From the NCBI RefSeq assembly GCF_001293685.1, contig NZ_BCAG01000003.1, positions 992,001-1,056,000 of the forward strand: a stretch of DNA of 64,000 bases, given 5' to 3'. The stretch's first letter is position 1. Every line of letters begins with the position of its first letter. The notes below the pieces were generated by a model. The model saw nothing but the letters and a program-made list of their open reading frames with translations, had not been told where the DNA came from and did no database searches. The translations under genes and the position numbers were made by a program. Shown here piece after piece: positions 1 through 64,000 of the stretch. Source of the stretch: Desulfatitalea tepidiphila. Lineage in GTDB: Bacteria; Desulfobacterota; Desulfobacteria; Desulfobacterales; Desulfosarcinaceae.

Positions 1-2250
1 GATGATGCCGTCGCCATGGCAGGCCTCGCAACGTCCCCCTTTTACGTTAAAGCTGAATCTGGATGGTTTGTAACCGCGCGTTCTAGACTCTGCGGTCTTG
101 GAGAAGAGATCACGCACAAAGGAGAACAATCCCGTGTAGGTGCCCGGATTGGATCGCGGTGTACGACCGATGGGGGATTGGTCGATATTAATGACTTTAT
201 CGATCTGTTCCATTCCCGCAATGCTGTGAAACCCACCGGCTGCGATCCGGCTCTGGCGCAATCGCTGAGCCAGTGCGTGATGCAAGGTGTCGATGACAAG
301 GCTGGACTTGCCTGATCCAGAGACGCCCGTCACACAGGAAAAGCAACCAAGAGGAAAGCGCACCGTGATGTTCTTCAGGTTATTCCGATTGGCACCGTGG
401 ATGATGATGGCCTGGCCGTTCCCCTTTCTCCGGTTATTGGGGACGGGAATTTTTTTTACACCGGCAAGGTATTGGCCCGTCAGTGAATCTTTGGCCTGGG
501 ACAACTGCTGGGGTGGGCCGGCAAACACCACGCGACCGCCTTGCACCCCGGCGCCTGGCCCCATATCGACGACAAAATCTGCAGATTCGATGGCCTCTTG
601 ATCATGTTCTACCAATAGAACAGTGTTTCCGATATCGCGCATTCTCCTCAACGCTTCAAGCAGTCGGGCGTTATCGCGTTGGTGCAATCCGATACTCGGC
701 TCATCCAGGACATAGAGAACCCCCGTCAGTTTCGCTCCGATCTGAGTGGCCAAGCGTATCCGCTGGCTTTCGCCACCGGACAGGGTATGGGCAGCGCGAT
801 CCAGGGTCAAGTAGGAAAGGCCGACATGGGAAAGAAACTGCAGACGCTCCGTGATCTCCTTTACGATTTTTTCTGCAACGACCGCTTTCTTTCCCTCGAG
901 TCGCAAAGATTGAAAAAAGTCAATCGCTTGATCTATTGAGAGCGTCGTGACCTGGTGAATGGCATGGTGTTGAATCTTTACCGCCAGGCTCTCCGGCTTC
1001 AATCTGGCACCGTTGCATACGGCGCATGGCAGGAAGGCCATGTAGGTTTGGAGTTCTTCGCGGATTTGGGCAGACTCTGTTTCGTGATAGCGACGTTGCA
1101 GTTGAGGGATAAGGCCTTCGAATGGATTATTGTACAAATGCTGGCCGGAGTCGCGATCCACGGAAAAGCGAATGACGGTATCTCCGCTCCCGTAAAACAA
1201 GGCTTGCCGGAACGCTTCGGGTAGATATTTGAAGGGGGTGTAAATATCCGTGTGGTACTGGCAGGTAAACGCTTCGAGGAATTCGGTAAAGTAGACCGAT
1301 TGTCGGTTCGCCCACACGAGGACCGCTCCGTCTCGTAACGATAGCTCCGGATTGGGCACGATGAGTTGGGGATCGAACACCGAGCGTGTCCCGAGTCCAT
1401 CACACGCCGGACAGGCGCCCTGAGGAGAGTTAAACGAAAAATCGGCCGGGGTGAAATCTGAATATGTCGTTCCGCACTGATGGCAGGCCGACCTTTCATT
1501 GAAATGAAAGAGACGGCCATCATCATGCGCGTTTCCCTTTTGACAAAGGACTTCGGCACGACCCCCGGAAAGAGAGAGTGCAAGCTCGAGGGAGTCTGCG
1601 AGTCGATTCGAAGCGTTTTTCTGAATAACCAAACGATCGACAACGGCGTCGATCGAATGGTCCTTTTTGGGGGACAGTTTACCAACGTCCTCGATGGGCA
1701 TCATCTCACCATCGATACGAACCCGCGCAAAACCTTCCCTTCTCAGCCGTTGTATAACGTCCGCATGGGAACCCTTTTTGTTACTTACCAGCGGCGCCAT
1801 GATGACCACACGGCTCCCCGCGGAGAGGGTGTTGAGTTCGTCCACCATCTGATCGATGCTTTGGGGTTGCACAGGGCGACCACACAGATGGCAATGCGGT
1901 GTGCCGATGCGCGCATAGAGCAACCGCAGATAATCATAGATTTCGGTTACCGTGCCGACGGTGGACCTTGGGTTGTGTCCGGCCGTCTTTTGCTCGATGG
2001 CGATGGCCGGCGACAAGCCTTCGATGAGATCCACATCCGGCTTTTCCAGGCGCTCCAAAAATTGACGGGCATAAGTCGAAAGAGATTCGACATAACGGCG
2101 TTGGCCTTCTGCATAGAGGGTATCAAAGGCCAGGGTGGATTTCCCGGATCCGGAAAGGCCGGTAACCACGATCAGTTTTTCCCGAGGAAGGTCGAGATCG
2201 ATGTTCTTTAGGTTGTGCTGCCGCGCACCGCGGATCATAATTGAGTTCAT
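1..2250 (-). CDS. uvrA: UvrABC excinuclease subunit A (partial, C-terminus off the window)
   Basis: ATPase that finds DNA damage and loads UvrB in nucleotide excision repair. I translated the minus strand from the ATG at 2250: it opens [20 protein letters not shown], followed by Walker A GLSGSGKS, and stays in the UvrA frame to the window edge. There it reads [20 protein letters not shown], the zinc-binding segment of the second ABC module. 750 codons are present of the roughly 950 usual, so only the C-terminal ABC portion is missing. The upstream region to 2890 is shared with divergently transcribed dnaA. Confidence 0.97.
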
Positions 2251-2890
2251 CGCTTTTGATAACGTCGACCAATGATGCTGTAAACAACTTTTCCGAAAGT
2301 CCAATATTTTTAATATATGCAGGAACCGTGCGCAGTAAAGTGTGCCGATTCGGGCTTTGCGGGCAACTGCTCGAAATCCATTCGAATGTTTTTTTGAAGA
2401 AAATGGGGCTCGGTGGTAACCCATCTGGGTCCCGAAAGGAAACCACTGTTTTTAAAAAATGTAAAAATCCGGCGTAAAACAGAGGAAATCAAAGATCATC
2501 ATTTGTCGGCAGTTTGTTTATAACTATGGATATGCTTAAAATGCTTAAATAAAAACTAAAACTAAAAGGGCGCTAATTTGTAGACCTCTCACGTGTCAAT
2601 TATAATAATAAACAATATAAACAAATAAATAGATTGATGTGAGCAACGTGTAAGGATGGCGTGAGGAGACTTCAGGTCTTTCGGATTGACAGTGAAGGGT
2701 CTCTGGCCTATTACGAATCCATACTTTTCAAGGATTTGACCTTTTCGAATAATCCGGAATATTTATAAAAACTGTCTGATTTTCTTAATGTTTGCCTGGC
2801 TGTTTGCGTTGGGACAGAGGTCGTGTTCAGCAAAACGAAGCGTATTTTGGTCGGATTGTTTTTTGTACAGGGAAAACGGGAAAAGGTGAT
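2251..2890. other. AT-rich divergent intergenic region between uvrA and dnaA
   Basis: 640 bp without a convincing gene. The stretch about 2480-2640 is strongly AT-rich. It contains a tandem direct repeat ATGCTTAAA-ATGCTTAAA near 2533-2550 and runs such as AACTAAAACTAAAA. Promoters for both flanking genes must lie here. An AT-rich block beside dnaA is where an origin or autoregulatory region could be, but I found no perfect DnaA box (TTATCCACA) on either strand. Confidence 0.4.
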
Positions 2891-4231
2891 ATGGAGAATA
2901 TCTGGCAGAAGGTAAAGGCCGCGCTTACTGATTTTGTTCCAGATCATGCCTACCGGATGTGGATCGAGCCCCTGACGCTCGGGACCATTGATCCCAATGT
3001 GTTACAGCTCAATTGTCCCAATGCTTTTTTCCGCAGACGGGTGAAGGAGCATTTCGGTGAATTGATTTGCCGGGAGCTGCAAAAATTGACCGGCAATGCC
3101 ACGGAATTGAAATTTGCGGTTACAGAGGGAGATCATGGCAGGTCCAATTTGACGGAGTTTCCCGAACAGCTTCCATTGCCCAACATTCATTGCCAGCCTC
3201 ATTTCGGACGGCTGTTGCGACAGGATTATACTTTTGATCAGTTCGTGGTTGGTAAGAATAATGAATTCGCCTATTCTGCAGCATTATCACTGGCCATGCG
3301 GAAATCCGCACAGCAGCATTCGCTTTTTCTTCTTTCAAAGACCGGTATGGGTAAGAGCCATCTGTCTCAAGCCATTGGTCATCAGATTTTGGCGGAATCC
3401 AAAGCTGAGCGCGTGTACTATATGACAGCCGAAGATTTTACCAATGAAATGGTATCCTCCTTCAAGACCAATTCGGTTAGCAAATTCAAAGATAAATATC
3501 ACAACGGATGTGACGTGCTGCTATTGGAGGATATCCATTATCTGAGTGGAAAAGAACGTACCCAGATCGAACTGGCGCACACGCTCGATTCACTCTACAA
3601 CGAAAATAAAAAGATTATTTTTTCAAGTTGCTGCTCACCCTCCGATATTCCAAAACTTAACGAAAATCTTCGGTCTCGCCTGACATGCGGTTTGATTTCC
3701 AATATCGATCCTCCCGATTATAAGGTGCGTGTCAAGATTTTAAAAAAGTATGCCCGTGATAATGGATGGGAAGTGCCAATCGAAGTTTTGGAATTTTTAG
3801 CATCAGAACTGACTCAGGACGTTCGACAGCTCAAAAGCGGTTTGGTGGGTGTTTCGGCCAAGGCTTCCTTGCTAGGCAACCCTATCGATATTGAAATGGC
3901 AGGCGATGTCGTGAAGAATATCGTACGCCAATCGGAATCGATTACGATCAACACAATCAAGAAGCTCATCTGCAAATACTACAATATCAGTCAGAAAGAT
4001 TTGGTGTCCCGTTCGCGAAAGCAGGCATTGGTGCGTCCCCGCCAAGTTGCCATCTACTTGGCGCGTCGTTATACGGACCAGCCGTTACAGGCCATTGGAA
4101 AGAGTTTCAACCGGTATCACGCTACGGCCCTGCATGCCATCGGAATGGTAGAAAAAGGGATTCGTCAAGGAGGATTGATACAGCGGCATGTGGAGTATTT
4201 TTGCAAGCGTCTGGACAATGGAGATTATTAA
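2891..4231 (+). CDS. dnaA: DnaA-type replication initiator, divergent
   Basis: 446 aa AAA+ protein with DnaA architecture: N-terminal domain I (IWQKVKAALTDFVPDHAYRMWIEP resembles the DnaA start), AAA+ core, C-terminal helix-turn-helix domain IV. The ATG at 2891 follows AAAAGGTGAT and is preferred over an in-frame upstream start at 2792. Core motifs deviate from standard DnaA. Walker A reads SKTGMGKSH, without the first Gly. Walker B is LLLEDIHYL, with Glu for the first Asp. The DNA-binding signature reads RYHATALHA in place of the usual RDHTTVIHA type. The arginine-finger box (LRSRLTCGLISNI) is kept. It could be a drifted sole DnaA or a paralog; dnaN is not adjacent. Confidence 0.85.
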   Translation: MENIWQKVKAALTDFVPDHAYRMWIEPLTLGTIDPNVLQLNCPNAFFRRRVKEHFGELICRELQKLTGNATELKFAVTEGDHGRSNLTEFPEQLPLPNIHCQPHFGRLLRQDYTFDQFVVGKNNEFAYSAALSLAMRKSAQQHSLFLLSKTGMGKSHLSQAIGHQILAESKAERVYYMTAEDFTNEMVSSFKTNSVSKFKDKYHNGCDVLLLEDIHYLSGKERTQIELAHTLDSLYNENKKIIFSSCCSPSDIPKLNENLRSRLTCGLISNIDPPDYKVRVKILKKYARDNGWEVPIEVLEFLASELTQDVRQLKSGLVGVSAKASLLGNPIDIEMAGDVVKNIVRQSESITINTIKKLICKYYNISQKDLVSRSRKQALVRPRQVAIYLARRYTDQPLQAIGKSFNRYHATALHAIGMVEKGIRQGGLIQRHVEYFCKRLDNGDY

Positions 4232-4236
4232 GCGCG

Positions 4237-4434
4237 CTATTGAATCGTGCCGAATAGATCGTCGGCGATGGATAGATCAGACAATAACTCCATTTTAATG
4301 TTCTGCTCCTGTTCAATGGCGCAACGAATCCTCAAGGCACAATGTTTGGCGCAAAGGGCATTGGTTCTGTCGTAATCTCCGAAGCAGTCGAATTGATCAT
4401 CGAAAACTGATGTGAAGCGTTGGCTTCTGCTCAT
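4237..4434 (-). CDS. Small cysteine-rich protein coupled to suhB
   Basis: 65 aa. The ATG overlaps the suhB stop in an ATGA, which implies translational coupling and supports it as a real gene. Four cysteines lie in a compact pattern (FDCFGDY, then LCAKHCALRIRCAIEQEQN), suggesting metal or Fe-S binding. No family function is known to me. It ends 5 bp from the convergent dnaA stop. Confidence 0.7.
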   Translation of the reverse strand: MSRSQRFTSVFDDQFDCFGDYDRTNALCAKHCALRIRCAIEQEQNIKMELLSDLSIADDLFGTIQ

Positions 4435-5222
4435 CGCTCTCCCTTTATGTCTAAAAGTCCTACCATTTCCCGGTGAACATGGCTATTTGTAGCCAATATC
4501 TGCCAATCTCCAATATTATAGGGATGGCCTTCGTAATTCGTCACTTTGCCACCGGCTTCTTCGACGATGCACAAGCCAGCTGCTGTATCCCAAGGCTTCA
4601 GGTTTTCTTCCCAAAAACCTTCAAAACGACCACATGCCACCCAGCAGAGATCCAGAGCGGCCGACCCGAGACGTCGCACGCCTTGGGAGGACTTGAGGCA
4701 ACGCTCGAAACGAGCGAGCGTCAATCGGGGATCCCGCGTCGTAATGGTATATGGGAAGCCGGTGACAAGCAGACTATCGTTGAGCTTGCATGTCGATGAA
4801 ACGTGGATCGGTTGGCCGTTTAGAGAGGCACCCTGGCCACGGGTGGCAAGGAACAGTTCACCCCTGTTGGGATTGAACACGAGACCCAGCATGATGGTAT
4901 CGTTTTGGGCGTAGGCTATGGAAACCGCATATATAGGAAGGTTGTGGGCGAAATTGGTAGTCCCATCCAGTGGGTCGATGATCCACAGGTTGGGTCCGCC
5001 TTTTCCAGAATTGCCGCTTTCTTCCGCTAATATGTCGTGATTGGGGAAAACATCGCGAATCGTTGCAATGATGCTTTGTTCCGCTTCCAAATCCGCTTCG
5101 GTAACCAGGTCGATAACACCTTTTTTAGCCAACTGCTTGACATGGCCGAAATGGCCGTTCAGTATTTTGCCGGCGCGGTAAGCCGCCCGTATGGCGATAC
5201 GCTTAATTTTGTCTAAATCCAT
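4431..5222 (-). CDS. suhB: Inositol monophosphatase family protein
   Basis: 263 aa Mg2+/Li+-dependent phosphatase. The family signatures are present: metal-binding Glu in LAEESG, WIIDPLDGTTNFAHNLP (DPLDGTTN), and the C-terminal WDTAAGLCIVEEAGG motif. The likely substrate is inositol-1-phosphate or a related sugar phosphate; SuhB homologues also act in rRNA antitermination. It lies about 100 bp downstream of hflX in the same direction and may share the operon. Confidence 0.95.
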   Translation of the reverse strand: MDLDKIKRIAIRAAYRAGKILNGHFGHVKQLAKKGVIDLVTEADLEAEQSIIATIRDVFPNHDILAEESGNSGKGGPNLWIIDPLDGTTNFAHNLPIYAVSIAYAQNDTIMLGLVFNPNRGELFLATRGQGASLNGQPIHVSSTCKLNDSLLVTGFPYTITTRDPRLTLARFERCLKSSQGVRRLGSAALDLCWVACGRFEGFWEENLKPWDTAAGLCIVEEAGGKVTNYEGHPYNIGDWQILATNSHVHREMVGLLDIKGER

Positions 5223-5324
5223 AAGGTCGGCACTTTATCCATTTTGACATTTGGTTGTCAAGCTTCAAAGGGCAGAAGGCTCATGAACTGCATAGCGCAA
5301 TGCGGCGGGCAAAGAGAGGGAATG

Positions 5325-6977
5325 TCAACTGTTCCGGACCGAACTGTTGTCCGCATCATTAATGATGGCGGCCATTTTATCGATCAATGGGAGAAGTGTC
5401 GCTCGATTGCGCGCACAGATCGGAATTCCGTTCAAGCGTTGCGTCCATAAGGATAGATCGGCTTCTGAAACCAGATCCATTTTATTGAGAGCGCGCACCT
5501 GAGGGATGTGGCTCAATTCGAGCTCGTTGAGAATCTTTTCCACGGCCTGAATCTGTTCGAGGTGGCGTGGATTGCTGACATCGATAACGTGCAACAGAAG
5601 GTCGGCACTTTCCAATTCCTCCAGGGTGGCTCGAAACGCGGTCATCAAATCCTTTGGAAGATTGCGGATAAATCCAACCGTATCGGTGATGAGCACCTCC
5701 ACATCTTTGGGGAAACGCAATCGTCTGCTGGAGGGGTCCAACGTGGCGAAGAGACGACTTTCGGCCAGTACGTCGCTATGAGTAAGGGTGTTGAGAAGGG
5801 TTGATTTTCCTGCGTTGGTATAGCCGATGATGGAGATGATCGGAACACCTTTCTGCTCTCGTTTTTGCCGCTGCTGTTTACGGTGCTTTTGGACTTCGAG
5901 CAACGCCTTTTCCAGCTGGTTGATGCGATCGCGAACACGTCGCCGGTTTATTTCCAGCTTGGTTTCTCCCGGTCCTCTTCCGCCTATGCCACCGGTGAGG
6001 CGCGACATGGCGGTGTTTTTGGTGACCAGACGTGGCAGCAGGTATTTCAATTGGGCCAATTCTACCTGCAATTTTCCTTCTCTACTGCGTGCGCGCTGGG
6101 CGAAAATGTCCAGGATCAATTGGGTTCGATCGATGACTTTAGTTTCGATCTGATCAGTAATGGTTTTGATTTGGGACGGATTCAAGTCCTGGTCGAAAAT
6201 GAGCAGCGATGCACCCAACTGGGAGGTCTGTATTGCCAGCTCTTTCAACTTGCCTTGCCCCATGAGGGTGCGCGAATCGATTTGTTTGCGCAGCTGCAGG
6301 ATGGTATCGACCACTTCGATATTGGCCGAACGGCATAGCTCTTTCAGCTCTTCCAATGAGTCGACCGCGATTTTACGCGGCGCCGAAGTCACGCTGAAAA
6401 GAAGTGCCCGTTCGATTCCGGTTGCAGCCTGGGTGCGGACTCCCGCCGTGGTCATCTCATGTTCCAGAGCCAGGATCAGGTCCAGGCACCCGATAGAAAG
6501 CTGGTGGGGCAGCAAATCCTCTCTGATCTGGTAAGGGGCTTGCTGCAGGTCTTGCCCTGGAAGAATGTGAGCCCAATGAATTTTACGAGGGTATCCTTCT
6601 TCATTCAGCGAGATGGCGGCCATGGCATCGAGGCGCAATAAGGCCAAATCGGTGAGGTCGTCCTGATTCAAGGGGCCGGCTTGTAAATGCGTGTGAATAC
6701 ATCGGACACCCCTCAAGCGGCCCGGGTTCGCCCTGTATTCCGACAGTTCGGGGATAAAAATGCCCTGTGCATCTCCCACCAGCACATAGGCGACTTTGCC
6801 GCTTCGATTGATAAGCAAACCGATCTGGCGCTGGATTTCATGGGAAAGCAATCCGATGTCGCGCGCCAGTTCGGGTGTGATCAAGAATTCGGGAGAGACA
6901 CGTCTGCGGTAGAGGTTTTCCAAACGTTTGAGTTGTGCGCTTTTCAGCCCCCGTGCGTTGCCCCATACTTTTTTCAT
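5325..6977 (-). CDS. hflX: GTPase HflX, long form
   Basis: 550 aa ribosome-associated GTPase that splits stalled ribosomes. G motifs are visible: G1 GYTNAGKST, G3 DTVGFIRNLP, G4 NKMD, and the glycine-rich GGIGGRGPGETK linker before the G domain. The protein is longer than typical HflX (about 420 aa) because of an N-terminal extension of about 130-150 aa containing CIHTHLQAGPLNQDDLTDL, a form I associate with Desulfobacterota. Its ATG overlaps the dnaB stop (ATGA), so it is translationally coupled. Confidence 0.95.
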   Translation of the reverse strand: MKKVWGNARGLKSAQLKRLENLYRRRVSPEFLITPELARDIGLLSHEIQRQIGLLINRSGKVAYVLVGDAQGIFIPELSEYRANPGRLRGVRCIHTHLQAGPLNQDDLTDLALLRLDAMAAISLNEEGYPRKIHWAHILPGQDLQQAPYQIREDLLPHQLSIGCLDLILALEHEMTTAGVRTQAATGIERALLFSVTSAPRKIAVDSLEELKELCRSANIEVVDTILQLRKQIDSRTLMGQGKLKELAIQTSQLGASLLIFDQDLNPSQIKTITDQIETKVIDRTQLILDIFAQRARSREGKLQVELAQLKYLLPRLVTKNTAMSRLTGGIGGRGPGETKLEINRRRVRDRINQLEKALLEVQKHRKQQRQKREQKGVPIISIIGYTNAGKSTLLNTLTHSDVLAESRLFATLDPSSRRLRFPKDVEVLITDTVGFIRNLPKDLMTAFRATLEELESADLLLHVIDVSNPRHLEQIQAVEKILNELELSHIPQVRALNKMDLVSEADLSLWTQRLNGIPICARNRATLLPLIDKMAAIINDADNSSVRNS

Positions 6978-8329
6978 GCCGGGTTCTCGAAGCGTGTATA
7001 GGCACCCAGGAAGGTGAGGGGAACGACACCTGTCGGGCCATTGCGCTGCTTGGAGAGAATGACTTCGGCCGTGCCGCGATTGGGATTGTTTTCGTCTTTA
7101 TTGTAGACTTCATCACGGTAGATGAAAGCCACCACGTCGGCATCTTGCTCCAATGCACCGGATTCCCTCAAATCTGAAAGTTGAGGTCGCTTGTCGCTTC
7201 GCTCTTCAAGTTTCCGGTTGAGCTGTGACAAAGCCAGGACCGGAACATTCAACTCTTTGGCCAGAAGTTTGAGGGACCTGGAAATTTCTGATATTTCCAA
7301 ATCGCGTCGCTCTGTATCCTGGCGGCCTCTCATCAGTTGGAGGTAGTCGATCACCACCAGGCCAAGGTCTTTATCCATCTTCAGTCGTCGGCACTTGGTG
7401 CGAATGGAGGTGGTTGAAATATCCGGTGAGTCATCGATGAAGATGGGCGCTTCGGAAAGGGACCCGGCGGCATCGGTGATACGGTGCCAGTCTTCAGGGT
7501 TGAGAAAGCCGCTTCGGACGCGAGAGGAATCCACCCGGGCTTCGGAGCAGAGCATACGCATGGACAATTGCTCTTTGGACATTTCCAAAGAGAAGATGGC
7601 TACCGGCACATCGCTTTCAAAAGCGGCATTGCGGGCAATATTGAGGGCCAGGGCGGTTTTGCCCATGGCCGGTCTGGCGGCCAGGATGATGAGATCCGAT
7701 CCCTGCAGTCCCGATGTCATATGATCCAGCCGTGTGAATCCGGTGGGGATGCCGGTGATCAGCGCACGGTTTCCCTGGCGCTCTTCCAGGGCGTCGATAT
7801 TGGCTTCGATGACCTTGCTGAGCGGATGAAAAGCGGCCCGATGTTTGTTCTCAGATATTTCAAACACCGCCCCTTCGGCAAAATCGAGGACCTGATCGAA
7901 ATCGCCGGCCTCTTCGTAGCAGCGCTGTGTGATTTCACCGGCCTTGGCAATAAGTCGGCGCAATGCCGATTTGTCCCTTACAATGCGCGCGTAGTGGCTG
8001 ACATTGATCGCCGACGGCACGGTATCTACGATCCGGGCCAGGTACGCGGCCCCACCCACTTTTTCAAGCTGGTTGGTGTCCCGCAAAATGTTGGTCAGAG
8101 TAATCAGATCTACAGGTTCGGCCTTGGAGAACAGGGACGCGATGGCGGCGAATATGGTCTGATGCGCTGTACGATAAAAGTCTTCGGGGCGAAGAAGTTC
8201 GAGCACATCCAGAAGCGTGCTGTTGTCCAGCAAAATTGCACTGAGAATGGACTCTTCAGCCTCGATGCTTTGAGGCGGAAGTTTTTTCAGGGTTGGATCG
8301 TCGGATGTGTTTTTAGGATTTAATACCAT
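6974..8329 (-). CDS. dnaB: Replicative DNA helicase DnaB
   Basis: 451 aa hexameric 5'-3' helicase of the replication fork. It has an N-terminal DnaB domain (PPQSIEAEESILSAIL) and a RecA-like core with Walker A ARPAMGKTALALN, Walker B GLVVIDYLQLM, then LSQLNRKLEERSDKRPQLSDLRESGALEQDAD. Length is standard and no intein is present. It is coupled to hflX by an ATGA overlap and follows rplI, the usual bacterial gene order. Confidence 0.97.
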   Translation of the reverse strand: MVLNPKNTSDDPTLKKLPPQSIEAEESILSAILLDNSTLLDVLELLRPEDFYRTAHQTIFAAIASLFSKAEPVDLITLTNILRDTNQLEKVGGAAYLARIVDTVPSAINVSHYARIVRDKSALRRLIAKAGEITQRCYEEAGDFDQVLDFAEGAVFEISENKHRAAFHPLSKVIEANIDALEERQGNRALITGIPTGFTRLDHMTSGLQGSDLIILAARPAMGKTALALNIARNAAFESDVPVAIFSLEMSKEQLSMRMLCSEARVDSSRVRSGFLNPEDWHRITDAAGSLSEAPIFIDDSPDISTTSIRTKCRRLKMDKDLGLVVIDYLQLMRGRQDTERRDLEISEISRSLKLLAKELNVPVLALSQLNRKLEERSDKRPQLSDLRESGALEQDADVVAFIYRDEVYNKDENNPNRGTAEVILSKQRNGPTGVVPLTFLGAYTRFENPA

Positions 8330-8411
8330 TGAAGTGCCGACCGGGAACCATACAGCCGGTCGCTGCCGAAAGTTGTGAAATCATCGGCAACAACCGGCGT
8401 AAAGGCGTACA

Positions 8412-8855
8412 TTACTCGGGCACTACGTGAACTGTGATTTCGGGTTTGATGCCTTTGTAAACGCGAATCGGGATTTTAAAGGTGCCGATCGTTTTGATCG
8501 GTTCGGTCAGTAGCATCATCCTCTTTTCAACCACAATGCCGTCTTTTGCCAAGGCGTTAATCACGTCCCTGGCAGTTACCGACCCATAGAGGCGATCGCC
8601 TTCATGCACCTTGGCCGCCACCTGACATTCCACACCTTCCAGGCGCTGGGCCATTTGTTGGGCCAATTCCCGCTCTTTTGCGATCTGGAGTTCGAATTTG
8701 GCTTTTTCATGAGCCAGTATGCTCCGGTATTGGGGGGTCGCCGGGACTGCTTTACCCTGGGGCAGCAGGTAGTTGCGGGCATAGCCGGGCGCCACCTTCA
8801 CTTCGCTGCCGATGATGCCGAGCGAATCTATCGTTTCTTTCAATATGACTTTCAT
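8412..8855 (-). CDS. rplI: 50S ribosomal protein L9
   Basis: 147 aa. It starts MKVILKETIDSLGIIGSEVK and contains VKVAPGYARNYLLPQGKA, both diagnostic of L9. The start at 8855 is preceded by GGAGG with good spacing; a longer in-frame start at 8885 has no ribosome binding site and lies outside the conserved protein. It is part of the rpsF-rpsR-rplI-dnaB operon. Confidence 0.97.
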   Translation of the reverse strand: MKVILKETIDSLGIIGSEVKVAPGYARNYLLPQGKAVPATPQYRSILAHEKAKFELQIAKERELAQQMAQRLEGVECQVAAKVHEGDRLYGSVTARDVINALAKDGIVVEKRMMLLTEPIKTIGTFKIPIRVYKGIKPEITVHVVPE

Positions 8856-8932
8856 CCAAAACCTCCATTGCCACTGCTGCGGCAATTACCATATTTCTTG
8901 ATGAATTATTGGCCGATATACTTGCCCCGACC

Positions 8933-9199
8933 TTAATCAAGAGTACCAACAAACGGCAGCAAGGCAATAGCCCGCGCGCGTTTGATCGCCAACGTCAGGC
9001 TGCGTTGATGCGATGCGCATGTACCGGTAATCCTGCGGGGAATGATTTTTCCACGTTCGGTGATGAAATAACGCAGGGTTTTGGCATCCTTGTAATCGAT
9101 TTCAATTTTGCTGTCGGCACAGAAGCGGCACACTTTGCGTCGATGATATACTCTACGTTTTCTCCTGACTACCGGCTTTTTTGCAGTTGTATTTCTCAT
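8933..9199 (-). CDS. rpsR: 30S ribosomal protein S18
   Basis: 88 aa basic protein with S18 signatures: [23 protein letters not shown], then [28 protein letters not shown]. It binds S6 on the 30S platform. It lies 12 bp downstream of rpsF. Confidence 0.97.
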
Positions 9200-9211
9200 G
9201 TGTCGCTCCTC

Positions 9212-9685
9212 TTAATTCTCAGGGGCAGGTTCATTGACCTGGTCGTTTTGTGCCGCCGGGCTCTCCTTGCCGCTGGATGAACCGGCCACCTGCTGCTCGG
9301 ATGCGGATTGGCCCTCATCGCTTGCTGCAGCTTCCTGGGGAGCTCCTTCCTTTTCTTTGGCGGCCGCGAGATCGGCCAATATCTTTTCGGCATCTGCATG
9401 TGGGTCGATTTGAACCGTCAAATACTTCATGACACGGTCATCGATGCGAAAAAAGCGTTCAATTTCGTCGACCACTTTTCCTGTTCCGCAATAATCCATC
9501 AGGACATAGTATCCGCGAGGCTTCTTTTTGATTTCGTAAGCCAGTTTTTTTACGCCCCATTGGTTTTCCTGCAGGAAGACACCCTCTTGTTGGGGAATGA
9601 TTTCACGGGTTTTCGTGATTAGGGTGGTGCGGTCTTCTTCTGAGATGTCTGGATCAATAATAACAATCGTTTCGTACCGTCGCAT
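9212..9685 (-). CDS. rpsF: 30S ribosomal protein S6 with acidic tail
   Basis: 157 aa. The first 100 or so residues are S6 (MRRYETIVIIDPDISEEDR, then WGVKKLAYEIKKKPRGYYVLMDYCG). The last 50 are a low-complexity Glu/Ala/Ser-rich tail, as in other long S6 proteins. The start follows AAGGAGGCTCT. It is the first gene of the operon; S6:S18 commonly represses this operon through its leader. Confidence 0.96.
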   Translation of the reverse strand: MRRYETIVIIDPDISEEDRTTLITKTREIIPQQEGVFLQENQWGVKKLAYEIKKKPRGYYVLMDYCGTGKVVDEIERFFRIDDRVMKYLTVQIDPHADAEKILADLAAAKEKEGAPQEAAASDEGQSASEQQVAGSSSGKESPAAQNDQVNEPAPEN

Positions 9686-9708
9686 AGAGCCTCCTTACGG
9701 ATAATAAA

Positions 9709-9728
9709 GCCCCGATTTTTGTCGGAGC
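9709..9728 (-). promoter_or_regulatory. Stem-loop in the rpsF leader
   Basis: On the minus strand GCTCCGA pairs with TCGGGGC around a 6-nt A-rich loop and is followed by TTTATT, about 24 nt before the rpsF start codon. It sits where S6:S18 leader RNAs or attenuators are found. The known S6:S18 motif cannot be confirmed by eye. Confidence 0.4.
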
Positions 9729-9762
9729 AAGGATAGCGGCCATCTGTTTTTAAAAATGGTAT

Positions 9763-9791
9763 AGATAACACCATGACATATTCGATGTCAA
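9763..9791 (-). promoter_or_regulatory. Probable sigma-70 promoter of the rpsF operon
   Basis: On the minus strand a perfect TTGACA (-35, 9791-9786) is followed after 17 bp by TTATCT (-10, 9768-9763). Transcription would start about 70 nt upstream of rpsF, placing the leader stem-loop in the 5' UTR. Confidence 0.55.
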
Positions 9792-9876
9792 GGAATATAC
9801 GCATGGTTCAAGCCGCTGTATCGCATGCATATTTGCATTCCGTTGAATTCGACCCGATTTCTGTCGGGTCCATTCG

Positions 9877-9907
9877 AAAAAAAGGGGGCGATCCTGAGAT
9901 CCCCCCC
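9877..9907 (-). terminator. Rho-independent terminator of tRNA-Lys(CTT)
   Basis: A GC-rich stem (GGGGG-C-GATC pairing with GATC-CCCCC, 9884-9907) lies just downstream of the tRNA on the minus strand and is followed by seven T on that strand. A T-rich run on the plus side could make it bidirectional. A second hairpin (GACCCGA/TCGGGTC, 9851-9870) lies just beyond. Confidence 0.75.
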
Positions 9908-9919
9908 GTTTTATTTTTT

Positions 9920-9996
9920 TGGTGGGCCGTGTTGGAATCGAACCAACAACCTACTGATTAAGAGTCAGGTGCTCTGCCTAGTTGAGCTAACGGCCC
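9920..9996 (-). tRNA. tRNA-Lys (anticodon CTT)
   Basis: The minus strand folds as a cloverleaf: acceptor GGGCCGT/ACGGCCC, D stem GCTC/GAGC, anticodon loop CTCTTAA (anticodon CTT), T arm GTTGG-TTCGATT-CCAAC, and encoded CCA. One weak C-T pair closes the anticodon stem. Confidence 0.95.
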
Positions 9997-10013
9997 GTTT
10001 TTCGTACCGGGGC

Positions 10014-10042
10014 TTGGTAACAGGTCTGGCACCTGTTGTCAA
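10014..10042 (-). promoter_or_regulatory. Promoter of tRNA-Lys with palindrome in the spacer
   Basis: On the minus strand TTGACA (10042-10037), a 17-bp spacer, then TACCAA (10019-10014), ending about 18 bp before the tRNA. The spacer is itself an inverted repeat, ACAGGT-N5-ACCTGT, which could be an operator or part of the terminator of the upstream gene. Confidence 0.45.
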
Positions 10043-10072
10043 CGGTTTTCCAGAATCCAATGGCGCTGCGGG

Positions 10073-10822
10073 TTATTGCTGCCAATGGCGCTCTTTTTCC
10101 TTGCGAGCCATTCGCCGTTGTTTTTTCCGATCCATTTGATCCCGGTGCTGTTGCCGCTTCCTGGCCTGCTGGGCAACCGGATCGGATTGAGGATCCATAA
10201 AAAAGCTGCCGGGCGTTTCATTGCGTTGCATCGCTTGCTGGGGCCGAGCCCGTGCAATATCTGGCTGCTCCTTTGGCAGTGGCGGGCCGCTGAAGGTGGC
10301 GGGTTCAATGCGGTCGGCCAGATAAAGCCTTTCACCGAATTGGCGGAAAAACGAACCGGCGCTTGCGGCCTTGGCTGTTTGAACGGTGAGCAGGATTGGA
10401 TCGTTATCTATTCTTTTTCCGATTCTCATGGCCATGGAGAGGTCGGTTGACAACAAAATAAATGGTTGGCCGGCAGGAAGAATGCCATTTTCATGCGTCC
10501 ATCGGTAGGCGCGACGCCGAATCGCCGTGTGAAGAAGCTTGGGCAGTGTATCGGGTACCATAAGAGCAGGCATGCAGTCCCTTTGGCGAGCACGGATAAG
10601 CGGGCCGTTGATTTCAAGCTTGGCCGGCTGTGTCAGCAACAACAGCGTGTCGATATGGGATTGACGGATGTGTTTCCATCCAACCTCTTCATGCAGGGCT
10701 TGAAGCAGTGACTTGATCTTGAAATATCCTTCGGCATCGGGCAATAGGCCAAATTCGTCCGGATGCCTGGAAAGTACGTACAACAGGAATTTTTCAAGCT
10801 TGACGATCTCCTTCGGTACCAT
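10073..10822 (-). CDS. kptA: RNA 2'-phosphotransferase, Tpt1/KptA-like
   Basis: 249 aa. Family enzymes move an internal RNA 2'-phosphate to NAD+. KptA-like features: N-terminal LSRHPDEFGLLPDAEGYFKI (the Arg-His pair), IRARQRD at the RAxQGH position, and the Tpt1 C-lobe around RAYRWTHENGILPAGQPFILLSTD. The canonical Gly-His of RAxQGH is replaced by Arg-Asp. After about residue 190 there is a basic, Gln/Arg/Lys-rich tail ending in QRRMARKEKERHWQQ, perhaps RNA-binding. Its bacterial role is unclear. Confidence 0.75.
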   Translation of the reverse strand: MVPKEIVKLEKFLLYVLSRHPDEFGLLPDAEGYFKIKSLLQALHEEVGWKHIRQSHIDTLLLLTQPAKLEINGPLIRARQRDCMPALMVPDTLPKLLHTAIRRRAYRWTHENGILPAGQPFILLSTDLSMAMRIGKRIDNDPILLTVQTAKAASAGSFFRQFGERLYLADRIEPATFSGPPLPKEQPDIARARPQQAMQRNETPGSFFMDPQSDPVAQQARKRQQHRDQMDRKKQRRMARKEKERHWQQ

Positions 10823-11065
10823 TGGCGTATCTTTCCCTGTTGGTGTTGAGGTTTGATGGCCTGCGGACTCAGGACATTGTCTCGTGGCCGTTTTTTATTC
10901 GCGGCTGTGTAGTGGTCCAACATATGGCGATGTTGCCTTGACCCCCATCACACGGTCTGATATTTTTGCGCTTCTCGTAAAGGATGTCAAACCTGCAAGG
11001 GAGATGCTTCGAAACCGCGGCAAGATTCCTGGGACTCTTCCAATGGATAAATGAAAGGAACGCCA

Positions 11066-12364
11066 ATGAAGTACACCACCTCACAACGCTTGTTCGACCG
11101 GGCAAAGGAACTGATCCCCGGGGGGGTGAACAGCCCGGTCCGTGCCTGTCGTTCCGTGGGTGCCAATCCGCTTTTCATTCGCCGTGCCGAAGGCAGTCGA
11201 ATATTCGATGTGGATGGCAATGGTTACATTGATTATGTCGGTTCCTGGGGTCCAATGATTCTTGGACATCGTCACCCCGCGGTGATCGAGGCGCTGACTG
11301 CTGCCTTGGCCAATGGCACCAGTTATGGTGCTCCGACCGAACTCGAAGTCGAGATGGCTCAGTTGATCATCGATGCCGTACCTTCGGTAGAGATGGTGCG
11401 TATGGTCAATTCCGGTACCGAGGCAACCATGAGTGCGATCCGATTGGCCCGCGCTGCCACGGGGCGCGATTTGATCGTCAAGTTCGATGGTTGCTACCAT
11501 GGCCATGCCGACAGCCTGCTGGTCGAAGCCGGGTCGGGAGTGGCGACCCTGGCCATTGCGGGCAGTCCCGGGGTGCCCGAATCTTTTGTTTCACACACGG
11601 TTTCCATCGCTTACAACGATAGCGAGGCGGTCCGACAAGTCATGGCGGCCAAGGGGGATAAGATCGCAGCGGTGATCGTAGAAGCGGTGGCCGGCAATAT
11701 GGGCCTTGTCCCACCCGTGGAAGGGTTCCTTAAAACACTGCGGCAGGAATGCGACCGAAGTGGGAGTGTGTTGATATTCGACGAGGTGATGACCGGTTTT
11801 CGAGTCGCTTATGGTGGCGCCCAAAGCCTGTACGGAATAAAACCCGATCTGACCTGTTTTGGAAAAATTATCGGTGGCGGGTTGCCTGTCGGTGCATACG
11901 GCGGGCGACGCGACCTCATGACCCAGATGGCACCGCAGGGCCCGGTGTATCAGGCCGGCACGCTTTCGGGTAACCCGCTTGCCATGGCTGCCGGTATCGC
12001 CGGGATGCGAGAGTTGGGCAAACCCGGCTTTTATGAAGCCTTGGGAGAAAAAGCCAGCCGGTTGATTCAAGGGCTGGGGGCAGCCGCCAAAAAATATGAC
12101 ATTGCGGTCTCGATCGCGAACGTTGGATCGATGCTCGGTCTGTTTTTTGTCGATACCCCAGTGAGGAACTTCGAGGATGCCAAGCGGTCAAATTTAGACA
12201 GGTTTTCTGCCTACTATCGCATCATGCTGGAGAACGGGATTTACCTGGCACCGTCCCAGTTCGAGGCATTGTTTGTTTCCGCTGCACACGAAGAGAGTGA
12301 TATCGAGGCGACCCTTCGAGCCGCGGAGGCGGCATTCAAGCGGCTGAGCGATAAGCAGCAATAG
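11066..12364 (+). CDS. hemL: Glutamate-1-semialdehyde 2,1-aminomutase
   Basis: 432 aa PLP enzyme making 5-aminolevulinate in the C5 heme/tetrapyrrole pathway. Motifs: ELIPGGVNSPVRA near the N-terminus, NSGTEATMSAIRLARA, LIFDEVMTGFRVAYGGAQ, and the PLP-lysine region TCFGKIIGGGLPVGAYGG. The start at 11066 is chosen because AAAGGAA lies 5-6 nt upstream; an in-frame ATG at 11051 has a poor ribosome binding site. Confidence 0.97.
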   Translation: MKYTTSQRLFDRAKELIPGGVNSPVRACRSVGANPLFIRRAEGSRIFDVDGNGYIDYVGSWGPMILGHRHPAVIEALTAALANGTSYGAPTELEVEMAQLIIDAVPSVEMVRMVNSGTEATMSAIRLARAATGRDLIVKFDGCYHGHADSLLVEAGSGVATLAIAGSPGVPESFVSHTVSIAYNDSEAVRQVMAAKGDKIAAVIVEAVAGNMGLVPPVEGFLKTLRQECDRSGSVLIFDEVMTGFRVAYGGAQSLYGIKPDLTCFGKIIGGGLPVGAYGGRRDLMTQMAPQGPVYQAGTLSGNPLAMAAGIAGMRELGKPGFYEALGEKASRLIQGLGAAAKKYDIAVSIANVGSMLGLFFVDTPVRNFEDAKRSNLDRFSAYYRIMLENGIYLAPSQFEALFVSAAHEESDIEATLRAAEAAFKRLSDKQQ

Positions 12365-12418
12365 CACAGCCGGTTCGCGGCTGAATTCGGGGGAGGGGCG
12401 ATTTGACGATCGTTTTTA

Positions 12419-12736
12419 TTAAAATCGATACTTACAAAGAATCCAAGGGGCAAGATTCACTTTCAAGGGGTCCGGGGCGAATGCATCCGTATTGAGATCC
12501 TCTTTTTCGTACCACAGCCATTGTAGATCGAGATTAATCGCATACCGATCGGATAGTCGAATATCCATATTCTCCTGGGCTGTCAGATCTTCCAGGGAAA
12601 TGACAAATTCCCTGGCCTGGTTTCCAGGTCCTCTAACATGAATTCGAGCCATTTGAGGGACCGAGTAAAACGACGAACAGCCAACCAGTGCCCATATCAG
12701 GCTGAGTGCGATCACGACGGTGAGTCGTTTTTTCAT
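12419..12736 (-). CDS. Small predicted lipoprotein
   Basis: 105 aa. It begins MKKRLTVVIALSLIWALVGC: a basic n-region, hydrophobic core and lipobox LVGC, so it is probably lipidated at that Cys. The start at 12736 has GGAGAAC upstream; a longer in-frame ATG at 12772 does not fit a signal peptide. The mature part is short with no domain I recognise. It lies 32 bp downstream of the M23 peptidase gene and is probably cotranscribed. It converges on hemL; between them is only a weak CAGCCG/CGGCTG hairpin (12367-12383). Confidence 0.8.
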   Translation of the reverse strand: MKKRLTVVIALSLIWALVGCSSFYSVPQMARIHVRGPGNQAREFVISLEDLTAQENMDIRLSDRYAINLDLQWLWYEKEDLNTDAFAPDPLKVNLAPWILCKYRF

Positions 12737-12768
12737 CGGCGTTCTCCATTTTTCTTCAAAGGCCGATA

Positions 12769-13701
12769 TCAATCCAGGATGTAATGCATCGGATTCACGG
12801 GGACACCATTCAAGTGGACTTCGTAATGCACGTGGGGGCCGGTGCTGCGGCCGGTGTTTCCCATCAATGCTATGGTCTCTCCGCGCTTAACGCGCTCCCC
12901 TTTCTTTTTTAACATTTTGTGCAGGTGGCCATAGCGAGTGAGCATGCCATAACCGTGATCGATCGTGATCATGTTGCCTATCAGCCATTTTTCCTGGGCG
13001 TAAGTGATGACACCATCAGCTGGGGCGATGATCGGCGTGTCTTGATGGTTGGCGATGTCAATGCCTTTGTGAAATTCGCGGCGACCGGTAAATGGTGATA
13101 CGCGATAGCCGAAATCCGAGGATACCCATCCTTTGGCCGGACGCAGCGATGGTGTGGACGCCAGCAGGTTGCGTTTGCTTTTCAGAGACTTGAGCAGGGT
13201 TTCAAAACTGTTCTGTTGAACAGCAGACGCTTGATTGACCTGGTTGATGTGGGTATGCATGTCGCGTACGAGACTGTCGTGACCCTCTTTGAGGGGTAAA
13301 TCGGTGTCCAGATCGTCTGGCATGGAGCCGCCGATGGCAAAAAGGGAGGCCTGATCGGCTTTGTGTTCGAGGTTTGCCAGGATGCGAATCTTGCTTTCGA
13401 ACTCATTGAGTGAAATGAGGTTGGCTTTCAATTCGTTGATATTTTGAGCAAATGTCTGCAGTTGTTTGCGCTGGCTCTCGATGTCAGCCCTTTGTCGCAT
13501 GATTTGAGATTGCATCTGCTCTTTTTCGGCAACCGATCGATAGAGCCGGGTATAGTGGTATCCACCCGCAGCGATAGCCGATATGGTGATACACACGGTT
13601 GCAACGAGCGCGGCCATGAGGCGTTTGGAAACGACCCTTTCGCGAACAGGGCTGCCTTTGTCGTCGATTACCAGGACTGTGTAATGTTTGCTCATGTGCA
13701 T
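12769..13701 (-). CDS. M23 family metallopeptidase, membrane-anchored
   Basis: 310 aa. Residues 25-48 or so form a transmembrane helix (LMAALVATVCITISAIAAGG), then a coiled coil (about 55-115), then a LytM/M23 peptidoglycan endopeptidase domain. Zn ligands are visible in EFHKGIDIANH and HVHYEVHLNG. Likely a periplasmic murein hydrolase or hydrolase activator. A second Met three residues in (13695) is an equally plausible start; neither has a strong ribosome binding site. Confidence 0.92.
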   Translation of the reverse strand: MHMSKHYTVLVIDDKGSPVRERVVSKRLMAALVATVCITISAIAAGGYHYTRLYRSVAEKEQMQSQIMRQRADIESQRKQLQTFAQNINELKANLISLNEFESKIRILANLEHKADQASLFAIGGSMPDDLDTDLPLKEGHDSLVRDMHTHINQVNQASAVQQNSFETLLKSLKSKRNLLASTPSLRPAKGWVSSDFGYRVSPFTGRREFHKGIDIANHQDTPIIAPADGVITYAQEKWLIGNMITIDHGYGMLTRYGHLHKMLKKKGERVKRGETIALMGNTGRSTGPHVHYEVHLNGVPVNPMHYILD

Positions 13702-14181
13702 ATCGTTTGTTGTCTGTCTACTTTTGGTTAATCGCTTTATGTTTTATTGGACATTCACGCCAAAATCTTTATTAAAAATTATATGACTCGATGGAGTGGT
13801 GCCGCCCCCATTGGATCTACATTTCATTTTGAACTTGTTGTTAAGCCATTTGCACTTCATCAACGCCCTTCCTGTTTGACCGATTCAGACCCATGCAATA
13901 ACAATGCCTTCCTCATGAGATGAGCGGGGCAGGCGAATATCCGGCAGGGCAGATAATAGTGTCGTTTTGAAATTTGAAGGCCTGAATCGTTCATAGACAC
14001 GGCTTCAGACTGACCTGCGGACTTGAATTGGAAAGGCCACACGATAAAGTTTTAGGGTCCAGGCGGGAGTGGGCGGAGCGACCCGCTGTGACGATTTTCG
14101 GCAAATGGAATGCCGATGATTGTCAATGCGTTGGCCGGGATGTCATTTTTCCGGGTGGGGTTGGCGGTAATTGGCTATGGA
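13702..14181. other. Intergenic region, no gene seen
   Basis: 480 bp between the M23 peptidase start and the end of the sigma-54 activator. Short open frames occur but none has a ribosome binding site or recognisable product, and no clear terminator was seen. Confidence 0.4.
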
Positions 14182-15687
14182 TCAGATATCCCTCACATCA
14201 AATTTAGAGATCAGACGGGAGAGGTAGGTCCTCTGTATGTCCATCAATTTTGCGGCCTTGCTGCGATTGCCGCTCGTATGTTTCAGGTTGAGGACGATGA
14301 ATTCCTTTTTGAACTGGTTCAGGGCTTCTTCTAAAGTAAGGCCCACTTGCAGGCCCGGGTAGTTGGTTCGCGTCGAACTGATGGGCAAATCCTCGGGCAG
14401 GATCTCTTTGCCATTTCCCATGACCACGGCACGCTCAATGGCATTTCGCAATTCCCGGATGTTACCGGGCCAATCGTAATGAACCATTTTATCCATGGCC
14501 GCACTGGATATCTTGAGGTTGGGGGTGACGGTTTCTTCTTTGAAAATGGAAAGAAAATGGTTGGCGAGCAGGGGGATGTCCTCTTTGCGTTCACGCAGGG
14601 TCGGCATGTTGATTTGGACGACGTTGAGGCGGTAGTATAAATCTTCGCGGAATTTGCCGTTGGCCACCTCTTCGTCCAGCTTTTTGTTGGTCGCCGAAAG
14701 CACCCGCACATCTACGCTGATGGGGATGTTGCCGCCGACTCGATAAAAATTTCCTTCCTGCAGCACCCGAAGCAATTTGGCCTGCATGCCGGGCGTCATT
14801 TCACCGATTTCATCCAAGAATATGGTCCCCTCGTGCGCCAGTTCAAATTTACCGATTTTTCGCGCCACAGCGCCGGTGAAGGCCCCTTTTTCATGGCCGA
14901 ACAACTCATCTTCCAACAAGGTCTCGGGCATGGCTGCGCAGTTGAGTACCACAAGAGGCTTGTCCTTGCGCGGGCCTGCGCGGTGGATGAGGCGGGCCAG
15001 CAGCTCTTTGCCGGTGCCGCTTTCACCGAGTATCAAGGCACTGGCCTTGGAGTTGGCAACTTTGAGACCGTCGGCGATGACTTTTTCCAGTGCAGCGCTT
15101 TTGCCGACCATTTCATGGCGGACCTGCAGTTCCTGCTTCAGGTCCTGGATCTCCCGCTTGACTTCTTGAAGGTTTTGGGCCTGCCCGAGCGCAAGGGCTG
15201 CCAAGGCGGCGAACTCTTCAATCAGTTCGAGATCGTTTTCACCGATGGGCCTACCATCCTCCTTGTCTATGATTTGCATCACGCCAATGATATGGCTATC
15301 CCTTTTGAGTGGCACACACGCGATCGACTGGGTTTCAAAACGTATCGATTCGCTGATTTCCTTGAACCAGCGCGGATCGTTACGCACATCGGCGATTAAC
15401 AGGGGCTTTCCTGTTTCGGCCACATGCCCTGCAATCCCCTGGCCCATCTTGACACGGTACTCTTTGACCTCCCTCTTCTTTTCCCCGGTGGCCACTTGAA
15501 AGAAAAGCGTATTGGATTTACGATCCACCAGCAGTAAAGAGGCCGCTTTTGCTTTCAGGACCCGGGCTGCGGATTCAATGATAAGCTCCAATAGCTTGTC
15601 CAAATCCTGCACCGAAGAAACCCATGTGGATATTTCTTTCAGGTGGGAGATAAGGGACGCATCACTCGATGAAATTTTTTTGGCCAT
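14182..15687 (-). CDS. GAF-domain sigma-54-dependent transcriptional activator
   Basis: 501 aa with a NifA-like layout: GAF sensor (about 15-170), AAA+ domain with Walker A GESGTGKE and the sigma-54 contact loop GAFTGA, then a Fis-type helix-turn-helix at the C-terminus ([20 protein letters not shown]). The GAF ligand is unknown. No adjacent target operon is evident. Confidence 0.94.
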
Positions 15688-16068
15688 GGTCGTTTATACC
15701 AAAAATTGTTTCGTCCATCCAAAGGTTGTAAGGTCGAACCAGGGAAGACCAGTGTCGGAATATGGCAGCCTGCATTGTTTGAGAAACTTGACGTATCATA
15801 ACCAAGAAGAGGATGAGTGTCAAATCAAACTCTGGAAATTATATGTAAAATTTCAAAAGTTGATTCACCGCGGGGGCGTCCCAGCCGTCCATGGGAACGG
15901 TCGGGTTTTTTAAGGAAGCATGGATGGACTGTATAATAGATATTGATGTCGAATCTGATAGACGACGATATCCCCAGCGCTATTGTTCTTTTAAGGGTTA
16001 TCCTTTATGAAAGATGAAACGGTGTGCCCAAAAACCTTCAAATCAATTGCCCAAAAAGGATGGCGATA
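15688..16068. other. Divergent intergenic region upstream of mpl
   Basis: 380 bp between the divergent sigma-54 activator and mpl. A perfect TATAAT lies at 15932-15937 on the plus strand, with only a weak -35 (TTTAAG) 17 bp upstream; it could drive mpl with a leader of about 125 nt. Nothing else is recognisable. Confidence 0.35.
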
Positions 16069-17493
16069 ATGCCTTCGCAACCTGCAATCCGTTCGTATGA
16101 AACCATCCGTCACATTCATTTAATTGCCGTTTGTGGTACGGCTATGGGAGCCTTGGCCTGCATGCTCAAAGAGATGGGATATGCAGTGACCGGGTCTGAC
16201 CAGCATGTCTATCCACCTATGAGTGATTTTCTTAGAGCGAAGGACATTGCCATCTTCGAGGGGTTCAGCGGACGGAACCTTGAACAGCGGCCGGACCTGG
16301 TCGTGGTGGGCAATGCCGTATCCAGGGAAAACCCGGAAGTGCAGGCCATGTATCAGTTGAATCTGGCCTATTGCTCCATGCCCCAGGCGATCAATCGGTT
16401 TGCGGCCGCCGGCAAGAAACAGATCGTCATTACCGGGACACACGGCAAGACCACCACATCGTCCTTTATTGCCTGGCTCCTGCATTGTGCGCGCCTGGAC
16501 CCATCGTTTCTCATCGGTGGACTGCTTGCTGATTTTCAAAGTAATTATAAGGTGGGCAGCGGTGATTGGATGGTTCTGGAAGGGGATGAATACGACACCG
16601 CGTTTTTTGACAAGGGGCCGAAATTTTTGCACTATACACCCGAATTCGCAGTTCTGACCAGCATCGAATTCGATCATGCCGATATCTATTCTGATTTGGA
16701 TCATGTGAAGCAGGCTTTCGAGGCATTTTTAAAGAGACTCACATCTACGAGCAGCCTTGTGGCTTATGATTCGGATCACAACGTGGCCGAACTGATGCCG
16801 GGTACCGCTGCGCAGGTCGTGACATATGGCAACGATCCGAAATCGGCATGGCGCCTGGGGCGCGTGGATATCCAGCCGCCCTATACACTTTTCGAAACCT
16901 ATCACCATGGAGAACATTTCGCCGACTTCAAGACCCGCATGATCGGCAGGCATAATCTGGGAAATCTTCTTGCTGGTATCGCCATTGGAGAGCGCATGGC
17001 CATCGATACCGCGGTCATCTCGCAAGCAGTAGAGAGTTTTAAGGGGGTTCGCCGCCGCCAGGAAGTCCGCGGCGTCAAAAACCACATCGTGGTGATCGAT
17101 GATTTTGCCCACCACCCCACGGCAGTCATGGCGACCCTAGAGGCCGTTAAATCTTTTTATGGCTCCCGGCGGCTGATGGCCCTTTTCGAACCTCGAACCA
17201 ACACCAGTCGGCGAAACGTTTTTCAATCGATCTATCCCTCCTGCTTCGATGCGGCCGACCTGATTTGTATCCGGCAGGCGCCGTTGCTCGAAAAAATTCC
17301 TGAAGATCAGCGTTTTTCCTCCATGCGCCTGGTCGAAGACATCAAGAAACGGGGTGGGGACGCCCATTTTTTCGAGGATACCGACGGTATCATTTCGTTC
17401 GTCGTGAGCAAGGCCCAACCCGGAGATGTCATCCTTGTCATGTCCAACGGCGGCTTCGACAACATCCATCAAAGGTTGCTGGAATCGTTGTAA
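16069..17493 (+). CDS. mpl: UDP-N-acetylmuramate:tripeptide ligase Mpl
   Basis: 474 aa Mur-ligase family enzyme that ligates recycled L-Ala-gamma-D-Glu-meso-DAP to UDP-MurNAc. Motifs: N-terminal IHLIAVCGTAMGALACMLKEMG, the ATP loop ITGTHGKTTTSS, EGDEYDTAFFDKGPKFLHY and the C-terminal IDDFAHHPTAV. The ATG at 16069 has AAGGA 8 nt upstream; in-frame ATGs at 16024 and 16060 are less well placed. Confidence 0.94.
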   Translation: MPSQPAIRSYETIRHIHLIAVCGTAMGALACMLKEMGYAVTGSDQHVYPPMSDFLRAKDIAIFEGFSGRNLEQRPDLVVVGNAVSRENPEVQAMYQLNLAYCSMPQAINRFAAAGKKQIVITGTHGKTTTSSFIAWLLHCARLDPSFLIGGLLADFQSNYKVGSGDWMVLEGDEYDTAFFDKGPKFLHYTPEFAVLTSIEFDHADIYSDLDHVKQAFEAFLKRLTSTSSLVAYDSDHNVAELMPGTAAQVVTYGNDPKSAWRLGRVDIQPPYTLFETYHHGEHFADFKTRMIGRHNLGNLLAGIAIGERMAIDTAVISQAVESFKGVRRRQEVRGVKNHIVVIDDFAHHPTAVMATLEAVKSFYGSRRLMALFEPRTNTSRRNVFQSIYPSCFDAADLICIRQAPLLEKIPEDQRFSSMRLVEDIKKRGGDAHFFEDTDGIISFVVSKAQPGDVILVMSNGGFDNIHQRLLESL

Positions 17494-17602
17494 ATCCGCT
17501 CGCCAGGACCTGTCGAAGGTGCATTTGCCCGCAAGTCGGATCTGCATCGTCGAGATCACCTCCGGCTGATCATCCGTCATCGATCGGTTCTTTCGCTTGA
17601 CA

Positions 17603-17648
17603 TTGACACATTTTTACGGTTAACCCACCAATGCTCTAAGGTTAACAA
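17603..17648 (+). promoter_or_regulatory. BirA-type operator overlapping a birA promoter
   Basis: Two inverted half-sites, CGGTTAACC (17617-17625) and GGTTAACAA (17640-17648), are separated by 14 bp and match each other at 7 of 9 positions. This is the spacing of the known BirA operator (TTGTAAACC-N14/15-GGTTTACAA type). A TTGACA at 17603-17608 puts the operator across the promoter. It would let BirA repress its own birA-bioY-bioMN operon when biotin is plentiful. Confidence 0.7.
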
Positions 17649-17729
17649 CATAGGGGCCCCCTGGTCGCAAGCACGATTCTCGATCAGGGAAGGTTGACAG
17701 ACGCGTAAATATAAGAAGGACGACTCCAG

Positions 17730-18674
17730 ATGAAAGCAGAAATCCTCGACATGCTCAGTCAATCCGAAGAGCCGGTTTCAGGGGAAAGACTCAGCACCGC
17801 GCTTGATGTATCCCGTGTCGCTGTCTGGAAACACATTCGTCAACTTCAAGAATCAGGCTACGATATCCAGGCAAGTCCGAAAGGCTACCGATTGTATTCC
17901 GCCCCGGACACCCCATTTCCATGGGCGTTCGGTCCGCTTGCAGAACGGCTTCATTACTACCCGGAAGTGACCTCAACCATGGATAAGGCCATGGAGCTGG
18001 CCCAATCCGGGTGCCCTGCCTTTACCGTGGTCGTGGCCGAAAGGCAATCCAAGGGCAGGGGACGCCTGAGCCGAACATGGCAATCCTCCGCAGGCGGCCT
18101 CTATTTCACATTGGTATTAAGGCCAGATATATCTCCGGAAAAGAGTCCGCTGTTGAATCTGGCGGCGGCGGTGGATCTGTCCACGGCGATCGAAAATCTT
18201 TACGGCATTCATTGCGGGCTTAAGTGGCCCAACGATCTTCTGGTCGATGAGCGCAAACTGGCAGGGATTCTATCGGTCATGTCGGCGGAGTCCGACCGCG
18301 TCGAGTTTGTCAATATCGGCATCGGTGTCAATGTTCACAACGATACCCGTAAGGTTCAACCGCCGGCGGTGTCGATTTCGCGCCTTACCAAACTGCGGGT
18401 TTCAAGAACGGATATTCTGAAAGCCTTTTGGGAAAGGTTCGAGCGGCGCCTTTGCCAACAGCAATTGGATCGCGTCATTGACGAATGGCGACAGAAAACC
18501 ATCACCCTGGGCCGATGGGTGAAGGTGCAAACCATTCATGACACCATCGAAGGGCGGGCCGTTGATCTGGAAGAGACGGGTGCTTTGATTTTGGAGACCG
18601 ATGACGGTCAGCGCAAAACGGTCGTATACGGCGATTGCTTTCATCAAGGTCATGCACGTGGCCAAAACAATTGA
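17730..18674 (+). CDS. birA: Bifunctional biotin ligase / biotin operon repressor
   Basis: 314 aa. An N-terminal winged helix (about 1-60, SGERLSTALDVSRVAVWKHI) is followed by the ligase domain with the biotinyl-AMP loop GRGRLSRTW and GLKWPNDLLVDERKLAGIL, then the small C-terminal domain. The DNA-binding domain together with the upstream operator implies a regulatory class II BirA. AAGGA lies about 10 nt before the ATG. It is first of the biotin uptake operon. Confidence 0.96.
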   Translation: MKAEILDMLSQSEEPVSGERLSTALDVSRVAVWKHIRQLQESGYDIQASPKGYRLYSAPDTPFPWAFGPLAERLHYYPEVTSTMDKAMELAQSGCPAFTVVVAERQSKGRGRLSRTWQSSAGGLYFTLVLRPDISPEKSPLLNLAAAVDLSTAIENLYGIHCGLKWPNDLLVDERKLAGILSVMSAESDRVEFVNIGIGVNVHNDTRKVQPPAVSISRLTKLRVSRTDILKAFWERFERRLCQQQLDRVIDEWRQKTITLGRWVKVQTIHDTIEGRAVDLEETGALILETDDGQRKTVVYGDCFHQGHARGQNN

Positions 18675-18683
18675 GGGGCAGTG

Positions 18684-19268
18684 ATGAACGACGATCTTTC
18701 CATTCGCAGGCTGGTCTTTGCGGCCATGATGGCGGCGATGATTTCCGTCGGGGCATATCTGGCAATCCCCATCGGACCGGTCCCCATCGTGTTACAGAAC
18801 CTGTTCGTGCTGGTCGCCGGACTGTTGCTGGGCAGTCGCTGGGCTGCGATCAGCGTCGGCGTCTATTTGCTGGCGGGTGCATGCGGATTGCCCGTTTTTG
18901 CAGGCGGGACAGGTGGTATCGGCCGTCTGATCGGCCCCACCGGAGGATATCTGTTCGGCTTTTTGGGCGCTGCTTATATAGTTGGCCTGATCGCCGAACG
19001 TGCCAGTGGACGATTTTTTTTGGAAGTATCGGCAATGGTGGTCGGCTCTTTTGTCATCTATGCTTTTGGGGTGGCCTGGCTCAAACACGTCACCGGTATG
19101 ACATTGAGCCAAACCCTGGCGGTCGGTTGTTATCCTTTCATCCCTGGCGATGCCATTAAAATGGCCGTGGCGTTGCCCATTGCACGGACGGTCAGGCCGT
19201 TGATTCAAGGCTATTCGCCGAACTCTACCGGTCGATGGTTGAGCAAAACGGGAAACACGGACAATTGA
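18684..19268 (+). CDS. bioY: Biotin ECF transporter substrate-binding protein BioY
   Basis: 194 aa membrane protein with about six hydrophobic segments. BioY motifs: IPIGPVPIVLQNLFVLVAG and AGGTGGIGRLIGPTGGYL. The ATG at 18684 follows GAGGGG; a GTG directly before it is the alternative. It is followed by its ATPase and T component, so this is a dedicated BioMNY-type importer. Confidence 0.95.
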   Translation: MNDDLSIRRLVFAAMMAAMISVGAYLAIPIGPVPIVLQNLFVLVAGLLLGSRWAAISVGVYLLAGACGLPVFAGGTGGIGRLIGPTGGYLFGFLGAAYIVGLIAERASGRFFLEVSAMVVGSFVIYAFGVAWLKHVTGMTLSQTLAVGCYPFIPGDAIKMAVALPIARTVRPLIQGYSPNSTGRWLSKTGNTDN

Positions 19269-19270
19269 CG

Positions 19271-20044
19271 ATGAAACCCCCTATCGAGACCTCGCACAAC
19301 TTCATCGAAATAAAACACCTAACCCATCATTTCGAGGGAGGAACGGGGGGCATCACCGATGTCTCGCTGAACATCCAAAAAGGTCAGTTCCTTTTGATCG
19401 CCGGCGCGAACGGCTCCGGCAAGACCACCCTCCTGAGGCACTTGAACGGATTGCTGCTTCCCCAGCAGGGTGAAGTGATCGTCGATGGGGTTTCCGTGCG
19501 AAAGGACCTTCTCCGCGCGCGACGTAAAGTTGGAATGGTTTTTCAGGACTCAGAAAGTCAGATTGTCGGGCAGACCGTATATGAAGACGTGGCGTTCGGC
19601 CCCGAGAACCTCTGCTGGCCGCGGGAGGCCATCGACCGCTCGGTCAGGCAGGTTTTAAGAGAATTGGATCTATCCGATTTTTGCGATCAGAGCCCTCACC
19701 TTTTATCTGGAGGTGAACGGCGGCGCCTGACCATCGCCGGTGTGCTGGCCATGCATCCCGATGTTATCGTTTTGGACGAGCCTTTTGCGAACCTGGATTA
19801 TCCTGGTGTGCGGCAGGTTCTCACACACTTGCTCAGGCTCCACCAGGACGGACATACCATCGTAGTGGCGGCCCATGATCTCGAAAAAGTCGGCTGTCTG
19901 GCGCAGCGCCTCGTGATTATGGTCAAGGGACGCATTGTGGCCGACGGTCCGGTCATGACCGTTTTGCCGCAGGCCGAAAAATTTGATGTTCGACTACCCT
20001 GCGCCTTTCGCCTGGGGCAAGCGGTGACCTCATGGCTCAATTGA
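19271..20044 (+). CDS. bioM: Biotin ECF transporter ATPase
   Basis: 257 aa ABC ATPase. Walker A is GANGSGKTT, signature HLLSGGERRRLTIAG, Walker B VIVLDEPFANLD, switch His in VVAAHD. The ATG at 19271 lies 2 nt after the bioY stop; an in-frame ATG at 19235 inside bioY lacks a ribosome binding site. It energises BioY with BioN. Confidence 0.92.
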   Translation: MKPPIETSHNFIEIKHLTHHFEGGTGGITDVSLNIQKGQFLLIAGANGSGKTTLLRHLNGLLLPQQGEVIVDGVSVRKDLLRARRKVGMVFQDSESQIVGQTVYEDVAFGPENLCWPREAIDRSVRQVLRELDLSDFCDQSPHLLSGGERRRLTIAGVLAMHPDVIVLDEPFANLDYPGVRQVLTHLLRLHQDGHTIVVAAHDLEKVGCLAQRLVIMVKGRIVADGPVMTVLPQAEKFDVRLPCAFRLGQAVTSWLN

Positions 20045-20787
20045 CCGTATTTGGCTATCGTTATTGTGCTGCTCTGATTCATGCCATGGATGCCAGAGTG
20101 AAACTGGCGGCCCTGGTGGCCCTGGGTATCGCTTCCCTGCATGCCGGATCGGTGGGCATGATGATCGGGACATGCTTGGCGTTCTTCGTCCTGCTGCAAG
20201 TCAGGATACCGATCCGGCAGGCTGTTTTCGAGTTGAGATGGTTTATGGCCCTGGTTTTGATCGTCTGGTTGATTCGTTGCCTCAATACACCTGGACAAGC
20301 CATCGTGGCCTGGCACGGCATCGCCCTGACCCTCGAAGGTGCTGTGGCCGGTGCCATGATCGGTTGGCGATGGCTCTTCATCGTTTGTCTTGGCCTCGCT
20401 TTGAGCGCCAGCACCAAAACGACGGATATCAGCGCGGCCGTCCAATGGGGATTGAGGCCCTTACTCGGCAAATCGGCAGATAAAATAGGGCTCATGATCG
20501 GACTGCTGATGCGTTCCATCGAGATCATTTTGACTCAAGCCAGACAGATCGCCGAAGCGCAACGCGCCAGAGCCATCGACCATCGCAAAAACCCCATCTA
20601 TAAAATAAAAATGGCCCTCATACCCCTTCTGAGAGGCTCTTTTCTCACCGCGGATCGAATGGCGACGGCCATTTCATCCAGATGTTACGGTGACTCCCGC
20701 ACACCCCATGCCTGGCATTTCACACGAAACGATACCATTGGGGCGTTGGCAATTCTTTTGATTTGCGCCGCAATGGTATTGGCTTGA
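20032..20787 (+). CDS. bioN: Biotin ECF transporter T component
   Basis: 251 aa membrane protein of the EcfT/CbiQ family: DARVKLAALV near the N-terminus, several hydrophobic helices, and the ATPase-coupling Ala-Arg motif in AEAQRARAID. The start lies 13 bp inside bioM, so the two are coupled. Confidence 0.92.
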   Translation: MAQLTVFGYRYCAALIHAMDARVKLAALVALGIASLHAGSVGMMIGTCLAFFVLLQVRIPIRQAVFELRWFMALVLIVWLIRCLNTPGQAIVAWHGIALTLEGAVAGAMIGWRWLFIVCLGLALSASTKTTDISAAVQWGLRPLLGKSADKIGLMIGLLMRSIEIILTQARQIAEAQRARAIDHRKNPIYKIKMALIPLLRGSFLTADRMATAISSRCYGDSRTPHAWHFTRNDTIGALAILLICAAMVLA

Positions 20788-20965
20788 CGCTGTTTGCCTG
20801 GGTGCCTCCCATCGTCCGGCTCGATATTCGATTCCATATGTTTCAATGGGTGCAATGAATTGACACCCATCGGAAAGCTATAGTAAGTTCAGTCGCTACG
20901 ACAAGTTAAAATCGTCGTGATTCCGGCAAACTGGCTGTTTGTTTGGGCCAAAAGGGAGAAGGGCC

Positions 20966-22330
20966 TTGAAAGTCTTGATCGTTGGCGCGGGCGAGGTCGG
21001 TTATCATATCGCCGGGCGTTTGGCATTGGAGAACAAAGAAGTCGTCGTCATCGACAGAGATGCGGATGCGCTCAGGCGGGTCGCCGAAAACATGGATGTA
21101 CAGACCATCAATGGCAGCGGCAGCAGTCCCTCCGTTTTGACGGATGCCGGTATTCGCCAGGCTGAAATTCTCCTGGCGGTGACCAACCAGGACGAGACCA
21201 ATCTGGTGGCCTGCCTGGTCACCGACATTCTCTCCCCCAGTACAAAAAAACTGGCCCGCATCAGGGGTGCGGATTTTGATCCCTACCACGAAATGTTTCG
21301 TGAACAAGTGCCCCACATCGACACCGTGATCAATCCGGAAATTGAAGTCGTGAAGACCATCGAACGCCTGATGCGCGTGCCAGGCGCAGTGGATGTGGGG
21401 GAGTTCGCCGACGGCCGGATCCAATTCGTTGGAGTGAATTTGGAGGCGAACGCCCGATTGGCCGGCGTGCGGTTGTCCGACCTGCCGAACATCGCAGGCA
21501 ACCAGCGCTTGCTGATTGCCGCAGTGGTTCGTGAGGATGAGTTGATTATCCCCACCGGACGGGATCGCTTGCTCCCGGGCGACCTGGTTTACTTTATCAG
21601 TGAGGGAAAGGACCTGCTGGGGGCCCTCTCGATACTGGACAAACATGCTGAACCCGTCAGACGGGTGATGATCATCGGCGGTGGGCGCATTGGATATCGG
21701 TTGGCGGTTCAGTTGGAGGCCCAGTCGATTTACTGCAAAATAATTGAGCGAAACGCCCGGCGTTGCGCCGTGCTGGCCGAACGGCTCAACAAGACCATCG
21801 TCCTGCATGGCGATGGATCTGATCAAAACCTGCTCAACGAAGAAAATATCGGTGATATCGATGTCGTCGTCACCCTCACCAACGACGAAGAAACCAATAT
21901 CCTCTCATCCCTGTTGGCAACGCGTCTGGGGGCACGTAAAGCCATCACCAAAATCAGCAAGTTCAGTTATCTTCCATTGATGACCGCCATTGGCATCGAA
22001 CAGGTGGTCAGTCCACGGCTGTCGGCAATCAATACCATTCTCCAGCATATTCGACGGGGAAAAGTGCTTTCGGCGGTCGCTTTGAAGGGCGAGCAGGCCG
22101 AGGCCCTTGAGGCCGTCGCTTTGGAGACCTCCGATATCGTCGGCAAGCCTTTAAAGAAAATATCCTTTCCCAAAGGCGCCATCGTGGCCGGGATCATCCG
22201 TGGGAAGGAAATCATCATTCCGACCGGCGACACGGTCATCGAGCCGAACGACAGAACCATCATTTTTGCGCATCGCAGGGCTATTCCGGGCATTGAAAAG
22301 ATCCTGGCCGTCAAGTTGGAGTATTTCTAA
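20966..22330 (+). CDS. trkA: Trk K+ uptake regulatory subunit TrkA
   Basis: 454 aa with two RCK halves, each an NAD-binding Rossmann fold (KVLIVGAGEVGYHIA; VMIIGGGRIGYRLA) followed by a TrkA-C domain. It gates TrkH. A TTG start at 20966 is chosen because GGGAGAAGGG lies just upstream and it matches the family start. Confidence 0.95.
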   Translation: MKVLIVGAGEVGYHIAGRLALENKEVVVIDRDADALRRVAENMDVQTINGSGSSPSVLTDAGIRQAEILLAVTNQDETNLVACLVTDILSPSTKKLARIRGADFDPYHEMFREQVPHIDTVINPEIEVVKTIERLMRVPGAVDVGEFADGRIQFVGVNLEANARLAGVRLSDLPNIAGNQRLLIAAVVREDELIIPTGRDRLLPGDLVYFISEGKDLLGALSILDKHAEPVRRVMIIGGGRIGYRLAVQLEAQSIYCKIIERNARRCAVLAERLNKTIVLHGDGSDQNLLNEENIGDIDVVVTLTNDEETNILSSLLATRLGARKAITKISKFSYLPLMTAIGIEQVVSPRLSAINTILQHIRRGKVLSAVALKGEQAEALEAVALETSDIVGKPLKKISFPKGAIVAGIIRGKEIIIPTGDTVIEPNDRTIIFAHRRAIPGIEKILAVKLEYF

Positions 22331-23781
22331 TGCGCTGGCGATACATCGTTTACATCGTCGGCGCCCTGGTCATGTTCCTGGGCTTTACGATGGCCGTCCC
22401 GCTCGGCTTTGGTCTGTTCTACGCGGACCAAAGCGTCCGACCGCTGCTCAAGTCCATGGGAATGACCATTTTGGCCGGCGGTATGCTATTCATTTTGTTT
22501 CGAAAAGAACGCACCGCCAGTCTCAACCAGCGCGAAGGCATGGCCATTGTCACCGTTGGGTGGACGGCGGTGGGTTTCTTTGGTGCCCTGCCATTTTATT
22601 TCGCAGACGGCCACTGGGAACTCGTCGATGCTTTTTTTGAGTCGGTCAGCGGTTTCACCACCACCGGCGCATCCATTCTTGCGAATGTGGAGGCTCTGCC
22701 CAAGGGGCTTTTGTTATGGCGCAGCTTTATCCAGTGGCTGGGCGGCATGGGGATCATCGTCCTCTCCATTGCCATTCTACCGTTTCTGGGGGTCGGCGGA
22801 ATGCAGCTCTACAAAGCGGAAGTACCGAGTCCGGTTCCCGATAAGCTGAAACCCCGGATCCGGGATACCGCCAAGATTCTGTGGAAAGTTTATGCGTTGT
22901 TTTCTTTCGTCCAGCTGGTCTTGCTCATGCTGGGCGGAATGACTTTCTTCGATGCGTTGTGCCATGCCTTTACCACCATGCCCACCGGTGGATTTTCCAC
23001 TAGAAACGCATCGGTCGCCCATTTCGACAGCGCATACCTGGATTTTGTCATCATTATTTTCATGGTGTTGGCCGGCATCAATTTTTCATTGCACTACCAA
23101 TTACTTCGAGGCAAACCACTTGCCTTTTGGAAGGATCGTGAATGCCGGTTTTTCTTAGCCGCTTTATTGGTGCTCATCGCTGTGGTCAGTTGTGATGTTT
23201 TCAGCGCACAGATTTACAATTCCATTGGCGGGGCCTTCCGCTACGCCGCTTTTCAAGTCGTTTCCATTGTGACGACCACCGGGTTCGCGACCGCCGATTA
23301 TGAGACCTGGCCCGCACTTTCCCAACACATTCTGCTCGCATGCATGTTTCTGGGAGCATCGGCCGGCTCCACTGGTGGCGGTATGAAATGCCTCAGGATC
23401 ATGCTCTGCTTCAAATATTGTTACAAAGAGCTCTTCAGCCTGGTTCACCCCCGGGCCATCACGACGATCAAACTCGGTGGACAAACGGTGTCCGAGGAGA
23501 TCATGCGTAGCGTCCTGGGTTTTCTGGCTCTTTATGTTGGCCTGTTCGGTCTGTCGACGATCGTGTTGGCCGGGTTTGGCGTCGACTTCGTCACCGCCTT
23601 CGGTGCCGTGGCAGCGGCCATCGGCAATATTGGACCGGGTTTCGGGGCCGTGGGGCCGGTTGAGAATTATGCCCTGATACCCGTCGCAGGAAAATGGTTG
23701 CTGATCTGGTGTATGCTGCTCGGTCGCCTGGAAATATACACCGTGCTCATTCTACTCGTTCCTGAGTTTTGGCATAAATAG
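22330..23781 (+). CDS. trkH: Trk K+ transporter membrane subunit TrkH
   Basis: 483 aa polytopic K+ channel-like transporter. Selectivity-filter segments of the repeated M1-P-M2 units are visible (SGFTTTGAS, MPTGGFSTRNAS, TTTGFATADY). The ATG overlaps the trkA stop by one base (TAATG), so the pair is coupled. Confidence 0.95.
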   Translation: MRWRYIVYIVGALVMFLGFTMAVPLGFGLFYADQSVRPLLKSMGMTILAGGMLFILFRKERTASLNQREGMAIVTVGWTAVGFFGALPFYFADGHWELVDAFFESVSGFTTTGASILANVEALPKGLLLWRSFIQWLGGMGIIVLSIAILPFLGVGGMQLYKAEVPSPVPDKLKPRIRDTAKILWKVYALFSFVQLVLLMLGGMTFFDALCHAFTTMPTGGFSTRNASVAHFDSAYLDFVIIIFMVLAGINFSLHYQLLRGKPLAFWKDRECRFFLAALLVLIAVVSCDVFSAQIYNSIGGAFRYAAFQVVSIVTTTGFATADYETWPALSQHILLACMFLGASAGSTGGGMKCLRIMLCFKYCYKELFSLVHPRAITTIKLGGQTVSEEIMRSVLGFLALYVGLFGLSTIVLAGFGVDFVTAFGAVAAAIGNIGPGFGAVGPVENYALIPVAGKWLLIWCMLLGRLEIYTVLILLVPEFWHK

Positions 23782-23830
23782 CCAGGAGCGTGGGTCTTGG
23801 TTCAAAAAAATCTACACTTATCGAAAATGG

Positions 23831-23859
23831 TTGACAAACCCAGAATCAGAGGATAAAAA
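23831..23859 (+). promoter_or_regulatory. Promoter of the tRNA-Lys/tRNA-Glu unit
   Basis: Perfect TTGACA (23831-23836), 17-bp spacer, then TAAAAA (23854-23859), ending 16 bp before tRNA-Lys. Confidence 0.6.
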
Positions 23860-23875
23860 CGCATTTTTCGTGATG

Positions 23876-23951
23876 GGGCCGTTAACTCAGACGGTAGAGT
23901 ATCTGCCTTTTAAGCAGAGAGTCGTTGGTTCGAGTCCAACACGGCCCACCA
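23876..23951 (+). tRNA. tRNA-Lys (anticodon TTT)
   Basis: Full cloverleaf: acceptor GGGCCGT/ACGGCCC, anticodon stem TCTGC/GCAGA with loop CTTTTAA (anticodon TTT), T arm GTTGG-TTCGAGT-CCAAC, encoded CCA. Confidence 0.96.
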
Positions 23952-23971
23952 TATGACGAACATTAAGTTTC

Positions 23972-24049
23972 GTCCCCATCGTCTAGCCCGGCCCAGGACA
24001 CCGGCCTTTCACGCCGGCGACAGGGGTTCGAATCCCCTTGGGGACGCCA
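23972..24049 (+). tRNA. tRNA-Glu (anticodon TTC), likely integration site
   Basis: Cloverleaf with acceptor GTCCCCA/TGGGGAC, anticodon stem CCGGC/GCCGG with loop CTTTCAC (anticodon TTC), T arm GGGG-TTCGAAT-CCCC, encoded CCA. An integrase gene ends 76 bp beyond, the usual position for an element integrated into a tRNA 3' end. Confidence 0.96.
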
Positions 24050-24059
24050 CTAATAAAAA

Positions 24060-24100
24060 CAGGCACTTAGGAGATAATCCGGGTGCCTGTTCTTATTCTT
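24060..24100. terminator. Terminator after the tRNA pair
   Basis: CAGGCAC (24060-24066) pairs with GTGCCTG (24083-24089) and is followed by TTCTTATTCTT. It ends the tRNA transcript and may also serve the convergent integrase gene. It is probably the first element-borne sequence. Confidence 0.55.
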
Positions 24101-24124
24101 GCTGAGTGAAAAACTGAGTGAAAT

Positions 24125-25180
24125 TCAAATGCATTTTTGAACATTGGCCAATTCAAGCAAACTTATCGCTTCCTGCGTAGTTGTATAATTTCCCTCAACG
24201 TAAATCTCTGTCGTGGATTGCCTGCGGTGGCGCAATACTTGTTGGACTTTTTTCAACCCGACCTTCTGAAGGTCGTTTAGATACTTGGCAACGCTGTGTC
24301 GAATATCATGATACCCAAAGGGTTCGACTCCTGCGTTTTCACATAGGGATTTGAGCAATTTTCTGCGGCTAACAAATGGTTTTCCATAGAGCTTGCTTTT
24401 GGGGTCCATGTGGCAAAAAACAAATGGGCTGGTAGGGTGGCGATTGGTCCATTGCCATAAGAGCAGCTTTTGAAGGTCGTCATTCATCCAAAGCTTTTCA
24501 TATACCATCTCGCCTGTGCGGCTTTTCTGGGTGCCCAGGCGCACCCATCGCTCTTCAAAATTAATATCGTCTACCCACGTCCATCGAAAAATCTCACTTT
24601 TTCGAGCACCGGTATGCCAATATGCGCCAATCAATACTCGATCATGCCCTTGAGCAATAAGCAGAACCTTCAAAATATCTTGGATAGGGATCAACCTGCG
24701 GACCTGTTTTTCATGGCGCTTCATTTTGATGGGGGCTGTAGGGTCGTGCATTACACCATATATTTGTTGTATCCATGAATAAAATGCCTTGATGTTTTTA
24801 CGATCCTTATTGGCCGAGTTGGCGCTTTTGCTTTTTGCCCGTTCATTTATAAATTCAAGGATCATCGGCGGACTAATGTCGATTACGCTCACATCTCCGA
24901 CAAACTTGTAAAATCGTTCCAGGCAATACCGCTTCTCGTCAAAGGTTTTAATGCCGAAGTTGATCTTGCAATCGGCAAGGTATTTCTGGGCGAGGCTCCA
25001 TACGCCAAGATCTCTATCTTGGGAAGAATACCGTTTCTGGTTCTCCTTGACCCGCTCCTTTTCGTCCTTTACCCACTGACGAGCCTCGTCTTTGTATTTG
25101 AAGAACCCCTGCGCCCGGATTCTTTCCCCGTTCAGCATGAACTCCGCCCGGTAACCCCATTTGGTTTTCCAGATGCTCAT
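24125..25180 (-). CDS. Tyrosine recombinase (phage-type integrase)
   Basis: 351 aa site-specific integrase. An arm-type DNA-binding domain (WGYRAEFMLNGERIRAQGFF) and a core-binding SAM-like domain (about 65-165) precede the catalytic domain. Active-site residues seen: Arg in HTGARKSEIFRW, His-x-x-Arg in GYHDIRHS, His in LRHRRQSTTE, and Tyr in TEIYVEG. Its position beside tRNA-Glu marks the element's left end. Its 5' end overlaps the excisionase-like gene by 167 bp. Confidence 0.95.
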   Translation of the reverse strand: MSIWKTKWGYRAEFMLNGERIRAQGFFKYKDEARQWVKDEKERVKENQKRYSSQDRDLGVWSLAQKYLADCKINFGIKTFDEKRYCLERFYKFVGDVSVIDISPPMILEFINERAKSKSANSANKDRKNIKAFYSWIQQIYGVMHDPTAPIKMKRHEKQVRRLIPIQDILKVLLIAQGHDRVLIGAYWHTGARKSEIFRWTWVDDINFEERWVRLGTQKSRTGEMVYEKLWMNDDLQKLLLWQWTNRHPTSPFVFCHMDPKSKLYGKPFVSRRKLLKSLCENAGVEPFGYHDIRHSVAKYLNDLQKVGLKKVQQVLRHRRQSTTEIYVEGNYTTTQEAISLLELANVQKCI

Positions 25181-25352
25181 ACAATGCCCTCCGTGTGGTC
25201 CGCCATGAACCTCCGATCTTGCTTGCCGGCAGGACCCCTCGTCTCATCAAATCCCTAACCGTATCGACCTTGAGGGACAGCTCCGCGGCGACCTGATCTG
25301 GTGTCAGTATAGCGTTTGGCCACTGACTGTCAACGTTCGCTTTGTACTCCAT
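25014..25352 (-). CDS. Excisionase-like helix-turn-helix protein
   Basis: 112 aa. Residues 15-60 form a MerR/excisionase-type HTH (LTPDQVAAELSLKVDTVRDLMRRGVLPASKIGGSWRTTRRAL). After about residue 60 the frame overlaps the integrase start in another frame and reads as low-complexity Gly/Arg sequence. Either this is a real overlapping tail or the original stop was lost. Likely sets integration versus excision. Confidence 0.7.
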   Translation of the reverse strand: MEYKANVDSQWPNAILTPDQVAAELSLKVDTVRDLMRRGVLPASKIGGSWRTTRRALYEHLENQMGLPGGVHAERGKNPGAGVLQIQRRGSSVGKGRKGAGQGEPETVFFPR

Positions 25353-25520
25353 TGTTACCCCGTTTCCGGGTCCAGGAGTAACATAATATTTTGATTATAT
25401 TATATAATCGTAATTAAATCGGTGTTGCGGGTAATTGGGGTGGGTTGGCCGGTGCACTGTGGCGGTGGCCGTAACATGATCGGGGTTCGGGACCCTGTTG
25501 CATTGAAATTTTGGTTAAGA

Positions 25521-25555
25521 AGAGGTCCGGGTCTACAATACCCGAACCTCTTTAT
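25521..25555 (-). terminator. Stem-loop downstream of the 25572-25874 gene
   Basis: AGAGGT-CCGGGT (25521-25532) pairs with ACCCG-AACCTCT (25540-25551) around a short loop. It lies about 20 bp past the stop of the minus-strand gene. The T-run is weak on the minus side and better on the plus side (TTTATT). Confidence 0.5.
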
Positions 25556-25571
25556 TACCTGTAGCTACGAA

Positions 25572-25874
25572 TCAGTAAATCAAAGCAGGCCAATATGGGT
25601 ATGTTGAATCGTAGTCGACGAAGACCTTGATATTGGCCTTTGCAAACATTTCGCAAAACTTTATAGCTATGTCGGCCGATAGATTCGCGTTCGTGTCATC
25701 CCAGAAACCAATATGGACATATGCTGCTTGGTCCTCAGGCAACCTGATAAACCAATGCTCACTAAAAACCAACTCTTTGTCATCCTTCTCATCGTATACA
25801 TTGACGATGTTCATTTCCATATTCTTTGCCAAGTCACTGATTATAAACCTGATACCTTCATTATTCATGCACAT
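25572..25874 (-). CDS. Hypothetical small protein
   Basis: 100 aa, acidic, no recognised family. The ATG at 25874 has GGAGAGG about 7 nt upstream, supporting translation. It contains FIRLPEDQAAYVHIGFWDDT and a Tyr-rich C-terminus. It overlaps the preceding 41-aa gene and sits in the element's left accessory region. Confidence 0.6.
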   Translation of the reverse strand: MCMNNEGIRFIISDLAKNMEMNIVNVYDEKDDKELVFSEHWFIRLPEDQAAYVHIGFWDDTNANLSADIAIKFCEMFAKANIKVFVDYDSTYPYWPALIY

Positions 25875-25990
25875 TTTTTTCCTCTCCTTTTTGCCTTTTT
25901 TAAAACTGCTTTGCGACTGATACTGATTGGCTCCTCAACTTTTTCGAAGCCAAACTTGATTCGGAACAGCCTTTTTTTTTCTTCGTCCAT
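25865..25990 (-). CDS. Very small basic protein (41 aa)
   Basis: Translation gives MDEEKKRLFRIKFGFEKVEE, continuing through a Lys/Arg-rich tail to a stop at 25865. An in-frame ATG at 26011 would add 7 residues. AGGTGG precedes the 25990 start. It overlaps the next gene by 10 bp, as in coupled element genes. No function recognised. Confidence 0.4.
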   Translation of the reverse strand: MDEEKKRLFRIKFGFEKVEEPISISRKAVLKKAKRRGKKCA

Positions 25991-26126
25991 CACTTGCTCA
26001 CCACCTTTCATGGCCGGCTACGGGCCTTGATCGCTTTCTATGTTTTTTATATGTATTTTATTGGCAATTGATGAAGATTTAGGACATAATGAACTCTAAC
26101 ATATTGTAATATAGAGGTATAATATA

Positions 26127-26882
26127 ATGAGTCTAAATTTTATCGATAAACTGACGCAAGATATTGAAAATAAAGAAAATAACAGTAGGCTGGCCTTGGA
26201 GTTGGCCTGCATAAGCCAATTGGTCTATCAAAGCGGGATCCAGCAACAGCAGATCGTCACTTTGCGCGTGCTCGATGTGGTTGCACCGGACGGCACCATT
26301 AAGAACGCTATAAAAGCAAAAAAGGCCGCCCGCGATGATACAGGTATTCTGCTCACAGACGATGCAAAACATACCCTAAAAACCTACCTGGAGGCCATGA
26401 AGAGCAAGTATCCGGATTTGTTTAAAAAAAGAAAACCGCTTTTCCCTTCCTATGGGAATGTAAGAACCCTCCGGCGTCATTGGAAAAAATTCGGTGTGAG
26501 TTATGAGGAGATCCGTCAGAATGGAATGAAGGCCCCCCACATCAATAGGAAACGTTCAGGTTTGCCTGTGGGTAAAATCTATAATGAAGGCGGAAGGCTC
26601 TTTGACATCACCCCCAGACAATACTATGCGGTTGTCGCCGATAGGAAAATGCCATCGGGTCAGCAGGTCAATAATGGTAGGCAGATGTACAAGCTCTTGG
26701 CCCTTCTTGAGGCGGCCGAGAGAATTGATAAAAATGATCCGACGGCCAAAGCTGAGGCTGCAAGATTGTTGGCTGAGGCAGAACAGGCCCTTGAAAAGAT
26801 AAAAAGCGTCGAGATGCGCAATAGATACAATGCCATCATTGATAATATAAAGGAAAAAGTAGGTCCCCTCCTAAACCCATAA
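26127..26882 (+). CDS. Hypothetical protein with recombinase-like N-terminal half
   Basis: 251 aa. The first 120 residues or so resemble the helical part of a tyrosine-recombinase fold (LALELACISQLVYQSG, then LTDDAKHTLKTYLEAM and PLFPSYGNVRTLRRHWKK). No complete Arg-His-Arg-Tyr set is visible, so it is not a confident recombinase. The C-terminal 60 residues are Ala/Glu/Lys-rich and helical. AGAGGT lies before the ATG. Function unknown. Confidence 0.65.
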   Translation: MSLNFIDKLTQDIENKENNSRLALELACISQLVYQSGIQQQQIVTLRVLDVVAPDGTIKNAIKAKKAARDDTGILLTDDAKHTLKTYLEAMKSKYPDLFKKRKPLFPSYGNVRTLRRHWKKFGVSYEEIRQNGMKAPHINRKRSGLPVGKIYNEGGRLFDITPRQYYAVVADRKMPSGQQVNNGRQMYKLLALLEAAERIDKNDPTAKAEAARLLAEAEQALEKIKSVEMRNRYNAIIDNIKEKVGPLLNP

Positions 26883-27076
26883 AATTTATTAACTAATAAT
26901 TATTTATTTATTTCAATATGTTATTTTATTTTTGTCCCTAATCTTCATGCCCAACCAATAAAAGACACATCATTAAAAAGAGAGAGTCGTCAGACCGACA
27001 CACTTACCCAGTTACGCAAACCCACCATGTTACAAAAGGCAAAATACCTGAAATAATTACCTTATTCTGAGCGATC

Positions 27077-27094
27077 TCTCTCCGAAAGGAGAGA
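27077..27094 (+). promoter_or_regulatory. Hairpin sequestering a ribosome binding site
   Basis: TCTCTCC (27077-27083) pairs perfectly with GGAGAGA (27088-27094) around a GAAA tetraloop. The 3' arm is the Shine-Dalgarno sequence of the gene at 27098, so the fold would hide it. Confidence 0.5.
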
Positions 27095-27097
27095 TTC

Positions 27098-27298
27098 ATG
27101 AACAGAAGAGGTAAGCCATGTCCTACCCCCAAAATTTTAAATGAAATTAATGCAATTGGCGCGGATATCGTTGAGGCTGCCCGCGATGAGGGCCTTACAA
27201 CGAAACATCTGGCCGAGCTCATCCACAGCAAGACCCGCGAGCTTGCAAAGGTATTTCATCAGCTCAGCCGCCCTGATTCTGGAAATGGGGATGACTGA
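27098..27298 (+). CDS. Small hypothetical protein upstream of TGT-like gene
   Basis: 66 aa. GGAGAG precedes the ATG. The sequence (ILNEINAIGADIVEAARDEGLTTKHLAELI and following) suggests a helix-rich, possibly HTH-like fold. Its TGA overlaps the next ATG (TGATG), so it is coupled to the transglycosylase-like gene. No family recognised. Confidence 0.6.
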   Translation: MNRRGKPCPTPKILNEINAIGADIVEAARDEGLTTKHLAELIHSKTRELAKVFHQLSRPDSGNGDD

Positions 27299-28581
27299 TG
27301 ATGGGAAAGCTCGTCAATTTCTGCGCCGGGGCTGATAAGAATAAACGCCCCGTACAAGCCAACAACTATTTACTGAATGCAGCGGAGTACGGTTCCAGCG
27401 GCCGCCGAATCGAAAAGGCAAAGTCTCTTGTACAGGCTGCCCAACCCCAATGTTTCATGCTTGATTCAGGGGGCTACCCGTTACTCAATGCCGAACAAAA
27501 AGGATGGAAGATCACCCATGATCAAGACCGGCCACTGATCTATCGAAAAGGGGAGATCAACCTCACCCCCAAGCACGTCATGGAGTGCGCGTCCATATTA
27601 AAACCAGATATCGTGTTCGCTCTCGACTTTCCTGTAGGCAAGTTCAAAACGGACGATGAGCGAGGCCGAGAGTTTAGCAGAAAGCTTCCGGTCAACGACC
27701 AGTGGGCGCACGAGTCGGCCGAGTGGCACAGAAGGTTATGTCCGGAAGCAAAGCTGTTTCAACCCGTGCAAGCCTACCGTATCAATCACCTCGATACCTT
27801 TTTTAAGCGCGCAACAAACGTTCGATTTGATGGCGTCGCTATGCCGGTCAGGAAAGCGAAGCTTCATGAAATCGCCCTGTTCATGACCAGTTTCTTTCAG
27901 CGCGGCTTCAACCAGGTGCACCTGCTGGGAACGGCAAGCTTTTTACAGATCGCTATGTTCGCTTTTTTTGCGGGCAGCCTGTTCGATTGGGTGTCGTTAG
28001 ACGCCACAAGCTGGAACTCGGCTGCAATTCGTGGCGGCTTCCTGAGCCAAAAAAACCTTTCGCGCATAGACCTGCGACCGAACAGGAAGCTCGATCCTGG
28101 TGTTTACAACGACTGTCCTTGCCCATTTTGTTCAGGTCAAAGCTTTACTGAAATCCAGGGTATGCCCAAAAAGCAAAAGTTCGAGTTGCTCCGCCAGCAC
28201 AATTGGTGGGCCATTGACAGGGTTGTCACCGACCTTGAAAAGAACAGCTCCAATTTGCAGCAGCTCGAAAGGTTTCTGAAGAATCGGAACGCCAACTCCG
28301 TCGAAATCGACAATCTGATCAACACGCTCGCTTTGGTCGATTGCCTAAAAAACGACGATATCGAGGTGCTTGCGACTATACTGGGCCCCATTTCAAAAAG
28401 ATGGAAATCAACTGAACGTTCACGGAACCCAACCAACCCAATTTTGGCCCCCCGGAAGCAAACTAAATTGTCCCCGGATGAAAACCAGACTTGTTCGTCT
28501 GGGCACTTTTCTTCCGATCCTTGGTCGGAATTAGAACAAAATAAAAAAATAAAACAGGAGGATAAGCAACATGTCGAATGA
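27298..28581 (+). CDS. Queuine/deazaguanine transglycosylase-like protein (TGT/DpdA-like)
   Basis: 427 aa. TGT-family landmarks in order: LDSGGY near residue 54 (family DSGGF catalytic Asp), DIVFALDFP near 103 (base-recognition Asp segment), HLLGTASFLQIAMFAFFAGSLFDWVSLD around 205-232 (nucleophile region), and CPCPFC near 273 (CxCxxC zinc site). TGT swaps guanine for preQ1 or queuine in tRNA; DpdA homologues on phages and islands put 7-deazaguanines into DNA. The mobile-element setting favours a DpdA-type role, but no preQ0 genes are in the window. The Ser/Lys-rich C-terminal tail of about 60 aa is extra. Confidence 0.75.
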   Translation: MMGKLVNFCAGADKNKRPVQANNYLLNAAEYGSSGRRIEKAKSLVQAAQPQCFMLDSGGYPLLNAEQKGWKITHDQDRPLIYRKGEINLTPKHVMECASILKPDIVFALDFPVGKFKTDDERGREFSRKLPVNDQWAHESAEWHRRLCPEAKLFQPVQAYRINHLDTFFKRATNVRFDGVAMPVRKAKLHEIALFMTSFFQRGFNQVHLLGTASFLQIAMFAFFAGSLFDWVSLDATSWNSAAIRGGFLSQKNLSRIDLRPNRKLDPGVYNDCPCPFCSGQSFTEIQGMPKKQKFELLRQHNWWAIDRVVTDLEKNSSNLQQLERFLKNRNANSVEIDNLINTLALVDCLKNDDIEVLATILGPISKRWKSTERSRNPTNPILAPRKQTKLSPDENQTCSSGHFSSDPWSELEQNKKIKQEDKQHVE

Positions 28582-28771
28582 AGAAAAAGTCTCATTAACC
28601 ATCAGCATCACTAAAGAGTATCGCGACCGGCTGCGCACCATGGCCGCCGAGCAGAATCTGAAAGACCCGGATCTGCTCACCTCGGCATCGACCATCGCCC
28701 GGCAGATCATCTGCGATTACCTGGATCGGGTCGCAGAAAATACCCCAAAGGAGGACCAGAAAAATGGATAA
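28571..28771 (+). CDS. Small Arc-like (ribbon-helix-helix) protein 1
   Basis: 66 aa. The start MSNEEKVSLTISITKEYRDR followed by LRTMAAEQNL resembles a short ribbon-helix-helix fold. GGAGG lies 9 nt upstream, and the gene overlaps the end of the transglycosylase-like gene by 11 bp. It has a similar neighbour at 28764. Possibly a regulator of this operon. Confidence 0.6.
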   Translation: MSNEEKVSLTISITKEYRDRLRTMAAEQNLKDPDLLTSASTIARQIICDYLDRVAENTPKEDQKNG

Positions 28772-29024
28772 CGACCAAAGATATTTCATCATGATCTCGA
28801 TACCGATGCCCTGCGCATACGCGTTGAGCAAACAGGTCAGGGATCACAACCAGAGGCAACCGAACCAAAACGTATCGATCGAAAAGCTCGCTGAAGAGGC
28901 GGTTTGCGATTACGTGGATCGGATCGAACAGATGGAGGCAGCGCTACAACCGGCCGGCGCAAAGTCTCCATCGGAGCCCGAAAAAAACCCTCCGACGGCT
29001 TGTAAAGCCGAAGTGGGAAAGTAA
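28764..29024 (+). CDS. Small Arc-like (ribbon-helix-helix) protein 2
   Basis: 86 aa. It overlaps gene 1 by 8 bp, with AAAGGAGG upstream. It shares the layout of its neighbour (beta-like ISIPMPCAYAL, helix, then a conserved-looking AVCDYVDRIEQ comparable to IICDYLDRVAE), which suggests an old tandem duplication. The tail is Pro/Glu-rich. Function unknown. Confidence 0.6.
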   Translation: MDNDQRYFIMISIPMPCAYALSKQVRDHNQRQPNQNVSIEKLAEEAVCDYVDRIEQMEAALQPAGAKSPSEPEKNPPTACKAEVGK

Positions 29025-29044
29025 CATCGGTTGAGGAACCATTC

Positions 29045-31876
29045 ATGTCCTACTACGGTGAACTCAAATCGAAGAACGATATTATGAACATTGCCACGGC
29101 CCACGGATTTGCCGGAACCAAAGCGGGCAAGGCATGGCAAGGGGAGTGCCCCAAGCACCCCAGCGCAAGCGGTAAATGCCTGGTCATCTGGCCGGGCATC
29201 CAGGGATTTAAATGCTATCATTGCGGGGAAAGCGGCGATGTCATCGATCTGGTCATCTTATATAAAGGATGCGACCACATCACGGCCGTCAACTATCTGG
29301 CCGACCGGGTCGGTATGCCTCACTTGTCTGGGAATACCCAGCTGTCGCCCGAAGAGCAGGCCCGCATTCAAGCAGAAGCCCAAGAGGAATCGCTGGTCTA
29401 TGACATGCTGACCGAGGCGGCCGACTGGTATCATCGGCAGCTGCGGAACCATCAAAGCATCGTTGATCATCTGTTAAATCATTACGGCTTTTCCAAGGAG
29501 ATCATAGATGAGCTGAAAATCGGGTTTGCGCCACCAGGCACCAGTCATCCGAAAATCACCTCGGATCTTGCACATCATCTGGAAAGCATTGCCCGGTTCA
29601 ACGGACAGCTGGCCCTGTCGGGGTTGCTCTCATCCAAGGATCCCCAAGGGCCGTATTTCGACTTCTTCAAGGGTCGGATCGTGTTTCCCTTTTGGAGAAA
29701 CGGCAAGGTGGTCAACATGATCGCCCGGGCCACAGCGATGACCCCTGTCGACCGCTTCGAATGCTATGCCGACAAAGGCGGTAATCTCAAACCCGATGAG
29801 AAGGGCAATCCGGAATACATCAAGTACAAGAAGTTGCGAGTGCACATCTCCCGGTTCATCGGCACCGAAACCTTCATGGGGCTGGACTCCATTCGCGGCG
29901 CACGTGAAGTGGTGATCACCGAGGGGGCGCCCGATTGGGTCAGTGCGGTCGATCATGGTTTTGCGGCCATATCCCCGGTGACTACGAACTTTCGTGAAGA
30001 GGACATGGATAAGCTCGCCCAAGTCACTGCCCGTGCCGATACCATCTACCTCATCAACGACAACGAAGATAATGCGGCGGGACAGAAAGGCGCCCTGAAA
30101 ACTGGAAAATACCTCACTGCTCAAGGCCGGAAGGTTTTCTTGGTCGAGTTGCCCAAGCCAGAGGGTGAATCGAAGATCGATCTGAACGAATACCTTGTGG
30201 ATCACAACGCCGATGACCTGCGCGGTTTGATGGCGTCGGCCAAATCGATCCCCGACGTCCTGATCGATGGTCTGCCGGAAGATTATGTCAAAGCGCAACC
30301 CGTGATGAAAACAGAGCTGTTACCCCTTCTTCTTGGAATGGATGACGGCATTCGGGAACACTATCTGGATCGAATCCGTAAAAAGGTCACCACCTCGAAA
30401 GCGGCCCTCACCGCAGATCTTGATGAGGTCAAACGGATTGCTGATGCCCAGGCAAAGGAGTCGGACCAGCCAGTCATTGATCCGGCCCTTCAAACAGCGG
30501 CAGAGGCCATCGCTAAAGATCCCGCCTTGATTCGCAAACGCATTGATGCCGTCAATCGATCCGGGGTCGTGGGCGAGCGAAACGTCATTGCCATGTATTT
30601 TGCTGCACTCGACTCCCGTCTTTTGCCAGAGGACACGGCCAGCCCCAACGCCCTTGCCATCAAAAATACCGGGCATCACGGTTCGGGCAAATCCTTTACG
30701 ATGAAAAAATGCCTGGAGCTGTCTCCCGAAGAGGCCTATCACCTGATTACCAGCGGCAGCGCCAAGAGTCTTTATTACCTGCCAAAAGGGTTGAAACACA
30801 AATGCCTGATCGTGGCCGAGGCCTTCCAGTTCCAGGCCAACAACGCGGGAGACAGCGAATTTGTATACGTGGTGCGCAGTCTGCTCAGCGAAGGTTGCGT
30901 CTCGTATCAGGTGCCTCAAAAGGATGAAGACGGCAAATTCATTACCGTTGAAAAACGCCTGGACGGGCCGACCAGCTTCATCACCACCACGATCATCGAC
31001 AAGTTAGAGCCCCAGCTCGAAGACCGCCTGTTTACGATCCATCCCGATGAGTCCATGGGACAGACCCGGTCGATCATGACCATGACGGCCAGAATAAAGG
31101 AAGGCAGCTTCGAAGGCATCGACGAACAAGCCATCGATGCATGGAAGCATTTTCACGCCCTGCTCAAACCGGTCGAGGTCGTCATCCCCTATGCCGGCCG
31201 TATATCGGATTATCTTCAGCGGGGAGAAAGATTGCCCATTGCCACACGGCGGGCCTTTAACCGGGTCATGGCCATCATTCAGACAGTGGCCTGCGCCTAT
31301 CAGTTCCAGCGTTCCAAAGATTCCAAGAGCCGTTTGATTGCCGAGATGTGCGATTACTGGATGGCCTTGCAGATCGTCAGAGAGGCCTTTAAAGAGACGC
31401 TCGGGCATCAGGGCAAAGCAGCGATCGAACGGATCAATTTCATCCGGGAAAACGCTCCTGTGCAATACGGCACGTTAACATCGCAATGGGGGGTGTCCAA
31501 GTCTGCCTTGACCGGTTGGGTGCGCGGCAAGTTGTACGACAACATCCTGTCATGGTGTGATGAGGACGGGGTGGAATTTATCGATGATGCGGCGCTGAAA
31601 AAGGCCAAGCATTCGGGCAAGGCCTATCTGAAGATCAACGATGACTTCCAGGTGGACGATGTGACCGGCCTGCCAACACCGTTTGAGTTAACCGCAGATC
31701 CGGATTGGAATGAGGGCGGAAAATTCTACCAGTTGTTCGACCTTGCCTTGGATCGAAGGCCGGCCATTGAAAACGTTACCGTCGATGATGAGGGTGCTGT
31801 TGAAAATACGATGGACGATGCGATCGAGGGGCCCGTAGAAGTATTTAGCTTTGACGATATTGGTATTAGCAATTGA
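29045..31876 (+). CDS. CHC2/TOPRIM primase fused to a P-loop helicase-like domain
   Basis: 943 aa, probably the element's replication primase-helicase. CHC2 zinc finger at about 35-75 (CPKHPSASGKC and CYHCGESGDVIDL); primase core and TOPRIM at about 280-385 (VVITEGAPDWVSAVD, IYLINDNEDN); Walker A GHHGSGKSFTM near 545; then a C-terminal region with a possible HTH (YGTLTSQWGVSKSALTGWV). The combination resembles replication proteins of phages, satellites and ICEs. It lies directly before the repeat module at 32481. Confidence 0.88.
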   Translation: MSYYGELKSKNDIMNIATAHGFAGTKAGKAWQGECPKHPSASGKCLVIWPGIQGFKCYHCGESGDVIDLVILYKGCDHITAVNYLADRVGMPHLSGNTQLSPEEQARIQAEAQEESLVYDMLTEAADWYHRQLRNHQSIVDHLLNHYGFSKEIIDELKIGFAPPGTSHPKITSDLAHHLESIARFNGQLALSGLLSSKDPQGPYFDFFKGRIVFPFWRNGKVVNMIARATAMTPVDRFECYADKGGNLKPDEKGNPEYIKYKKLRVHISRFIGTETFMGLDSIRGAREVVITEGAPDWVSAVDHGFAAISPVTTNFREEDMDKLAQVTARADTIYLINDNEDNAAGQKGALKTGKYLTAQGRKVFLVELPKPEGESKIDLNEYLVDHNADDLRGLMASAKSIPDVLIDGLPEDYVKAQPVMKTELLPLLLGMDDGIREHYLDRIRKKVTTSKAALTADLDEVKRIADAQAKESDQPVIDPALQTAAEAIAKDPALIRKRIDAVNRSGVVGERNVIAMYFAALDSRLLPEDTASPNALAIKNTGHHGSGKSFTMKKCLELSPEEAYHLITSGSAKSLYYLPKGLKHKCLIVAEAFQFQANNAGDSEFVYVVRSLLSEGCVSYQVPQKDEDGKFITVEKRLDGPTSFITTTIIDKLEPQLEDRLFTIHPDESMGQTRSIMTMTARIKEGSFEGIDEQAIDAWKHFHALLKPVEVVIPYAGRISDYLQRGERLPIATRRAFNRVMAIIQTVACAYQFQRSKDSKSRLIAEMCDYWMALQIVREAFKETLGHQGKAAIERINFIRENAPVQYGTLTSQWGVSKSALTGWVRGKLYDNILSWCDEDGVEFIDDAALKKAKHSGKAYLKINDDFQVDDVTGLPTPFELTADPDWNEGGKFYQLFDLALDRRPAIENVTVDDEGAVENTMDDAIEGPVEVFSFDDIGISN

Positions 31877-31952
31877 AATTCTTTATATTTTAAAACAGGG
31901 GAGCGCCATCAAATTGGCCTCCCCAATTCACTTTTAGGAGGGATTAAAGCAA

Positions 31953-32420
31953 ATGGAATGGACAACAGTAAATTTCGGAAAGCACAAGGGGCTAACGATG
32001 CCCCAAATGATTTTCAAAGACGCGGACTGGTTTTTCTATGCGTACGAGAAGGGGTTCTTCAAGGGGGAACATGCCAGACAGGCTTACGAGCTCTACCGGC
32101 GGGCGCGGTCGATTAAGGTGCCGCCAAGAAATGGTCAGACGATGCTGGTCGAGTATGTTATTCACCATGATTTTCGAAAAGGAACCGATAAGTTTGGCAC
32201 CATGAGGCTGATTGCCGATGGGCCGGGACTTGAACGATTAAATGTCTCATCGGTAATCGATTTCTATATCCCAAGATCATATGCTTCGTACGATAAGACC
32301 GGCAACAAGAATTTTGTGGCGGCCCTCAAAGCGATCCTGTTCGGCAACCCATCGAAGCGGATGAAGCGGAAGGCCTGCGAGGACTTTTTCAACGATGATG
32401 ATAATTTTGATTTGCCCTGA
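31953..32420 (+). CDS. Hypothetical protein with DUF3820/ExoX-C-like N-terminus
   Basis: 155 aa. The N-terminal 30 residues (VNFGKHKGLTMPQMIFKDADWFFYA) look like the short domain found at ExoX C-termini and in DUF3820-like proteins. The rest is not recognised. AGGAGG lies about 11 nt before the ATG. It follows the primase gene by 76 bp and probably belongs to the same operon. Confidence 0.65.
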   Translation: MEWTTVNFGKHKGLTMPQMIFKDADWFFYAYEKGFFKGEHARQAYELYRRARSIKVPPRNGQTMLVEYVIHHDFRKGTDKFGTMRLIADGPGLERLNVSSVIDFYIPRSYASYDKTGNKNFVAALKAILFGNPSKRMKRKACEDFFNDDDNFDLP

Positions 32421-32480
32421 TGCGTGGGATGAGGAACCGCTGATGGTGGGTCGGTTTAACCGGTGAGAATCACGCCAGAC

Positions 32481-32810
32481 AGGTGTTTATAGGTGTTTTG
32501 AGGTGTTTAGGTGGGGGGTAAACACCTGCCTGGTGATGAAAAGGCACGAAACATGGCGTTTTTTACATTTAAGGTGGTAGAGGTGTTAAGGTGTTTACCT
32601 ATATTCCAGGAAATTGGGTTTCGGATTTTTTTTGAAGGGGATGTGGCGCCGGAGTGAACTTTTGGCCGTTACCGACTGTTTGGTTCAATCGACAAAACAG
32701 GGTAAACACCTAAACACCTTGGGTCATGGTGCTGTAACCTTTTGATTATCAATGGATTGCAGCCACTCAAGGTGTTTACCATGGTGTTAAACACCCATAA
32801 ACACCTTGGT
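32481..32810. repeat. AGGTGTTTA repeat module, copy 1 (plus extra inverted pairs)
   Basis: Three direct repeats in exact 10-bp phase start at 32481, 32491 and 32501. Then come 8 nt (GTGGGGGG), an inverted copy TAAACACCT (32519-32527), a 53-nt gap, and a tandem AGGTGTTA-AGGTGTTTA (32581-32597). A second block at 32702-32810 has at least six more copies in both orientations. It fills most of a 500-bp gene-free region (32421-32920) downstream of the primase operon and the 155-aa gene. The geometry is shared with copies 2 and 3. Candidate iteron origin or operator array. Confidence 0.85.
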
Positions 32811-32920
32811 TTGCCTGGTTTTGATGGGAAGTCCGGTGGCCGCTGTGAAAAAGCACCCGTTTTCAGATTCCGCGACTTTAAAATTGAACCCCCATCAGGA
32901 AAGTCGGTTTCATCAATAAT

Positions 32921-35900
32921 CTAAACATCCAATCTCGCGATGGGATCATTTAAAAACTTGTCGATTCTCCCCTTAACTTCATCTAAAAGCGGACCAGCTT
33001 CGGCGGATATATGGTCCAAATACCCTCTCCATCTATCAACTTCCTCGACCACTGCAGTAAAATTGCGGGATTTTACAAAAGTACTGATCAATTGAAAAAC
33101 GTCTTTAGCAGGCTTTTTGCCCCCCCATATCAATTCATGCTGACCAGGTTGAATGCCGGTTTCATCCACAGAGTATATTTTGCCAGTTGATTTTTGCAGA
33201 ATCAGATTTCGGCTGGCAGTGTCTCTAATTCCAAAAACCCATCTGAAACAGTAATTGACCATGACTGCAGTCCACATTTCCATATTTTCATCATTAATTT
33301 CGGTGAGATATTTGAAAGGATTGGGCACGATGTCATTCGAATCATAATTGAGCAAGATAAACGGGTGTGGTTCAATTTCAGTTTTCACAATCTCAACATC
33401 AGCTAAATCTGCCTTTCCTATTTCTTCGCATTCAAGAAATATTAAATCAGGGCCATATTCCTTTACTTCACATTGAATGGGATGCAAATATTTGGATTCC
33501 AATTTTCTTTTGACCTCGTTACAGATCACATGATCCAGTGCGCCTTTAGCATTTTTAAACGGCCCTTTCATGAATTTCCGGCTTCCATCCTTGAACTCGA
33601 CAATGAAGGCATAGGGTTTTTTCTGGGAGGTCCTCGATTGTGTGAGAACGGCCTTCGCGTAATCGAACGGTAACTGAATTAAAAATGAGCTTTGACGATT
33701 TTTAACAACCTCGATGATCTTTTTTGGAGTCTCAATCCCCATTTTTTCTGCCTGTAGGTATGCTTGTTCACCCTCTGTTTGCCAACTATTTTCAAATCTC
33801 TCATTTGCCACATATGCGGCCACTTCGAAAAAATGCTTTAACCCACGACCCATTCTTTTCCCTGTCGTGGTATGCCTGTCATAAGCATAATCGGGTATTT
33901 GTTCCTCTATTATCGGAGCTGATAAATGTTGATGAAAGCTGGTTTTATATTCCCCGTGGGTGTAATTGATATCTCGGCACAGCATAACAACACTTCCGAC
34001 TAACATTAACCGCTCACCACTTCTGACATGCTCCTTGACCCACCCTGAGATTAAATCTGAATTTTGACTCTTACTTCGCTCTTCGATCAAACTTATAATT
34101 TCTTTTTCATGCCCCATAAATGTATCAACAACTGTTGCGTAGTACACTGCCTGTCTTTCATCTTTCCTATTCAAGGCATCAACAAAACATTGGAGATACT
34201 CAGACACATTTTTACTAAAAGTTTCATTATGATAGATGTCATATAGAGTGATGAAAGATAGCATGGGGAGCAGTCTGCTTTTACAACTGATAACCTGAGC
34301 AGTCACCACTTGATCTATAATATCGAAGAGTTGCTGATCATTTTTGGCATCTTGCTTTTTGATATTTTTCTGTATTCGCAAGTTTTCAAAAGTATCGTAG
34401 CGCTCGCTTACGTATTCAACCATCGTTGGGTCCGCCAATCCAATATCCTCAGCGGAAATCATAAACAATCGATTCCAGAGCCAACCCGGCATACCTAATT
34501 CCAACATTTGTTTGGCATAATATCGAGCCAGATTAATTTCACATCGCCGAATAGCTTTTTGTACGACACTGACATAGACATAACCATCTTTCCAATTTTT
34601 CTTTTTTTCCCAGGCGTAGCAATAGAGACAACAGTTTTTACAGGTACCTTGACTACCAACATCATAACTCGGAATGCAGCGACACAGAGTCCTTTGCCCC
34701 GCATCGCTCAACCCTTTAATTTTATCGAGAAATGAAAGCAGATCCGCATTGGTGCTGGTACTGCGGATCAGATCATCATCAACGCATTTGTTTTGTATTA
34801 TTCTATAATCTGCGCTTAGTGCCGAAGAGCCTTCAGCACATGTGGCTAACTGGATGCCGTGTTGATTTGCCATTTGGACAATCGCATTGCAGATAAAAAG
34901 CTTGTCTTCCTGGGAAAATTCTTGAGTATTGATTCCAGCCTTTTTTAACTTGGTTTTGGCCTCATACTTTTCAGGATCCAGAAAACTGATCACCAATTTT
35001 TCAGTGTATCCAGCAACGTTTTGCATTATGGCGGCTACTTTATCGACAAGGTCTTGCCTGCTGATTTTATCCGCCAAAATCAACGGATCAAATCGCCAGA
35101 CAACTCTTTGCTTTCCGATTAAACAAGATAGCGAGCGGAATGTTGCGATTCTTTGCGCAAGCGGCGGGATATGAGGCTCGAGTTTGAGTGCATCATAATC
35201 ATTAAGGGTATAATTGAAATAATACTCGATACCCATCCGATCTATTTCATTGAGATGCTGCAGCAATGGTTCAGGGTTTTTAGTCCAGAAGACAATAAAT
35301 CGGGTTTTTTCGAATGAAACCGTATAATCCCTGCCCATGTGTTTAAACGAGACATGCCCCTGGCGTAGGGCGTTCATAAAATCATCGCTGAAATAGTTTG
35401 GGATGTCTGATCTTCTGGTGGCTGAGATTATGTATGGTGCATCGACCTCCGTTTCCCCTCCTTCTGCATCAGTGATTATTGCCTTTTCCCAGGGAATTTT
35501 GACCTTTTCGCCGGCTGTTTTCATTTTTTTCAGAACATCACTCTTCCACTTGATGAGTGCATTGCTCTCAAATGTGCCTTTGATTTTATTGAGGACGGGT
35601 GGCAGTTGATTGTGCTCAATCTTAATGATCTCATTTTTCAAATGTAAATCGGCCCCTTTTTTCATTTCGGTCAGATGATTCATCGTGCCGAGCCAGATAT
35701 TTTCCGTAATAAAGGGCTGGACATCATTGACCAGGGCCTCGATGTTCGGGGTATCGAGCATCGGCTCTATGCTCACTGATGTGCGAAAACCATGGTCAAA
35801 GGCATATTGTAAACTCTCCTTGCGTTCCTGGTAGCGCGGGGCGTTTGGCTCCCAGAATTGAAGGATTCGGTCATCCATGGCACCAATGGTAAATCTGAGC

Positions 35901-36970
35901 AGGATTTTGTCTTTGAAAAACTCGCAAGCGCTGCAGATCCTTTTGATGCAGTCCAACCGTGGTTTCGTGACGATCAACACTTCGTTTCCGGCCCGCAAAA
36001 GCTTTCCCAATACTGTAAGGTAGGCATCGAGATTGGTGGGTGTGATATCGTGTGTGGACGGAAATCCAACCAAACCATCATGCAATTTCCGTGGTTGATC
36101 GACATCATCTTGACGAATACGCATTTGTGGCCATTGGCCGTCTGCAATTTGACGACGCCGGAGAGCAGCAGCTTTCGCATAACAGTAAATGCAGTCGTTT
36201 TCACAACCGGTGCAGATATTGACATTATTCCCGGATTTGGTCCAATCTTGAAACCGACCCTTGCCTTCAATCTGTACGTCTGTCTTTTCCTCGATAACCT
36301 TGCCCAAGCTGTCTAACGTCTTGCTGTGGGCGCGAATCTGAACTTGGCTGTTTTCAACTTTTTTTTGCACTCTATTATAAAGTTGCACAAGCTCTTTGGG
36401 TTCACGTGTTCGAAGATCCGCAATGGGTGGTATGGTCGTCAAATCGATTTCATGAGGCGAATATTGCTCATCGATGTATTTTTTAAAGTCCCGAACCGAC
36501 AAGTTATTTTCAATTGCTGCCTGGGCAAGTTGTTCTTTTTGCTGAAAGGCGGATTGAATCGTTGCATCGAAATCTTCGGCTGCTACCGATTTGAGTTTGG
36601 GGACATGGAGCAGTTGCAACTTGTGACTGTGACCGAGGATTCCAAACGTTTGTAATCCCTGCTGTGCACATATCGCTTCATGAGCTGCCAGGTTCACAGC
36701 ATTGTAAAACCATCCAATCGAAGGAGTCCCATCATCCCCGGCGCTGGGTTGTGCTTTGATTTTTTCAATGAGCGCCTTTAAATTTGGCGGTTGATCTTTG
36801 GTCTTGTTTTTAGCAAGTGCTGCTCGATGGTCGCCCTCATAAAAGGTATCGATGATGTATTGACCGGCCTCAATCATTGCATCGTGGAAATGAGTCCGAA
36901 ATATAGTTTTCAGGTGTTCAAAGGCTTCCGAAACGATGCTTTCATCATCAGTTCTCAATCGATCTAACAT
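32921..36970 (-). CDS. Giant multidomain protein: radical SAM, DUF1848-like, MgsA-C-like and kinase-like regions
   Basis: 1349 aa. Residues about 255-265 carry CENDCIYCYAKA, a radical-SAM CxxxCxxC motif in a spore-photoproduct-lyase-like domain (about 240-450). From about 510 to 790 is a DUF1848-like domain: IISATRRSDIPNYFSDDFM, VFWTKNPEPLLQHL, VVWRFDPLILADK and a Cys cluster CKNCCLYCYAW. Residues about 793-860 (VVQKAIRRCEINLARYYAKQ, then ISAEDIGLADP) resemble the MgsA/RarA C-terminal clamp-loader-like domain. At about 1115-1270 FMKGPFKNAKG, GIRDTASRNL and YSVDETG look like a kinase-type Lys, catalytic loop and metal-binding Asp. AT-rich relative to the cas genes. Function unknown; DNA-base chemistry or repair is a guess. 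Confidence 0.75.
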   Translation of the reverse strand: MLDRLRTDDESIVSEAFEHLKTIFRTHFHDAMIEAGQYIIDTFYEGDHRAALAKNKTKDQPPNLKALIEKIKAQPSAGDDGTPSIGWFYNAVNLAAHEAICAQQGLQTFGILGHSHKLQLLHVPKLKSVAAEDFDATIQSAFQQKEQLAQAAIENNLSVRDFKKYIDEQYSPHEIDLTTIPPIADLRTREPKELVQLYNRVQKKVENSQVQIRAHSKTLDSLGKVIEEKTDVQIEGKGRFQDWTKSGNNVNICTGCENDCIYCYAKAAALRRRQIADGQWPQMRIRQDDVDQPRKLHDGLVGFPSTHDITPTNLDAYLTVLGKLLRAGNEVLIVTKPRLDCIKRICSACEFFKDKILLRFTIGAMDDRILQFWEPNAPRYQERKESLQYAFDHGFRTSVSIEPMLDTPNIEALVNDVQPFITENIWLGTMNHLTEMKKGADLHLKNEIIKIEHNQLPPVLNKIKGTFESNALIKWKSDVLKKMKTAGEKVKIPWEKAIITDAEGGETEVDAPYIISATRRSDIPNYFSDDFMNALRQGHVSFKHMGRDYTVSFEKTRFIVFWTKNPEPLLQHLNEIDRMGIEYYFNYTLNDYDALKLEPHIPPLAQRIATFRSLSCLIGKQRVVWRFDPLILADKISRQDLVDKVAAIMQNVAGYTEKLVISFLDPEKYEAKTKLKKAGINTQEFSQEDKLFICNAIVQMANQHGIQLATCAEGSSALSADYRIIQNKCVDDDLIRSTSTNADLLSFLDKIKGLSDAGQRTLCRCIPSYDVGSQGTCKNCCLYCYAWEKKKNWKDGYVYVSVVQKAIRRCEINLARYYAKQMLELGMPGWLWNRLFMISAEDIGLADPTMVEYVSERYDTFENLRIQKNIKKQDAKNDQQLFDIIDQVVTAQVISCKSRLLPMLSFITLYDIYHNETFSKNVSEYLQCFVDALNRKDERQAVYYATVVDTFMGHEKEIISLIEERSKSQNSDLISGWVKEHVRSGERLMLVGSVVMLCRDINYTHGEYKTSFHQHLSAPIIEEQIPDYAYDRHTTTGKRMGRGLKHFFEVAAYVANERFENSWQTEGEQAYLQAEKMGIETPKKIIEVVKNRQSSFLIQLPFDYAKAVLTQSRTSQKKPYAFIVEFKDGSRKFMKGPFKNAKGALDHVICNEVKRKLESKYLHPIQCEVKEYGPDLIFLECEEIGKADLADVEIVKTEIEPHPFILLNYDSNDIVPNPFKYLTEINDENMEMWTAVMVNYCFRWVFGIRDTASRNLILQKSTGKIYSVDETGIQPGQHELIWGGKKPAKDVFQLISTFVKSRNFTAVVEEVDRWRGYLDHISAEAGPLLDEVKGRIDKFLNDPIARLDV

Positions 36971-37063
36971 TTGATACCCCCTGTCTTAGATGATTTTCAC
37001 TATTCAAAATCATTTGTTTGTGGTTTTGCAAAGATGATACCAGCAGAAATAGTTGATGTATTA

Positions 37064-38840
37064 CCTGAATTTTGCACGCATACGGCCGTAACGGCTCATG
37101 CCCGCTAAATTCTCGAGATGGATCAAATCTACCGCGCTCGTCCTCAGGCCGCCGTCAGTACCAATAAAGAGAGCGACCTGAAGTAGAACTGCCCGACAGA
37201 ATGCGTCGTATGTATTTATAATGAATCATCATATTTCCATGCAAGAAATTTTGTGCATTAACAACAGATCTACCCGCCAGGTGCCTGGAGTATACCGCCA
37301 GCCCATGGCCTGGGCTTGAACCTTTTTTCGTCAATGTATTTCAGGAAAGACATCAATGCCGGCGTTCGGCTGTCATGGATAGAATAACGAACCTTATCTC
37401 TATTTGAAGCCGTAACCACCTTGGCCGCGATCATTAACAGGCGCAACCGCGCAATGCGCACCGTGTTGGTTTGGATGCCTTCAAATCCATGGCCTCCGGC
37501 CGCTTGTCTGGGGTATGCGCTCTGCTCGGCCAATATCTTCAAATAGCGCCAGATATTGTAGGCCAGCATGACGATTTGGAAATAGGCATAGTTGTTTTTA
37601 AAGCGAGACGAGGGGATGGCATCCAGACCTTCGCGCTTGGCTTCTCCCACAAGATTTTCGACGTCGGCCCGCTTGTCATACTCGGCGATGACCTTGTGAG
37701 CCGCACGGCGTAAATCCGTGCAAAAGATGCGGTACTCATAACGATCAGCCTCAAACAGTTCGTATTGCACGCATCGATCTTTGGCAACATTTTTATCTTT
37801 GGGGATTCGCATGGCCACGAATCGAACCGGCATCTGCCATCCCATTGGCTGGTAAACACAGCTGTTGAACTCATAGGCGTTGCGCTTGTGCGGGCGGTAC
37901 CAGCGCCGTGGATCAAATGGCGGTTCGCACCCTTTGTTGGCGATGATGAAATTGTAACCGGCCTTGATGCATTCATGGATGCTTTCCCAGCTTTGAAACT
38001 CGGCATCCGCGCGGATCAACACCTGCCTCACACAGCCGGGAAGGTATTGTTTGATTTTGGCGATAAACGAGGCGGTTTGCTCGCCGCTGATGGTTTCGCC
38101 CTTGCGAAGTTTGCCCAGCAGGTACTCACGGCTTTGTTCGATGAAGCATAACACCGGGCGGTATCCCTTTTTGCCCCGATTTCTTGGATTGTGGCCTTTT
38201 TTCGCCCCCTGCTGGTTGCCGAAAACCGTTTCCACGGTCGTATCGATATCCAGGCAGATGCGGTAGTACGATAGATCGCAAAGCCGCCAGACCCGCTCAC
38301 GTAAATGGGCCATCACAGCCAGCAGTGAATTGGCTTGGTTGATACCCAGGCTGTTGACATAGCGCCAAAATGTGCTGGCCACCGGAAGCCGCGTCAGGTT
38401 GAAAAATCCGCACAGCATCGCATCCAGCCGCAGGTAGGAAAAATGCCAAATTCGGTTGAACCCTATAAACAGTAGCATCAGCAAGCCTGTCATCATCGAA
38501 TAATGGCCCAGTTTGGGTTCACGGGCCGGCGCTTTATAGGCGAAGTCAAAAATTTCTCGAAAACCAACCAGATCAAAAAATTTGATCAGCGGCAAAACAC
38601 CGCCAAATGCGCTCAGCTGCTCGCTGCACGTATCATAAGCGGTTGACGCATTGATTTTCTTGGCCTTCGCGCCATTTGGGCTAAATCCTTTAGGGTTGCG
38701 GTTTTTGCTGAAATCTGATTTCTTGGATTTTACCATCTGGGTACCTCCCTGCTTTTATGGGTTGGCTTCGTAACCCCCATTGTAGCAAGGGTTCCCAGAT
38801 GGTTTCTACCCTTTCTCGCTATTCAGGTGCAAAATTCAGG
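37064..38840 (-). mobile_element. Intact IS1380-family insertion sequence
   Basis: 1777 bp bounded by perfect 14-bp inverted repeats, CCTGAATTTTGCAC at 37064-37077 and its complement at 38827-38840. A 5-bp target duplication TATTA lies at 37059-37063 and 38841-38845. It holds one full-length transposase. Perfect ends and duplication suggest a recent, possibly still mobile insertion. It lies 93 bp upstream of the giant gene's start. Confidence 0.95.
37270..38736 (-). CDS. IS1380 family transposase
   Basis: 488 aa DDE transposase. Family features: YYRICLDIDTTVETVFGNQQGAKKGHNPRNRGKKGYRP (first Asp and the GNQQGAKKG region), VLIRADAEFQSWES (second Asp), and the C-terminal DKRADVENLVGEAKREG (Glu region). 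Intact, no frameshift. Confidence 0.95.
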   Translation of the reverse strand: MVKSKKSDFSKNRNPKGFSPNGAKAKKINASTAYDTCSEQLSAFGGVLPLIKFFDLVGFREIFDFAYKAPAREPKLGHYSMMTGLLMLLFIGFNRIWHFSYLRLDAMLCGFFNLTRLPVASTFWRYVNSLGINQANSLLAVMAHLRERVWRLCDLSYYRICLDIDTTVETVFGNQQGAKKGHNPRNRGKKGYRPVLCFIEQSREYLLGKLRKGETISGEQTASFIAKIKQYLPGCVRQVLIRADAEFQSWESIHECIKAGYNFIIANKGCEPPFDPRRWYRPHKRNAYEFNSCVYQPMGWQMPVRFVAMRIPKDKNVAKDRCVQYELFEADRYEYRIFCTDLRRAAHKVIAEYDKRADVENLVGEAKREGLDAIPSSRFKNNYAYFQIVMLAYNIWRYLKILAEQSAYPRQAAGGHGFEGIQTNTVRIARLRLLMIAAKVVTASNRDKVRYSIHDSRTPALMSFLKYIDEKRFKPRPWAGGILQAPGG

Positions 38841-38845
38841 TATTA

Positions 38846-39449
38846 GATATAATTACGGCAGGTTAAATAGGCAGGACAAGGACAAGTCGCTTATGTAATT
38901 GACAATCTAAGACAATTTTTGGACGTTTTTTGGAAAGGATGGAGGGGGCGATTTTCAGTATTTTGAGCAATACTTCCGAAATTAGCGATAGGACGACATG
39001 GAGACTCGGGTTGCTGGGGAGAAATTGCAGTAAGAAACGGCCCGGAAGGCGAAAGATATCACAGGTCCACCGGCACGCTATTGAGGAATGGCATAAAATC
39101 GTGGATGTCAACATTTCCCCACTTTCTGGATGGACATAGCGTATGGAACGAGAACATTGCACTAAATCCGCTATCCCGCAATATTGAGCTTGCCCTGCAT
39201 TATAATTTTTTATACATTTCGGGCCGTATCACAAGTTTCAATTAACCATCGTCGAAGCGAAACCAAGAAACCAACCTTTTAAACCGTCGCACAGCTTCGC
39301 ATGTGTGGGCTTCCCAACAACCAAGTCATTGGTTCGCCCCTTCGGAGGCAAAACGCCGCAACGTTGCAATGCTTGAATGTCCATAGGTTTTCCCATATGA
39401 CTCGTTCATGCACACATCCAAACAGCAATGAATCAGCGAGGATTTGGCT
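38846..39449. other. Gene-free region between IS and cas6
   Basis: About 600 bp. Only short open frames without ribosome binding sites. It contains one copy of the CAACGTTGCA palindrome-core sequence (39359-39368) about 80 bp before cas6, where a promoter or operator for the cas operon is expected. Confidence 0.4.
39359..39368. repeat. CAACGTTGCA motif, copy 1 (upstream of cas6)
   Basis: Core of a GCAACGTTGC palindrome, followed by ATGCTTGAA. The same 10-mer recurs at 41793 (followed by GTCCTTGAA) and at 51605. All three flank CRISPR-Cas units. Confidence 0.5.
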
Positions 39450-40388
39450 ATGCACTATGGAAGCTACCAATTCAACTGTCGGTTTCAAAACGATGCTCGC
39501 TTACCCGTCTTTAAAGGGTCGACCCTTAGGGGCGTTTTCGGAAGGGCGCTCAAACAGGTGGTCTGCGCCCTGCGGCGGCAGGAGTGCCCCACCTGTCTGT
39601 TGAAAAAGCAGTGTCTTTATCCATCGGTGTTCGAACCCGAGTTGCTGGATGACACCGGCGTTTACGGAAAATCGGTGCCGCCACACCCCTTCGTGATCCA
39701 GCCCCCCGATGATGAACATGCTGACTATCCCAAAGAAGCCCCCTTCCAGTTCAATCTGCTGTTGTTCGGAGAGGCCAACATGCGACTGCCTTATTTCATT
39801 TACGCCATGGACCGCATGGGACGTATCGGCATCGGCAAACGCATCGACGGCGCCCGGGGCGCCTATCTGTTGGAATCGGTCCGGTGCAACGGCCTCACCA
39901 TCTACACCTCACGGGACCAGAAGATCAGCGAATCACCACCATTGGCGGCGCTTGCCCCTTATCCGGCCGGGCAAGACCATTCAAGCGCCGGCCGAACGAC
40001 CCTGACCTTTCACACGCCCTTGCGGCTCAAACACCAAAACCACCTCAGCACCGACTTGCCCTTTCATGTGCTCGTTCGGGCCATGTTGCGCAGAATCTCC
40101 TCTTTGATGGCCCATTTTAACGGCGGCGAACCACAACTCGACTACACCGGCCTGGTCCAACGCGCCCAAGTGGTGAAAACCGTCCAAAGCACCCTTGTTT
40201 GGGAAGATTGGCGCCGCTACTCCCTGCGCCAGGAACAGGCCATGCTGCTTGGCGGCCTGAAAGGCAGCATCACTTATGAAGGCGCGTTGGATGAATACCA
40301 GCCGCTGATCGATTTTTGCGCCAAAGTGCACCTGGGCAAGCAGACCACTTTCGGCCTGGGCCGCTACACCGTGGAGGCGGCCCCATGA
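39450..40388 (+). CDS. cas6: CRISPR endoribonuclease Cas6
   Basis: 312 aa RAMP-fold nuclease that cuts pre-crRNA within repeats. N-terminal FKGSTLRGVFGRALKQVVC with an ECPTCLLKKQC cysteine patch, and the C-terminal Gly-rich loop VHLGKQTTFGLGRYT typical of Cas6. The ATG at 39450 has GAGGA about 9 nt upstream. First gene of the type III locus; its stop overlaps the next ATG (ATGA). Confidence 0.88.
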   Translation: MHYGSYQFNCRFQNDARLPVFKGSTLRGVFGRALKQVVCALRRQECPTCLLKKQCLYPSVFEPELLDDTGVYGKSVPPHPFVIQPPDDEHADYPKEAPFQFNLLLFGEANMRLPYFIYAMDRMGRIGIGKRIDGARGAYLLESVRCNGLTIYTSRDQKISESPPLAALAPYPAGQDHSSAGRTTLTFHTPLRLKHQNHLSTDLPFHVLVRAMLRRISSLMAHFNGGEPQLDYTGLVQRAQVVKTVQSTLVWEDWRRYSLRQEQAMLLGGLKGSITYEGALDEYQPLIDFCAKVHLGKQTTFGLGRYTVEAAP

Positions 40389-41509
40389 AAAACATTCTGC
40401 TGGCCGTCGTCGGCCTCTCGCCCCAGGTGGTCACCGAAACCCTCTATGCCTTGCACCAGATGAACCGCCCGGTGCACACCATCCATCTGATCACCACGCG
40501 GGCCGGTGAAGAGATGGTATTGGCCCAGTTGCTCGGCGGCGGCAAAGGGGCTTTTTACCGCTTTTTGAAAGCGTACGGTCCGCCCAGCCACGGTATCGAC
40601 TTCGGTCCCGGCCACATCCATGTGGTCCGTGACGACCTCGGCGCCGAAGTCGATGACATCGAAAACGAATACGACAACGCCGCGCTGCTGGAAACCTGCA
40701 TGCGCCTGACCTTCGACTTCACCCGCGACCCCGATATCGCCGTCTTTTTCTCCATCGCCGGGGGCCGCAAGACCATGGGCGCCTGCCTGACCCTGGCCGC
40801 CCAGATGTATGCCAGACCCCAGGACCGGCTTTATCACGTGCTCGTCTCCCCGGAGTTCGAAAGCAACCGCGGCTTTTTCTTCCCGCCGGCCCAGCCCGAA
40901 ACCATCGAACTGAAAAACAAGCGCGGTGAGACCTACTTCAAAAGCACCAGCTACGCCAAAGTCAACCTGATCCACATGCCCTTTATTTCCATTCGCCCCC
41001 AACTGGCCCCCGAAGTGCTGGACCAGCCCAGAGACCCGGCCACGCTCATGCTTTCGCTCATTCGGGAGACACCCGAACAACTGCTGGTTCACTTAAAGGA
41101 CGGCAAGCTGCGCTATCGCGGCATGGAGATGGACATGGCGCCCGGCCGGTTGGCGCTCTATGCCTTTTTCGCCTTGCTCAAAAAAGAGTGCCCCGCGCCG
41201 GAACAAAAATGCAAAGCCTGTGACCAGTGCTTTGTGGACCACGAAGGCGTCAGCCGCAGACAGCCCGAGATCACCAGACTCTACAAACAGATGTGCGGCA
41301 CCCGGCCGACCGGGGAGATGAGCACCACCGGTATTCTGAACCTGAACCTGGACAATTTCAAAAGCCTGAAGTCCCATATCAAACGGAACTTGCTCCAGGG
41401 CTTCGGCCCCTTGGCCGCGGAAAAGCTCGAAATCGCCTCGGTCGGGAAAAAACCCTACACCCGCTACGGCCTACTGATTGACAAAGCGGTGATCGAATTG
41501 GTGATGTGA
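40385..41509 (+). CDS. CARF-domain CRISPR protein, NE0113 type
   Basis: 374 aa. It begins ILLAVVGLSPQVVTETLYAL and has TTRAG and FFSIAGGRKTMGA, the marks of the NE0113-type CARF family, which senses or degrades cyclic oligoadenylate. Members are often named Csm6 or ring nuclease. I see no Rx4-6H HEPN motif; the C-terminal half instead has CKACDQC, perhaps zinc-binding. Coupled to cas6 by ATGA. It may switch off signalling started by Cas10. Confidence 0.78.
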   Translation: MKNILLAVVGLSPQVVTETLYALHQMNRPVHTIHLITTRAGEEMVLAQLLGGGKGAFYRFLKAYGPPSHGIDFGPGHIHVVRDDLGAEVDDIENEYDNAALLETCMRLTFDFTRDPDIAVFFSIAGGRKTMGACLTLAAQMYARPQDRLYHVLVSPEFESNRGFFFPPAQPETIELKNKRGETYFKSTSYAKVNLIHMPFISIRPQLAPEVLDQPRDPATLMLSLIRETPEQLLVHLKDGKLRYRGMEMDMAPGRLALYAFFALLKKECPAPEQKCKACDQCFVDHEGVSRRQPEITRLYKQMCGTRPTGEMSTTGILNLNLDNFKSLKSHIKRNLLQGFGPLAAEKLEIASVGKKPYTRYGLLIDKAVIELVM

Positions 41510-41857
41510 GCCTGAAGATTCAAGATTATTTCGGTCGGCAAGAAGTGAATGGCCGCCGGTGTTCAACGCGGGTGTTTATAAAGATCATCGTGGGAAAGCA
41601 CGCGCAGCAGAAGGATATCCGCGGACCAGTCCGGATTGCCCCCCGGCAGATGGGCACCTTGTTCGATATGGTGTGAGCATAATGACAAAAAGCGAAAACG
41701 TCAATTACGGAAATTTCGTATTGTATGCACACAGGCGCCCCCCCGCCCCCCGATCTTTTGGGGGAGAGGGTCGGGGGTGAGGGGGGAAATGACAACGTTG
41801 CAGTCCTTGAACAATATGATGCCCCACAAATAGGATGGCGCATCGAAAGGAGATGAT
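41510..41857. other. Intergenic region with G/C-run repeat and CAACGTTGCA copy 2
   Basis: 348 bp without a convincing gene. At about 41730-41790 is a C-run/G-run sequence (GCCCCCCGAT, then GGGGGAGAGGG and a run of G) that can form a hairpin and resembles widespread intergenic repeats. The CAACGTTGCA motif lies at 41793-41802, about 56 bp before cas10. On the minus strand an open stretch (about 41567-41685) ending LLLRVLSHDDLYKHPR may be a gene remnant. Confidence 0.4.
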
Positions 41858-44329
41858 ATGAAGCATCAGGAACAAGAGATTCTGGTAATCGCGGCCTTAT
41901 TGCATGATATTGGCAAATTCGCCCAACGTGCGGGCGCCCCCAAAAGCAACAACATGGAAGGTGAATACTGCAGAGTCGAAAGTGGGCGGCCGACCCACAC
42001 GCATGTGCTATATACCGATCATTTCATCGAGCATATTCTGCCCCTGCCCAAAGAACTCGCCGATCCGCAGGTTCGCGGTATGATTGCGCGCTTGGCCTCG
42101 GCCCACCATAAACCCGCCGCCGGCAATCTTATGGAAGAAGCACTCAGCGTCGCGGATCAACTTTCAGCAGGGACGGACCGGAAGTCCGGCGAAGAGAGCC
42201 AGGGTGATTATAAAAGCGCCCGACTGGTTGCCATTTTTGAACAACTCAGCCTCAGCGGGCCGCGGCCCTTAAAAGAGCTGCAATCAGGGCAGTACTACCC
42301 TCTGGTGCCGATTACTGAAAATGCCTTTCCCACTTCCCTGGAGCAGGCGCGTGAATCCGACTATACAACCCTGTTCGAGCAATTTTGTGAGGCGCTGAAA
42401 AACCTTCCCCTGGATATGGGCGTAGCCCACTACACGGACTCATTAATATCGCTGCTTGAGGAGTTTACTTGGTGCATCCCGTCATCCACCTACCGCTCCC
42501 TGTCGGATATTTCACTTTTCGATCATGCAACCACCACGGCAGCCATTGCCCAAGCCCTCATGGTGTATCATGCCGAGCAAGGCGGGACGCCGAAGAGAAA
42601 CAGCAACGGTCCGCCCAAGTTTCTGCTCGTGGGCGGCGACCTGTCCGGCATTCAAAGCTACATTTTCAAGCTGGACAAATCTCACGGCAGCGGCATCGCC
42701 AAGCTGTTCAGGGCGCGCTCCTTTTTCCTGCAAGCGCTCACGCGTTCGGTTTATGTCGAACTGCTAACGCGCCTCCGGCTCTCCCCGGTTGCGCGCATCA
42801 TGGACGCAGGCGGGCGCTTCGTCCTGCTGCTGCCGGCCACTGAAACGTTGCGCGCCGCGCTTCCCGATTTCGAACTGAAAGTTCAACTGTACTTTTTTGA
42901 ACGCTTCAGGGGTGAACTCAGCTTCAATCTTTGCTGGTCAACGCAATTGGCGGAGCACGATTTCCAGCAGGAACGTTTTCAAAAGCATCTGGACGCCTTT
43001 AATGATGCCCTTGAGGCGCGCAAACTGAATAAATTCGATCATCTTATCTCGACCGGACTGAACCCCGTAATGGACCTTGATTACGCAGCTTACAGCGCGG
43101 GGGATTGCCCAGTCTGTCATGCCCGGCCCATCGATCGCGATGCAAGCAATCATCACCGGGGAAGATATGGCGTGGATGTAGACCTTTGTCGGGATTGTGC
43201 CGAGCAGATTGAACTCATCGGGACCCGCCTGCCGCGCAGTGAGTTTATCCTCTTTGAACGCGAGGGTAAAAATGCGGTTCAGTTGTTCGGCAATATTACC
43301 TTGCGCCTGAAGGAGACTATCGATCCACACAGGGACCATGCGGCCATCCAGATTGTGGCCATGCATCAAAGAGGACGTTTCGCCTATCAGCCCATCGCCA
43401 CGCACCTACCTCTTATCAGCGATCAAGACGTAGCCCAATGGCGGTCGTGGGGCGAAATCGATGCTGCGCCGGACGGCAATATGTCAATGGAAGGAGAGCC
43501 CATTGAGATTGGTGAAGCCAAGACCTTCAACCTTCTCGCTTGTTCGGCGCGCGAAACCACACCTGAAGGTAGACCCATCGGTCGCAGGTTCCTGGGCGCA
43601 TTGAAGGCCGATGTGGACAACCTCGGACTGCTCTTCAGCATCGGATTGCAGGACCGCCTCTCCATTAGCCGTTTTGCCAGCCTTTCCCGCATGCTCAATC
43701 ACTTTTTCAGCGATGACTTGGTGCGTTGGATAAAGGCCGAGTACCCGGACCTATATATTGTCTTCGCCGGCGGCGACGATCTTTTTCTGATCGGACCCTG
43801 GCTTCAAATGGGCCGTTTTGCCATGGCATTGAACAAGCGATTCCAACAATTCACGGCCGCCCGGCCCCAGGTCACGCTCTCCGCCGGTATCGGTGTCACA
43901 AAACCCGGACTGCCGATGCACGCCATCGCCGCCCAGGCCGAGGAGCATCTTGAAAAAGCCAAAAGGAATGAAGACAAAAACAGCATCAATCTATTTTCTA
44001 CCACGGTCGGTTGGAACGACTTCGCTCGGCTGCTTGAAAAGGGCGATTGGCTTCATGCACTGATGCGTGACGGTCAGGTCCCCAAAGCCCTGGGCAACCG
44101 CCTGCTCTACTATGGGCGCGAGCGGCAAGCTTTCATGGATGGTGAGATCAAGCGAGGTATCTACCTGTCGCATATGCGCTATGATTTTGCCCGTAATATC
44201 AACGAGAAAACAGTTAAAAAGCCGGAAGAAAGGACGGCCATTACTGCAATCCAACAGGACGAATTCCTGCTCGATCACATAGACCTGCCCTTGACATGGG
44301 CGCTCTATCGTTTGCGAAAAGACAATTGA
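41858..44329 (+). CDS. csm1: Type III-A effector large subunit Cas10/Csm1
   Basis: 823 aa. N-terminal HD nuclease motif LLHDIGKFAQ (about 13-22), a VGGDLSGIQSYIF segment before the first palm domain, zinc ribbon CPVCHARP and LCRDCAEQ (about 416-450), and cyclase palm motif FAGGDDLFLIGPW near 638. Both DNase (HD) and cyclic-oligoadenylate synthase (GGDD) motifs are intact. AAAGGAGATGAT precedes the ATG. Confidence 0.96.
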   Translation: MKHQEQEILVIAALLHDIGKFAQRAGAPKSNNMEGEYCRVESGRPTHTHVLYTDHFIEHILPLPKELADPQVRGMIARLASAHHKPAAGNLMEEALSVADQLSAGTDRKSGEESQGDYKSARLVAIFEQLSLSGPRPLKELQSGQYYPLVPITENAFPTSLEQARESDYTTLFEQFCEALKNLPLDMGVAHYTDSLISLLEEFTWCIPSSTYRSLSDISLFDHATTTAAIAQALMVYHAEQGGTPKRNSNGPPKFLLVGGDLSGIQSYIFKLDKSHGSGIAKLFRARSFFLQALTRSVYVELLTRLRLSPVARIMDAGGRFVLLLPATETLRAALPDFELKVQLYFFERFRGELSFNLCWSTQLAEHDFQQERFQKHLDAFNDALEARKLNKFDHLISTGLNPVMDLDYAAYSAGDCPVCHARPIDRDASNHHRGRYGVDVDLCRDCAEQIELIGTRLPRSEFILFEREGKNAVQLFGNITLRLKETIDPHRDHAAIQIVAMHQRGRFAYQPIATHLPLISDQDVAQWRSWGEIDAAPDGNMSMEGEPIEIGEAKTFNLLACSARETTPEGRPIGRRFLGALKADVDNLGLLFSIGLQDRLSISRFASLSRMLNHFFSDDLVRWIKAEYPDLYIVFAGGDDLFLIGPWLQMGRFAMALNKRFQQFTAARPQVTLSAGIGVTKPGLPMHAIAAQAEEHLEKAKRNEDKNSINLFSTTVGWNDFARLLEKGDWLHALMRDGQVPKALGNRLLYYGRERQAFMDGEIKRGIYLSHMRYDFARNINEKTVKKPEERTAITAIQQDEFLLDHIDLPLTWALYRLRKDN

Positions 44330-44339
44330 AGGAGGGATT

Positions 44340-44750
44340 ATGAGCTATTTCGATTCTACCGGCAAGCACATCCGGCCCGAACTCCTCGATGAGGAGGCGC
44401 AGCAAGTCGCCAGTCGGTTTGTCCAGACACGCGACGGCCGACCCAACGAGCGCGATTCCATCAAAAACTCCCAGCTCAGGCGTTTTTTTAACGAATTCAA
44501 AACCTTGGAAAGGCAACTCCACAGCACCCAGGGCAATGAGGAAGAGGCGTTCAAATCCATCAAACCTCTGGTTAAAATGACTCATGCCAAGGTGGAGTAT
44601 GCCAAGGCCCGCAGGGTGGTCCCACAAGCCTTTGTCGACTGGTTGAAGAACAATGTCCTGGCCATCGAAACAGCAAAGGACTTCAAGGCCTTCTTGCTGC
44701 ACTTCGAGGCCGTCGTCGGTTTCTGTTACGGGTTGAATCCAAAAGATTAA
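44340..44750 (+). CDS. csm2: Type III-A small subunit Csm2
   Basis: 136 aa helical protein of the Csm complex minor filament. LRRFFNEFKTLERQL and VKMTHAKVEYAKAR fit the Csm2 family, as does the position between csm1 and csm3. GGAGGG lies before the ATG. Confidence 0.9.
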   Translation: MSYFDSTGKHIRPELLDEEAQQVASRFVQTRDGRPNERDSIKNSQLRRFFNEFKTLERQLHSTQGNEEEAFKSIKPLVKMTHAKVEYAKARRVVPQAFVDWLKNNVLAIETAKDFKAFLLHFEAVVGFCYGLNPKD

Positions 44751-44764
44751 GGAGGAAAATGGAT

Positions 44765-45466
44765 ATGCAGCTTCAAGCGATCAAAAAAATCACAGGAACC
44801 ATCACCGTGTTGACGGGTTTGCATATCGGGGCCGGCAAGGAGAGCCTCGAAATCGGCGGCCTCGACCAACCCATCATTAAAAATCCTTTGACGGGTGAAC
44901 CCTACATTCCGGGGTCCTCCATCAAGGGCAAGATGCGCTCACTATTGGAGACCTCGCGCTACATGCAAACCAATCCGGAGACAAGGGATTATGTCATGGG
45001 CAAGAAGGACAAGAGCGGGCGCGGCATGGCCTGTGGATGCGCCCGAAAAGGATGTCCGGCATGCACCATCTTCGGCACCTCCGCCGCCGAGAAGGGACCT
45101 GACCTTGGCCCTACCCGATTGATAGTGCGTGACGCTTTTCTGACCGAAGAATGGCGGGAGCGTTTCGGTCGGGGTGAACTGGCCATGGAAGTCAAATATG
45201 AAAACACCATCGACCGTGTCCGGGGGGTGGCCGAGCATCCCCGCCCGCTGGAGCGCGTGCCGGCCGGTGTTGCGTTCAGCTTTCACCTGTCGTTCAAGGT
45301 TTTTGAGGACGATCCGCCGACGTTGCTTGAAGATGTGTATCGCGGGTTACACCTCATCGAACTCGATGCCCTGGGCGGGAATTCGTCGCGAGGGTGCGGG
45401 CAGGTCCGCTTCGACAATCTGCATTGCGATCAAGACAAAATTGATCTTATGGCATATCCGCTTTAG
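44765..45466 (+). CDS. csm3: Type III-A backbone RNase Csm3
   Basis: 233 aa RAMP protein that forms the backbone and cuts target RNA every 6 nt. LTGLHIGAGKESLEIGGLDQ holds the catalytic Asp region (GGLDQPI), followed by YIPGSSIKGKMRSLLE and a C-terminal GGNSSRGCGQV Gly-rich loop. A start two codons earlier (44759) is too close to GGAGG, so 44765 is preferred. A CACARKGCPAC-like Cys patch (about 80-95) may bind zinc. Confidence 0.95.
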   Translation: MQLQAIKKITGTITVLTGLHIGAGKESLEIGGLDQPIIKNPLTGEPYIPGSSIKGKMRSLLETSRYMQTNPETRDYVMGKKDKSGRGMACGCARKGCPACTIFGTSAAEKGPDLGPTRLIVRDAFLTEEWRERFGRGELAMEVKYENTIDRVRGVAEHPRPLERVPAGVAFSFHLSFKVFEDDPPTLLEDVYRGLHLIELDALGGNSSRGCGQVRFDNLHCDQDKIDLMAYPL

Positions 45467-45475
45467 GAGGACCCA

Positions 45476-46453
45476 ATGGCGCTATACAGATATCGCCTGA
45501 CACCGCTTTCGGCCTTCGCCACGCCCTTGCGCAGCGACACCCTTTACGGTCATCTGCTCTGGGCCGCGGCCATGCTGCATGGCAAGGCGCGGGTCAACTC
45601 ACTTATCGAGGCCTTTGCCGCTGGCTCGCCGCCATTTATTTTTTCCAGCGCATTGCCGGCCGGTGGACTTCCATTTCCAGTGCTCCCCGGTATTGCCCGC
45701 GGTCGTTTCAAAGCGCAATTTGCCGACACGGGCAGTCTGTTTGAACAGTTGCGCGCATTAAAGTCGTTTCGCAAGCAAACCCATTGGCATTTAGAGCAAT
45801 GGCAATGCCTTGAGGGGCGCATCAGTCAGGAGCGCTTGTTCACCGAATGGCTGGTGGCCAAGGCCGGGCGGAAGGCACAAAAGCAACCAGCAAAATTTAA
45901 CCCGGATGCGACAACCGTCTATCAACCGCATGTCAGCATCGACCGACTCAGTGGCAGCGTGCTTCAAGAGGGTGGCCTCTTTTTTTCCAGCGGCACCTGG
46001 TACCGTCCGGGTCTGGCCCTCGATCTGTATGTCGAAACCGCTGACCTTGATACTTTTGAAACCCTTTTCCGGCACGTGGAAACCGTGGGGTTCGGTGCTG
46101 ATCGCACCACCGGCAAGGGGCAGTTCAAATTCGAGCGTGATAATACCTTTGATCCGGCCCCCTTTCTCGCCGAAGGCACTCATCGGCTCTCCCTTTCGGT
46201 ATGCGCGGCCATGGACATGCGTTCTTTCGAAGGCTATTGGATTCCGTTCGTCAAGCATGGACGTGCCTGGAACGGTTTCGGTGAAAGCAATCCCTACAAA
46301 AAGCCGTTTATGGCTTTTGCCGAGGGCAGCCTTTTCAAACGAATGCCGAAAAGTGGCTACCTGCTTCGAAACATACATAGTGACCCGGGAATCGTTCAAG
46401 TCTGCTGGCCTTTGACGATCCCCGTTACCCTGGAGGAAAATCATGCGGACTGA
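45476..46453 (+). CDS. csm4: Type III-A RAMP protein Csm4
   Basis: 325 aa. It binds the crRNA 5' handle and Cas10. FATPLRSDTLYGHLLWAAA is the family N-terminus, and GFGADRTTGKGQF is the Gly-rich loop. GGAGGACCCA precedes the ATG. It overlaps csm5 by 11 bp. Confidence 0.92.
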   Translation: MALYRYRLTPLSAFATPLRSDTLYGHLLWAAAMLHGKARVNSLIEAFAAGSPPFIFSSALPAGGLPFPVLPGIARGRFKAQFADTGSLFEQLRALKSFRKQTHWHLEQWQCLEGRISQERLFTEWLVAKAGRKAQKQPAKFNPDATTVYQPHVSIDRLSGSVLQEGGLFFSSGTWYRPGLALDLYVETADLDTFETLFRHVETVGFGADRTTGKGQFKFERDNTFDPAPFLAEGTHRLSLSVCAAMDMRSFEGYWIPFVKHGRAWNGFGESNPYKKPFMAFAEGSLFKRMPKSGYLLRNIHSDPGIVQVCWPLTIPVTLEENHAD

Positions 46454-47951
46454 CTTTTTTAAGGTGGATCTTCTATCACCTGTCCACATCGGCACCGGGG
46501 ATGAGTTGGACCCCATGAGCTATCTCATGCGCAAAGAAAACGGCGCAATAAATTGCCATGTTCTCGACACCAACGCCTGGGCCAGAGAATATCCCGATCC
46601 CGCGGAACTGAGCACCCTGTTTTCAGGTACCAATGTTCCGGCCATGCGTGGGTTTCTTGCCAATCACATTGAGCCAGCTCTTTTTGGCACGCGGCGATTG
46701 TTGATCAAAAATCCAAAGATTTATGATGAATACATGCAAAAGCTGTCCGATCAAAGGACCAGCCATCAATTGCTCTTCAGTCCTCATACCACTTGTGCGG
46801 ACCGGATACCCCTGATACCCGGCTCCTCGCTCAAAGGCAGTCTGCGTACCGCCGTTATCGATTGGCTGGACCGTGAGAAGCGTTTGGGGCTGAAAGAGGC
46901 CAGAGAAAAGGACCGCAAAGGCCTGGAATATATCAGACGCCTTGAAAGCGCACTTGGCCCGGTAACGGATAGCGCCTTTAAGCAGCTCAAAGTAGGTGAT
47001 GTCAGCGGCTATTCAGACAGCACATGTTTGGTGCAACCCCTTGAACTGCGGCGTAAGCAAGAAAAATCCGCCACCCCGAAAAGCATGTGTGAGGTGTTGC
47101 CCAGCCGGCTTCTTGGGGAAGAAGGGCGATCGATTCTATTTCTTAAAATCGGACTTGGTTCACCGCTCAAAGCCGCCGACAACCGACTGACACTGAAAAA
47201 TGGTGTCAGTTGGACCTGGACTGAATTGTGCGAATTGGTGACCAGCTATTACCGGTTGCGTTTCGAAGAGGAGAAAACCAAATTCTATGGGCTTTCCCAT
47301 TTCGCCCCGGCAAAACCCGCAATGGAAAGCCTCGAAAAAGAATTCAATACCGCGCCGGGACAAATGGTGTTGCGGGTCGGGCATTATTCACAGGTTGAAT
47401 TCGTCACCGTCCGCAACAACAAACCTTTTACGCGCAAAGGTAAACAGGGCACTCCCATGCCCTATGGCACTACCAGGACCCTTGCCGACGGCCTGTACCC
47501 CTTTGGATGGATCAAGCTCACGCCGTGCAGCGAAAGTGAATACCGAAAGGGGAGCATCGCCTGCGAAGCCGCAAACAAAGCTTCTGAGCAGGAGCGGATC
47601 GTCCGGCGCCGGGCGCTGGAGGCGGAACGTACGCAGCGGCTTGCGGAAACCCGTGATCGTGAAGAAGAAGCCCACCGCCAGGCCGAACGCGAACGCCGAC
47701 AGCAGGCGGAATTGGAGGCATTGCCGGAAGATGAACGCAATGTGCTCTTGTTGGAAAGAGGCGATCTTGACGAGCAGCGGATTTCAGCGCTGGTTCAAAA
47801 AATCGACTCATTCGATCCGCAGCTGCAAGTCAAGGCGGCCAAAGCCTTGAAGGAGCTCTGGATCAGCCAGAAGCGCTGGACGAAAAAAGAGTGCTCTAAA
47901 AAGCAGCTTATAAAAGTCGCCGCAATAAAAACGATTTTAGGTGAAATATGA
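46443..47951 (+). CDS. csm5: Type III-A RAMP protein Csm5 with coiled-coil tail
   Basis: 502 aa. VDLLSPVHIGTGDELDPMSY and IPLIPGSSLKGSLRTAVIDW are Csm5 marks. After about residue 375 is a long charged coiled coil (about 380-425, Arg/Glu/Ala-rich) and a helical C-terminus not needed for the RAMP fold, making it longer than typical Csm5 (about 350-400). GGAGGAAAATC precedes the ATG. Confidence 0.93.
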   Translation: MRTDFFKVDLLSPVHIGTGDELDPMSYLMRKENGAINCHVLDTNAWAREYPDPAELSTLFSGTNVPAMRGFLANHIEPALFGTRRLLIKNPKIYDEYMQKLSDQRTSHQLLFSPHTTCADRIPLIPGSSLKGSLRTAVIDWLDREKRLGLKEAREKDRKGLEYIRRLESALGPVTDSAFKQLKVGDVSGYSDSTCLVQPLELRRKQEKSATPKSMCEVLPSRLLGEEGRSILFLKIGLGSPLKAADNRLTLKNGVSWTWTELCELVTSYYRLRFEEEKTKFYGLSHFAPAKPAMESLEKEFNTAPGQMVLRVGHYSQVEFVTVRNNKPFTRKGKQGTPMPYGTTRTLADGLYPFGWIKLTPCSESEYRKGSIACEAANKASEQERIVRRRALEAERTQRLAETRDREEEAHRQAERERRQQAELEALPEDERNVLLLERGDLDEQRISALVQKIDSFDPQLQVKAAKALKELWISQKRWTKKECSKKQLIKVAAIKTILGEI

Positions 47952-47997
47952 TCTCTTTATTGGTGAGAACACCGGCACGAAAGGCATTGATATATCC

Positions 47998-49245
47998 ATG
48001 ACGCTATCCACAGATATCCGCCTGATGATCGTCTCCCTCGGCGGATCACCCGAACCGATCCGCTTGAGCATAGGGCGCTACCGGCCCGAACAGGTGATCT
48101 TTTTTGCCTCACATGACTCGGCGGCGCTGGCCGGTGAAACCCTGGCCGCGCTGGACTACAAACCCCGCCTGGCCTTCGAGATCACCGAAGATCCCAACTC
48201 CTTGCTGGAGTGCTTTCGCAAGGCCCGGCAATGTGTCCAGCGCGCCCGCATAAGCGGCTTGGCACCGGACCGGGTCATGTTGGACTACACTGGCGGCACC
48301 AAGGTCATGACCGCGGCCCTCCTGCTGGCCGGCATCGATCAGCGTTACCATTACAACTACGTGGGCGGCGACCGGCGGGACAAAGAGGGCGTGGGCGTGG
48401 TGCTCAGCGGCCACGAGCGCCTCTTCACCGAAATGAGCCCTTGGGCGGTATGGGCCGAGGAGGAGCGGCGCCAGATCGTGACCCTTTTCAACCGGCGCCG
48501 CTATGCGGCGGTCATCGAAATCATCGATGGCCTGCTGGAGAATGATCTGCCGACATCCATCGGCGGTTATTTTAAATTCGTGCGTCAGGCGGCTTATGCC
48601 TTCCTGCGATGGGACCAGTTCGAACTCAAGCAGGCCATGGGCCAACTGCAAAAAGCACAGGATCTGCTGGCCGCCCACCGCCGTGATTTTCCCAACGCCG
48701 AACTCGATGCCTTCCGGGACGAACTCGGCCTGCTCAGCATGCGTCTGGAGGATATCCTAACGCAGACCAAGGACCTCATGGAGCCCCATCCGCTGCTCGT
48801 GGCGGACCTGCTCAACAATGCCCGGCGCCAGATGGCCGACAAGCGCAACGATGACGCCGCGGCCCGCATCTACCGCGCCCTGGAACTATACGGTCAAATT
48901 TGCTTCCGGCAATCGACGGGACTGGACAATGACGCGGTGCCACCGTCCGCCGTGCCGGCTGAAATTCGGGCAGAGTTCGAAGCCAAATACAGGGATACGA
49001 AAACACAAAAGCTCAAACTGCCCCTGCAAGCCACCTTCCGCTTTCTGAGACACAGCGGGCATGAGGCCGGCGAACGCTTTCAGGCCCGCCAAAATGAGAT
49101 AAAAAAAATTCAATCCAATCGCAACCACTCGATCCTGGCCCACGGGTTGAAACCCGTAAGCGATAAAGCCGTTGAATCGGTTTTCGCGACCGTTGCGGCG
49201 TTTTTGGAATTTTTGGACCCTTATGATTTTCCGCAGCTACCATAG
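47998..49245 (+). CDS. csm6: Csm6-like CARF-HEPN ribonuclease (TIGR02710 type)
   Basis: 415 aa ancillary RNase activated by cyclic oligoadenylate. N-terminal CARF: LMIVSLGGSPEPI and DYTGGTKVMTAALLLAG. C-terminal HEPN with NRNHSILAHG, fitting R-x(4-6)-H. An in-frame GTG at 47941, overlapping csm5 by 11 bp, would add 19 unusual residues; ATG 47998 fits the CARF start better, but neither has a strong ribosome binding site. Confidence 0.85.
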   Translation: MTLSTDIRLMIVSLGGSPEPIRLSIGRYRPEQVIFFASHDSAALAGETLAALDYKPRLAFEITEDPNSLLECFRKARQCVQRARISGLAPDRVMLDYTGGTKVMTAALLLAGIDQRYHYNYVGGDRRDKEGVGVVLSGHERLFTEMSPWAVWAEEERRQIVTLFNRRRYAAVIEIIDGLLENDLPTSIGGYFKFVRQAAYAFLRWDQFELKQAMGQLQKAQDLLAAHRRDFPNAELDAFRDELGLLSMRLEDILTQTKDLMEPHPLLVADLLNNARRQMADKRNDDAAARIYRALELYGQICFRQSTGLDNDAVPPSAVPAEIRAEFEAKYRDTKTQKLKLPLQATFRFLRHSGHEAGERFQARQNEIKKIQSNRNHSILAHGLKPVSDKAVESVFATVAAFLEFLDPYDFPQLP

Positions 49246-49541
49246 CCGCTGAAATGGGCTCTTTGACAATTCGTATCCCTTTTCAAGACACGGTTCAATG
49301 CCCCGGCAACCGCTTGCGCGCCGGCCGGGGCACATATAAGGTGTATTTCCAAGGTTTGGCGGGATGATCAGAACGCATAGAAGGAGGTGCGTGGAAATGA
49401 AAATTAAAAAAAATTTCAAGAAGATAGATTTAATATCAAGGGGCATTCAGCGCGACGGCCGTTTCCCGGAAGCCGATTTCGGGCATGTGCGTGGATTTGC
49501 CATCGTAACGAACCGGAAGCTTTGTGGAAACTGAGGGGGCA
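49246..49541 (+). promoter_or_regulatory. CRISPR leader region
   Basis: 296 bp between csm6 and the first repeat. It has a TTGACA at 49263-49268 and a strong hairpin TGCCCCGG/CCGGGGCA (49299-49332). A GGAGGTG-led 45-codon frame ends 7 bp before the array. The array is oriented for transcription from this side. Confidence 0.6.
49397..49534 (+). CDS. Possible 45-aa peptide encoded in the CRISPR leader
   Basis: Translation starts MKIKKNFKKIDLISRGIQRD and ends NRKLCGN. AAGGAGGTG lies 8 nt before the ATG, a near-ideal ribosome binding site. It is basic at the N-terminus and resembles no family I know. It could be a real leader peptide or the remnant of a displaced gene. Confidence 0.35.
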   Translation: MKIKKNFKKIDLISRGIQRDGRFPEADFGHVRGFAIVTNRKLCGN

Positions 49542-51555
49542 ATCTGAAGAACTGACCCGATTAGAGGGGATTGAGACATCTCGACATAGACCGAAGGGAT
49601 CACCGTTTTGATCTCAAATCTGAAGAACTGACCCGATTAGAGGGGATTGAGACCCATGTAGATTGTGTCGCGGATTGGTTTCATTGATCCGATCTGAAGA
49701 ACTGACCCGATTAGAGGGGATTGAGACATGATCCAGGCCCAGGCGGCCGTTGCGATGATGGCATCTGAAGAACTGACCCGATTAGAGGGGATTGAGACAC
49801 CTTCTTCGGTCCGTCTTCGACCACCTCGCGCTTAATCTGAAGAACTGACCCGATTAGAGGGGATTGAGACAAGGTGGCCCTTGATTATGTCGATTGGGTC
49901 TTCGATTTATCTGAAGAACTGACCCGATTAGAGGGGATTGAGACATCCAGCTCGGATCTACGGTTTCAAGATGGGATTTTATCTGAAGAACTGACCCGAT
50001 TAGAGGGGATTGAGACCTGATGAGTTTTCGCAGATCGTCAGAAACCTTGATTTCATCTGAAGAACTGACCCGATTAGAGGGGATTGAGACTCAATAGCTA
50101 TCTCCGGTCGCTTCGGGCGGGGAAGACGGATCTGAAGAACTGACCCGATTAGAGGGGATTGAGACGTGATGGTGCGCGGCTTTTGTTCCTGGCGTGATTC
50201 GTATCTGAAGAACTGACCCGATTAGAGGGGATTGAGACTTTAAACTTCCCCGGGCAAATGATTTTGCATTCATCCGATCTGAAGAACTGACCCGATTAGA
50301 GGGGATTGAGACAATATGGTCACACGGATAGGATCACGACGTTTACCATATCTGAAGAACTGACCCGATTAGAGGGGATTGAGACAGGTTGGCACCGCTC
50401 AGGTAGGCACCGCGCAGGTTGGCATCTGAAGAACTGACCCGATTAGAGGGGATTGAGACCCTTTCGCTGACTGGCATCGTTGATTGCATTTGCTTTCATC
50501 TGAAGAACTGACCCGATTAGAGGGGATTGAGACATATTCATGGTTTTCACAAGATGAAATAACACTTTCAACATATCTGAAGAACTGACCCGATTAGAGG
50601 GGATTGAGACTCTTTATTTGCCCACAAAACAAATTTTACTATATCAGATCTGAAGAACTGACCCGATTAGAGGGGATTGAGACTCAAAGAGTTGATGGTC
50701 GGTGAAGTCTGTGGTAATTGTATCTGAAGAACTGACCCGATTAGAGGGGATTGAGACTTTAGGGCTTCTTTTATGGCGTTCTCGCAGCCGTTGAAATCTG
50801 AAGAACTGACCCGATTAGAGGGGATTGAGACTTTAGGGCTTCTTTTATGGCGTTCTCGCAGCCGTTGAAATCTGAAGAACTGACCCGATTAGAGGGGATT
50901 GAGACCTAAAAAAGCAAGCCAATGTCAAGTAAAATCTTACTCATCTGAAGAACTGACCCGATTAGAGGGGATTGAGACTCCTTTCCTCCAAAAAATGTTG
51001 GCAAATCCTCATCGGTATCTGAAGAACTGACCCGATTAGAGGGGATTGAGACGTGGTGGCGTTCTGCTTAAAGTGCTGAAACAATGCAATCTGAAGAACT
51101 GACCCGATTAGAGGGGATTGAGACTACCTCCCCATAGCGTTAAAGATTTCCCAAACGATATCTGAAGAACTGACCCGATTAGAGGGGATTGAGACCAATC
51201 CACGGCTCTCCAAAACGTAAGACCAGGACGATCTGAAGAACTGACCCGATTAGAGGGGATTGAGACACTTATGCCGTGGCGATCCCGGCTATCAACGCTG
51301 AGAATCTGAAGAACTGACCCGATTAGAGGGGATTGAGACTCTTCATCCCGGCGCTTCATGTTCTGCCCGCGCATATCTGAAGAACTGACCCGATTAGAGG
51401 GGATTGAGACTTAAAGATTTCGTACCAAAACCAGGCCCAGGCCGATCTGAAGAACTGACCCGATTAGAGGGGATTGAGACACATTTGTGGTTTCATCTGT
51501 TACCCTCCATAGCCTTTAAATCTGAAGAACTGACCCGATTAGAGGGGATTGAGAC
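49542..51555 (+). CRISPR. Type III-A CRISPR array, 28 repeats, 27 spacers
   Basis: A 36-bp repeat starting ATCTGAAGAACTGACCCG and ending GGGGATTGAGAC occurs 28 times; every copy I read is identical. Spacers are 34-41 bp, mostly 35-39. The 3' end ATTGAGAC would be the 8-nt crRNA handle left by Cas6, so transcription is on the plus strand, away from the csm genes. Spacers 17 and 18 (50758-50795, 50832-50869) are identical. The last repeat is not degenerate. No cas1 or cas2 nearby. Confidence 0.98.
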
Positions 51556-51602
51556 CAGCGCAGCGCATCCTTATCACTGCCTGACGATCTTCGGCGAAAA
51601 AC

Positions 51603-51624
51603 GGCAACGTTGCAATCGTTGCCA
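51603..51624. repeat. CAACGTTGCA motif, copy 3, in a hairpin after the array
   Basis: GGCAACG and CGTTGCC form a 7-bp stem here around TTGCAAT, about 50 bp past the last repeat. The CAACGTTGCA core is at 51605-51614. Confidence 0.45.
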
Positions 51625-51695
51625 ACCGGTGTGCCTCCCTCGTAGGATCGCCCTCATGGAGATCATGATGTTGGATTTCAACAAGGAGGTGGCCC

Positions 51696-52004
51696 ATGAA
51701 GGGTGCATTTGACAAGTTGGCCGACCCCGAGATTTTCTACTCCAGCGAGGGCGACCCGGTAGCCACATTCAACCTGGCCTTCAGGTCATCCAAGAAAAAG
51801 ACCGGCTGGATCAAGATCACCTGCTTTCAAAAGCTGGCAGAAATCACCGAACGTCATCTGCACAAAGGCGCCCGGATCGCCGTGGCCGGCATCTTGGAAC
51901 AGAACAAGTGGGAAACCGATGAAGACGCCGCCCGCACATCGATCCAGCTCATTGCTAATACCATCGAGTTTATCAAAACAGACGGCATCCGCCACACCCA
52001 ATGA
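51696..52004 (+). CDS. Single-stranded DNA-binding protein, short divergent form
   Basis: 102 aa OB-fold protein: GDPVATFNLAFRS, GWIKITCFQKLAEITERHLHKGARIAVAGIL and the end IEFIKTDG fit SSB. The usual first strand (MINKVILIGNLG) is replaced by MKGAFDKLADPEIFYSSEG, so the N-terminus is atypical. No acidic C-terminal tip. GGAGGTGGCCC precedes the ATG. Paralogous to the SSB at 54929. Confidence 0.85.
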   Translation: MKGAFDKLADPEIFYSSEGDPVATFNLAFRSSKKKTGWIKITCFQKLAEITERHLHKGARIAVAGILEQNKWETDEDAARTSIQLIANTIEFIKTDGIRHTQ

Positions 52005-52117
52005 TTTTTTATTGTTGATTGTACTTGGCAACCATAAAAATATCTGCTCAACAGGGATTGCAAACGTTTGGAATCCTCCGGCAATTCGCAGAATGTTGAC
52101 AGAAACGACAACCAATT

Positions 52118-52233
52118 AGGTGTTTAGGGTGTTTTGAGGTGTTTAGCTGGAGGGTTAACACCTAATAAATGGGTTATTGCATTGTTTTATTTATGAAGAT
52201 TTGATTCGATTATTTAGGTGTTAAGGTGTTTAG
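52118..52233. repeat. AGGTGTTTA repeat module, copy 2
   Basis: Three direct repeats start at 52118, 52128 and 52137, followed by 8 nt (CTGGAGGG), an inverted TTAACACCT (52155-52163), a 52-nt gap, and the tandem AGGTGTTA-AGGTGTTTA (52216-52232). Same order and spacing as copy 1. It lies in the 504-bp gene-free region (52005-52508) between the first ssb and the PEP-CTERM gene. Confidence 0.85.
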
Positions 52234-52445
52234 GGCGATTTCGGCTGTTGGATTATTATTCTCGCATCATAGGCTCGAACATACCTGAAGTCCTCACCCG
52301 AATTGATTGGGCGGAAATTAACATCGTTAAAATTACTATTTTCTTTTCAATCTAATAATATCCTAATAATGATATGACATTAACGCATGATAAAATAGCC
52401 TAAAGCTGGGTCCTTTGCTGCCCTGAACCTTTTGGAAACAGAAAG

Positions 52446-52486
52446 CCCGAATGAGGAGCATGGTGCTCTTGATTCGGGTTTTTTTT
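52446..52486 (+). terminator. Intrinsic terminator or attenuator before the PEP-CTERM gene
   Basis: CCCGAAT (52446-52452) pairs with ATTCGGG (52472-52478), with an inner GAGCA/TGCTC stem, followed by eight T. It lies 23 bp before the ATG of the next gene, so it could end upstream transcription or act as an attenuator. Confidence 0.7.
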
Positions 52487-52508
52487 ATTCTTACCAGAGG
52501 AGACAGAA

Positions 52509-53282
52509 ATGAAACGGATTGCATTGATGGTAGTTGTAGGGGTTTTCTTGTTTTCTGGAATAGCTAACGCTGCTTTGACACTGATAGGTACGGCCAGCTA
52601 TGACAGCGACGGTAATGGTACCCCTGAAACCTATAACCTTATCCATATGGACGACGGCCCGTTCGGCCCTATCACCTGGCTGGATTATACGAAAGAAGGT
52701 GATAACTGGCAGAACCAGATGAATTGGGCATCCGGGCTGAGCTTCGCAGAAGCAGATATTCAATTGAATCCCGGCTACAAGTCGAGCATTGACTGGAGCA
52801 CGGGGTGGCGGCTGCCGGAGACCGATGAGAGCCAGGCCAACCTGAGCGGCGGTTTCGGCTATGAGGGACCAGACGGGAACGGGTACCACGATTACATGTA
52901 TGGTTACAACATGGTCAACTCAGAGATGGGTCAACTGTATTACGAAGAGTTGGACAACAAGGGATACTATGCAACCGACGGCACGAATCCACAACCCGGC
53001 TGGGGGCTAAATAACACAGGTGATTTCAATTACTTGCAGGCCTACAACTACTGGTCGGGTACGGAGTCTTCTCCGTACGACGCGTGGAACTTCAACTTCA
53101 ACGTCGGCAGCCAGGGCAGCTACAATAAGGGCGGCCACCTCATCCCCTACGCGTTAGCGGTTCGCCCGGGCGATGTCTCCGCCGTTCCTGTGCCCGGCAC
53201 GGTGCTGCTTCTGGGAACTGGCCTTGCGGGTTTGGGGGTCTTTCGTCGGGGTCAAAGGCGGAGACATTGGGTCATTGGGTGA
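52509..53282 (+). CDS. Secreted PEP-CTERM-type protein with DUF1566-like domain
   Basis: 257 aa. N-terminal signal peptide MKRIALMVVVGVFLFSGIANA. The mature part has a DUF1566/Lcl-like pattern (TGWRLPETDESQ; YNYWSGTESSPYDAWNFNF). The C-terminus has a VPVPGTVLLLGTGLAGLGVF helix then Arg-rich residues, a PEP-CTERM sorting signal read by an exosortase. GAGGAGACAGAA precedes the ATG. Likely surface or exopolysaccharide-associated cargo. Confidence 0.85.
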   Translation: MKRIALMVVVGVFLFSGIANAALTLIGTASYDSDGNGTPETYNLIHMDDGPFGPITWLDYTKEGDNWQNQMNWASGLSFAEADIQLNPGYKSSIDWSTGWRLPETDESQANLSGGFGYEGPDGNGYHDYMYGYNMVNSEMGQLYYEELDNKGYYATDGTNPQPGWGLNNTGDFNYLQAYNYWSGTESSPYDAWNFNFNVGSQGSYNKGGHLIPYALAVRPGDVSAVPVPGTVLLLGTGLAGLGVFRRGQRRRHWVIG

Positions 53283-53439
53283 TTTGCGTGATTTGGTTAT
53301 TTGGGGGTGCAGGGGGGTAAATTTTTTCATTATTAAGGCAATTTATTCTTGCTGGCTATGTGATTTGCCTTAGATCGATCATAACATTTTCGAAATGTTT
53401 ACCAGATCCAATATGCCTCAGTGAGAAGGGAAAAAAGAA

Positions 53440-54267
53440 ATGAAAAGCATCTTATTATTATGTCTCTTTTCACTATTTTATTACTGCCCTGTTTCAGCTA
53501 ATTTGAATGACGGCCTGGTAGCTTACTACCCTTTTAATGGGAATGCTATTGATGAAAGTGGTAATGGTAATCATGGAGAGGTATTTGGAGCAAGTTTGTG
53601 CCCGGATAGACACAATACTAATTATAGTGCTTTCAGTTTTGATGGGATTGATGATTGCATTTTTGTGGGTAGCAGTAGTGAAAGCAGTATCAATATTTCA
53701 GGTGCAATTTCAATTTCAGTCTGGGTAAAGCCAAGTGAAATTCCAGATGGAAAGAAAATGATAATAGGAAAATCGAATTATTCGTATTATACCAATTACA
53801 TTCTTAGATACGTTGGCGGCGGTTTGCAGTGGGAATATGATCAATGGAACAATACTGTAGATAAAGTATTAGAAGTTGATGCCTGGAATCACATTGTCGT
53901 AACCGCAGACAATCCTATTGGTTTAAAAAAAATTTACATTAATGGAGATTTAGTTTATTTTAAAACGATAACTACGATGCACTCCCATGGGTTAGTAGTT
54001 GACTATCCCTTAACTATTGGATGTGCATGGTACACCCCTCCGTTTCCTCCGACGACAGAGAATTTTGGAGGCCAAATTGATGACATACGCATTTACAACC
54101 GTGTCCTCTCAGAAGAAGAAATCAATCAGCTGTTTGGAGAACCCGGATCTATAAGTGTGCCTGCCCTATCCGGATGGGGCATGATCATACTTTTTGCACT
54201 TCTTCTGGTATTTGGATTTATGGTCGTGATGAGAAGAAACGTGAGTCTCAATACAAACATAACCTAA
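53440..54267 (+). CDS. Secreted LamG-domain protein with IPTL-CTERM-like anchor
   Basis: 275 aa. Signal peptide MKSILLLCLFSLFYYCPVSA, then a concanavalin/LamG fold (GLVAYYPFNGNAIDESGNGNHG, FDGIDDCIFVG, FGGQIDDIRIYNRVLSEEEI). The C-terminus VPALSGWGMIILFALLLVF plus RR is an IPTL-CTERM-type anchor. Markedly AT-richer than the cas genes, suggesting separate acquisition. Confidence 0.85.
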   Translation: MKSILLLCLFSLFYYCPVSANLNDGLVAYYPFNGNAIDESGNGNHGEVFGASLCPDRHNTNYSAFSFDGIDDCIFVGSSSESSINISGAISISVWVKPSEIPDGKKMIIGKSNYSYYTNYILRYVGGGLQWEYDQWNNTVDKVLEVDAWNHIVVTADNPIGLKKIYINGDLVYFKTITTMHSHGLVVDYPLTIGCAWYTPPFPPTTENFGGQIDDIRIYNRVLSEEEINQLFGEPGSISVPALSGWGMIILFALLLVFGFMVVMRRNVSLNTNIT

Positions 54268-54654
54268 CGAATAAGAATAGATCATGAGAGCGCAGCGAAC
54301 AACGATCTTATCCTGTGGAACAAGTGCTATGATTCTTTAGCACTGAATCAAAAAATAGAGTTTAATCCTATTAAAAAAGAAGTACAGAACTCGATATTCT
54401 ATATGCGCACGGATGTGAGGAATGTCCGGTTCATTTCTCGCTTTTCTGTTTTTGGCCGCCTCCACAATATCTGGTGGTGAGCCATTTATTAAAAGGTGGT
54501 GGGAAAAATTATCTTTACATATGTGCCGCTTGTAAAAACGTAGAGTAATCACACGCAATTTGGACTTCCGAAAATTCGTAGATACAATACCAGGCTCAAA
54601 TTGAGACGCAATCGATTCAACAGACCGGTAACATACAATTTAGTTGTATAATTC
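54268..54654. other. Gene-free region before repeat module 3
   Basis: A 73-codon minus-strand frame (54337-54558) exists but has no ribosome binding site or recognisable similarity. Nothing else is seen. The repeat module and then ssb follow. Confidence 0.35.
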
Positions 54655-54660
54655 CACGCA

Positions 54661-54782
54661 AACACCCTAAACACCTTAACACCTGCTCGAAGATCACCAA
54701 CAACCGATTGAATATATGCCATTTATTTCCAAAAATAGGTGTTTACCCCCTGCCTGAACACCTATAAACACCCTAAACACCG
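54661..54782. repeat. AGGTGTTTA repeat module, copy 3 (inverted)
   Basis: Read on the minus strand it has the same order as copies 1 and 2: three direct repeats (about 54780-54752), an 8-nt G-rich spacer GCAGGGGG, an inverted copy (54745-54737), a 52-nt gap, then the tandem AGGTGTTA-AGGTGTTTA (54684-54669) plus one more GGTGTTT. It lies about 150 bp upstream of the second ssb. Confidence 0.85.
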
Positions 54783-54928
54783 TATAAATCTATCCTTTCG
54801 CAGCAAGAAACCACGCCATTTCCACGCCATGATCCATCATGTCTTCGTCTATCCATATATATTAATCCCCAATAGACCACCAAACCCAATCCACCCAAAT
54901 CCATCAACCCAACCAAGGAGGCAAATCC

Positions 54929-55273
54929 ATGATCAATCAACTGATCCTGATTGGTAATCTCGGGAAAGACCCAGAATCTTTTTTCGGGAGCGAAGGGAAC
55001 CAAATCACATCATACCCTCTTGCATTCAAATCGGGACGCGACAAAACCAGCTGGATCAAATGTGTCTGTTTCGACAACAACGCCGAGGTCGCTGAAAAAT
55101 ACCTCCATACGGGCGCCCGTGTATGTGTTGTCGGGTATCTTCAGCAAACAAAGTGGAAAACCAACGATGGCGAAAACCGAAGCAGTTTCGAGATGATTGT
55201 AAACAAGATTGAATTCATCAAAACAGACGGCAGAGGATTTGGAGACAACCCAGCCGATGATGTCCCTATCTGA
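54929..55273 (+). CDS. ssb: Single-stranded DNA-binding protein
   Basis: 114 aa. It begins MINQLILIGNLGKDPE, the standard SSB start, with TSWIKCVCFDNNAEVAEKYLHTGARVCVVGYL and IEFIKTDGRG. It ends DDVPI, close to the acidic DDxPF tip that recruits partners. AAGGAGGCAAATCC precedes the ATG. First of a recombination-gene cluster reaching 61324. Confidence 0.94.
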   Translation: MINQLILIGNLGKDPESFFGSEGNQITSYPLAFKSGRDKTSWIKCVCFDNNAEVAEKYLHTGARVCVVGYLQQTKWKTNDGENRSSFEMIVNKIEFIKTDGRGFGDNPADDVPI

Positions 55274-55288
55274 ACCACAAGGAGGGCG

Positions 55289-55429
55289 ATGAAAACAAGA
55301 ACCGTTGAACTGATCATCGCAATAGGACTTGAGCTGCTCGACTGGCTCAAAATCATACTCACGGAGAAACGGAGGAACCATGACGGCAAAAGAGATACAG
55401 AAAAGAAACCAGAAGGCGGAACAACTTAA
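55289..55429 (+). CDS. Small 46-aa protein between ssb and the SWIM gene
   Basis: Translation starts MKTRTVELIIAIGLELLDWL, an amphipathic or membrane-like helix, then a Lys/Arg/Glu-rich tail. AAGGAGGGCG precedes the ATG. It overlaps the next gene by 50 bp in another frame. Gene status is moderate; function unknown. Confidence 0.45.
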   Translation: MKTRTVELIIAIGLELLDWLKIILTEKRRNHDGKRDTEKKPEGGTT

Positions 55430-56363
55430 AGTGCTGCAAAGCGATGACGGACAATACTTTGTCGAAAGCAGCGAGGGCAAGATTTTATACAACGTGATCA
55501 TCAGCGATGCCGGAGATAGCTGCACCTGCGGCGACTATGCCCGCAATGTGAAAAAGGCACCTGATTTTAAATGCAAGCATATCCTTGCCGTGTACAACGC
55601 CATTCCCCAAAAACAGGTCGAAGGGGCCACTTTCTTAGAACGACAAGCTCCAAAACTGGATGAACGCTGGATCACCAAGATCGAGGGGAAAGAGTTCGTC
55701 AAATATCCGGGCCTGCTCGATCTGGGACACCAAAAGGGCATATCGAGCATCGAAGTAGAAATCGTTCAGATGCCCACCGGGGACAATGGCCATTTTGCCG
55801 TCTGCCGGGCAACCGTGATGTCAAAGTTGGGAGAAACATATTCTGACATTGGAGATGCCAATCCTTCTAATTGCAGCAGCAAGGTGTCGAAACATTTACT
55901 CAGGATGGCCAGCACCCGTGCCATTGCAAGAGCGCTGAGGTCCTATACCAACGTGGGCATGACGGCATTGGAAGAGCTTGCCGACATCAATGAAGCGATC
56001 AACGAAGGGGGAAATCATGAGCATCCTAAAGCGCAATCCAGACCGGCGAAAAAGGCTCCTTCCAAGGCGCCGAAAAAGAGTGCACCTGAAGATGACCAAC
56101 CGAAATCAGACACAGAGCCGGTGGCACCTGCCGTGGAAAACCAAAATCAACCGGAGCCTTCTTCAAACACTGCTTCAAAGAGTCCTGCCCGTGCTGGGAT
56201 GAGTGAGGCGCAGCGCCGTGCCATATTCAATCTGTCCAGACGCCGGGGAATCAGCGTGGAAGAGATCGAGTGCATGGTTGAAGAATCCTATGGTGTCACG
56301 CTCGACAACCTAACGAGCAGCGATGCCTCGGCCTTCATCCGGCAACTGCAGACTGCTGCCTAA
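55380..56363 (+). CDS. SWIM zinc-finger protein, probable recombination function
   Basis: 327 aa. A SWIM-type finger (CTCGDYARNVKKAPDFKCKH) at about 40-60, then a region with AVCRATVMSKLGETYSDIGDA and HLLRMASTRAIARALRSYTNVGMTALEEL, seen in phage and plasmid DNA-recombination proteins. A Pro/Lys-rich linker and a C-terminal helical domain (SEAQRRAIFNLSRRRGI) follow. The ATG at 55380 has ACGGAGGAACC upstream; earlier in-frame Met at 55329 is not supported. Confidence 0.75.
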   Translation: MTAKEIQKRNQKAEQLKVLQSDDGQYFVESSEGKILYNVIISDAGDSCTCGDYARNVKKAPDFKCKHILAVYNAIPQKQVEGATFLERQAPKLDERWITKIEGKEFVKYPGLLDLGHQKGISSIEVEIVQMPTGDNGHFAVCRATVMSKLGETYSDIGDANPSNCSSKVSKHLLRMASTRAIARALRSYTNVGMTALEELADINEAINEGGNHEHPKAQSRPAKKAPSKAPKKSAPEDDQPKSDTEPVAPAVENQNQPEPSSNTASKSPARAGMSEAQRRAIFNLSRRRGISVEEIECMVEESYGVTLDNLTSSDASAFIRQLQTAA

Positions 56364-56398
56364 CCTAAAGATAGCAGATCCTTAACGTATGCCATTTT

Positions 56399-56455
56399 AA
56401 AGGCGATAGGCAGATCCTAACTCGCGCCAACCGGATGCCTATCGCCTTTGTATTT
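56399..56455 (+). terminator. Long-stem terminator after the SWIM gene
   Basis: AAAGGCGATAGGCA (56399-56412) pairs perfectly with TGCCTATCGCCTTT (56436-56449), followed by GTATTTT. A 14-bp stem with a T-rich tail. Confidence 0.7.
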
Positions 56456-56510
56456 TAACAAATACGCAGCAACTGCGCTTTTAGGATCAACCTAATGGAG
56501 GTGACTTAAA

Positions 56511-57338
56511 ATGGTTTTAAGTGAATTGCGGCAAACGCCCCACCTGTCGGCATCGAGCATCAACGAATATGTGGAGTGCTCGTTGCTGTATAAATACGGG
56601 CGCATCGACAAACTGCCTATGGAATTTAAATCCGATGCCCTTGAGTTTGGCACCTGCATTCATCGGGTGCTCGAAGCATATTACAGCGCCAAGATGATGG
56701 GGGACCGGATGCTGTTAAAGGACGTGCATGAGTTTTTCGTGTTCACCTGGCTGGATATGGCAAGGGGCCGCGATGACATCCGGTATGCGGACGGTAACGA
56801 TTACAACTCCCTTTTGATGTTTGGAAGAGATCTACTGACTGCCTGGTATACCAAGTTGCCCGATGACGATTTTACCATATTGGCTATCGAGGAAGCGTTC
56901 AGTTTCAACCTGCCGGGCATCGATATTCCCATCATCGGGGCCATGGATCTGGTCGAACAGGACAGCTGCGGCACCATCATCATCACGGATTTTAAAACCA
57001 GCGGTCGGGCCTATTCCAAAGACGAAGTCGATCAAAACCAGCAGCTGACTATGTATCAAATCGCCGCCAAACAAAACGGTTATGCCGATCATGAAATTCT
57101 GCTTCGATTCGACACCCTGATCAAGACCAAAACGCCCAAATTCGAACAATACTGGACTACCCGAACTGAACTCGATGAACGGCGCCTGATCAAAAAGGCC
57201 GCTCAGGTGTGGGACGGGATCTCAAAGGGAGTCTTTGTGGCCAATGACACCAGCTGGAAGTGCAAGGGGTGCGCCTATAAACAGGCATGTGACGCCTATC
57301 TGGAAGGAGAGGAATATGACCAAGCGAGCCATCCATGA
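56511..57338 (+). CDS. PD-(D/E)XK nuclease, RecB/Cas4-like
   Basis: 275 aa. ASSINEYVECSLLYKYG opens the fold with the first Cys. GAMDLVEQ (about 142) and ITDFKTSGR (about 158) form the Asp...Asp-x-Lys active site. C-terminal CKGCAYKQAC (about 249-258) completes a four-Cys Fe-S cluster like AddB/Cas4. Likely an exonuclease in element recombination; not linked to cas1/cas2, so not called Cas4. Confidence 0.88.
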   Translation: MVLSELRQTPHLSASSINEYVECSLLYKYGRIDKLPMEFKSDALEFGTCIHRVLEAYYSAKMMGDRMLLKDVHEFFVFTWLDMARGRDDIRYADGNDYNSLLMFGRDLLTAWYTKLPDDDFTILAIEEAFSFNLPGIDIPIIGAMDLVEQDSCGTIIITDFKTSGRAYSKDEVDQNQQLTMYQIAAKQNGYADHEILLRFDTLIKTKTPKFEQYWTTRTELDERRLIKKAAQVWDGISKGVFVANDTSWKCKGCAYKQACDAYLEGEEYDQASHP

Positions 57339-57606
57339 CGTTCAATCGTTTTTAACGTTCATGCAGTCAGACGGGGACCGGGTCTATCAGATTGTGAATG
57401 TGGAGCTGTTGCTCAGACGCCATCCACCCGAGGCGGTCGTGTCATTTTTGCAGGAGCTTCACAAAGATTACGGCAAAGCGCTGTCCAAACTGATTCAGGA
57501 GGACAAGACCAGTTCCCGGATCAATGAGCTGGTGGCCAAGCGCTTCCGCATCAAGATGGCCATCAACACGATTCGCAACCTTGAAAAGGAGGATCAGGCA
57601 GCATGA
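57316..57606 (+). CDS. Hypothetical 96-aa protein
   Basis: Starts MTKRAIHDVQSFLTFMQSDG at 57316 with GGAGAGG upstream, overlapping the nuclease gene by 23 bp. Its stop overlaps the helicase ATG (ATGA). Helical, charged, no family recognised. Coupling on both sides suggests it works with the nuclease and helicase. Confidence 0.7.
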   Translation: MTKRAIHDVQSFLTFMQSDGDRVYQIVNVELLLRRHPPEAVVSFLQELHKDYGKALSKLIQEDKTSSRINELVAKRFRIKMAINTIRNLEKEDQAA

Positions 57607-59480
57607 GCGAATTGAATCCCAAACAACAGGAAGCGGCACAGTTTAAAGAGGGCATTGCCGCTGTGATTGCCATTCCGGGATCAGGAAAAACGAAAACCAT
57701 GTTAGAGCGCATAAAATACCTCGTAACTGAATACGGCATACCGCCCGAACATATCCTGGGATTGACCTTTACCAGAAATGCAGCCGACGAAATGCGATCA
57801 CGCCTGGTGCCGGTATTAGGGGAGATGTCATCACGGGTCCGGTTGTCCACCATCCATTCATTCTGTCTGCATCTGCTCAAGGTCGAGGGCAAAGTCTTTG
57901 AAATCCTATCCGGCAAAGAGCAGCTGGTGTTCATCAAAAACGTCATGAAAGGTCTGAAGTTAAAGGATTTGACTGTGGGCACCGTGCTGAGAGAAATCTC
58001 TTTGGCCAAAAACAACATCATCGACCCGTTAGAGTTTAAAGCGCTTTTTGAAGGGGATAAGACCATGATGCGCATTTCCGAGATCTATCAGGCATACGAT
58101 GAAGCCAAGGAACACAAACTACTTCTGGATTTTGATGACCTGCTTCTTGAAACCTACTTTCTGCTGCGGGATAACGATGAAGTACGAGCGAAATACCAGG
58201 GCAGCTTTCAATCGATCCTCGTCGATGAATTCCAGGACACCAACCCGGTGCAATTCGAGTTGCTGCGCCTGTTGATTCGGGAAGACAGCGGTCATGATCC
58301 GGCAAGCTTCTGGGTAGCTGGCGATGATCATCAAGCGATCTATTCATTTACCGGTGCATCCGTTGGCAATATCCTCAACTTTCAATCGATGTTTCCCGGC
58401 TCCCGTCAGTTCATTCTCGACTTGAACTATCGTTCCACACCTCAGATCCTGCGTGCCTGTCAAAACCTGATCCGTCACAACGTCAAGCAGATCCATAAGG
58501 AATTAAAGACCGACAACGCCGATGGAGATGATGTCGTTGTGCTCGAAGCGTCCAATGAGGAAACGGAAGCCATGGGCGTGGTCAATGAAATCGTGGATCT
58601 TATCGAGCGCCGCGGGTATCAATACAGCGATATTGCCGTGCTCTATCGAGCCAATTTTCAATCCCGGTATGTGGAAGAGGCCTTCTTGCAAAACAAGATC
58701 CCGTATCACATTCAAAGCGGGCGCACCTTTTATGATCGATACGAGGTCAAGTGTTTGCTCGACTATCTGCGGGTGATCCATGCCCCTGACAGCGATGAAG
58801 CAGACGAGGCGCTACTCAATATCCTCAATGTGCCGGTCCGTTATGTGAGCAACCAGGTCAAGGACCAATTGAAAGAATACTGCCGGAAGCGGGGGATTCA
58901 TCTGTATGCGGGATTAAAGTCCCTGATCATCACGGTGCCGTTCGTCCGCAAGCTGGTTAAAGAGATGGTGGCATTCATGGATCCGTTGATTGAAAGCGCC
59001 GAAACATTAGAGCCCGTGCAGGTCATACAGAAAATTCGCATCATCTGGGACTATGATCGCTTTATCGTGGACGAAGACATTCCAAGCCCAGATGACATCA
59101 AGATTTCAAACATCAACCAATTGCAATTAGCGGCCGCCCGTTATTCAAACATTGCCGCCTTTCTCGAATATGCCGACAGCTTCACGGATGAGACAGTCAG
59201 CGATGATAAAGAGGGCGTGAGTTTAATGACCGTGCATAAGGCAAAGGGTCTGGAGTTTGCCGTGGTGTTCGTCATTGGTCTGGTTGAGGGACTGATGCCA
59301 AGCGGTAAAGGAAACCTTGAAGAAGAAAGGCGCATATGTTTTGTCGCCATCTCAAGGGCCATGAAACTGTTGTTTGTGTCATACCCATTGAACTATCTGG
59401 GGCAACCGGCCAAAAAGTCCCAGTTTCTGGATGAAATGCTCGGCAAGCGTGACGTCGACCTGCATAAATCCGCCGCTTAA
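57603..59480 (+). CDS. UvrD/PcrA-like superfamily 1 helicase
   Basis: 625 aa 3'-5' helicase. Motifs: Q-motif LNPKQQEAAQ, Walker A IPGSGKT, Ia LTFTRNAADEM, II VDEFQDTNPVQ, III AGDDHQAIYSF, IV NYRSTP, V MTVHKAKGLEF, VI EERRICFVAISRA. Shorter than chromosomal UvrD (about 720 aa). With the nuclease 3 genes upstream it resembles an AddAB/RecBCD-like pair split in two. Confidence 0.95.
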   Translation: MSELNPKQQEAAQFKEGIAAVIAIPGSGKTKTMLERIKYLVTEYGIPPEHILGLTFTRNAADEMRSRLVPVLGEMSSRVRLSTIHSFCLHLLKVEGKVFEILSGKEQLVFIKNVMKGLKLKDLTVGTVLREISLAKNNIIDPLEFKALFEGDKTMMRISEIYQAYDEAKEHKLLLDFDDLLLETYFLLRDNDEVRAKYQGSFQSILVDEFQDTNPVQFELLRLLIREDSGHDPASFWVAGDDHQAIYSFTGASVGNILNFQSMFPGSRQFILDLNYRSTPQILRACQNLIRHNVKQIHKELKTDNADGDDVVVLEASNEETEAMGVVNEIVDLIERRGYQYSDIAVLYRANFQSRYVEEAFLQNKIPYHIQSGRTFYDRYEVKCLLDYLRVIHAPDSDEADEALLNILNVPVRYVSNQVKDQLKEYCRKRGIHLYAGLKSLIITVPFVRKLVKEMVAFMDPLIESAETLEPVQVIQKIRIIWDYDRFIVDEDIPSPDDIKISNINQLQLAAARYSNIAAFLEYADSFTDETVSDDKEGVSLMTVHKAKGLEFAVVFVIGLVEGLMPSGKGNLEEERRICFVAISRAMKLLFVSYPLNYLGQPAKKSQFLDEMLGKRDVDLHKSAA

Positions 59481-59571
59481 AACCCCGCACAACCGCTACA
59501 GCACCCGTTCTGTCGTTACCCCGCATATCATATAAAACAGCAATCCATACCTATATAAAGGAGGTCCAATC

Positions 59572-60048
59572 GTGGATTTTCAGCTGATTCATTTCAGAGA
59601 CGCAGACAGGATCATCGAGCAAAAGGCAATGGTCTCGGATGTGGCCATGACCATGGAATATGTGTTTACCGCCCTGCAAGGATCGCTTTATCGAAAAGAG
59701 CTGCTTCGTCTTGCCCTTGATGAGATGGGATGGCGTGAAAGCGGATGTCTTAATGTCATCGCCGGCCGCCGTTACCAATACAAGGGGTTCAAGCACGGTG
59801 TTGCCATCGATGGGCATTTTAGCGCTTACGAATACATCCTGGAGGGTCTGATGCGACTTCAAATCGGGTATGACAAGGGCAACATCGAAGCAGGAATTCT
59901 CATGCTGACGGCCAAACGCAGCGAAAAAAGTCCCTATGGCGATATCGTAAACATGGTCAAAGAGGATGTGGATTCGCTTTATCCGACCATATCCATGCCC
60001 GTATCGATCTGTCTGTTTGATTTGGGAGAACCTGAGCTGCCCGAATAG
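59572..60048 (+). CDS. Hypothetical 158-aa protein
   Basis: GTG start at 59572 with AAAGGAGGTCC upstream. Contains DMAMTMEYVFTAL-like helix, RRYQYKGFKHGVAIDGHF and a hydrophobic-acidic C-terminus. Not confidently recognised; a restriction-endonuclease-like fold is possible but unproven. Follows the helicase gene. Confidence 0.6.
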   Translation: MDFQLIHFRDADRIIEQKAMVSDVAMTMEYVFTALQGSLYRKELLRLALDEMGWRESGCLNVIAGRRYQYKGFKHGVAIDGHFSAYEYILEGLMRLQIGYDKGNIEAGILMLTAKRSEKSPYGDIVNMVKEDVDSLYPTISMPVSICLFDLGEPELPE

Positions 60049-60062
60049 ATGGAGGTGATGAC

Positions 60063-60245
60063 ATGGCCTACCCATTTGAAAAGATGGCGACCCGCAAGCT
60101 GAGAAGTAAAATGCATGATAAATGCAAACGGGATCGTTGTCATGGTGATCAATTTGATCATACAGAATCAAACCCATCGAACATCAATCCTCGCAGATCC
60201 AATCCCACCCATTGTAAAATCAACGAGAACCAATCCAGCCGGTAA
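60063..60245 (+). CDS. Possible 60-aa protein
   Basis: ATG at 60063 follows GGAGGTGATGAC, a good ribosome binding site. The product is short, basic and low in complexity at its C-terminus (Asn/Pro/Ser-rich). It could be a truncated gene. Confidence 0.4.
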   Translation: MAYPFEKMATRKLRSKMHDKCKRDRCHGDQFDHTESNPSNINPRRSNPTHCKINENQSSR

Positions 60246-60337
60246 TCATCACCGACAATCAATAAATTCAAAATTTCCGGAAGCCACCCGTCCGCTCGTA
60301 TGGATACGCACCCTGTAGAGTCGTCAGGGAAAATTTA

Positions 60338-60362
60338 ATGCGCCAGGTGGTGAAAGGCGCAT
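60338..60362 (+). promoter_or_regulatory. Hairpin upstream of the DUF932 gene
   Basis: ATGCGCC (60338-60344) pairs with GGCGCAT (60356-60362), about 30 bp before the next start codon and without a T-run. Possible leader structure. Confidence 0.35.
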
Positions 60363-60394
60363 CTTTCGGAAATCAACCTTTAAAGGAGAATCGT

Positions 60395-61324
60395 ATGAAA
60401 CCCAATTTGACTACTCTTGGCAAAGTGTTCGATCGCGTGGATGCAATGTCGGCAAACTGCTTTGATCAGAACATCGCCGTGCCGGACATATCGTTTGATA
60501 ACCTGGACATCGTTCGCATTGCAGGAGAGCCCCATCCGCTAAGACCTGTGGCGCAACGATCCATATCCAATCGCCTGGGGATTCCATACCCCTATTTGAC
60601 CAGATGTCCTGCCGATGTGCAGGCAATGAACCTGAACCACTGGATCAAGCATGAGAAAAATGACCAATTGCTGTTCCGGTTCGATGGCCAGGAGGTACGG
60701 GCCGTGTTTACCACCAAGTATATTCCCGTGGATAATTTCGAGGTGATGGAGCGTCTGGATTCTCTGGGATACAAACCCGAGACCCCGGTTCAATGTCATC
60801 TGGATACAGAGTTCATGTCGTTGAGCATCCCCGATGGCGCAAAGGCGTTTGACATCAACGGAGACAAATTCAAACCGGGCATCTCCATATCCAATTCTGA
60901 AGTGGGCCTGGCATCGCTATCCATTGCGGCGTTTGTGTTGAGACTGGTCTGCACCAATGGTCTGGTGGCCAAGTCGGACGTGTCGGCGTCGTATCGGCAT
61001 GTCAGCACCAAGATCCTGAATGAGTTTCCCCAGGTGATGGATAAGGTGTCATTTGAGTTGGGCGCTCAGCGGGAACAGTTCCGGTTGTCGCTGGAATCCC
61101 GGGTGGATAATCCCGAATCGACGCTGGCCAGTTTCAATCGTCAGTTTGCGTTGAACGGTGGTGAAAAGGACGCTGTGGAGTGGGCATGGCCTCAGGAAGC
61201 GGGAGAGACCATGTTCCATGTGGTCAACACGTATACCAGAGCTGCACAGAAGGAGGATTTGCCGGCCGAATCCAGTTTTCGACTGTCGCGTGTCGGCGGA
61301 AATATTTTGGGGATGTTGAACTGA
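60395..61324 (+). CDS. DUF932 family protein
   Basis: 309 aa. ISNRLGIPYPYLTRCP, RFDGQEVRAVFTTKYIPVDN and AAFVLRLVCTNGLVA fit the DUF932/LGT-type phage and plasmid family of unknown function. The start at 60395 has AAAGGAGAATCGT upstream; an earlier in-frame start at 60338 lies in the hairpin. Last gene of the element's recombination cluster. Confidence 0.82.
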   Translation: MKPNLTTLGKVFDRVDAMSANCFDQNIAVPDISFDNLDIVRIAGEPHPLRPVAQRSISNRLGIPYPYLTRCPADVQAMNLNHWIKHEKNDQLLFRFDGQEVRAVFTTKYIPVDNFEVMERLDSLGYKPETPVQCHLDTEFMSLSIPDGAKAFDINGDKFKPGISISNSEVGLASLSIAAFVLRLVCTNGLVAKSDVSASYRHVSTKILNEFPQVMDKVSFELGAQREQFRLSLESRVDNPESTLASFNRQFALNGGEKDAVEWAWPQEAGETMFHVVNTYTRAAQKEDLPAESSFRLSRVGGNILGMLN

Positions 61325-61396
61325 AAAACGAACTGTAGTTCGTTTTCTGTGTGAAGGAATATGGCCCGGTGGGTATGGAGGGGACACCGGGCTTTA
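61325..61396 (+). terminator. Two stem-loops ending the recombination cluster
   Basis: AAAACGAACT/AGTTCGTTTT (61325-61346) starts just after the stop. GCCCGGTG/CACCGGGC (61364-61392) is followed by TTTAT. Either could terminate. The region on to 61646 is AT-rich with no gene seen. Confidence 0.65.
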
Positions 61397-61646
61397 TCTG
61401 TAGAAATCGATCTAAAATTTTTGACAGGTCGCCGTCAAAAAATAGGCAATTTTAGCGATAAGTCTGCACCGTTGATATTCATGCGACAAAACATGTTTGA
61501 GTAAGAATATCGTGTAACTCATTAAGATATAAAAATTATATCATTAAAAAATATAAAAAGGCATAAAGGTCATGTGTGGCATGTCGATTGCAAATTTATG
61601 AAAAATGATCATTAAATTCGGCAACTATAGTTTGGAGATTAAAAGT

Positions 61647-62924
61647 ATGCTCATGACGCGACGAATAATCTATGTGTTTATCTGTATTGCCCTTTTGGGG
61701 ATTACGTTTAATTGCGGTGGTGGTGGCGGAGGTGGCGGAACATCCTCAAGTCCTAACGACGGCTCCACAGAAGTAACATTGAAAGGCACTTTCGAAGGGG
61801 GGCTTCACGCGAAAAACAATTGGCTGGATTCTCTCTTTTCTATTTTTGCGAAAGATGCCATCGCTTTAGATGAGGATCAAGTTTCCAAGGTATTAATCTT
61901 CACCGCAGGATCATATACTTATCAGACGGCAGATGTTGTTGATGGAAGCTTTAGTGTCGATGTGCCCAGAAGCAATCCGGTTGGGATGATATTTGTTGGG
62001 CAAAATAACGATTATCTGGGATATCTTTATCTGACATCCAACATCGCTTCTTTGCCGATGAGCAAAGTGCACAGTAGTGTTGCCACCATTGACTTGGGAG
62101 CGCTATCTTCATCTGGTCTCGTTGTCGAACCGGCAAATAATCCATTTGAAAACGAGATACTTATGACTGATGATGAGTTAAATGCTTTATCACAGTTTAA
62201 TGGATTGTTTGCAGAATTAATCAAATTTCCTGACATCGACGGCAATGGAACTATCGATATTTTAGAAAATAAAACATATTTTATGGAAATAGGATATGGC
62301 GTACTTGGCGGAAGATATGATGGACTGTTAACACCCACAATTAATACCCAACTTGAAATTTACCAACTTCACTTTTTTACCAATATCGATAATTGCCCTG
62401 AATCTGTTACACTAACTGGTCCAAATGGATCTCCCTATTCTGATCCCACATCAATTGATCGTGTTCAAATCGGTTCTTATTGTACGCACAGGACTATTCA
62501 TTATTCCACACCCGGTGATTTCGATATCCCCTTCAACGGAAATTATATTATCGATTATCCTGGTGAAAGGCTGACGTTTAGCGTGCCTGATCAAGCCCTT
62601 ATTTTGGATAATATGATAACTATTGTTCCCACAGTGACGCTTGATGAAAATGAAATTATTCAAAAAATATCATGGGTATATCGTCTCGCCGACGGATTGG
62701 GGCCATCAATTGATCCAGAATCGATTATTACACAAATTCAAATTACTATTGCGGACAATGAATTCTCAGCTGAGGGGCTTTTCAGCTCTTCCTTGATTTT
62801 TTCAACTTCAACCACTGAAATTGATTTATCCGGCGAGGAAATTTATTGGGGTGATGTTGGAGCAGTAAATACAAGCTATTTTGATGTGTTTGGAAACGGT
62901 TATTCGATAAAATGGTATAGGTAA
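61647..62924 (+). CDS. Predicted lipoprotein or secreted protein with poly-Gly start
   Basis: 425 aa. The start at 61647 has GGAG upstream; an ATG 14 codons earlier is not supported. It begins MLMTRRIIYVFICIALLGIT then FNCGGGGGGGG, a lipoprotein-like Cys followed by poly-Gly as seen in deltaproteobacterial lipoproteins, though FN before Cys is not a standard lipobox. The body is beta-rich and includes IDGNGTIDI, a possible dockerin-like Ca site. AT-rich. Function unknown. Confidence 0.7.
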   Translation: MLMTRRIIYVFICIALLGITFNCGGGGGGGGTSSSPNDGSTEVTLKGTFEGGLHAKNNWLDSLFSIFAKDAIALDEDQVSKVLIFTAGSYTYQTADVVDGSFSVDVPRSNPVGMIFVGQNNDYLGYLYLTSNIASLPMSKVHSSVATIDLGALSSSGLVVEPANNPFENEILMTDDELNALSQFNGLFAELIKFPDIDGNGTIDILENKTYFMEIGYGVLGGRYDGLLTPTINTQLEIYQLHFFTNIDNCPESVTLTGPNGSPYSDPTSIDRVQIGSYCTHRTIHYSTPGDFDIPFNGNYIIDYPGERLTFSVPDQALILDNMITIVPTVTLDENEIIQKISWVYRLADGLGPSIDPESIITQIQITIADNEFSAEGLFSSSLIFSTSTTEIDLSGEEIYWGDVGAVNTSYFDVFGNGYSIKWYR

Positions 62925-63032
62925 ACTTATATCAAAAGATCAGCCAAATTATGTTAGTTGGACTTTTAACAAGTGTCCATCTATAATTAAGAAAATTGAG
63001 TTGAGATCAAGGCACACGAAAAATTTAACCGT

Positions 63033-63338
63033 TTATGGGCAATGATATGCGTTGCCGGTAACGGTTGAGGTATAGCCCCCGTAAATTGATTGCCAAACAA
63101 TGTGTGTCCCATTTAGTTGTGCCGCTTTTTCCTTAGCTTCATTTTTGGCATTATTGATCCCGATCGGTGAGGCAAGATTCCCCCATCCTGATGTTCCGGT
63201 TACAGTTCCTAAGAATTTACAATTGGCAACCATTTGTTGATCTGCTTCCTGAACTTGAGCTGCATTCGGAGAAGGGGCCGTTGCGCATCCAAAAAGGGTA
63301 ATGTGACCAAGCAAGATCAATAGACAATAATTTTTCAT
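63033..63338 (-). CDS. DUF4156-like small lipoprotein
   Basis: 101 aa. Starts MKNYCLLILLGHITLFGCA: signal peptide with lipobox LFGC. The rest (QMVANCKFLGTVTGTSGWG, then NAKNEAKEKAAQLNGTHIVW and GNAYHC) fits the DUF4156 type. GGGAG lies 7 nt before the start; upstream in-frame sequence from 63488 is not a natural N-terminus. Confidence 0.75.
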   Translation of the reverse strand: MKNYCLLILLGHITLFGCATAPSPNAAQVQEADQQMVANCKFLGTVTGTSGWGNLASPIGINNAKNEAKEKAAQLNGTHIVWQSIYGGYTSTVTGNAYHCP

Positions 63339-63373
63339 AGCCATACTCCCTGAAGTGTCGTCCCGTTTGGTGA

Positions 63374-63610
63374 TTACCTCATTAAAGATAATAGAATTCC
63401 CCCTAAAAATGACCACATCAAAAAGAGCACAATGCCAGCCGGGATCAAAGCTAAAGAAAACATTATGGCCAACTTTACCAATGACCAAAAAGGAACATCA
63501 ATATCAATAAGTTTGACTGATTGGACATTTGATATTTTCTGTTGTTCAGCTGCCCACTCCATCTCTCTCTGGACCAGTGCTTGCTCGGGGGTTGGAATTG
63601 AGCCTCGCAT
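63374..63610 (-). CDS. Small single-pass membrane protein
   Basis: 78 aa. AAGGAG lies 9 nt before the ATG. A soluble N-terminal half (PEQALVQREMEWAAEQQ) is followed by hydrophobic LAIMFSLALIPAGIVLFLMW and a second hydrophobic stretch. Probably cotranscribed with the lipoprotein 36 bp downstream. Function unknown. Confidence 0.65.
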   Translation of the reverse strand: MRGSIPTPEQALVQREMEWAAEQQKISNVQSVKLIDIDVPFWSLVKLAIMFSLALIPAGIVLFLMWSFLGGILLSLMR

Positions 63611-63828
63611 TTTATTTTCTCCTTTTTGGGGTTAAAAAAGGCGAGCTGCTGATTAATTAGTTGAAGCATATAGGAAGCTGGGGGGAGTTTCAATATGGGT
63701 TTGATTTAATAACCATTCTGTGTCTTTCTATTCTCGATGCCTATCAAGTCTCTTCTGAACTTGGATTTTGTGGATAAATGGCCAGAAAACTGAACCATCT
63801 CAGCTAATACCGATACCAGGGAGACACC

Positions 63829-64000
63829 ATGAACAAACTCGAACTCATCCAGGCCCTGAAAGATACCCAGAACCTGACCAAGACCGAAGCAATCAAGTGT
63901 GTCGATATATTTTTCGGTGAAATGGCCAAAGCGCTTGAAAAAGGTGACCGGGTTGAAATCCGGGGATTGTGCTCGTTTCACATCAAAACATATGATTCAT
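63829..64000 (+). CDS. HU/IHF family DNA-binding protein (partial)
   Basis: Starts MNKLELIQALKDTQNLTKTE; continues AIKCVDIFFGEMAKALEKGDRVEIRGLCSF, the HU/IHF fold, and runs off the window after 57 codons. GGGAGACACC precedes the ATG. Could belong to the element or the chromosome beyond. Confidence 0.9.
   Translation, partial: MNKLELIQALKDTQNLTKTEAIKCVDIFFGEMAKALEKGDRVEIRGLCSFHIKTYDS

Follow-up and report, generated by a model that had tools for sequence, protein, structure and literature searches.

In iteron plasmids, the sites for the initiator are short repeats close to its gene; these iterons run in the same direction and are often accompanied by DnaA boxes. In P4, the alpha protein combines priming, unwinding, and iteron binding, and type-1 repeats make up two separate sites: crr follows directly on the 3′ side of alpha, and ori lies some 2 kb from where alpha starts, beyond it. 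PICIs have a size of about 15 kb. According to one study (PMC6092414), Gram-positive PICIs have their origin directly 3′ of the initiator gene, PICIs of E. coli always possess two iteron sets around an AT-rich region, and Pri-Rep-ori segments of PICIs are reported to drive autonomous replication. Here, a 64,000-nucleotide stretch of Desulfatitalea tepidiphila DNA (the window) was analyzed, in which four iteron modules (M1–M4) lie within one integrated element, and their layout was compared with that of these systems.

The integrated element and its genes

The element measures about 44.2 kb, holds all four modules and is bounded by 46-bp att repeats at tRNA-Glu: attL (24004..24049, plus strand) lies at the 3′ end of tRNA-Glu, and an identical attR lies at L009:4214-4259 (window coordinate about 68214-68259). 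As in PICIs, an integrase and an excisionase-like protein are present. The tyrosine integrase (24125..25180, minus strand; PHROG integrase E 6.4e-37) adjoins attL, and the start of its frame is overlapped by that of the small excisionase-like protein (25014..25352, minus strand), whose best excisionase family scored E 1.7e-06 and whose top match of all was annotated as "DNA binding protein" (E 7e-07). Unlike PICIs, the element is about 44 kb long, its cargo includes type III CRISPR-Cas, and no terminase or capsid-morphogenesis match was found among the element proteins scanned (a subset of the open frames), the sole "virion structural protein" match in the element being a lectin-fold IPTL-CTERM cargo protein. 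The packaging or interference genes and the small size that characterize a PICI as an element were thus not found. Since only some PICIs carry terS, according to PMC6092414, a missing packaging match alone does not exclude a PICI. GC skew over the window and its right flank gave no clear origin signal.

The proposed initiator is a primase-helicase of 943 aa (29045..31876, plus strand). Upstream of it is a gene for a TGT-like protein (27298..28581, plus strand), which is kept in genomes G003 (97% identity) and G361 (35%). Between the primase and the proposed origin lies the gene of a 155-aa protein of no known family (31953..32420, plus strand), another difference from PICIs, shared by the window, G003, and Desulfosarcina widdelii; of the order's 389 genomes, three encode the protein, and the same three showed the module geometry among 30 genomes of the family. 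Farther along the element are ssb1 (51696..52004, plus strand), two PEP-CTERM/IPTL-CTERM-type genes (52509..54267, plus strand), and ssb2 (54929..55273, plus strand), which starts the run ssb, 344-aa protein, PD-(D/E)XK, UvrD.

Layout of the four modules

M1 (32481..32597, plus strand), which would form the left iteron set of origin 1, consists of three direct copies, a 9-nt spacer, an inverted copy, a gap of 53 nt, and a tandem pair; M4 (32703..32806, minus strand), its mirrored right-hand counterpart, has two good direct copies and a tandem pair that reads AGGTGTTTAGGTGTTTA. M2 (52118..52232, plus strand) and M3 (54668..54782, minus strand) are the left and right sets of a second pair, each with a gap of 52 nt, so that two facing pairs occur in one element. 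They lie 2.4 kb apart, with the PEP-CTERM/IPTL-CTERM-type cargo between them, and M2 departs from the 9-mer at two positions of its second direct copy. The pitch of the tandem pair is 8 bp. An earlier note on this DNA had described only M1, M2, and M3; all three are present, with the gaps of 53, 52, and 52 nt that it gave, but it had missed M4, which faces M1 across 105 bp and has a gap of 50 nt. The distance from the last direct copy to the inverted copy is 9 nt in M1–M4 instead of the 8 nt it had counted, and its description of this spacer as G-rich fails for M4. With at most one mismatch, AGGTGTTTA was matched 35 times in the window, while 100 shuffles gave 8.43 ± 2.77 matches with a maximum of 15; 22 of these 35 matches, together with 13 of 13 exact copies, fall within the four modules.

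M1 begins 60 bp past the 155-aa gene, itself 3′ of the primase-helicase, and two open frames, with stops at 32420 and 32921, converge on M1/M4 from either side. This position bears on the second proposal of the earlier note, a shared operator at which a regulator on the iterons would control primase, ssb, and nearby genes jointly. M3 does lie 146 bp upstream of ssb2, where an added regulatory role is conceivable, and M2 113 bp 3′ of ssb1, but M1/M4, being enclosed by convergent 3′ ends, precede no gene and fit an operator poorly; nor would an operator be expected to consist of facing sets or to match the layouts of P4 and the satellites described below, and we regard joint regulation as highly improbable.

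The 105-bp stretch between the facing tandem pairs of M1 and M4 (32598..32702) is, by analogy, a candidate opening site. With only 53% AT against 51% for the element, and a best 30-mer of 67% AT that is equalled or exceeded by 10% of the element 30-mers, it shows the AT-richness of PICI origins only weakly; the presence of two facing pairs is a further difference. The 52-nt gap of each module was also considered as an AT-rich melting site and dropped because only that of M2 is conspicuous, with 79% AT, a value attained by 0.4% of all 52-mers in the element; M3 has 65% (attained by 7.6%), and M1 and M4 both have 25%.

Copies in the genome and in related elements

When the tandem pair was searched with at most two mismatches in the 5.6-Mb genome, it was found in eight places (none for a reversed-pattern control): the four modules of the window, two further full modules (C1:1022123 and C3:20885), and two weak matches without a module. 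Both further modules lie within copies of the ssb region and are single, not paired. The motif is therefore not scattered through the genome, a possibility that the earlier note had raised against its own reading, but neither is it confined to one element.

Among relatives, G003 (on two contigs) and Desulfosarcina widdelii likewise have a facing pair after the genes for the primase and the 155-aa protein, with distances of 105, 104, and 103 bp between the tails, compared with 105 bp in the window. In G605, whose primase-helicase has 40% identity, the two sets face each other across 807 bp at 77% AT, and in G361 (49%) the modules face a stretch at 83% AT and are built on the iteron AGGTATAAAGG instead of AGGTGTTTA, still with a gap of 52; in both genomes the modules are on the 3′ side of the helicase gene. 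A single, weaker module, assigned by eye, lies 194 bp 3′ of the helicase gene in G728 (51%). Two sets flanking a centre are thus found in the window, both G003 contigs, Desulfosarcina widdelii, G605, and G361, and one set in G728. No module was found at two of the nine helicase-bearing loci, namely the organism's own C1 paralog (42%) and G002 (39%). The gap amounts to 50–53 nt in 19 of 21 modules and to 38 nt in both modules of G605, in a table that includes near-identical copies (G003, C1, C3), and hence fewer than 21 independent cases, and whose modules were placed by motif strings chosen after the sequences were viewed. The claim of conserved spacing has accordingly withstood the comparison.

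Of 23 genome-contig stretches judged by eye, six belong to this module type, seven to a Prevotella type, and ten to chance. In Prevotella, small elements are bounded on both sides by similar modules, and homology does not continue beyond the tandem pair; this, together with the cargo between M2 and M3, would suit sites of a recombinase, the cargo moving between facing copies. Integration of the present element is, however, explained by the tRNA-Glu att repeats and the integrase, far from the modules, the homology between M2 and the C1 copy runs 57 bp beyond the tandem pair, and the M1/M4-type spacing of 103–105 bp is kept in four loci with no gene between, which makes recombination or transposition ends a very unlikely explanation.

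Among viral contigs, 19 stretches fitted the geometry pattern, no cluster of at least four copies was present in any of them, and the primase-helicase search gave no match. Plasmids showed no DNA match to 29045-32900, and although 73 plasmid and 51 phage records match the primase-helicase protein, none does so over 80% of its length. Among the papers searched, none joins Desulfosarcina with iterons.

Layout-only scans and comparison with satellites and P4

In order to look for the layout without reference to letters, the 3′ flanks of the primase-helicase loci were scanned, and matches were obtained in six of the nine helicase-bearing loci, window included, while 100 shuffles of each of these nine loci gave none. 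Nor was there a match in 14 control loci whose similarity is confined to the primase half, a set that omits L091 because this locus is part of the G361 gene, namely its primase half. A wider letter-free scan found nothing but the four modules in the window (no match in 6 shuffles) and nothing but the annotated ori in the 11.6-kb record of P4 (no match in 30 shuffles). In the Streptococcus satellite phages Javan614 and Javan564, which represent the PICI type here, it marked only the intergene 3′ of "DNA primase"; these two were the satellites scanned among 537 phage records matching P4 alpha. The layout scanner marked four unrelated places in 691 kb of loci, a total that omits 27 loci overlapping covered ones and the separately scanned window, and a looser scan run earlier produced a single spurious match, in control locus L079. 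The layout scanner misses P4 crr and modules with fewer than two direct copies (e.g., L038, L044, and L046), and the G728 module was missed by the letter-free scans.

The intergene of both satellites consists of one set, 67–72 bp at 85–87% AT, and a mirrored set. It shares with the window the position 3′ of the primase/replication gene, the two mirrored iteron sets facing a centre, and the composition of each set (direct copies, one inverted copy, a gap, and a tandem pair at 8-bp pitch), although in Javan564 the right-hand pair has one degraded copy. The gap is 38–48 nt in the satellites and 50–53 nt here, the spacer is shorter here, and the AT content of the centre is 53% in the window (M1/M4), 77% in G605, 83% in G361, and 85–87% in the satellites. 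P4 ori likewise has three direct copies, one inverted copy, a gap, and a pair, the repeat letters are similar (GGTGAACA against GGTGTTTA), and in both systems repeats occur 3′ of the primase gene (crr in P4) and far away (ori). P4 differs in its pair pitch (10 bp at ori, 9 at crr), its ori gap of 35 nt, and its two crr repeats, which are direct, not facing. From iteron plasmids, the present arrangement differs in that the sets are mirrored and include inverted copies. Iteron-like arrays at several places in one element might also suggest a centromere-like partition site bound by ParB or a ribbon-helix-helix protein, but the layout matches origins and no partition protein was found among the element proteins scanned (again a subset), so that we consider this extremely improbable.

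The arrangement of P4, with crr directly 3′ of alpha and ori about 2 kb past the alpha start, also suggests a division of labour in which M1/M4 would serve as a crr-like helper to a true origin at M2/M3, or vice versa, and both pairs would be needed. The Desulfosarcina widdelii module about 3 kb upstream of an ssb gene agrees with it. Against this stand the PICI origins 3′ of pri-rep, which suffice according to PMC6092414, the 2.4 kb between M2 and M3 and their single occurrence on C1 and C3, and the G361 and G605 contigs, which, short as they are, have only the site 3′ of the helicase; we hold this division to be possible but unlikely.

The proposed origin and its proposed initiator

The primase-helicase comprises, in order, a DnaG-type zinc ribbon, DNAG_N, a weak toprim, a P-loop half (GHHGSGKS), and a predicted winged helix at about residues 790-870; a DnaG-type primase joined to a helicase half of no named family is a further difference from PICIs. 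The winged helix is predicted from AlphaFold2 blocks at 73–90 pLDDT, whereas the full-length model (pLDDT 36) is of no use except near this domain. Weak repressor and MarR sequence matches fall in the region, with HTH_24 at the same place in two of eight members, and fold matches of the C-terminal domain are weak (CggR/MarR/SmtB, E 6e-3 and worse), none reaching E ≤ 0.001 in Foldseek. For the helicase half, hhalign detected no homology to P4 alpha (probability 1.5, with P4 alpha as a single sequence) or to VapE (probability 2.8), and no SF3/D5/VapE Pfam match was found in the eight primase-helicase members; homology undetected in this way does not exclude a distant relationship to P4 alpha.

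Taken together, M1/M4 are very probably a PICI-type replication origin of the 44-kb element, served by the primase-helicase, with M2/M3 as a second pair. This reading, which bears out the iteron-type origin suggested in the earlier note, is based on the site 3′ of the primase-helicase operon, on a layout kept while the letters changed in G361, and on the same layout at P4 ori and in the two satellites. M1 and M4 would act as mirror-image iteron sets facing the central stretch, to which the primase-helicase may bind through its predicted C-terminal winged helix; it would then open the DNA, load itself, and prime, and the excised circle would replicate as with PICI Pri-Rep and P4 alpha. M2/M3, beside the ssb genes, could be a second origin, a helper site required in cis like P4 crr, or a relic.

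More tentatively, and with somewhat less than even confidence, one origin grammar, in which mirrored sets each combine direct copies, an inverted copy, a fixed gap, and an 8-bp tandem pair, may be common to PICI satellites, P4 (one set), a family of large integrative elements of Desulfobacterota, and the tiny Prevotella VapE elements (both ends), whose initiators have no detectable common descent. In that case the spacing, not the letters, would reflect a helicase-loading constraint, and the origin centre would be a site of cargo insertion and element integration, making the present element a two-origin composite. That large integrative elements of sulfate reducers, whose initiator is built differently, share this layout down to the 8-bp tandem pair points either to a wider class of origins or to convergence on one loading geometry. 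Since the letters changed in G361 and the spacing was kept, the family offers natural variants for asking which spacing the initiator reads, and the letter-free scan provides a way to seek the origins of uncharacterized elements.

Repeat modules of the integrated element

The window (G000:C3:992001-1056000) is part of a 5.6-Mb genome, and the region from 24.0 kb to ~68.26 kb in window coordinates, past the window's right end, is, judged from sequence, a single integrated element of 44 kb. The left boundary is a 46-bp repeat (24004-24049) at the 3' end of tRNA-Glu, with a second, identical copy at L009:4214-4259 (L009, an examined locus). The left repeat is adjoined by a tyrosine integrase with an excisionase-like frame beside it, followed rightward by a TGT-like protein, a 943-aa primase-helicase (29045..31876, plus strand), a 155-aa protein, the repeat modules M1 and M4, cargo, ssb1, M2, two PEP-CTERM-type genes, M3 and ssb2, and then by a run of 344-aa, PD-(D/E)XK, UvrD and DUF932 genes. 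Type III-A CRISPR-Cas genes are among the cargo and occupy 39444-51557 together with a repeat array.

Three modules, each consisting of direct copies, a spacer, an inverted copy, a gap and a tandem pair (tail), had been described in the earlier note and were present as described (M1, 32481-32597, plus; M2, 52118-52232, plus; M3, 54668-54782, minus), save that the spacer measured 9 nt instead of 8 and that the count rose to four. The fourth, M4 (32703-32806, minus), points towards M1, which gives two facing pairs, separated by 105 bp (M1/M4) and 2435 bp (M2/M3). Near-matches of the 9-mer were mostly confined to the modules (22/35), the remaining 13 being in the range of shuffled sequences (8.4 ± 2.8, largest 15). 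A letter-free scanner (any 7-mer, required twice in direct orientation and once inverted and then, after a 30-60-nt gap, as a tandem pair at 7-12 bp; blind to modules with a single direct copy) recovered the four modules and nothing else from the window (shuffles 0/6). In 691 kb of loci, it matched four unrelated places outside this module type, the Prevotella type and the P4 ori. Two further full modules were present in the whole genome: contig C1 has an M2-like one, in a copy of the ssb region with 91% identity over 570 bp, and C3 an M3-like one, in a copy with 90% over 7.0 kb.

Several other features were observed in and around the element. The array behind the CRISPR-Cas genes (49541-51557, period ~74 bp by self-BLAST) ends ~140 bp before ssb1, which lacks the leader found ahead of ssb2 and ahead of its C1 copy. 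The TGT-like gene (27298-28581, queuine transglycosylase superfamily) also lies beside the primase in G003 (97% identity) and G361 (35%), two of the compared genomes. A second tyrosine-recombinase-like open frame, seen by eye just past the right-hand repeat, attR (L009:4345-5250), suggests that elements have accumulated in tandem at tRNA-Glu. Sister elements or fragments (G000:C1:1001123-1040000 and G000:C3:20000-30200; L012, L013, L011) carry a related integrase and a large serine recombinase (both by eye), the ssb-region copies with single modules, and, at C1:1004995, a helicase-only paralog that has no module.

Conservation of the layout in relatives

The geometry pattern was found at 13 places in 3/30 family genomes, and its reversed control in 0/30. 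The same three genomes, namely our own, a Desulfatitalea (UBA4791 record) and Desulfosarcina widdelii, were the only ones with the 155-aa gene among 389 of the order. The facing pair directly follows this gene in D. widdelii and on both G003 contigs, with 103, 105 and 104 bp between tails, respectively (105 in the window). Another module of D. widdelii, a single one, precedes an ssb gene by ~3 kb, with a transposase-like frame between the two; this ssb shares 77% identity with ssb2 across 106 aa.

The primase-helicase, own genome included, was detected in 15/379 genomes of the order (E 1e-20) and 6/395 of the phylum (E 1e-40). Its helicase half is present at nine loci, the window among them, and the letter-free scan placed the layout in the 3' flank of six (shuffles 0/100 for each of the nine); at a seventh, in G728, it could be made out by eye, its inverted copy being degraded, while the C1 paralog and G002 had none there. 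Loci matched over the primase half only had it in 0/14, a looser scan adding one spurious match. In G002, a tandem duplication (L078:1-560, offset ~383 bp, with agreement at 168 of the initial 180 positions) lies near the helicase-type gene.

The expectation that spacing is conserved in related elements held for most of 21 listed modules, near-copies included: the gap was 50-53 nt in 19 and 38 in two (both modules of G605), and the spacer was 9 nt in 15, the others deviating (8 in two, 19 in one, 28 in three). In G361, AGGTATAAAGG replaces AGGTGTTTA, and the 8-bp pitch of the tandem pair and the 52-nt gap (3/3 modules) are kept. Given these tallies and the changed letters, sequence changes and spacing is largely kept, above all within each element.

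Phage origins and putative initiation

The annotation of phage P4 lists type-1 repeats on one strand (9310, 9320, 9331), an opposite copy (9353) and two more (9396, 9406), i.e., three direct copies, one inverted, a gap of 35 and a pair, a topology like that of the window modules. This place was the scanner's sole P4 match (crr, the other replication site, was missed; shuffles 0/30). In two Streptococcus satellite phages, every match fell within the intergene that immediately follows 'DNA primase' on its 3' side, where layouts drawn with ≤1 mismatch gave 6130+ 6141+ 6163- [38] 6208+ 6216+, 67 bp (87% AT), 6291- 6299- [38] 6344+ 6356- 6366- 6377- in Javan614, and 6961+ 6969+ 6980+ 7002- [48] 7057+ 7065+, 72 bp (85% AT), 7145- 7197+ 7220- in Javan564. 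By sequence layout, this is the M1/M4 arrangement in other letters.

PMC6092414 describes, for phage-inducible chromosomal islands (PICIs), an origin immediately 3' of the initiator gene in Gram-positive hosts, an AT-rich region always between two iteron sets in E. coli, autonomous replication of Pri-Rep-ori segments, and an organisation shared by no other known bacterial replicon. By its layout, the putative M1/M4 origin belongs with PICI-type origins and would work likewise. The element itself may not be a PICI: it spans 44 kb, and its scanned proteins gave no terminase or capsid-morphogenesis match.

The primase-helicase is most likely the initiator. A winged helix is predicted in its last part (residues ~795-864 of P0001; AlphaFold2 blocks, pLDDT 73-90), where 2/8 relatives have HTH_24 and weak repressor or MarR matches fall; the best Foldseek match of the C-terminal part was DNA-bound CggR (E 6e-3). 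Extrapolating from P4 alpha and PICI Rep, we infer that it would bind both iteron sets, melt the centre between them and load two opposed helicase rings, so that the excised circle would replicate bidirectionally. Two points count against this mechanism: the M1/M4 centre, at 53% AT, is hardly AT-rich, a trait described for PICI origins, and the helicase half has no detectable kinship to P4 alpha or VapE.

The second pair and module-bounded elements

M2 and M3 adjoin the ssb genes, with cargo between their tails, and would be either a second origin with an insert in its centre, a pair that acts remotely in the manner of P4 crr, or a relic. Single modules, found on C1, on C3 and, in D. widdelii, close to ssb, show that module halves travel with the ssb region.

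Toprim-helicase genes on plasmids (L107:2438-6625, L108:2744-6156, L109:2732-6669; 26-30% identity to the helicase half) have an HTH gene before and a tyrosine recombinase after them, and lie near RHS, filamentous-hemagglutinin or immunity-type genes.

Small elements of Prevotella/Xylanibacter carry modules of the same topology at both ends, tails outward (L028:5664-7273, L050:2098-3691, L037:1860-3520, L036:5474-5905, L048:2335-2571). The L037 element encloses a VapE-like AAA+ (helicase) gene (Pfam), to which a DNA stretch in L028 and L050 is 71% identical, and two of the five are short and MITE-like. Flank homology ends at or beside the tandem pair, with no clear target-site duplication seen at these elements. 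If circularised, their ends would make a facing pair like M1/M4.
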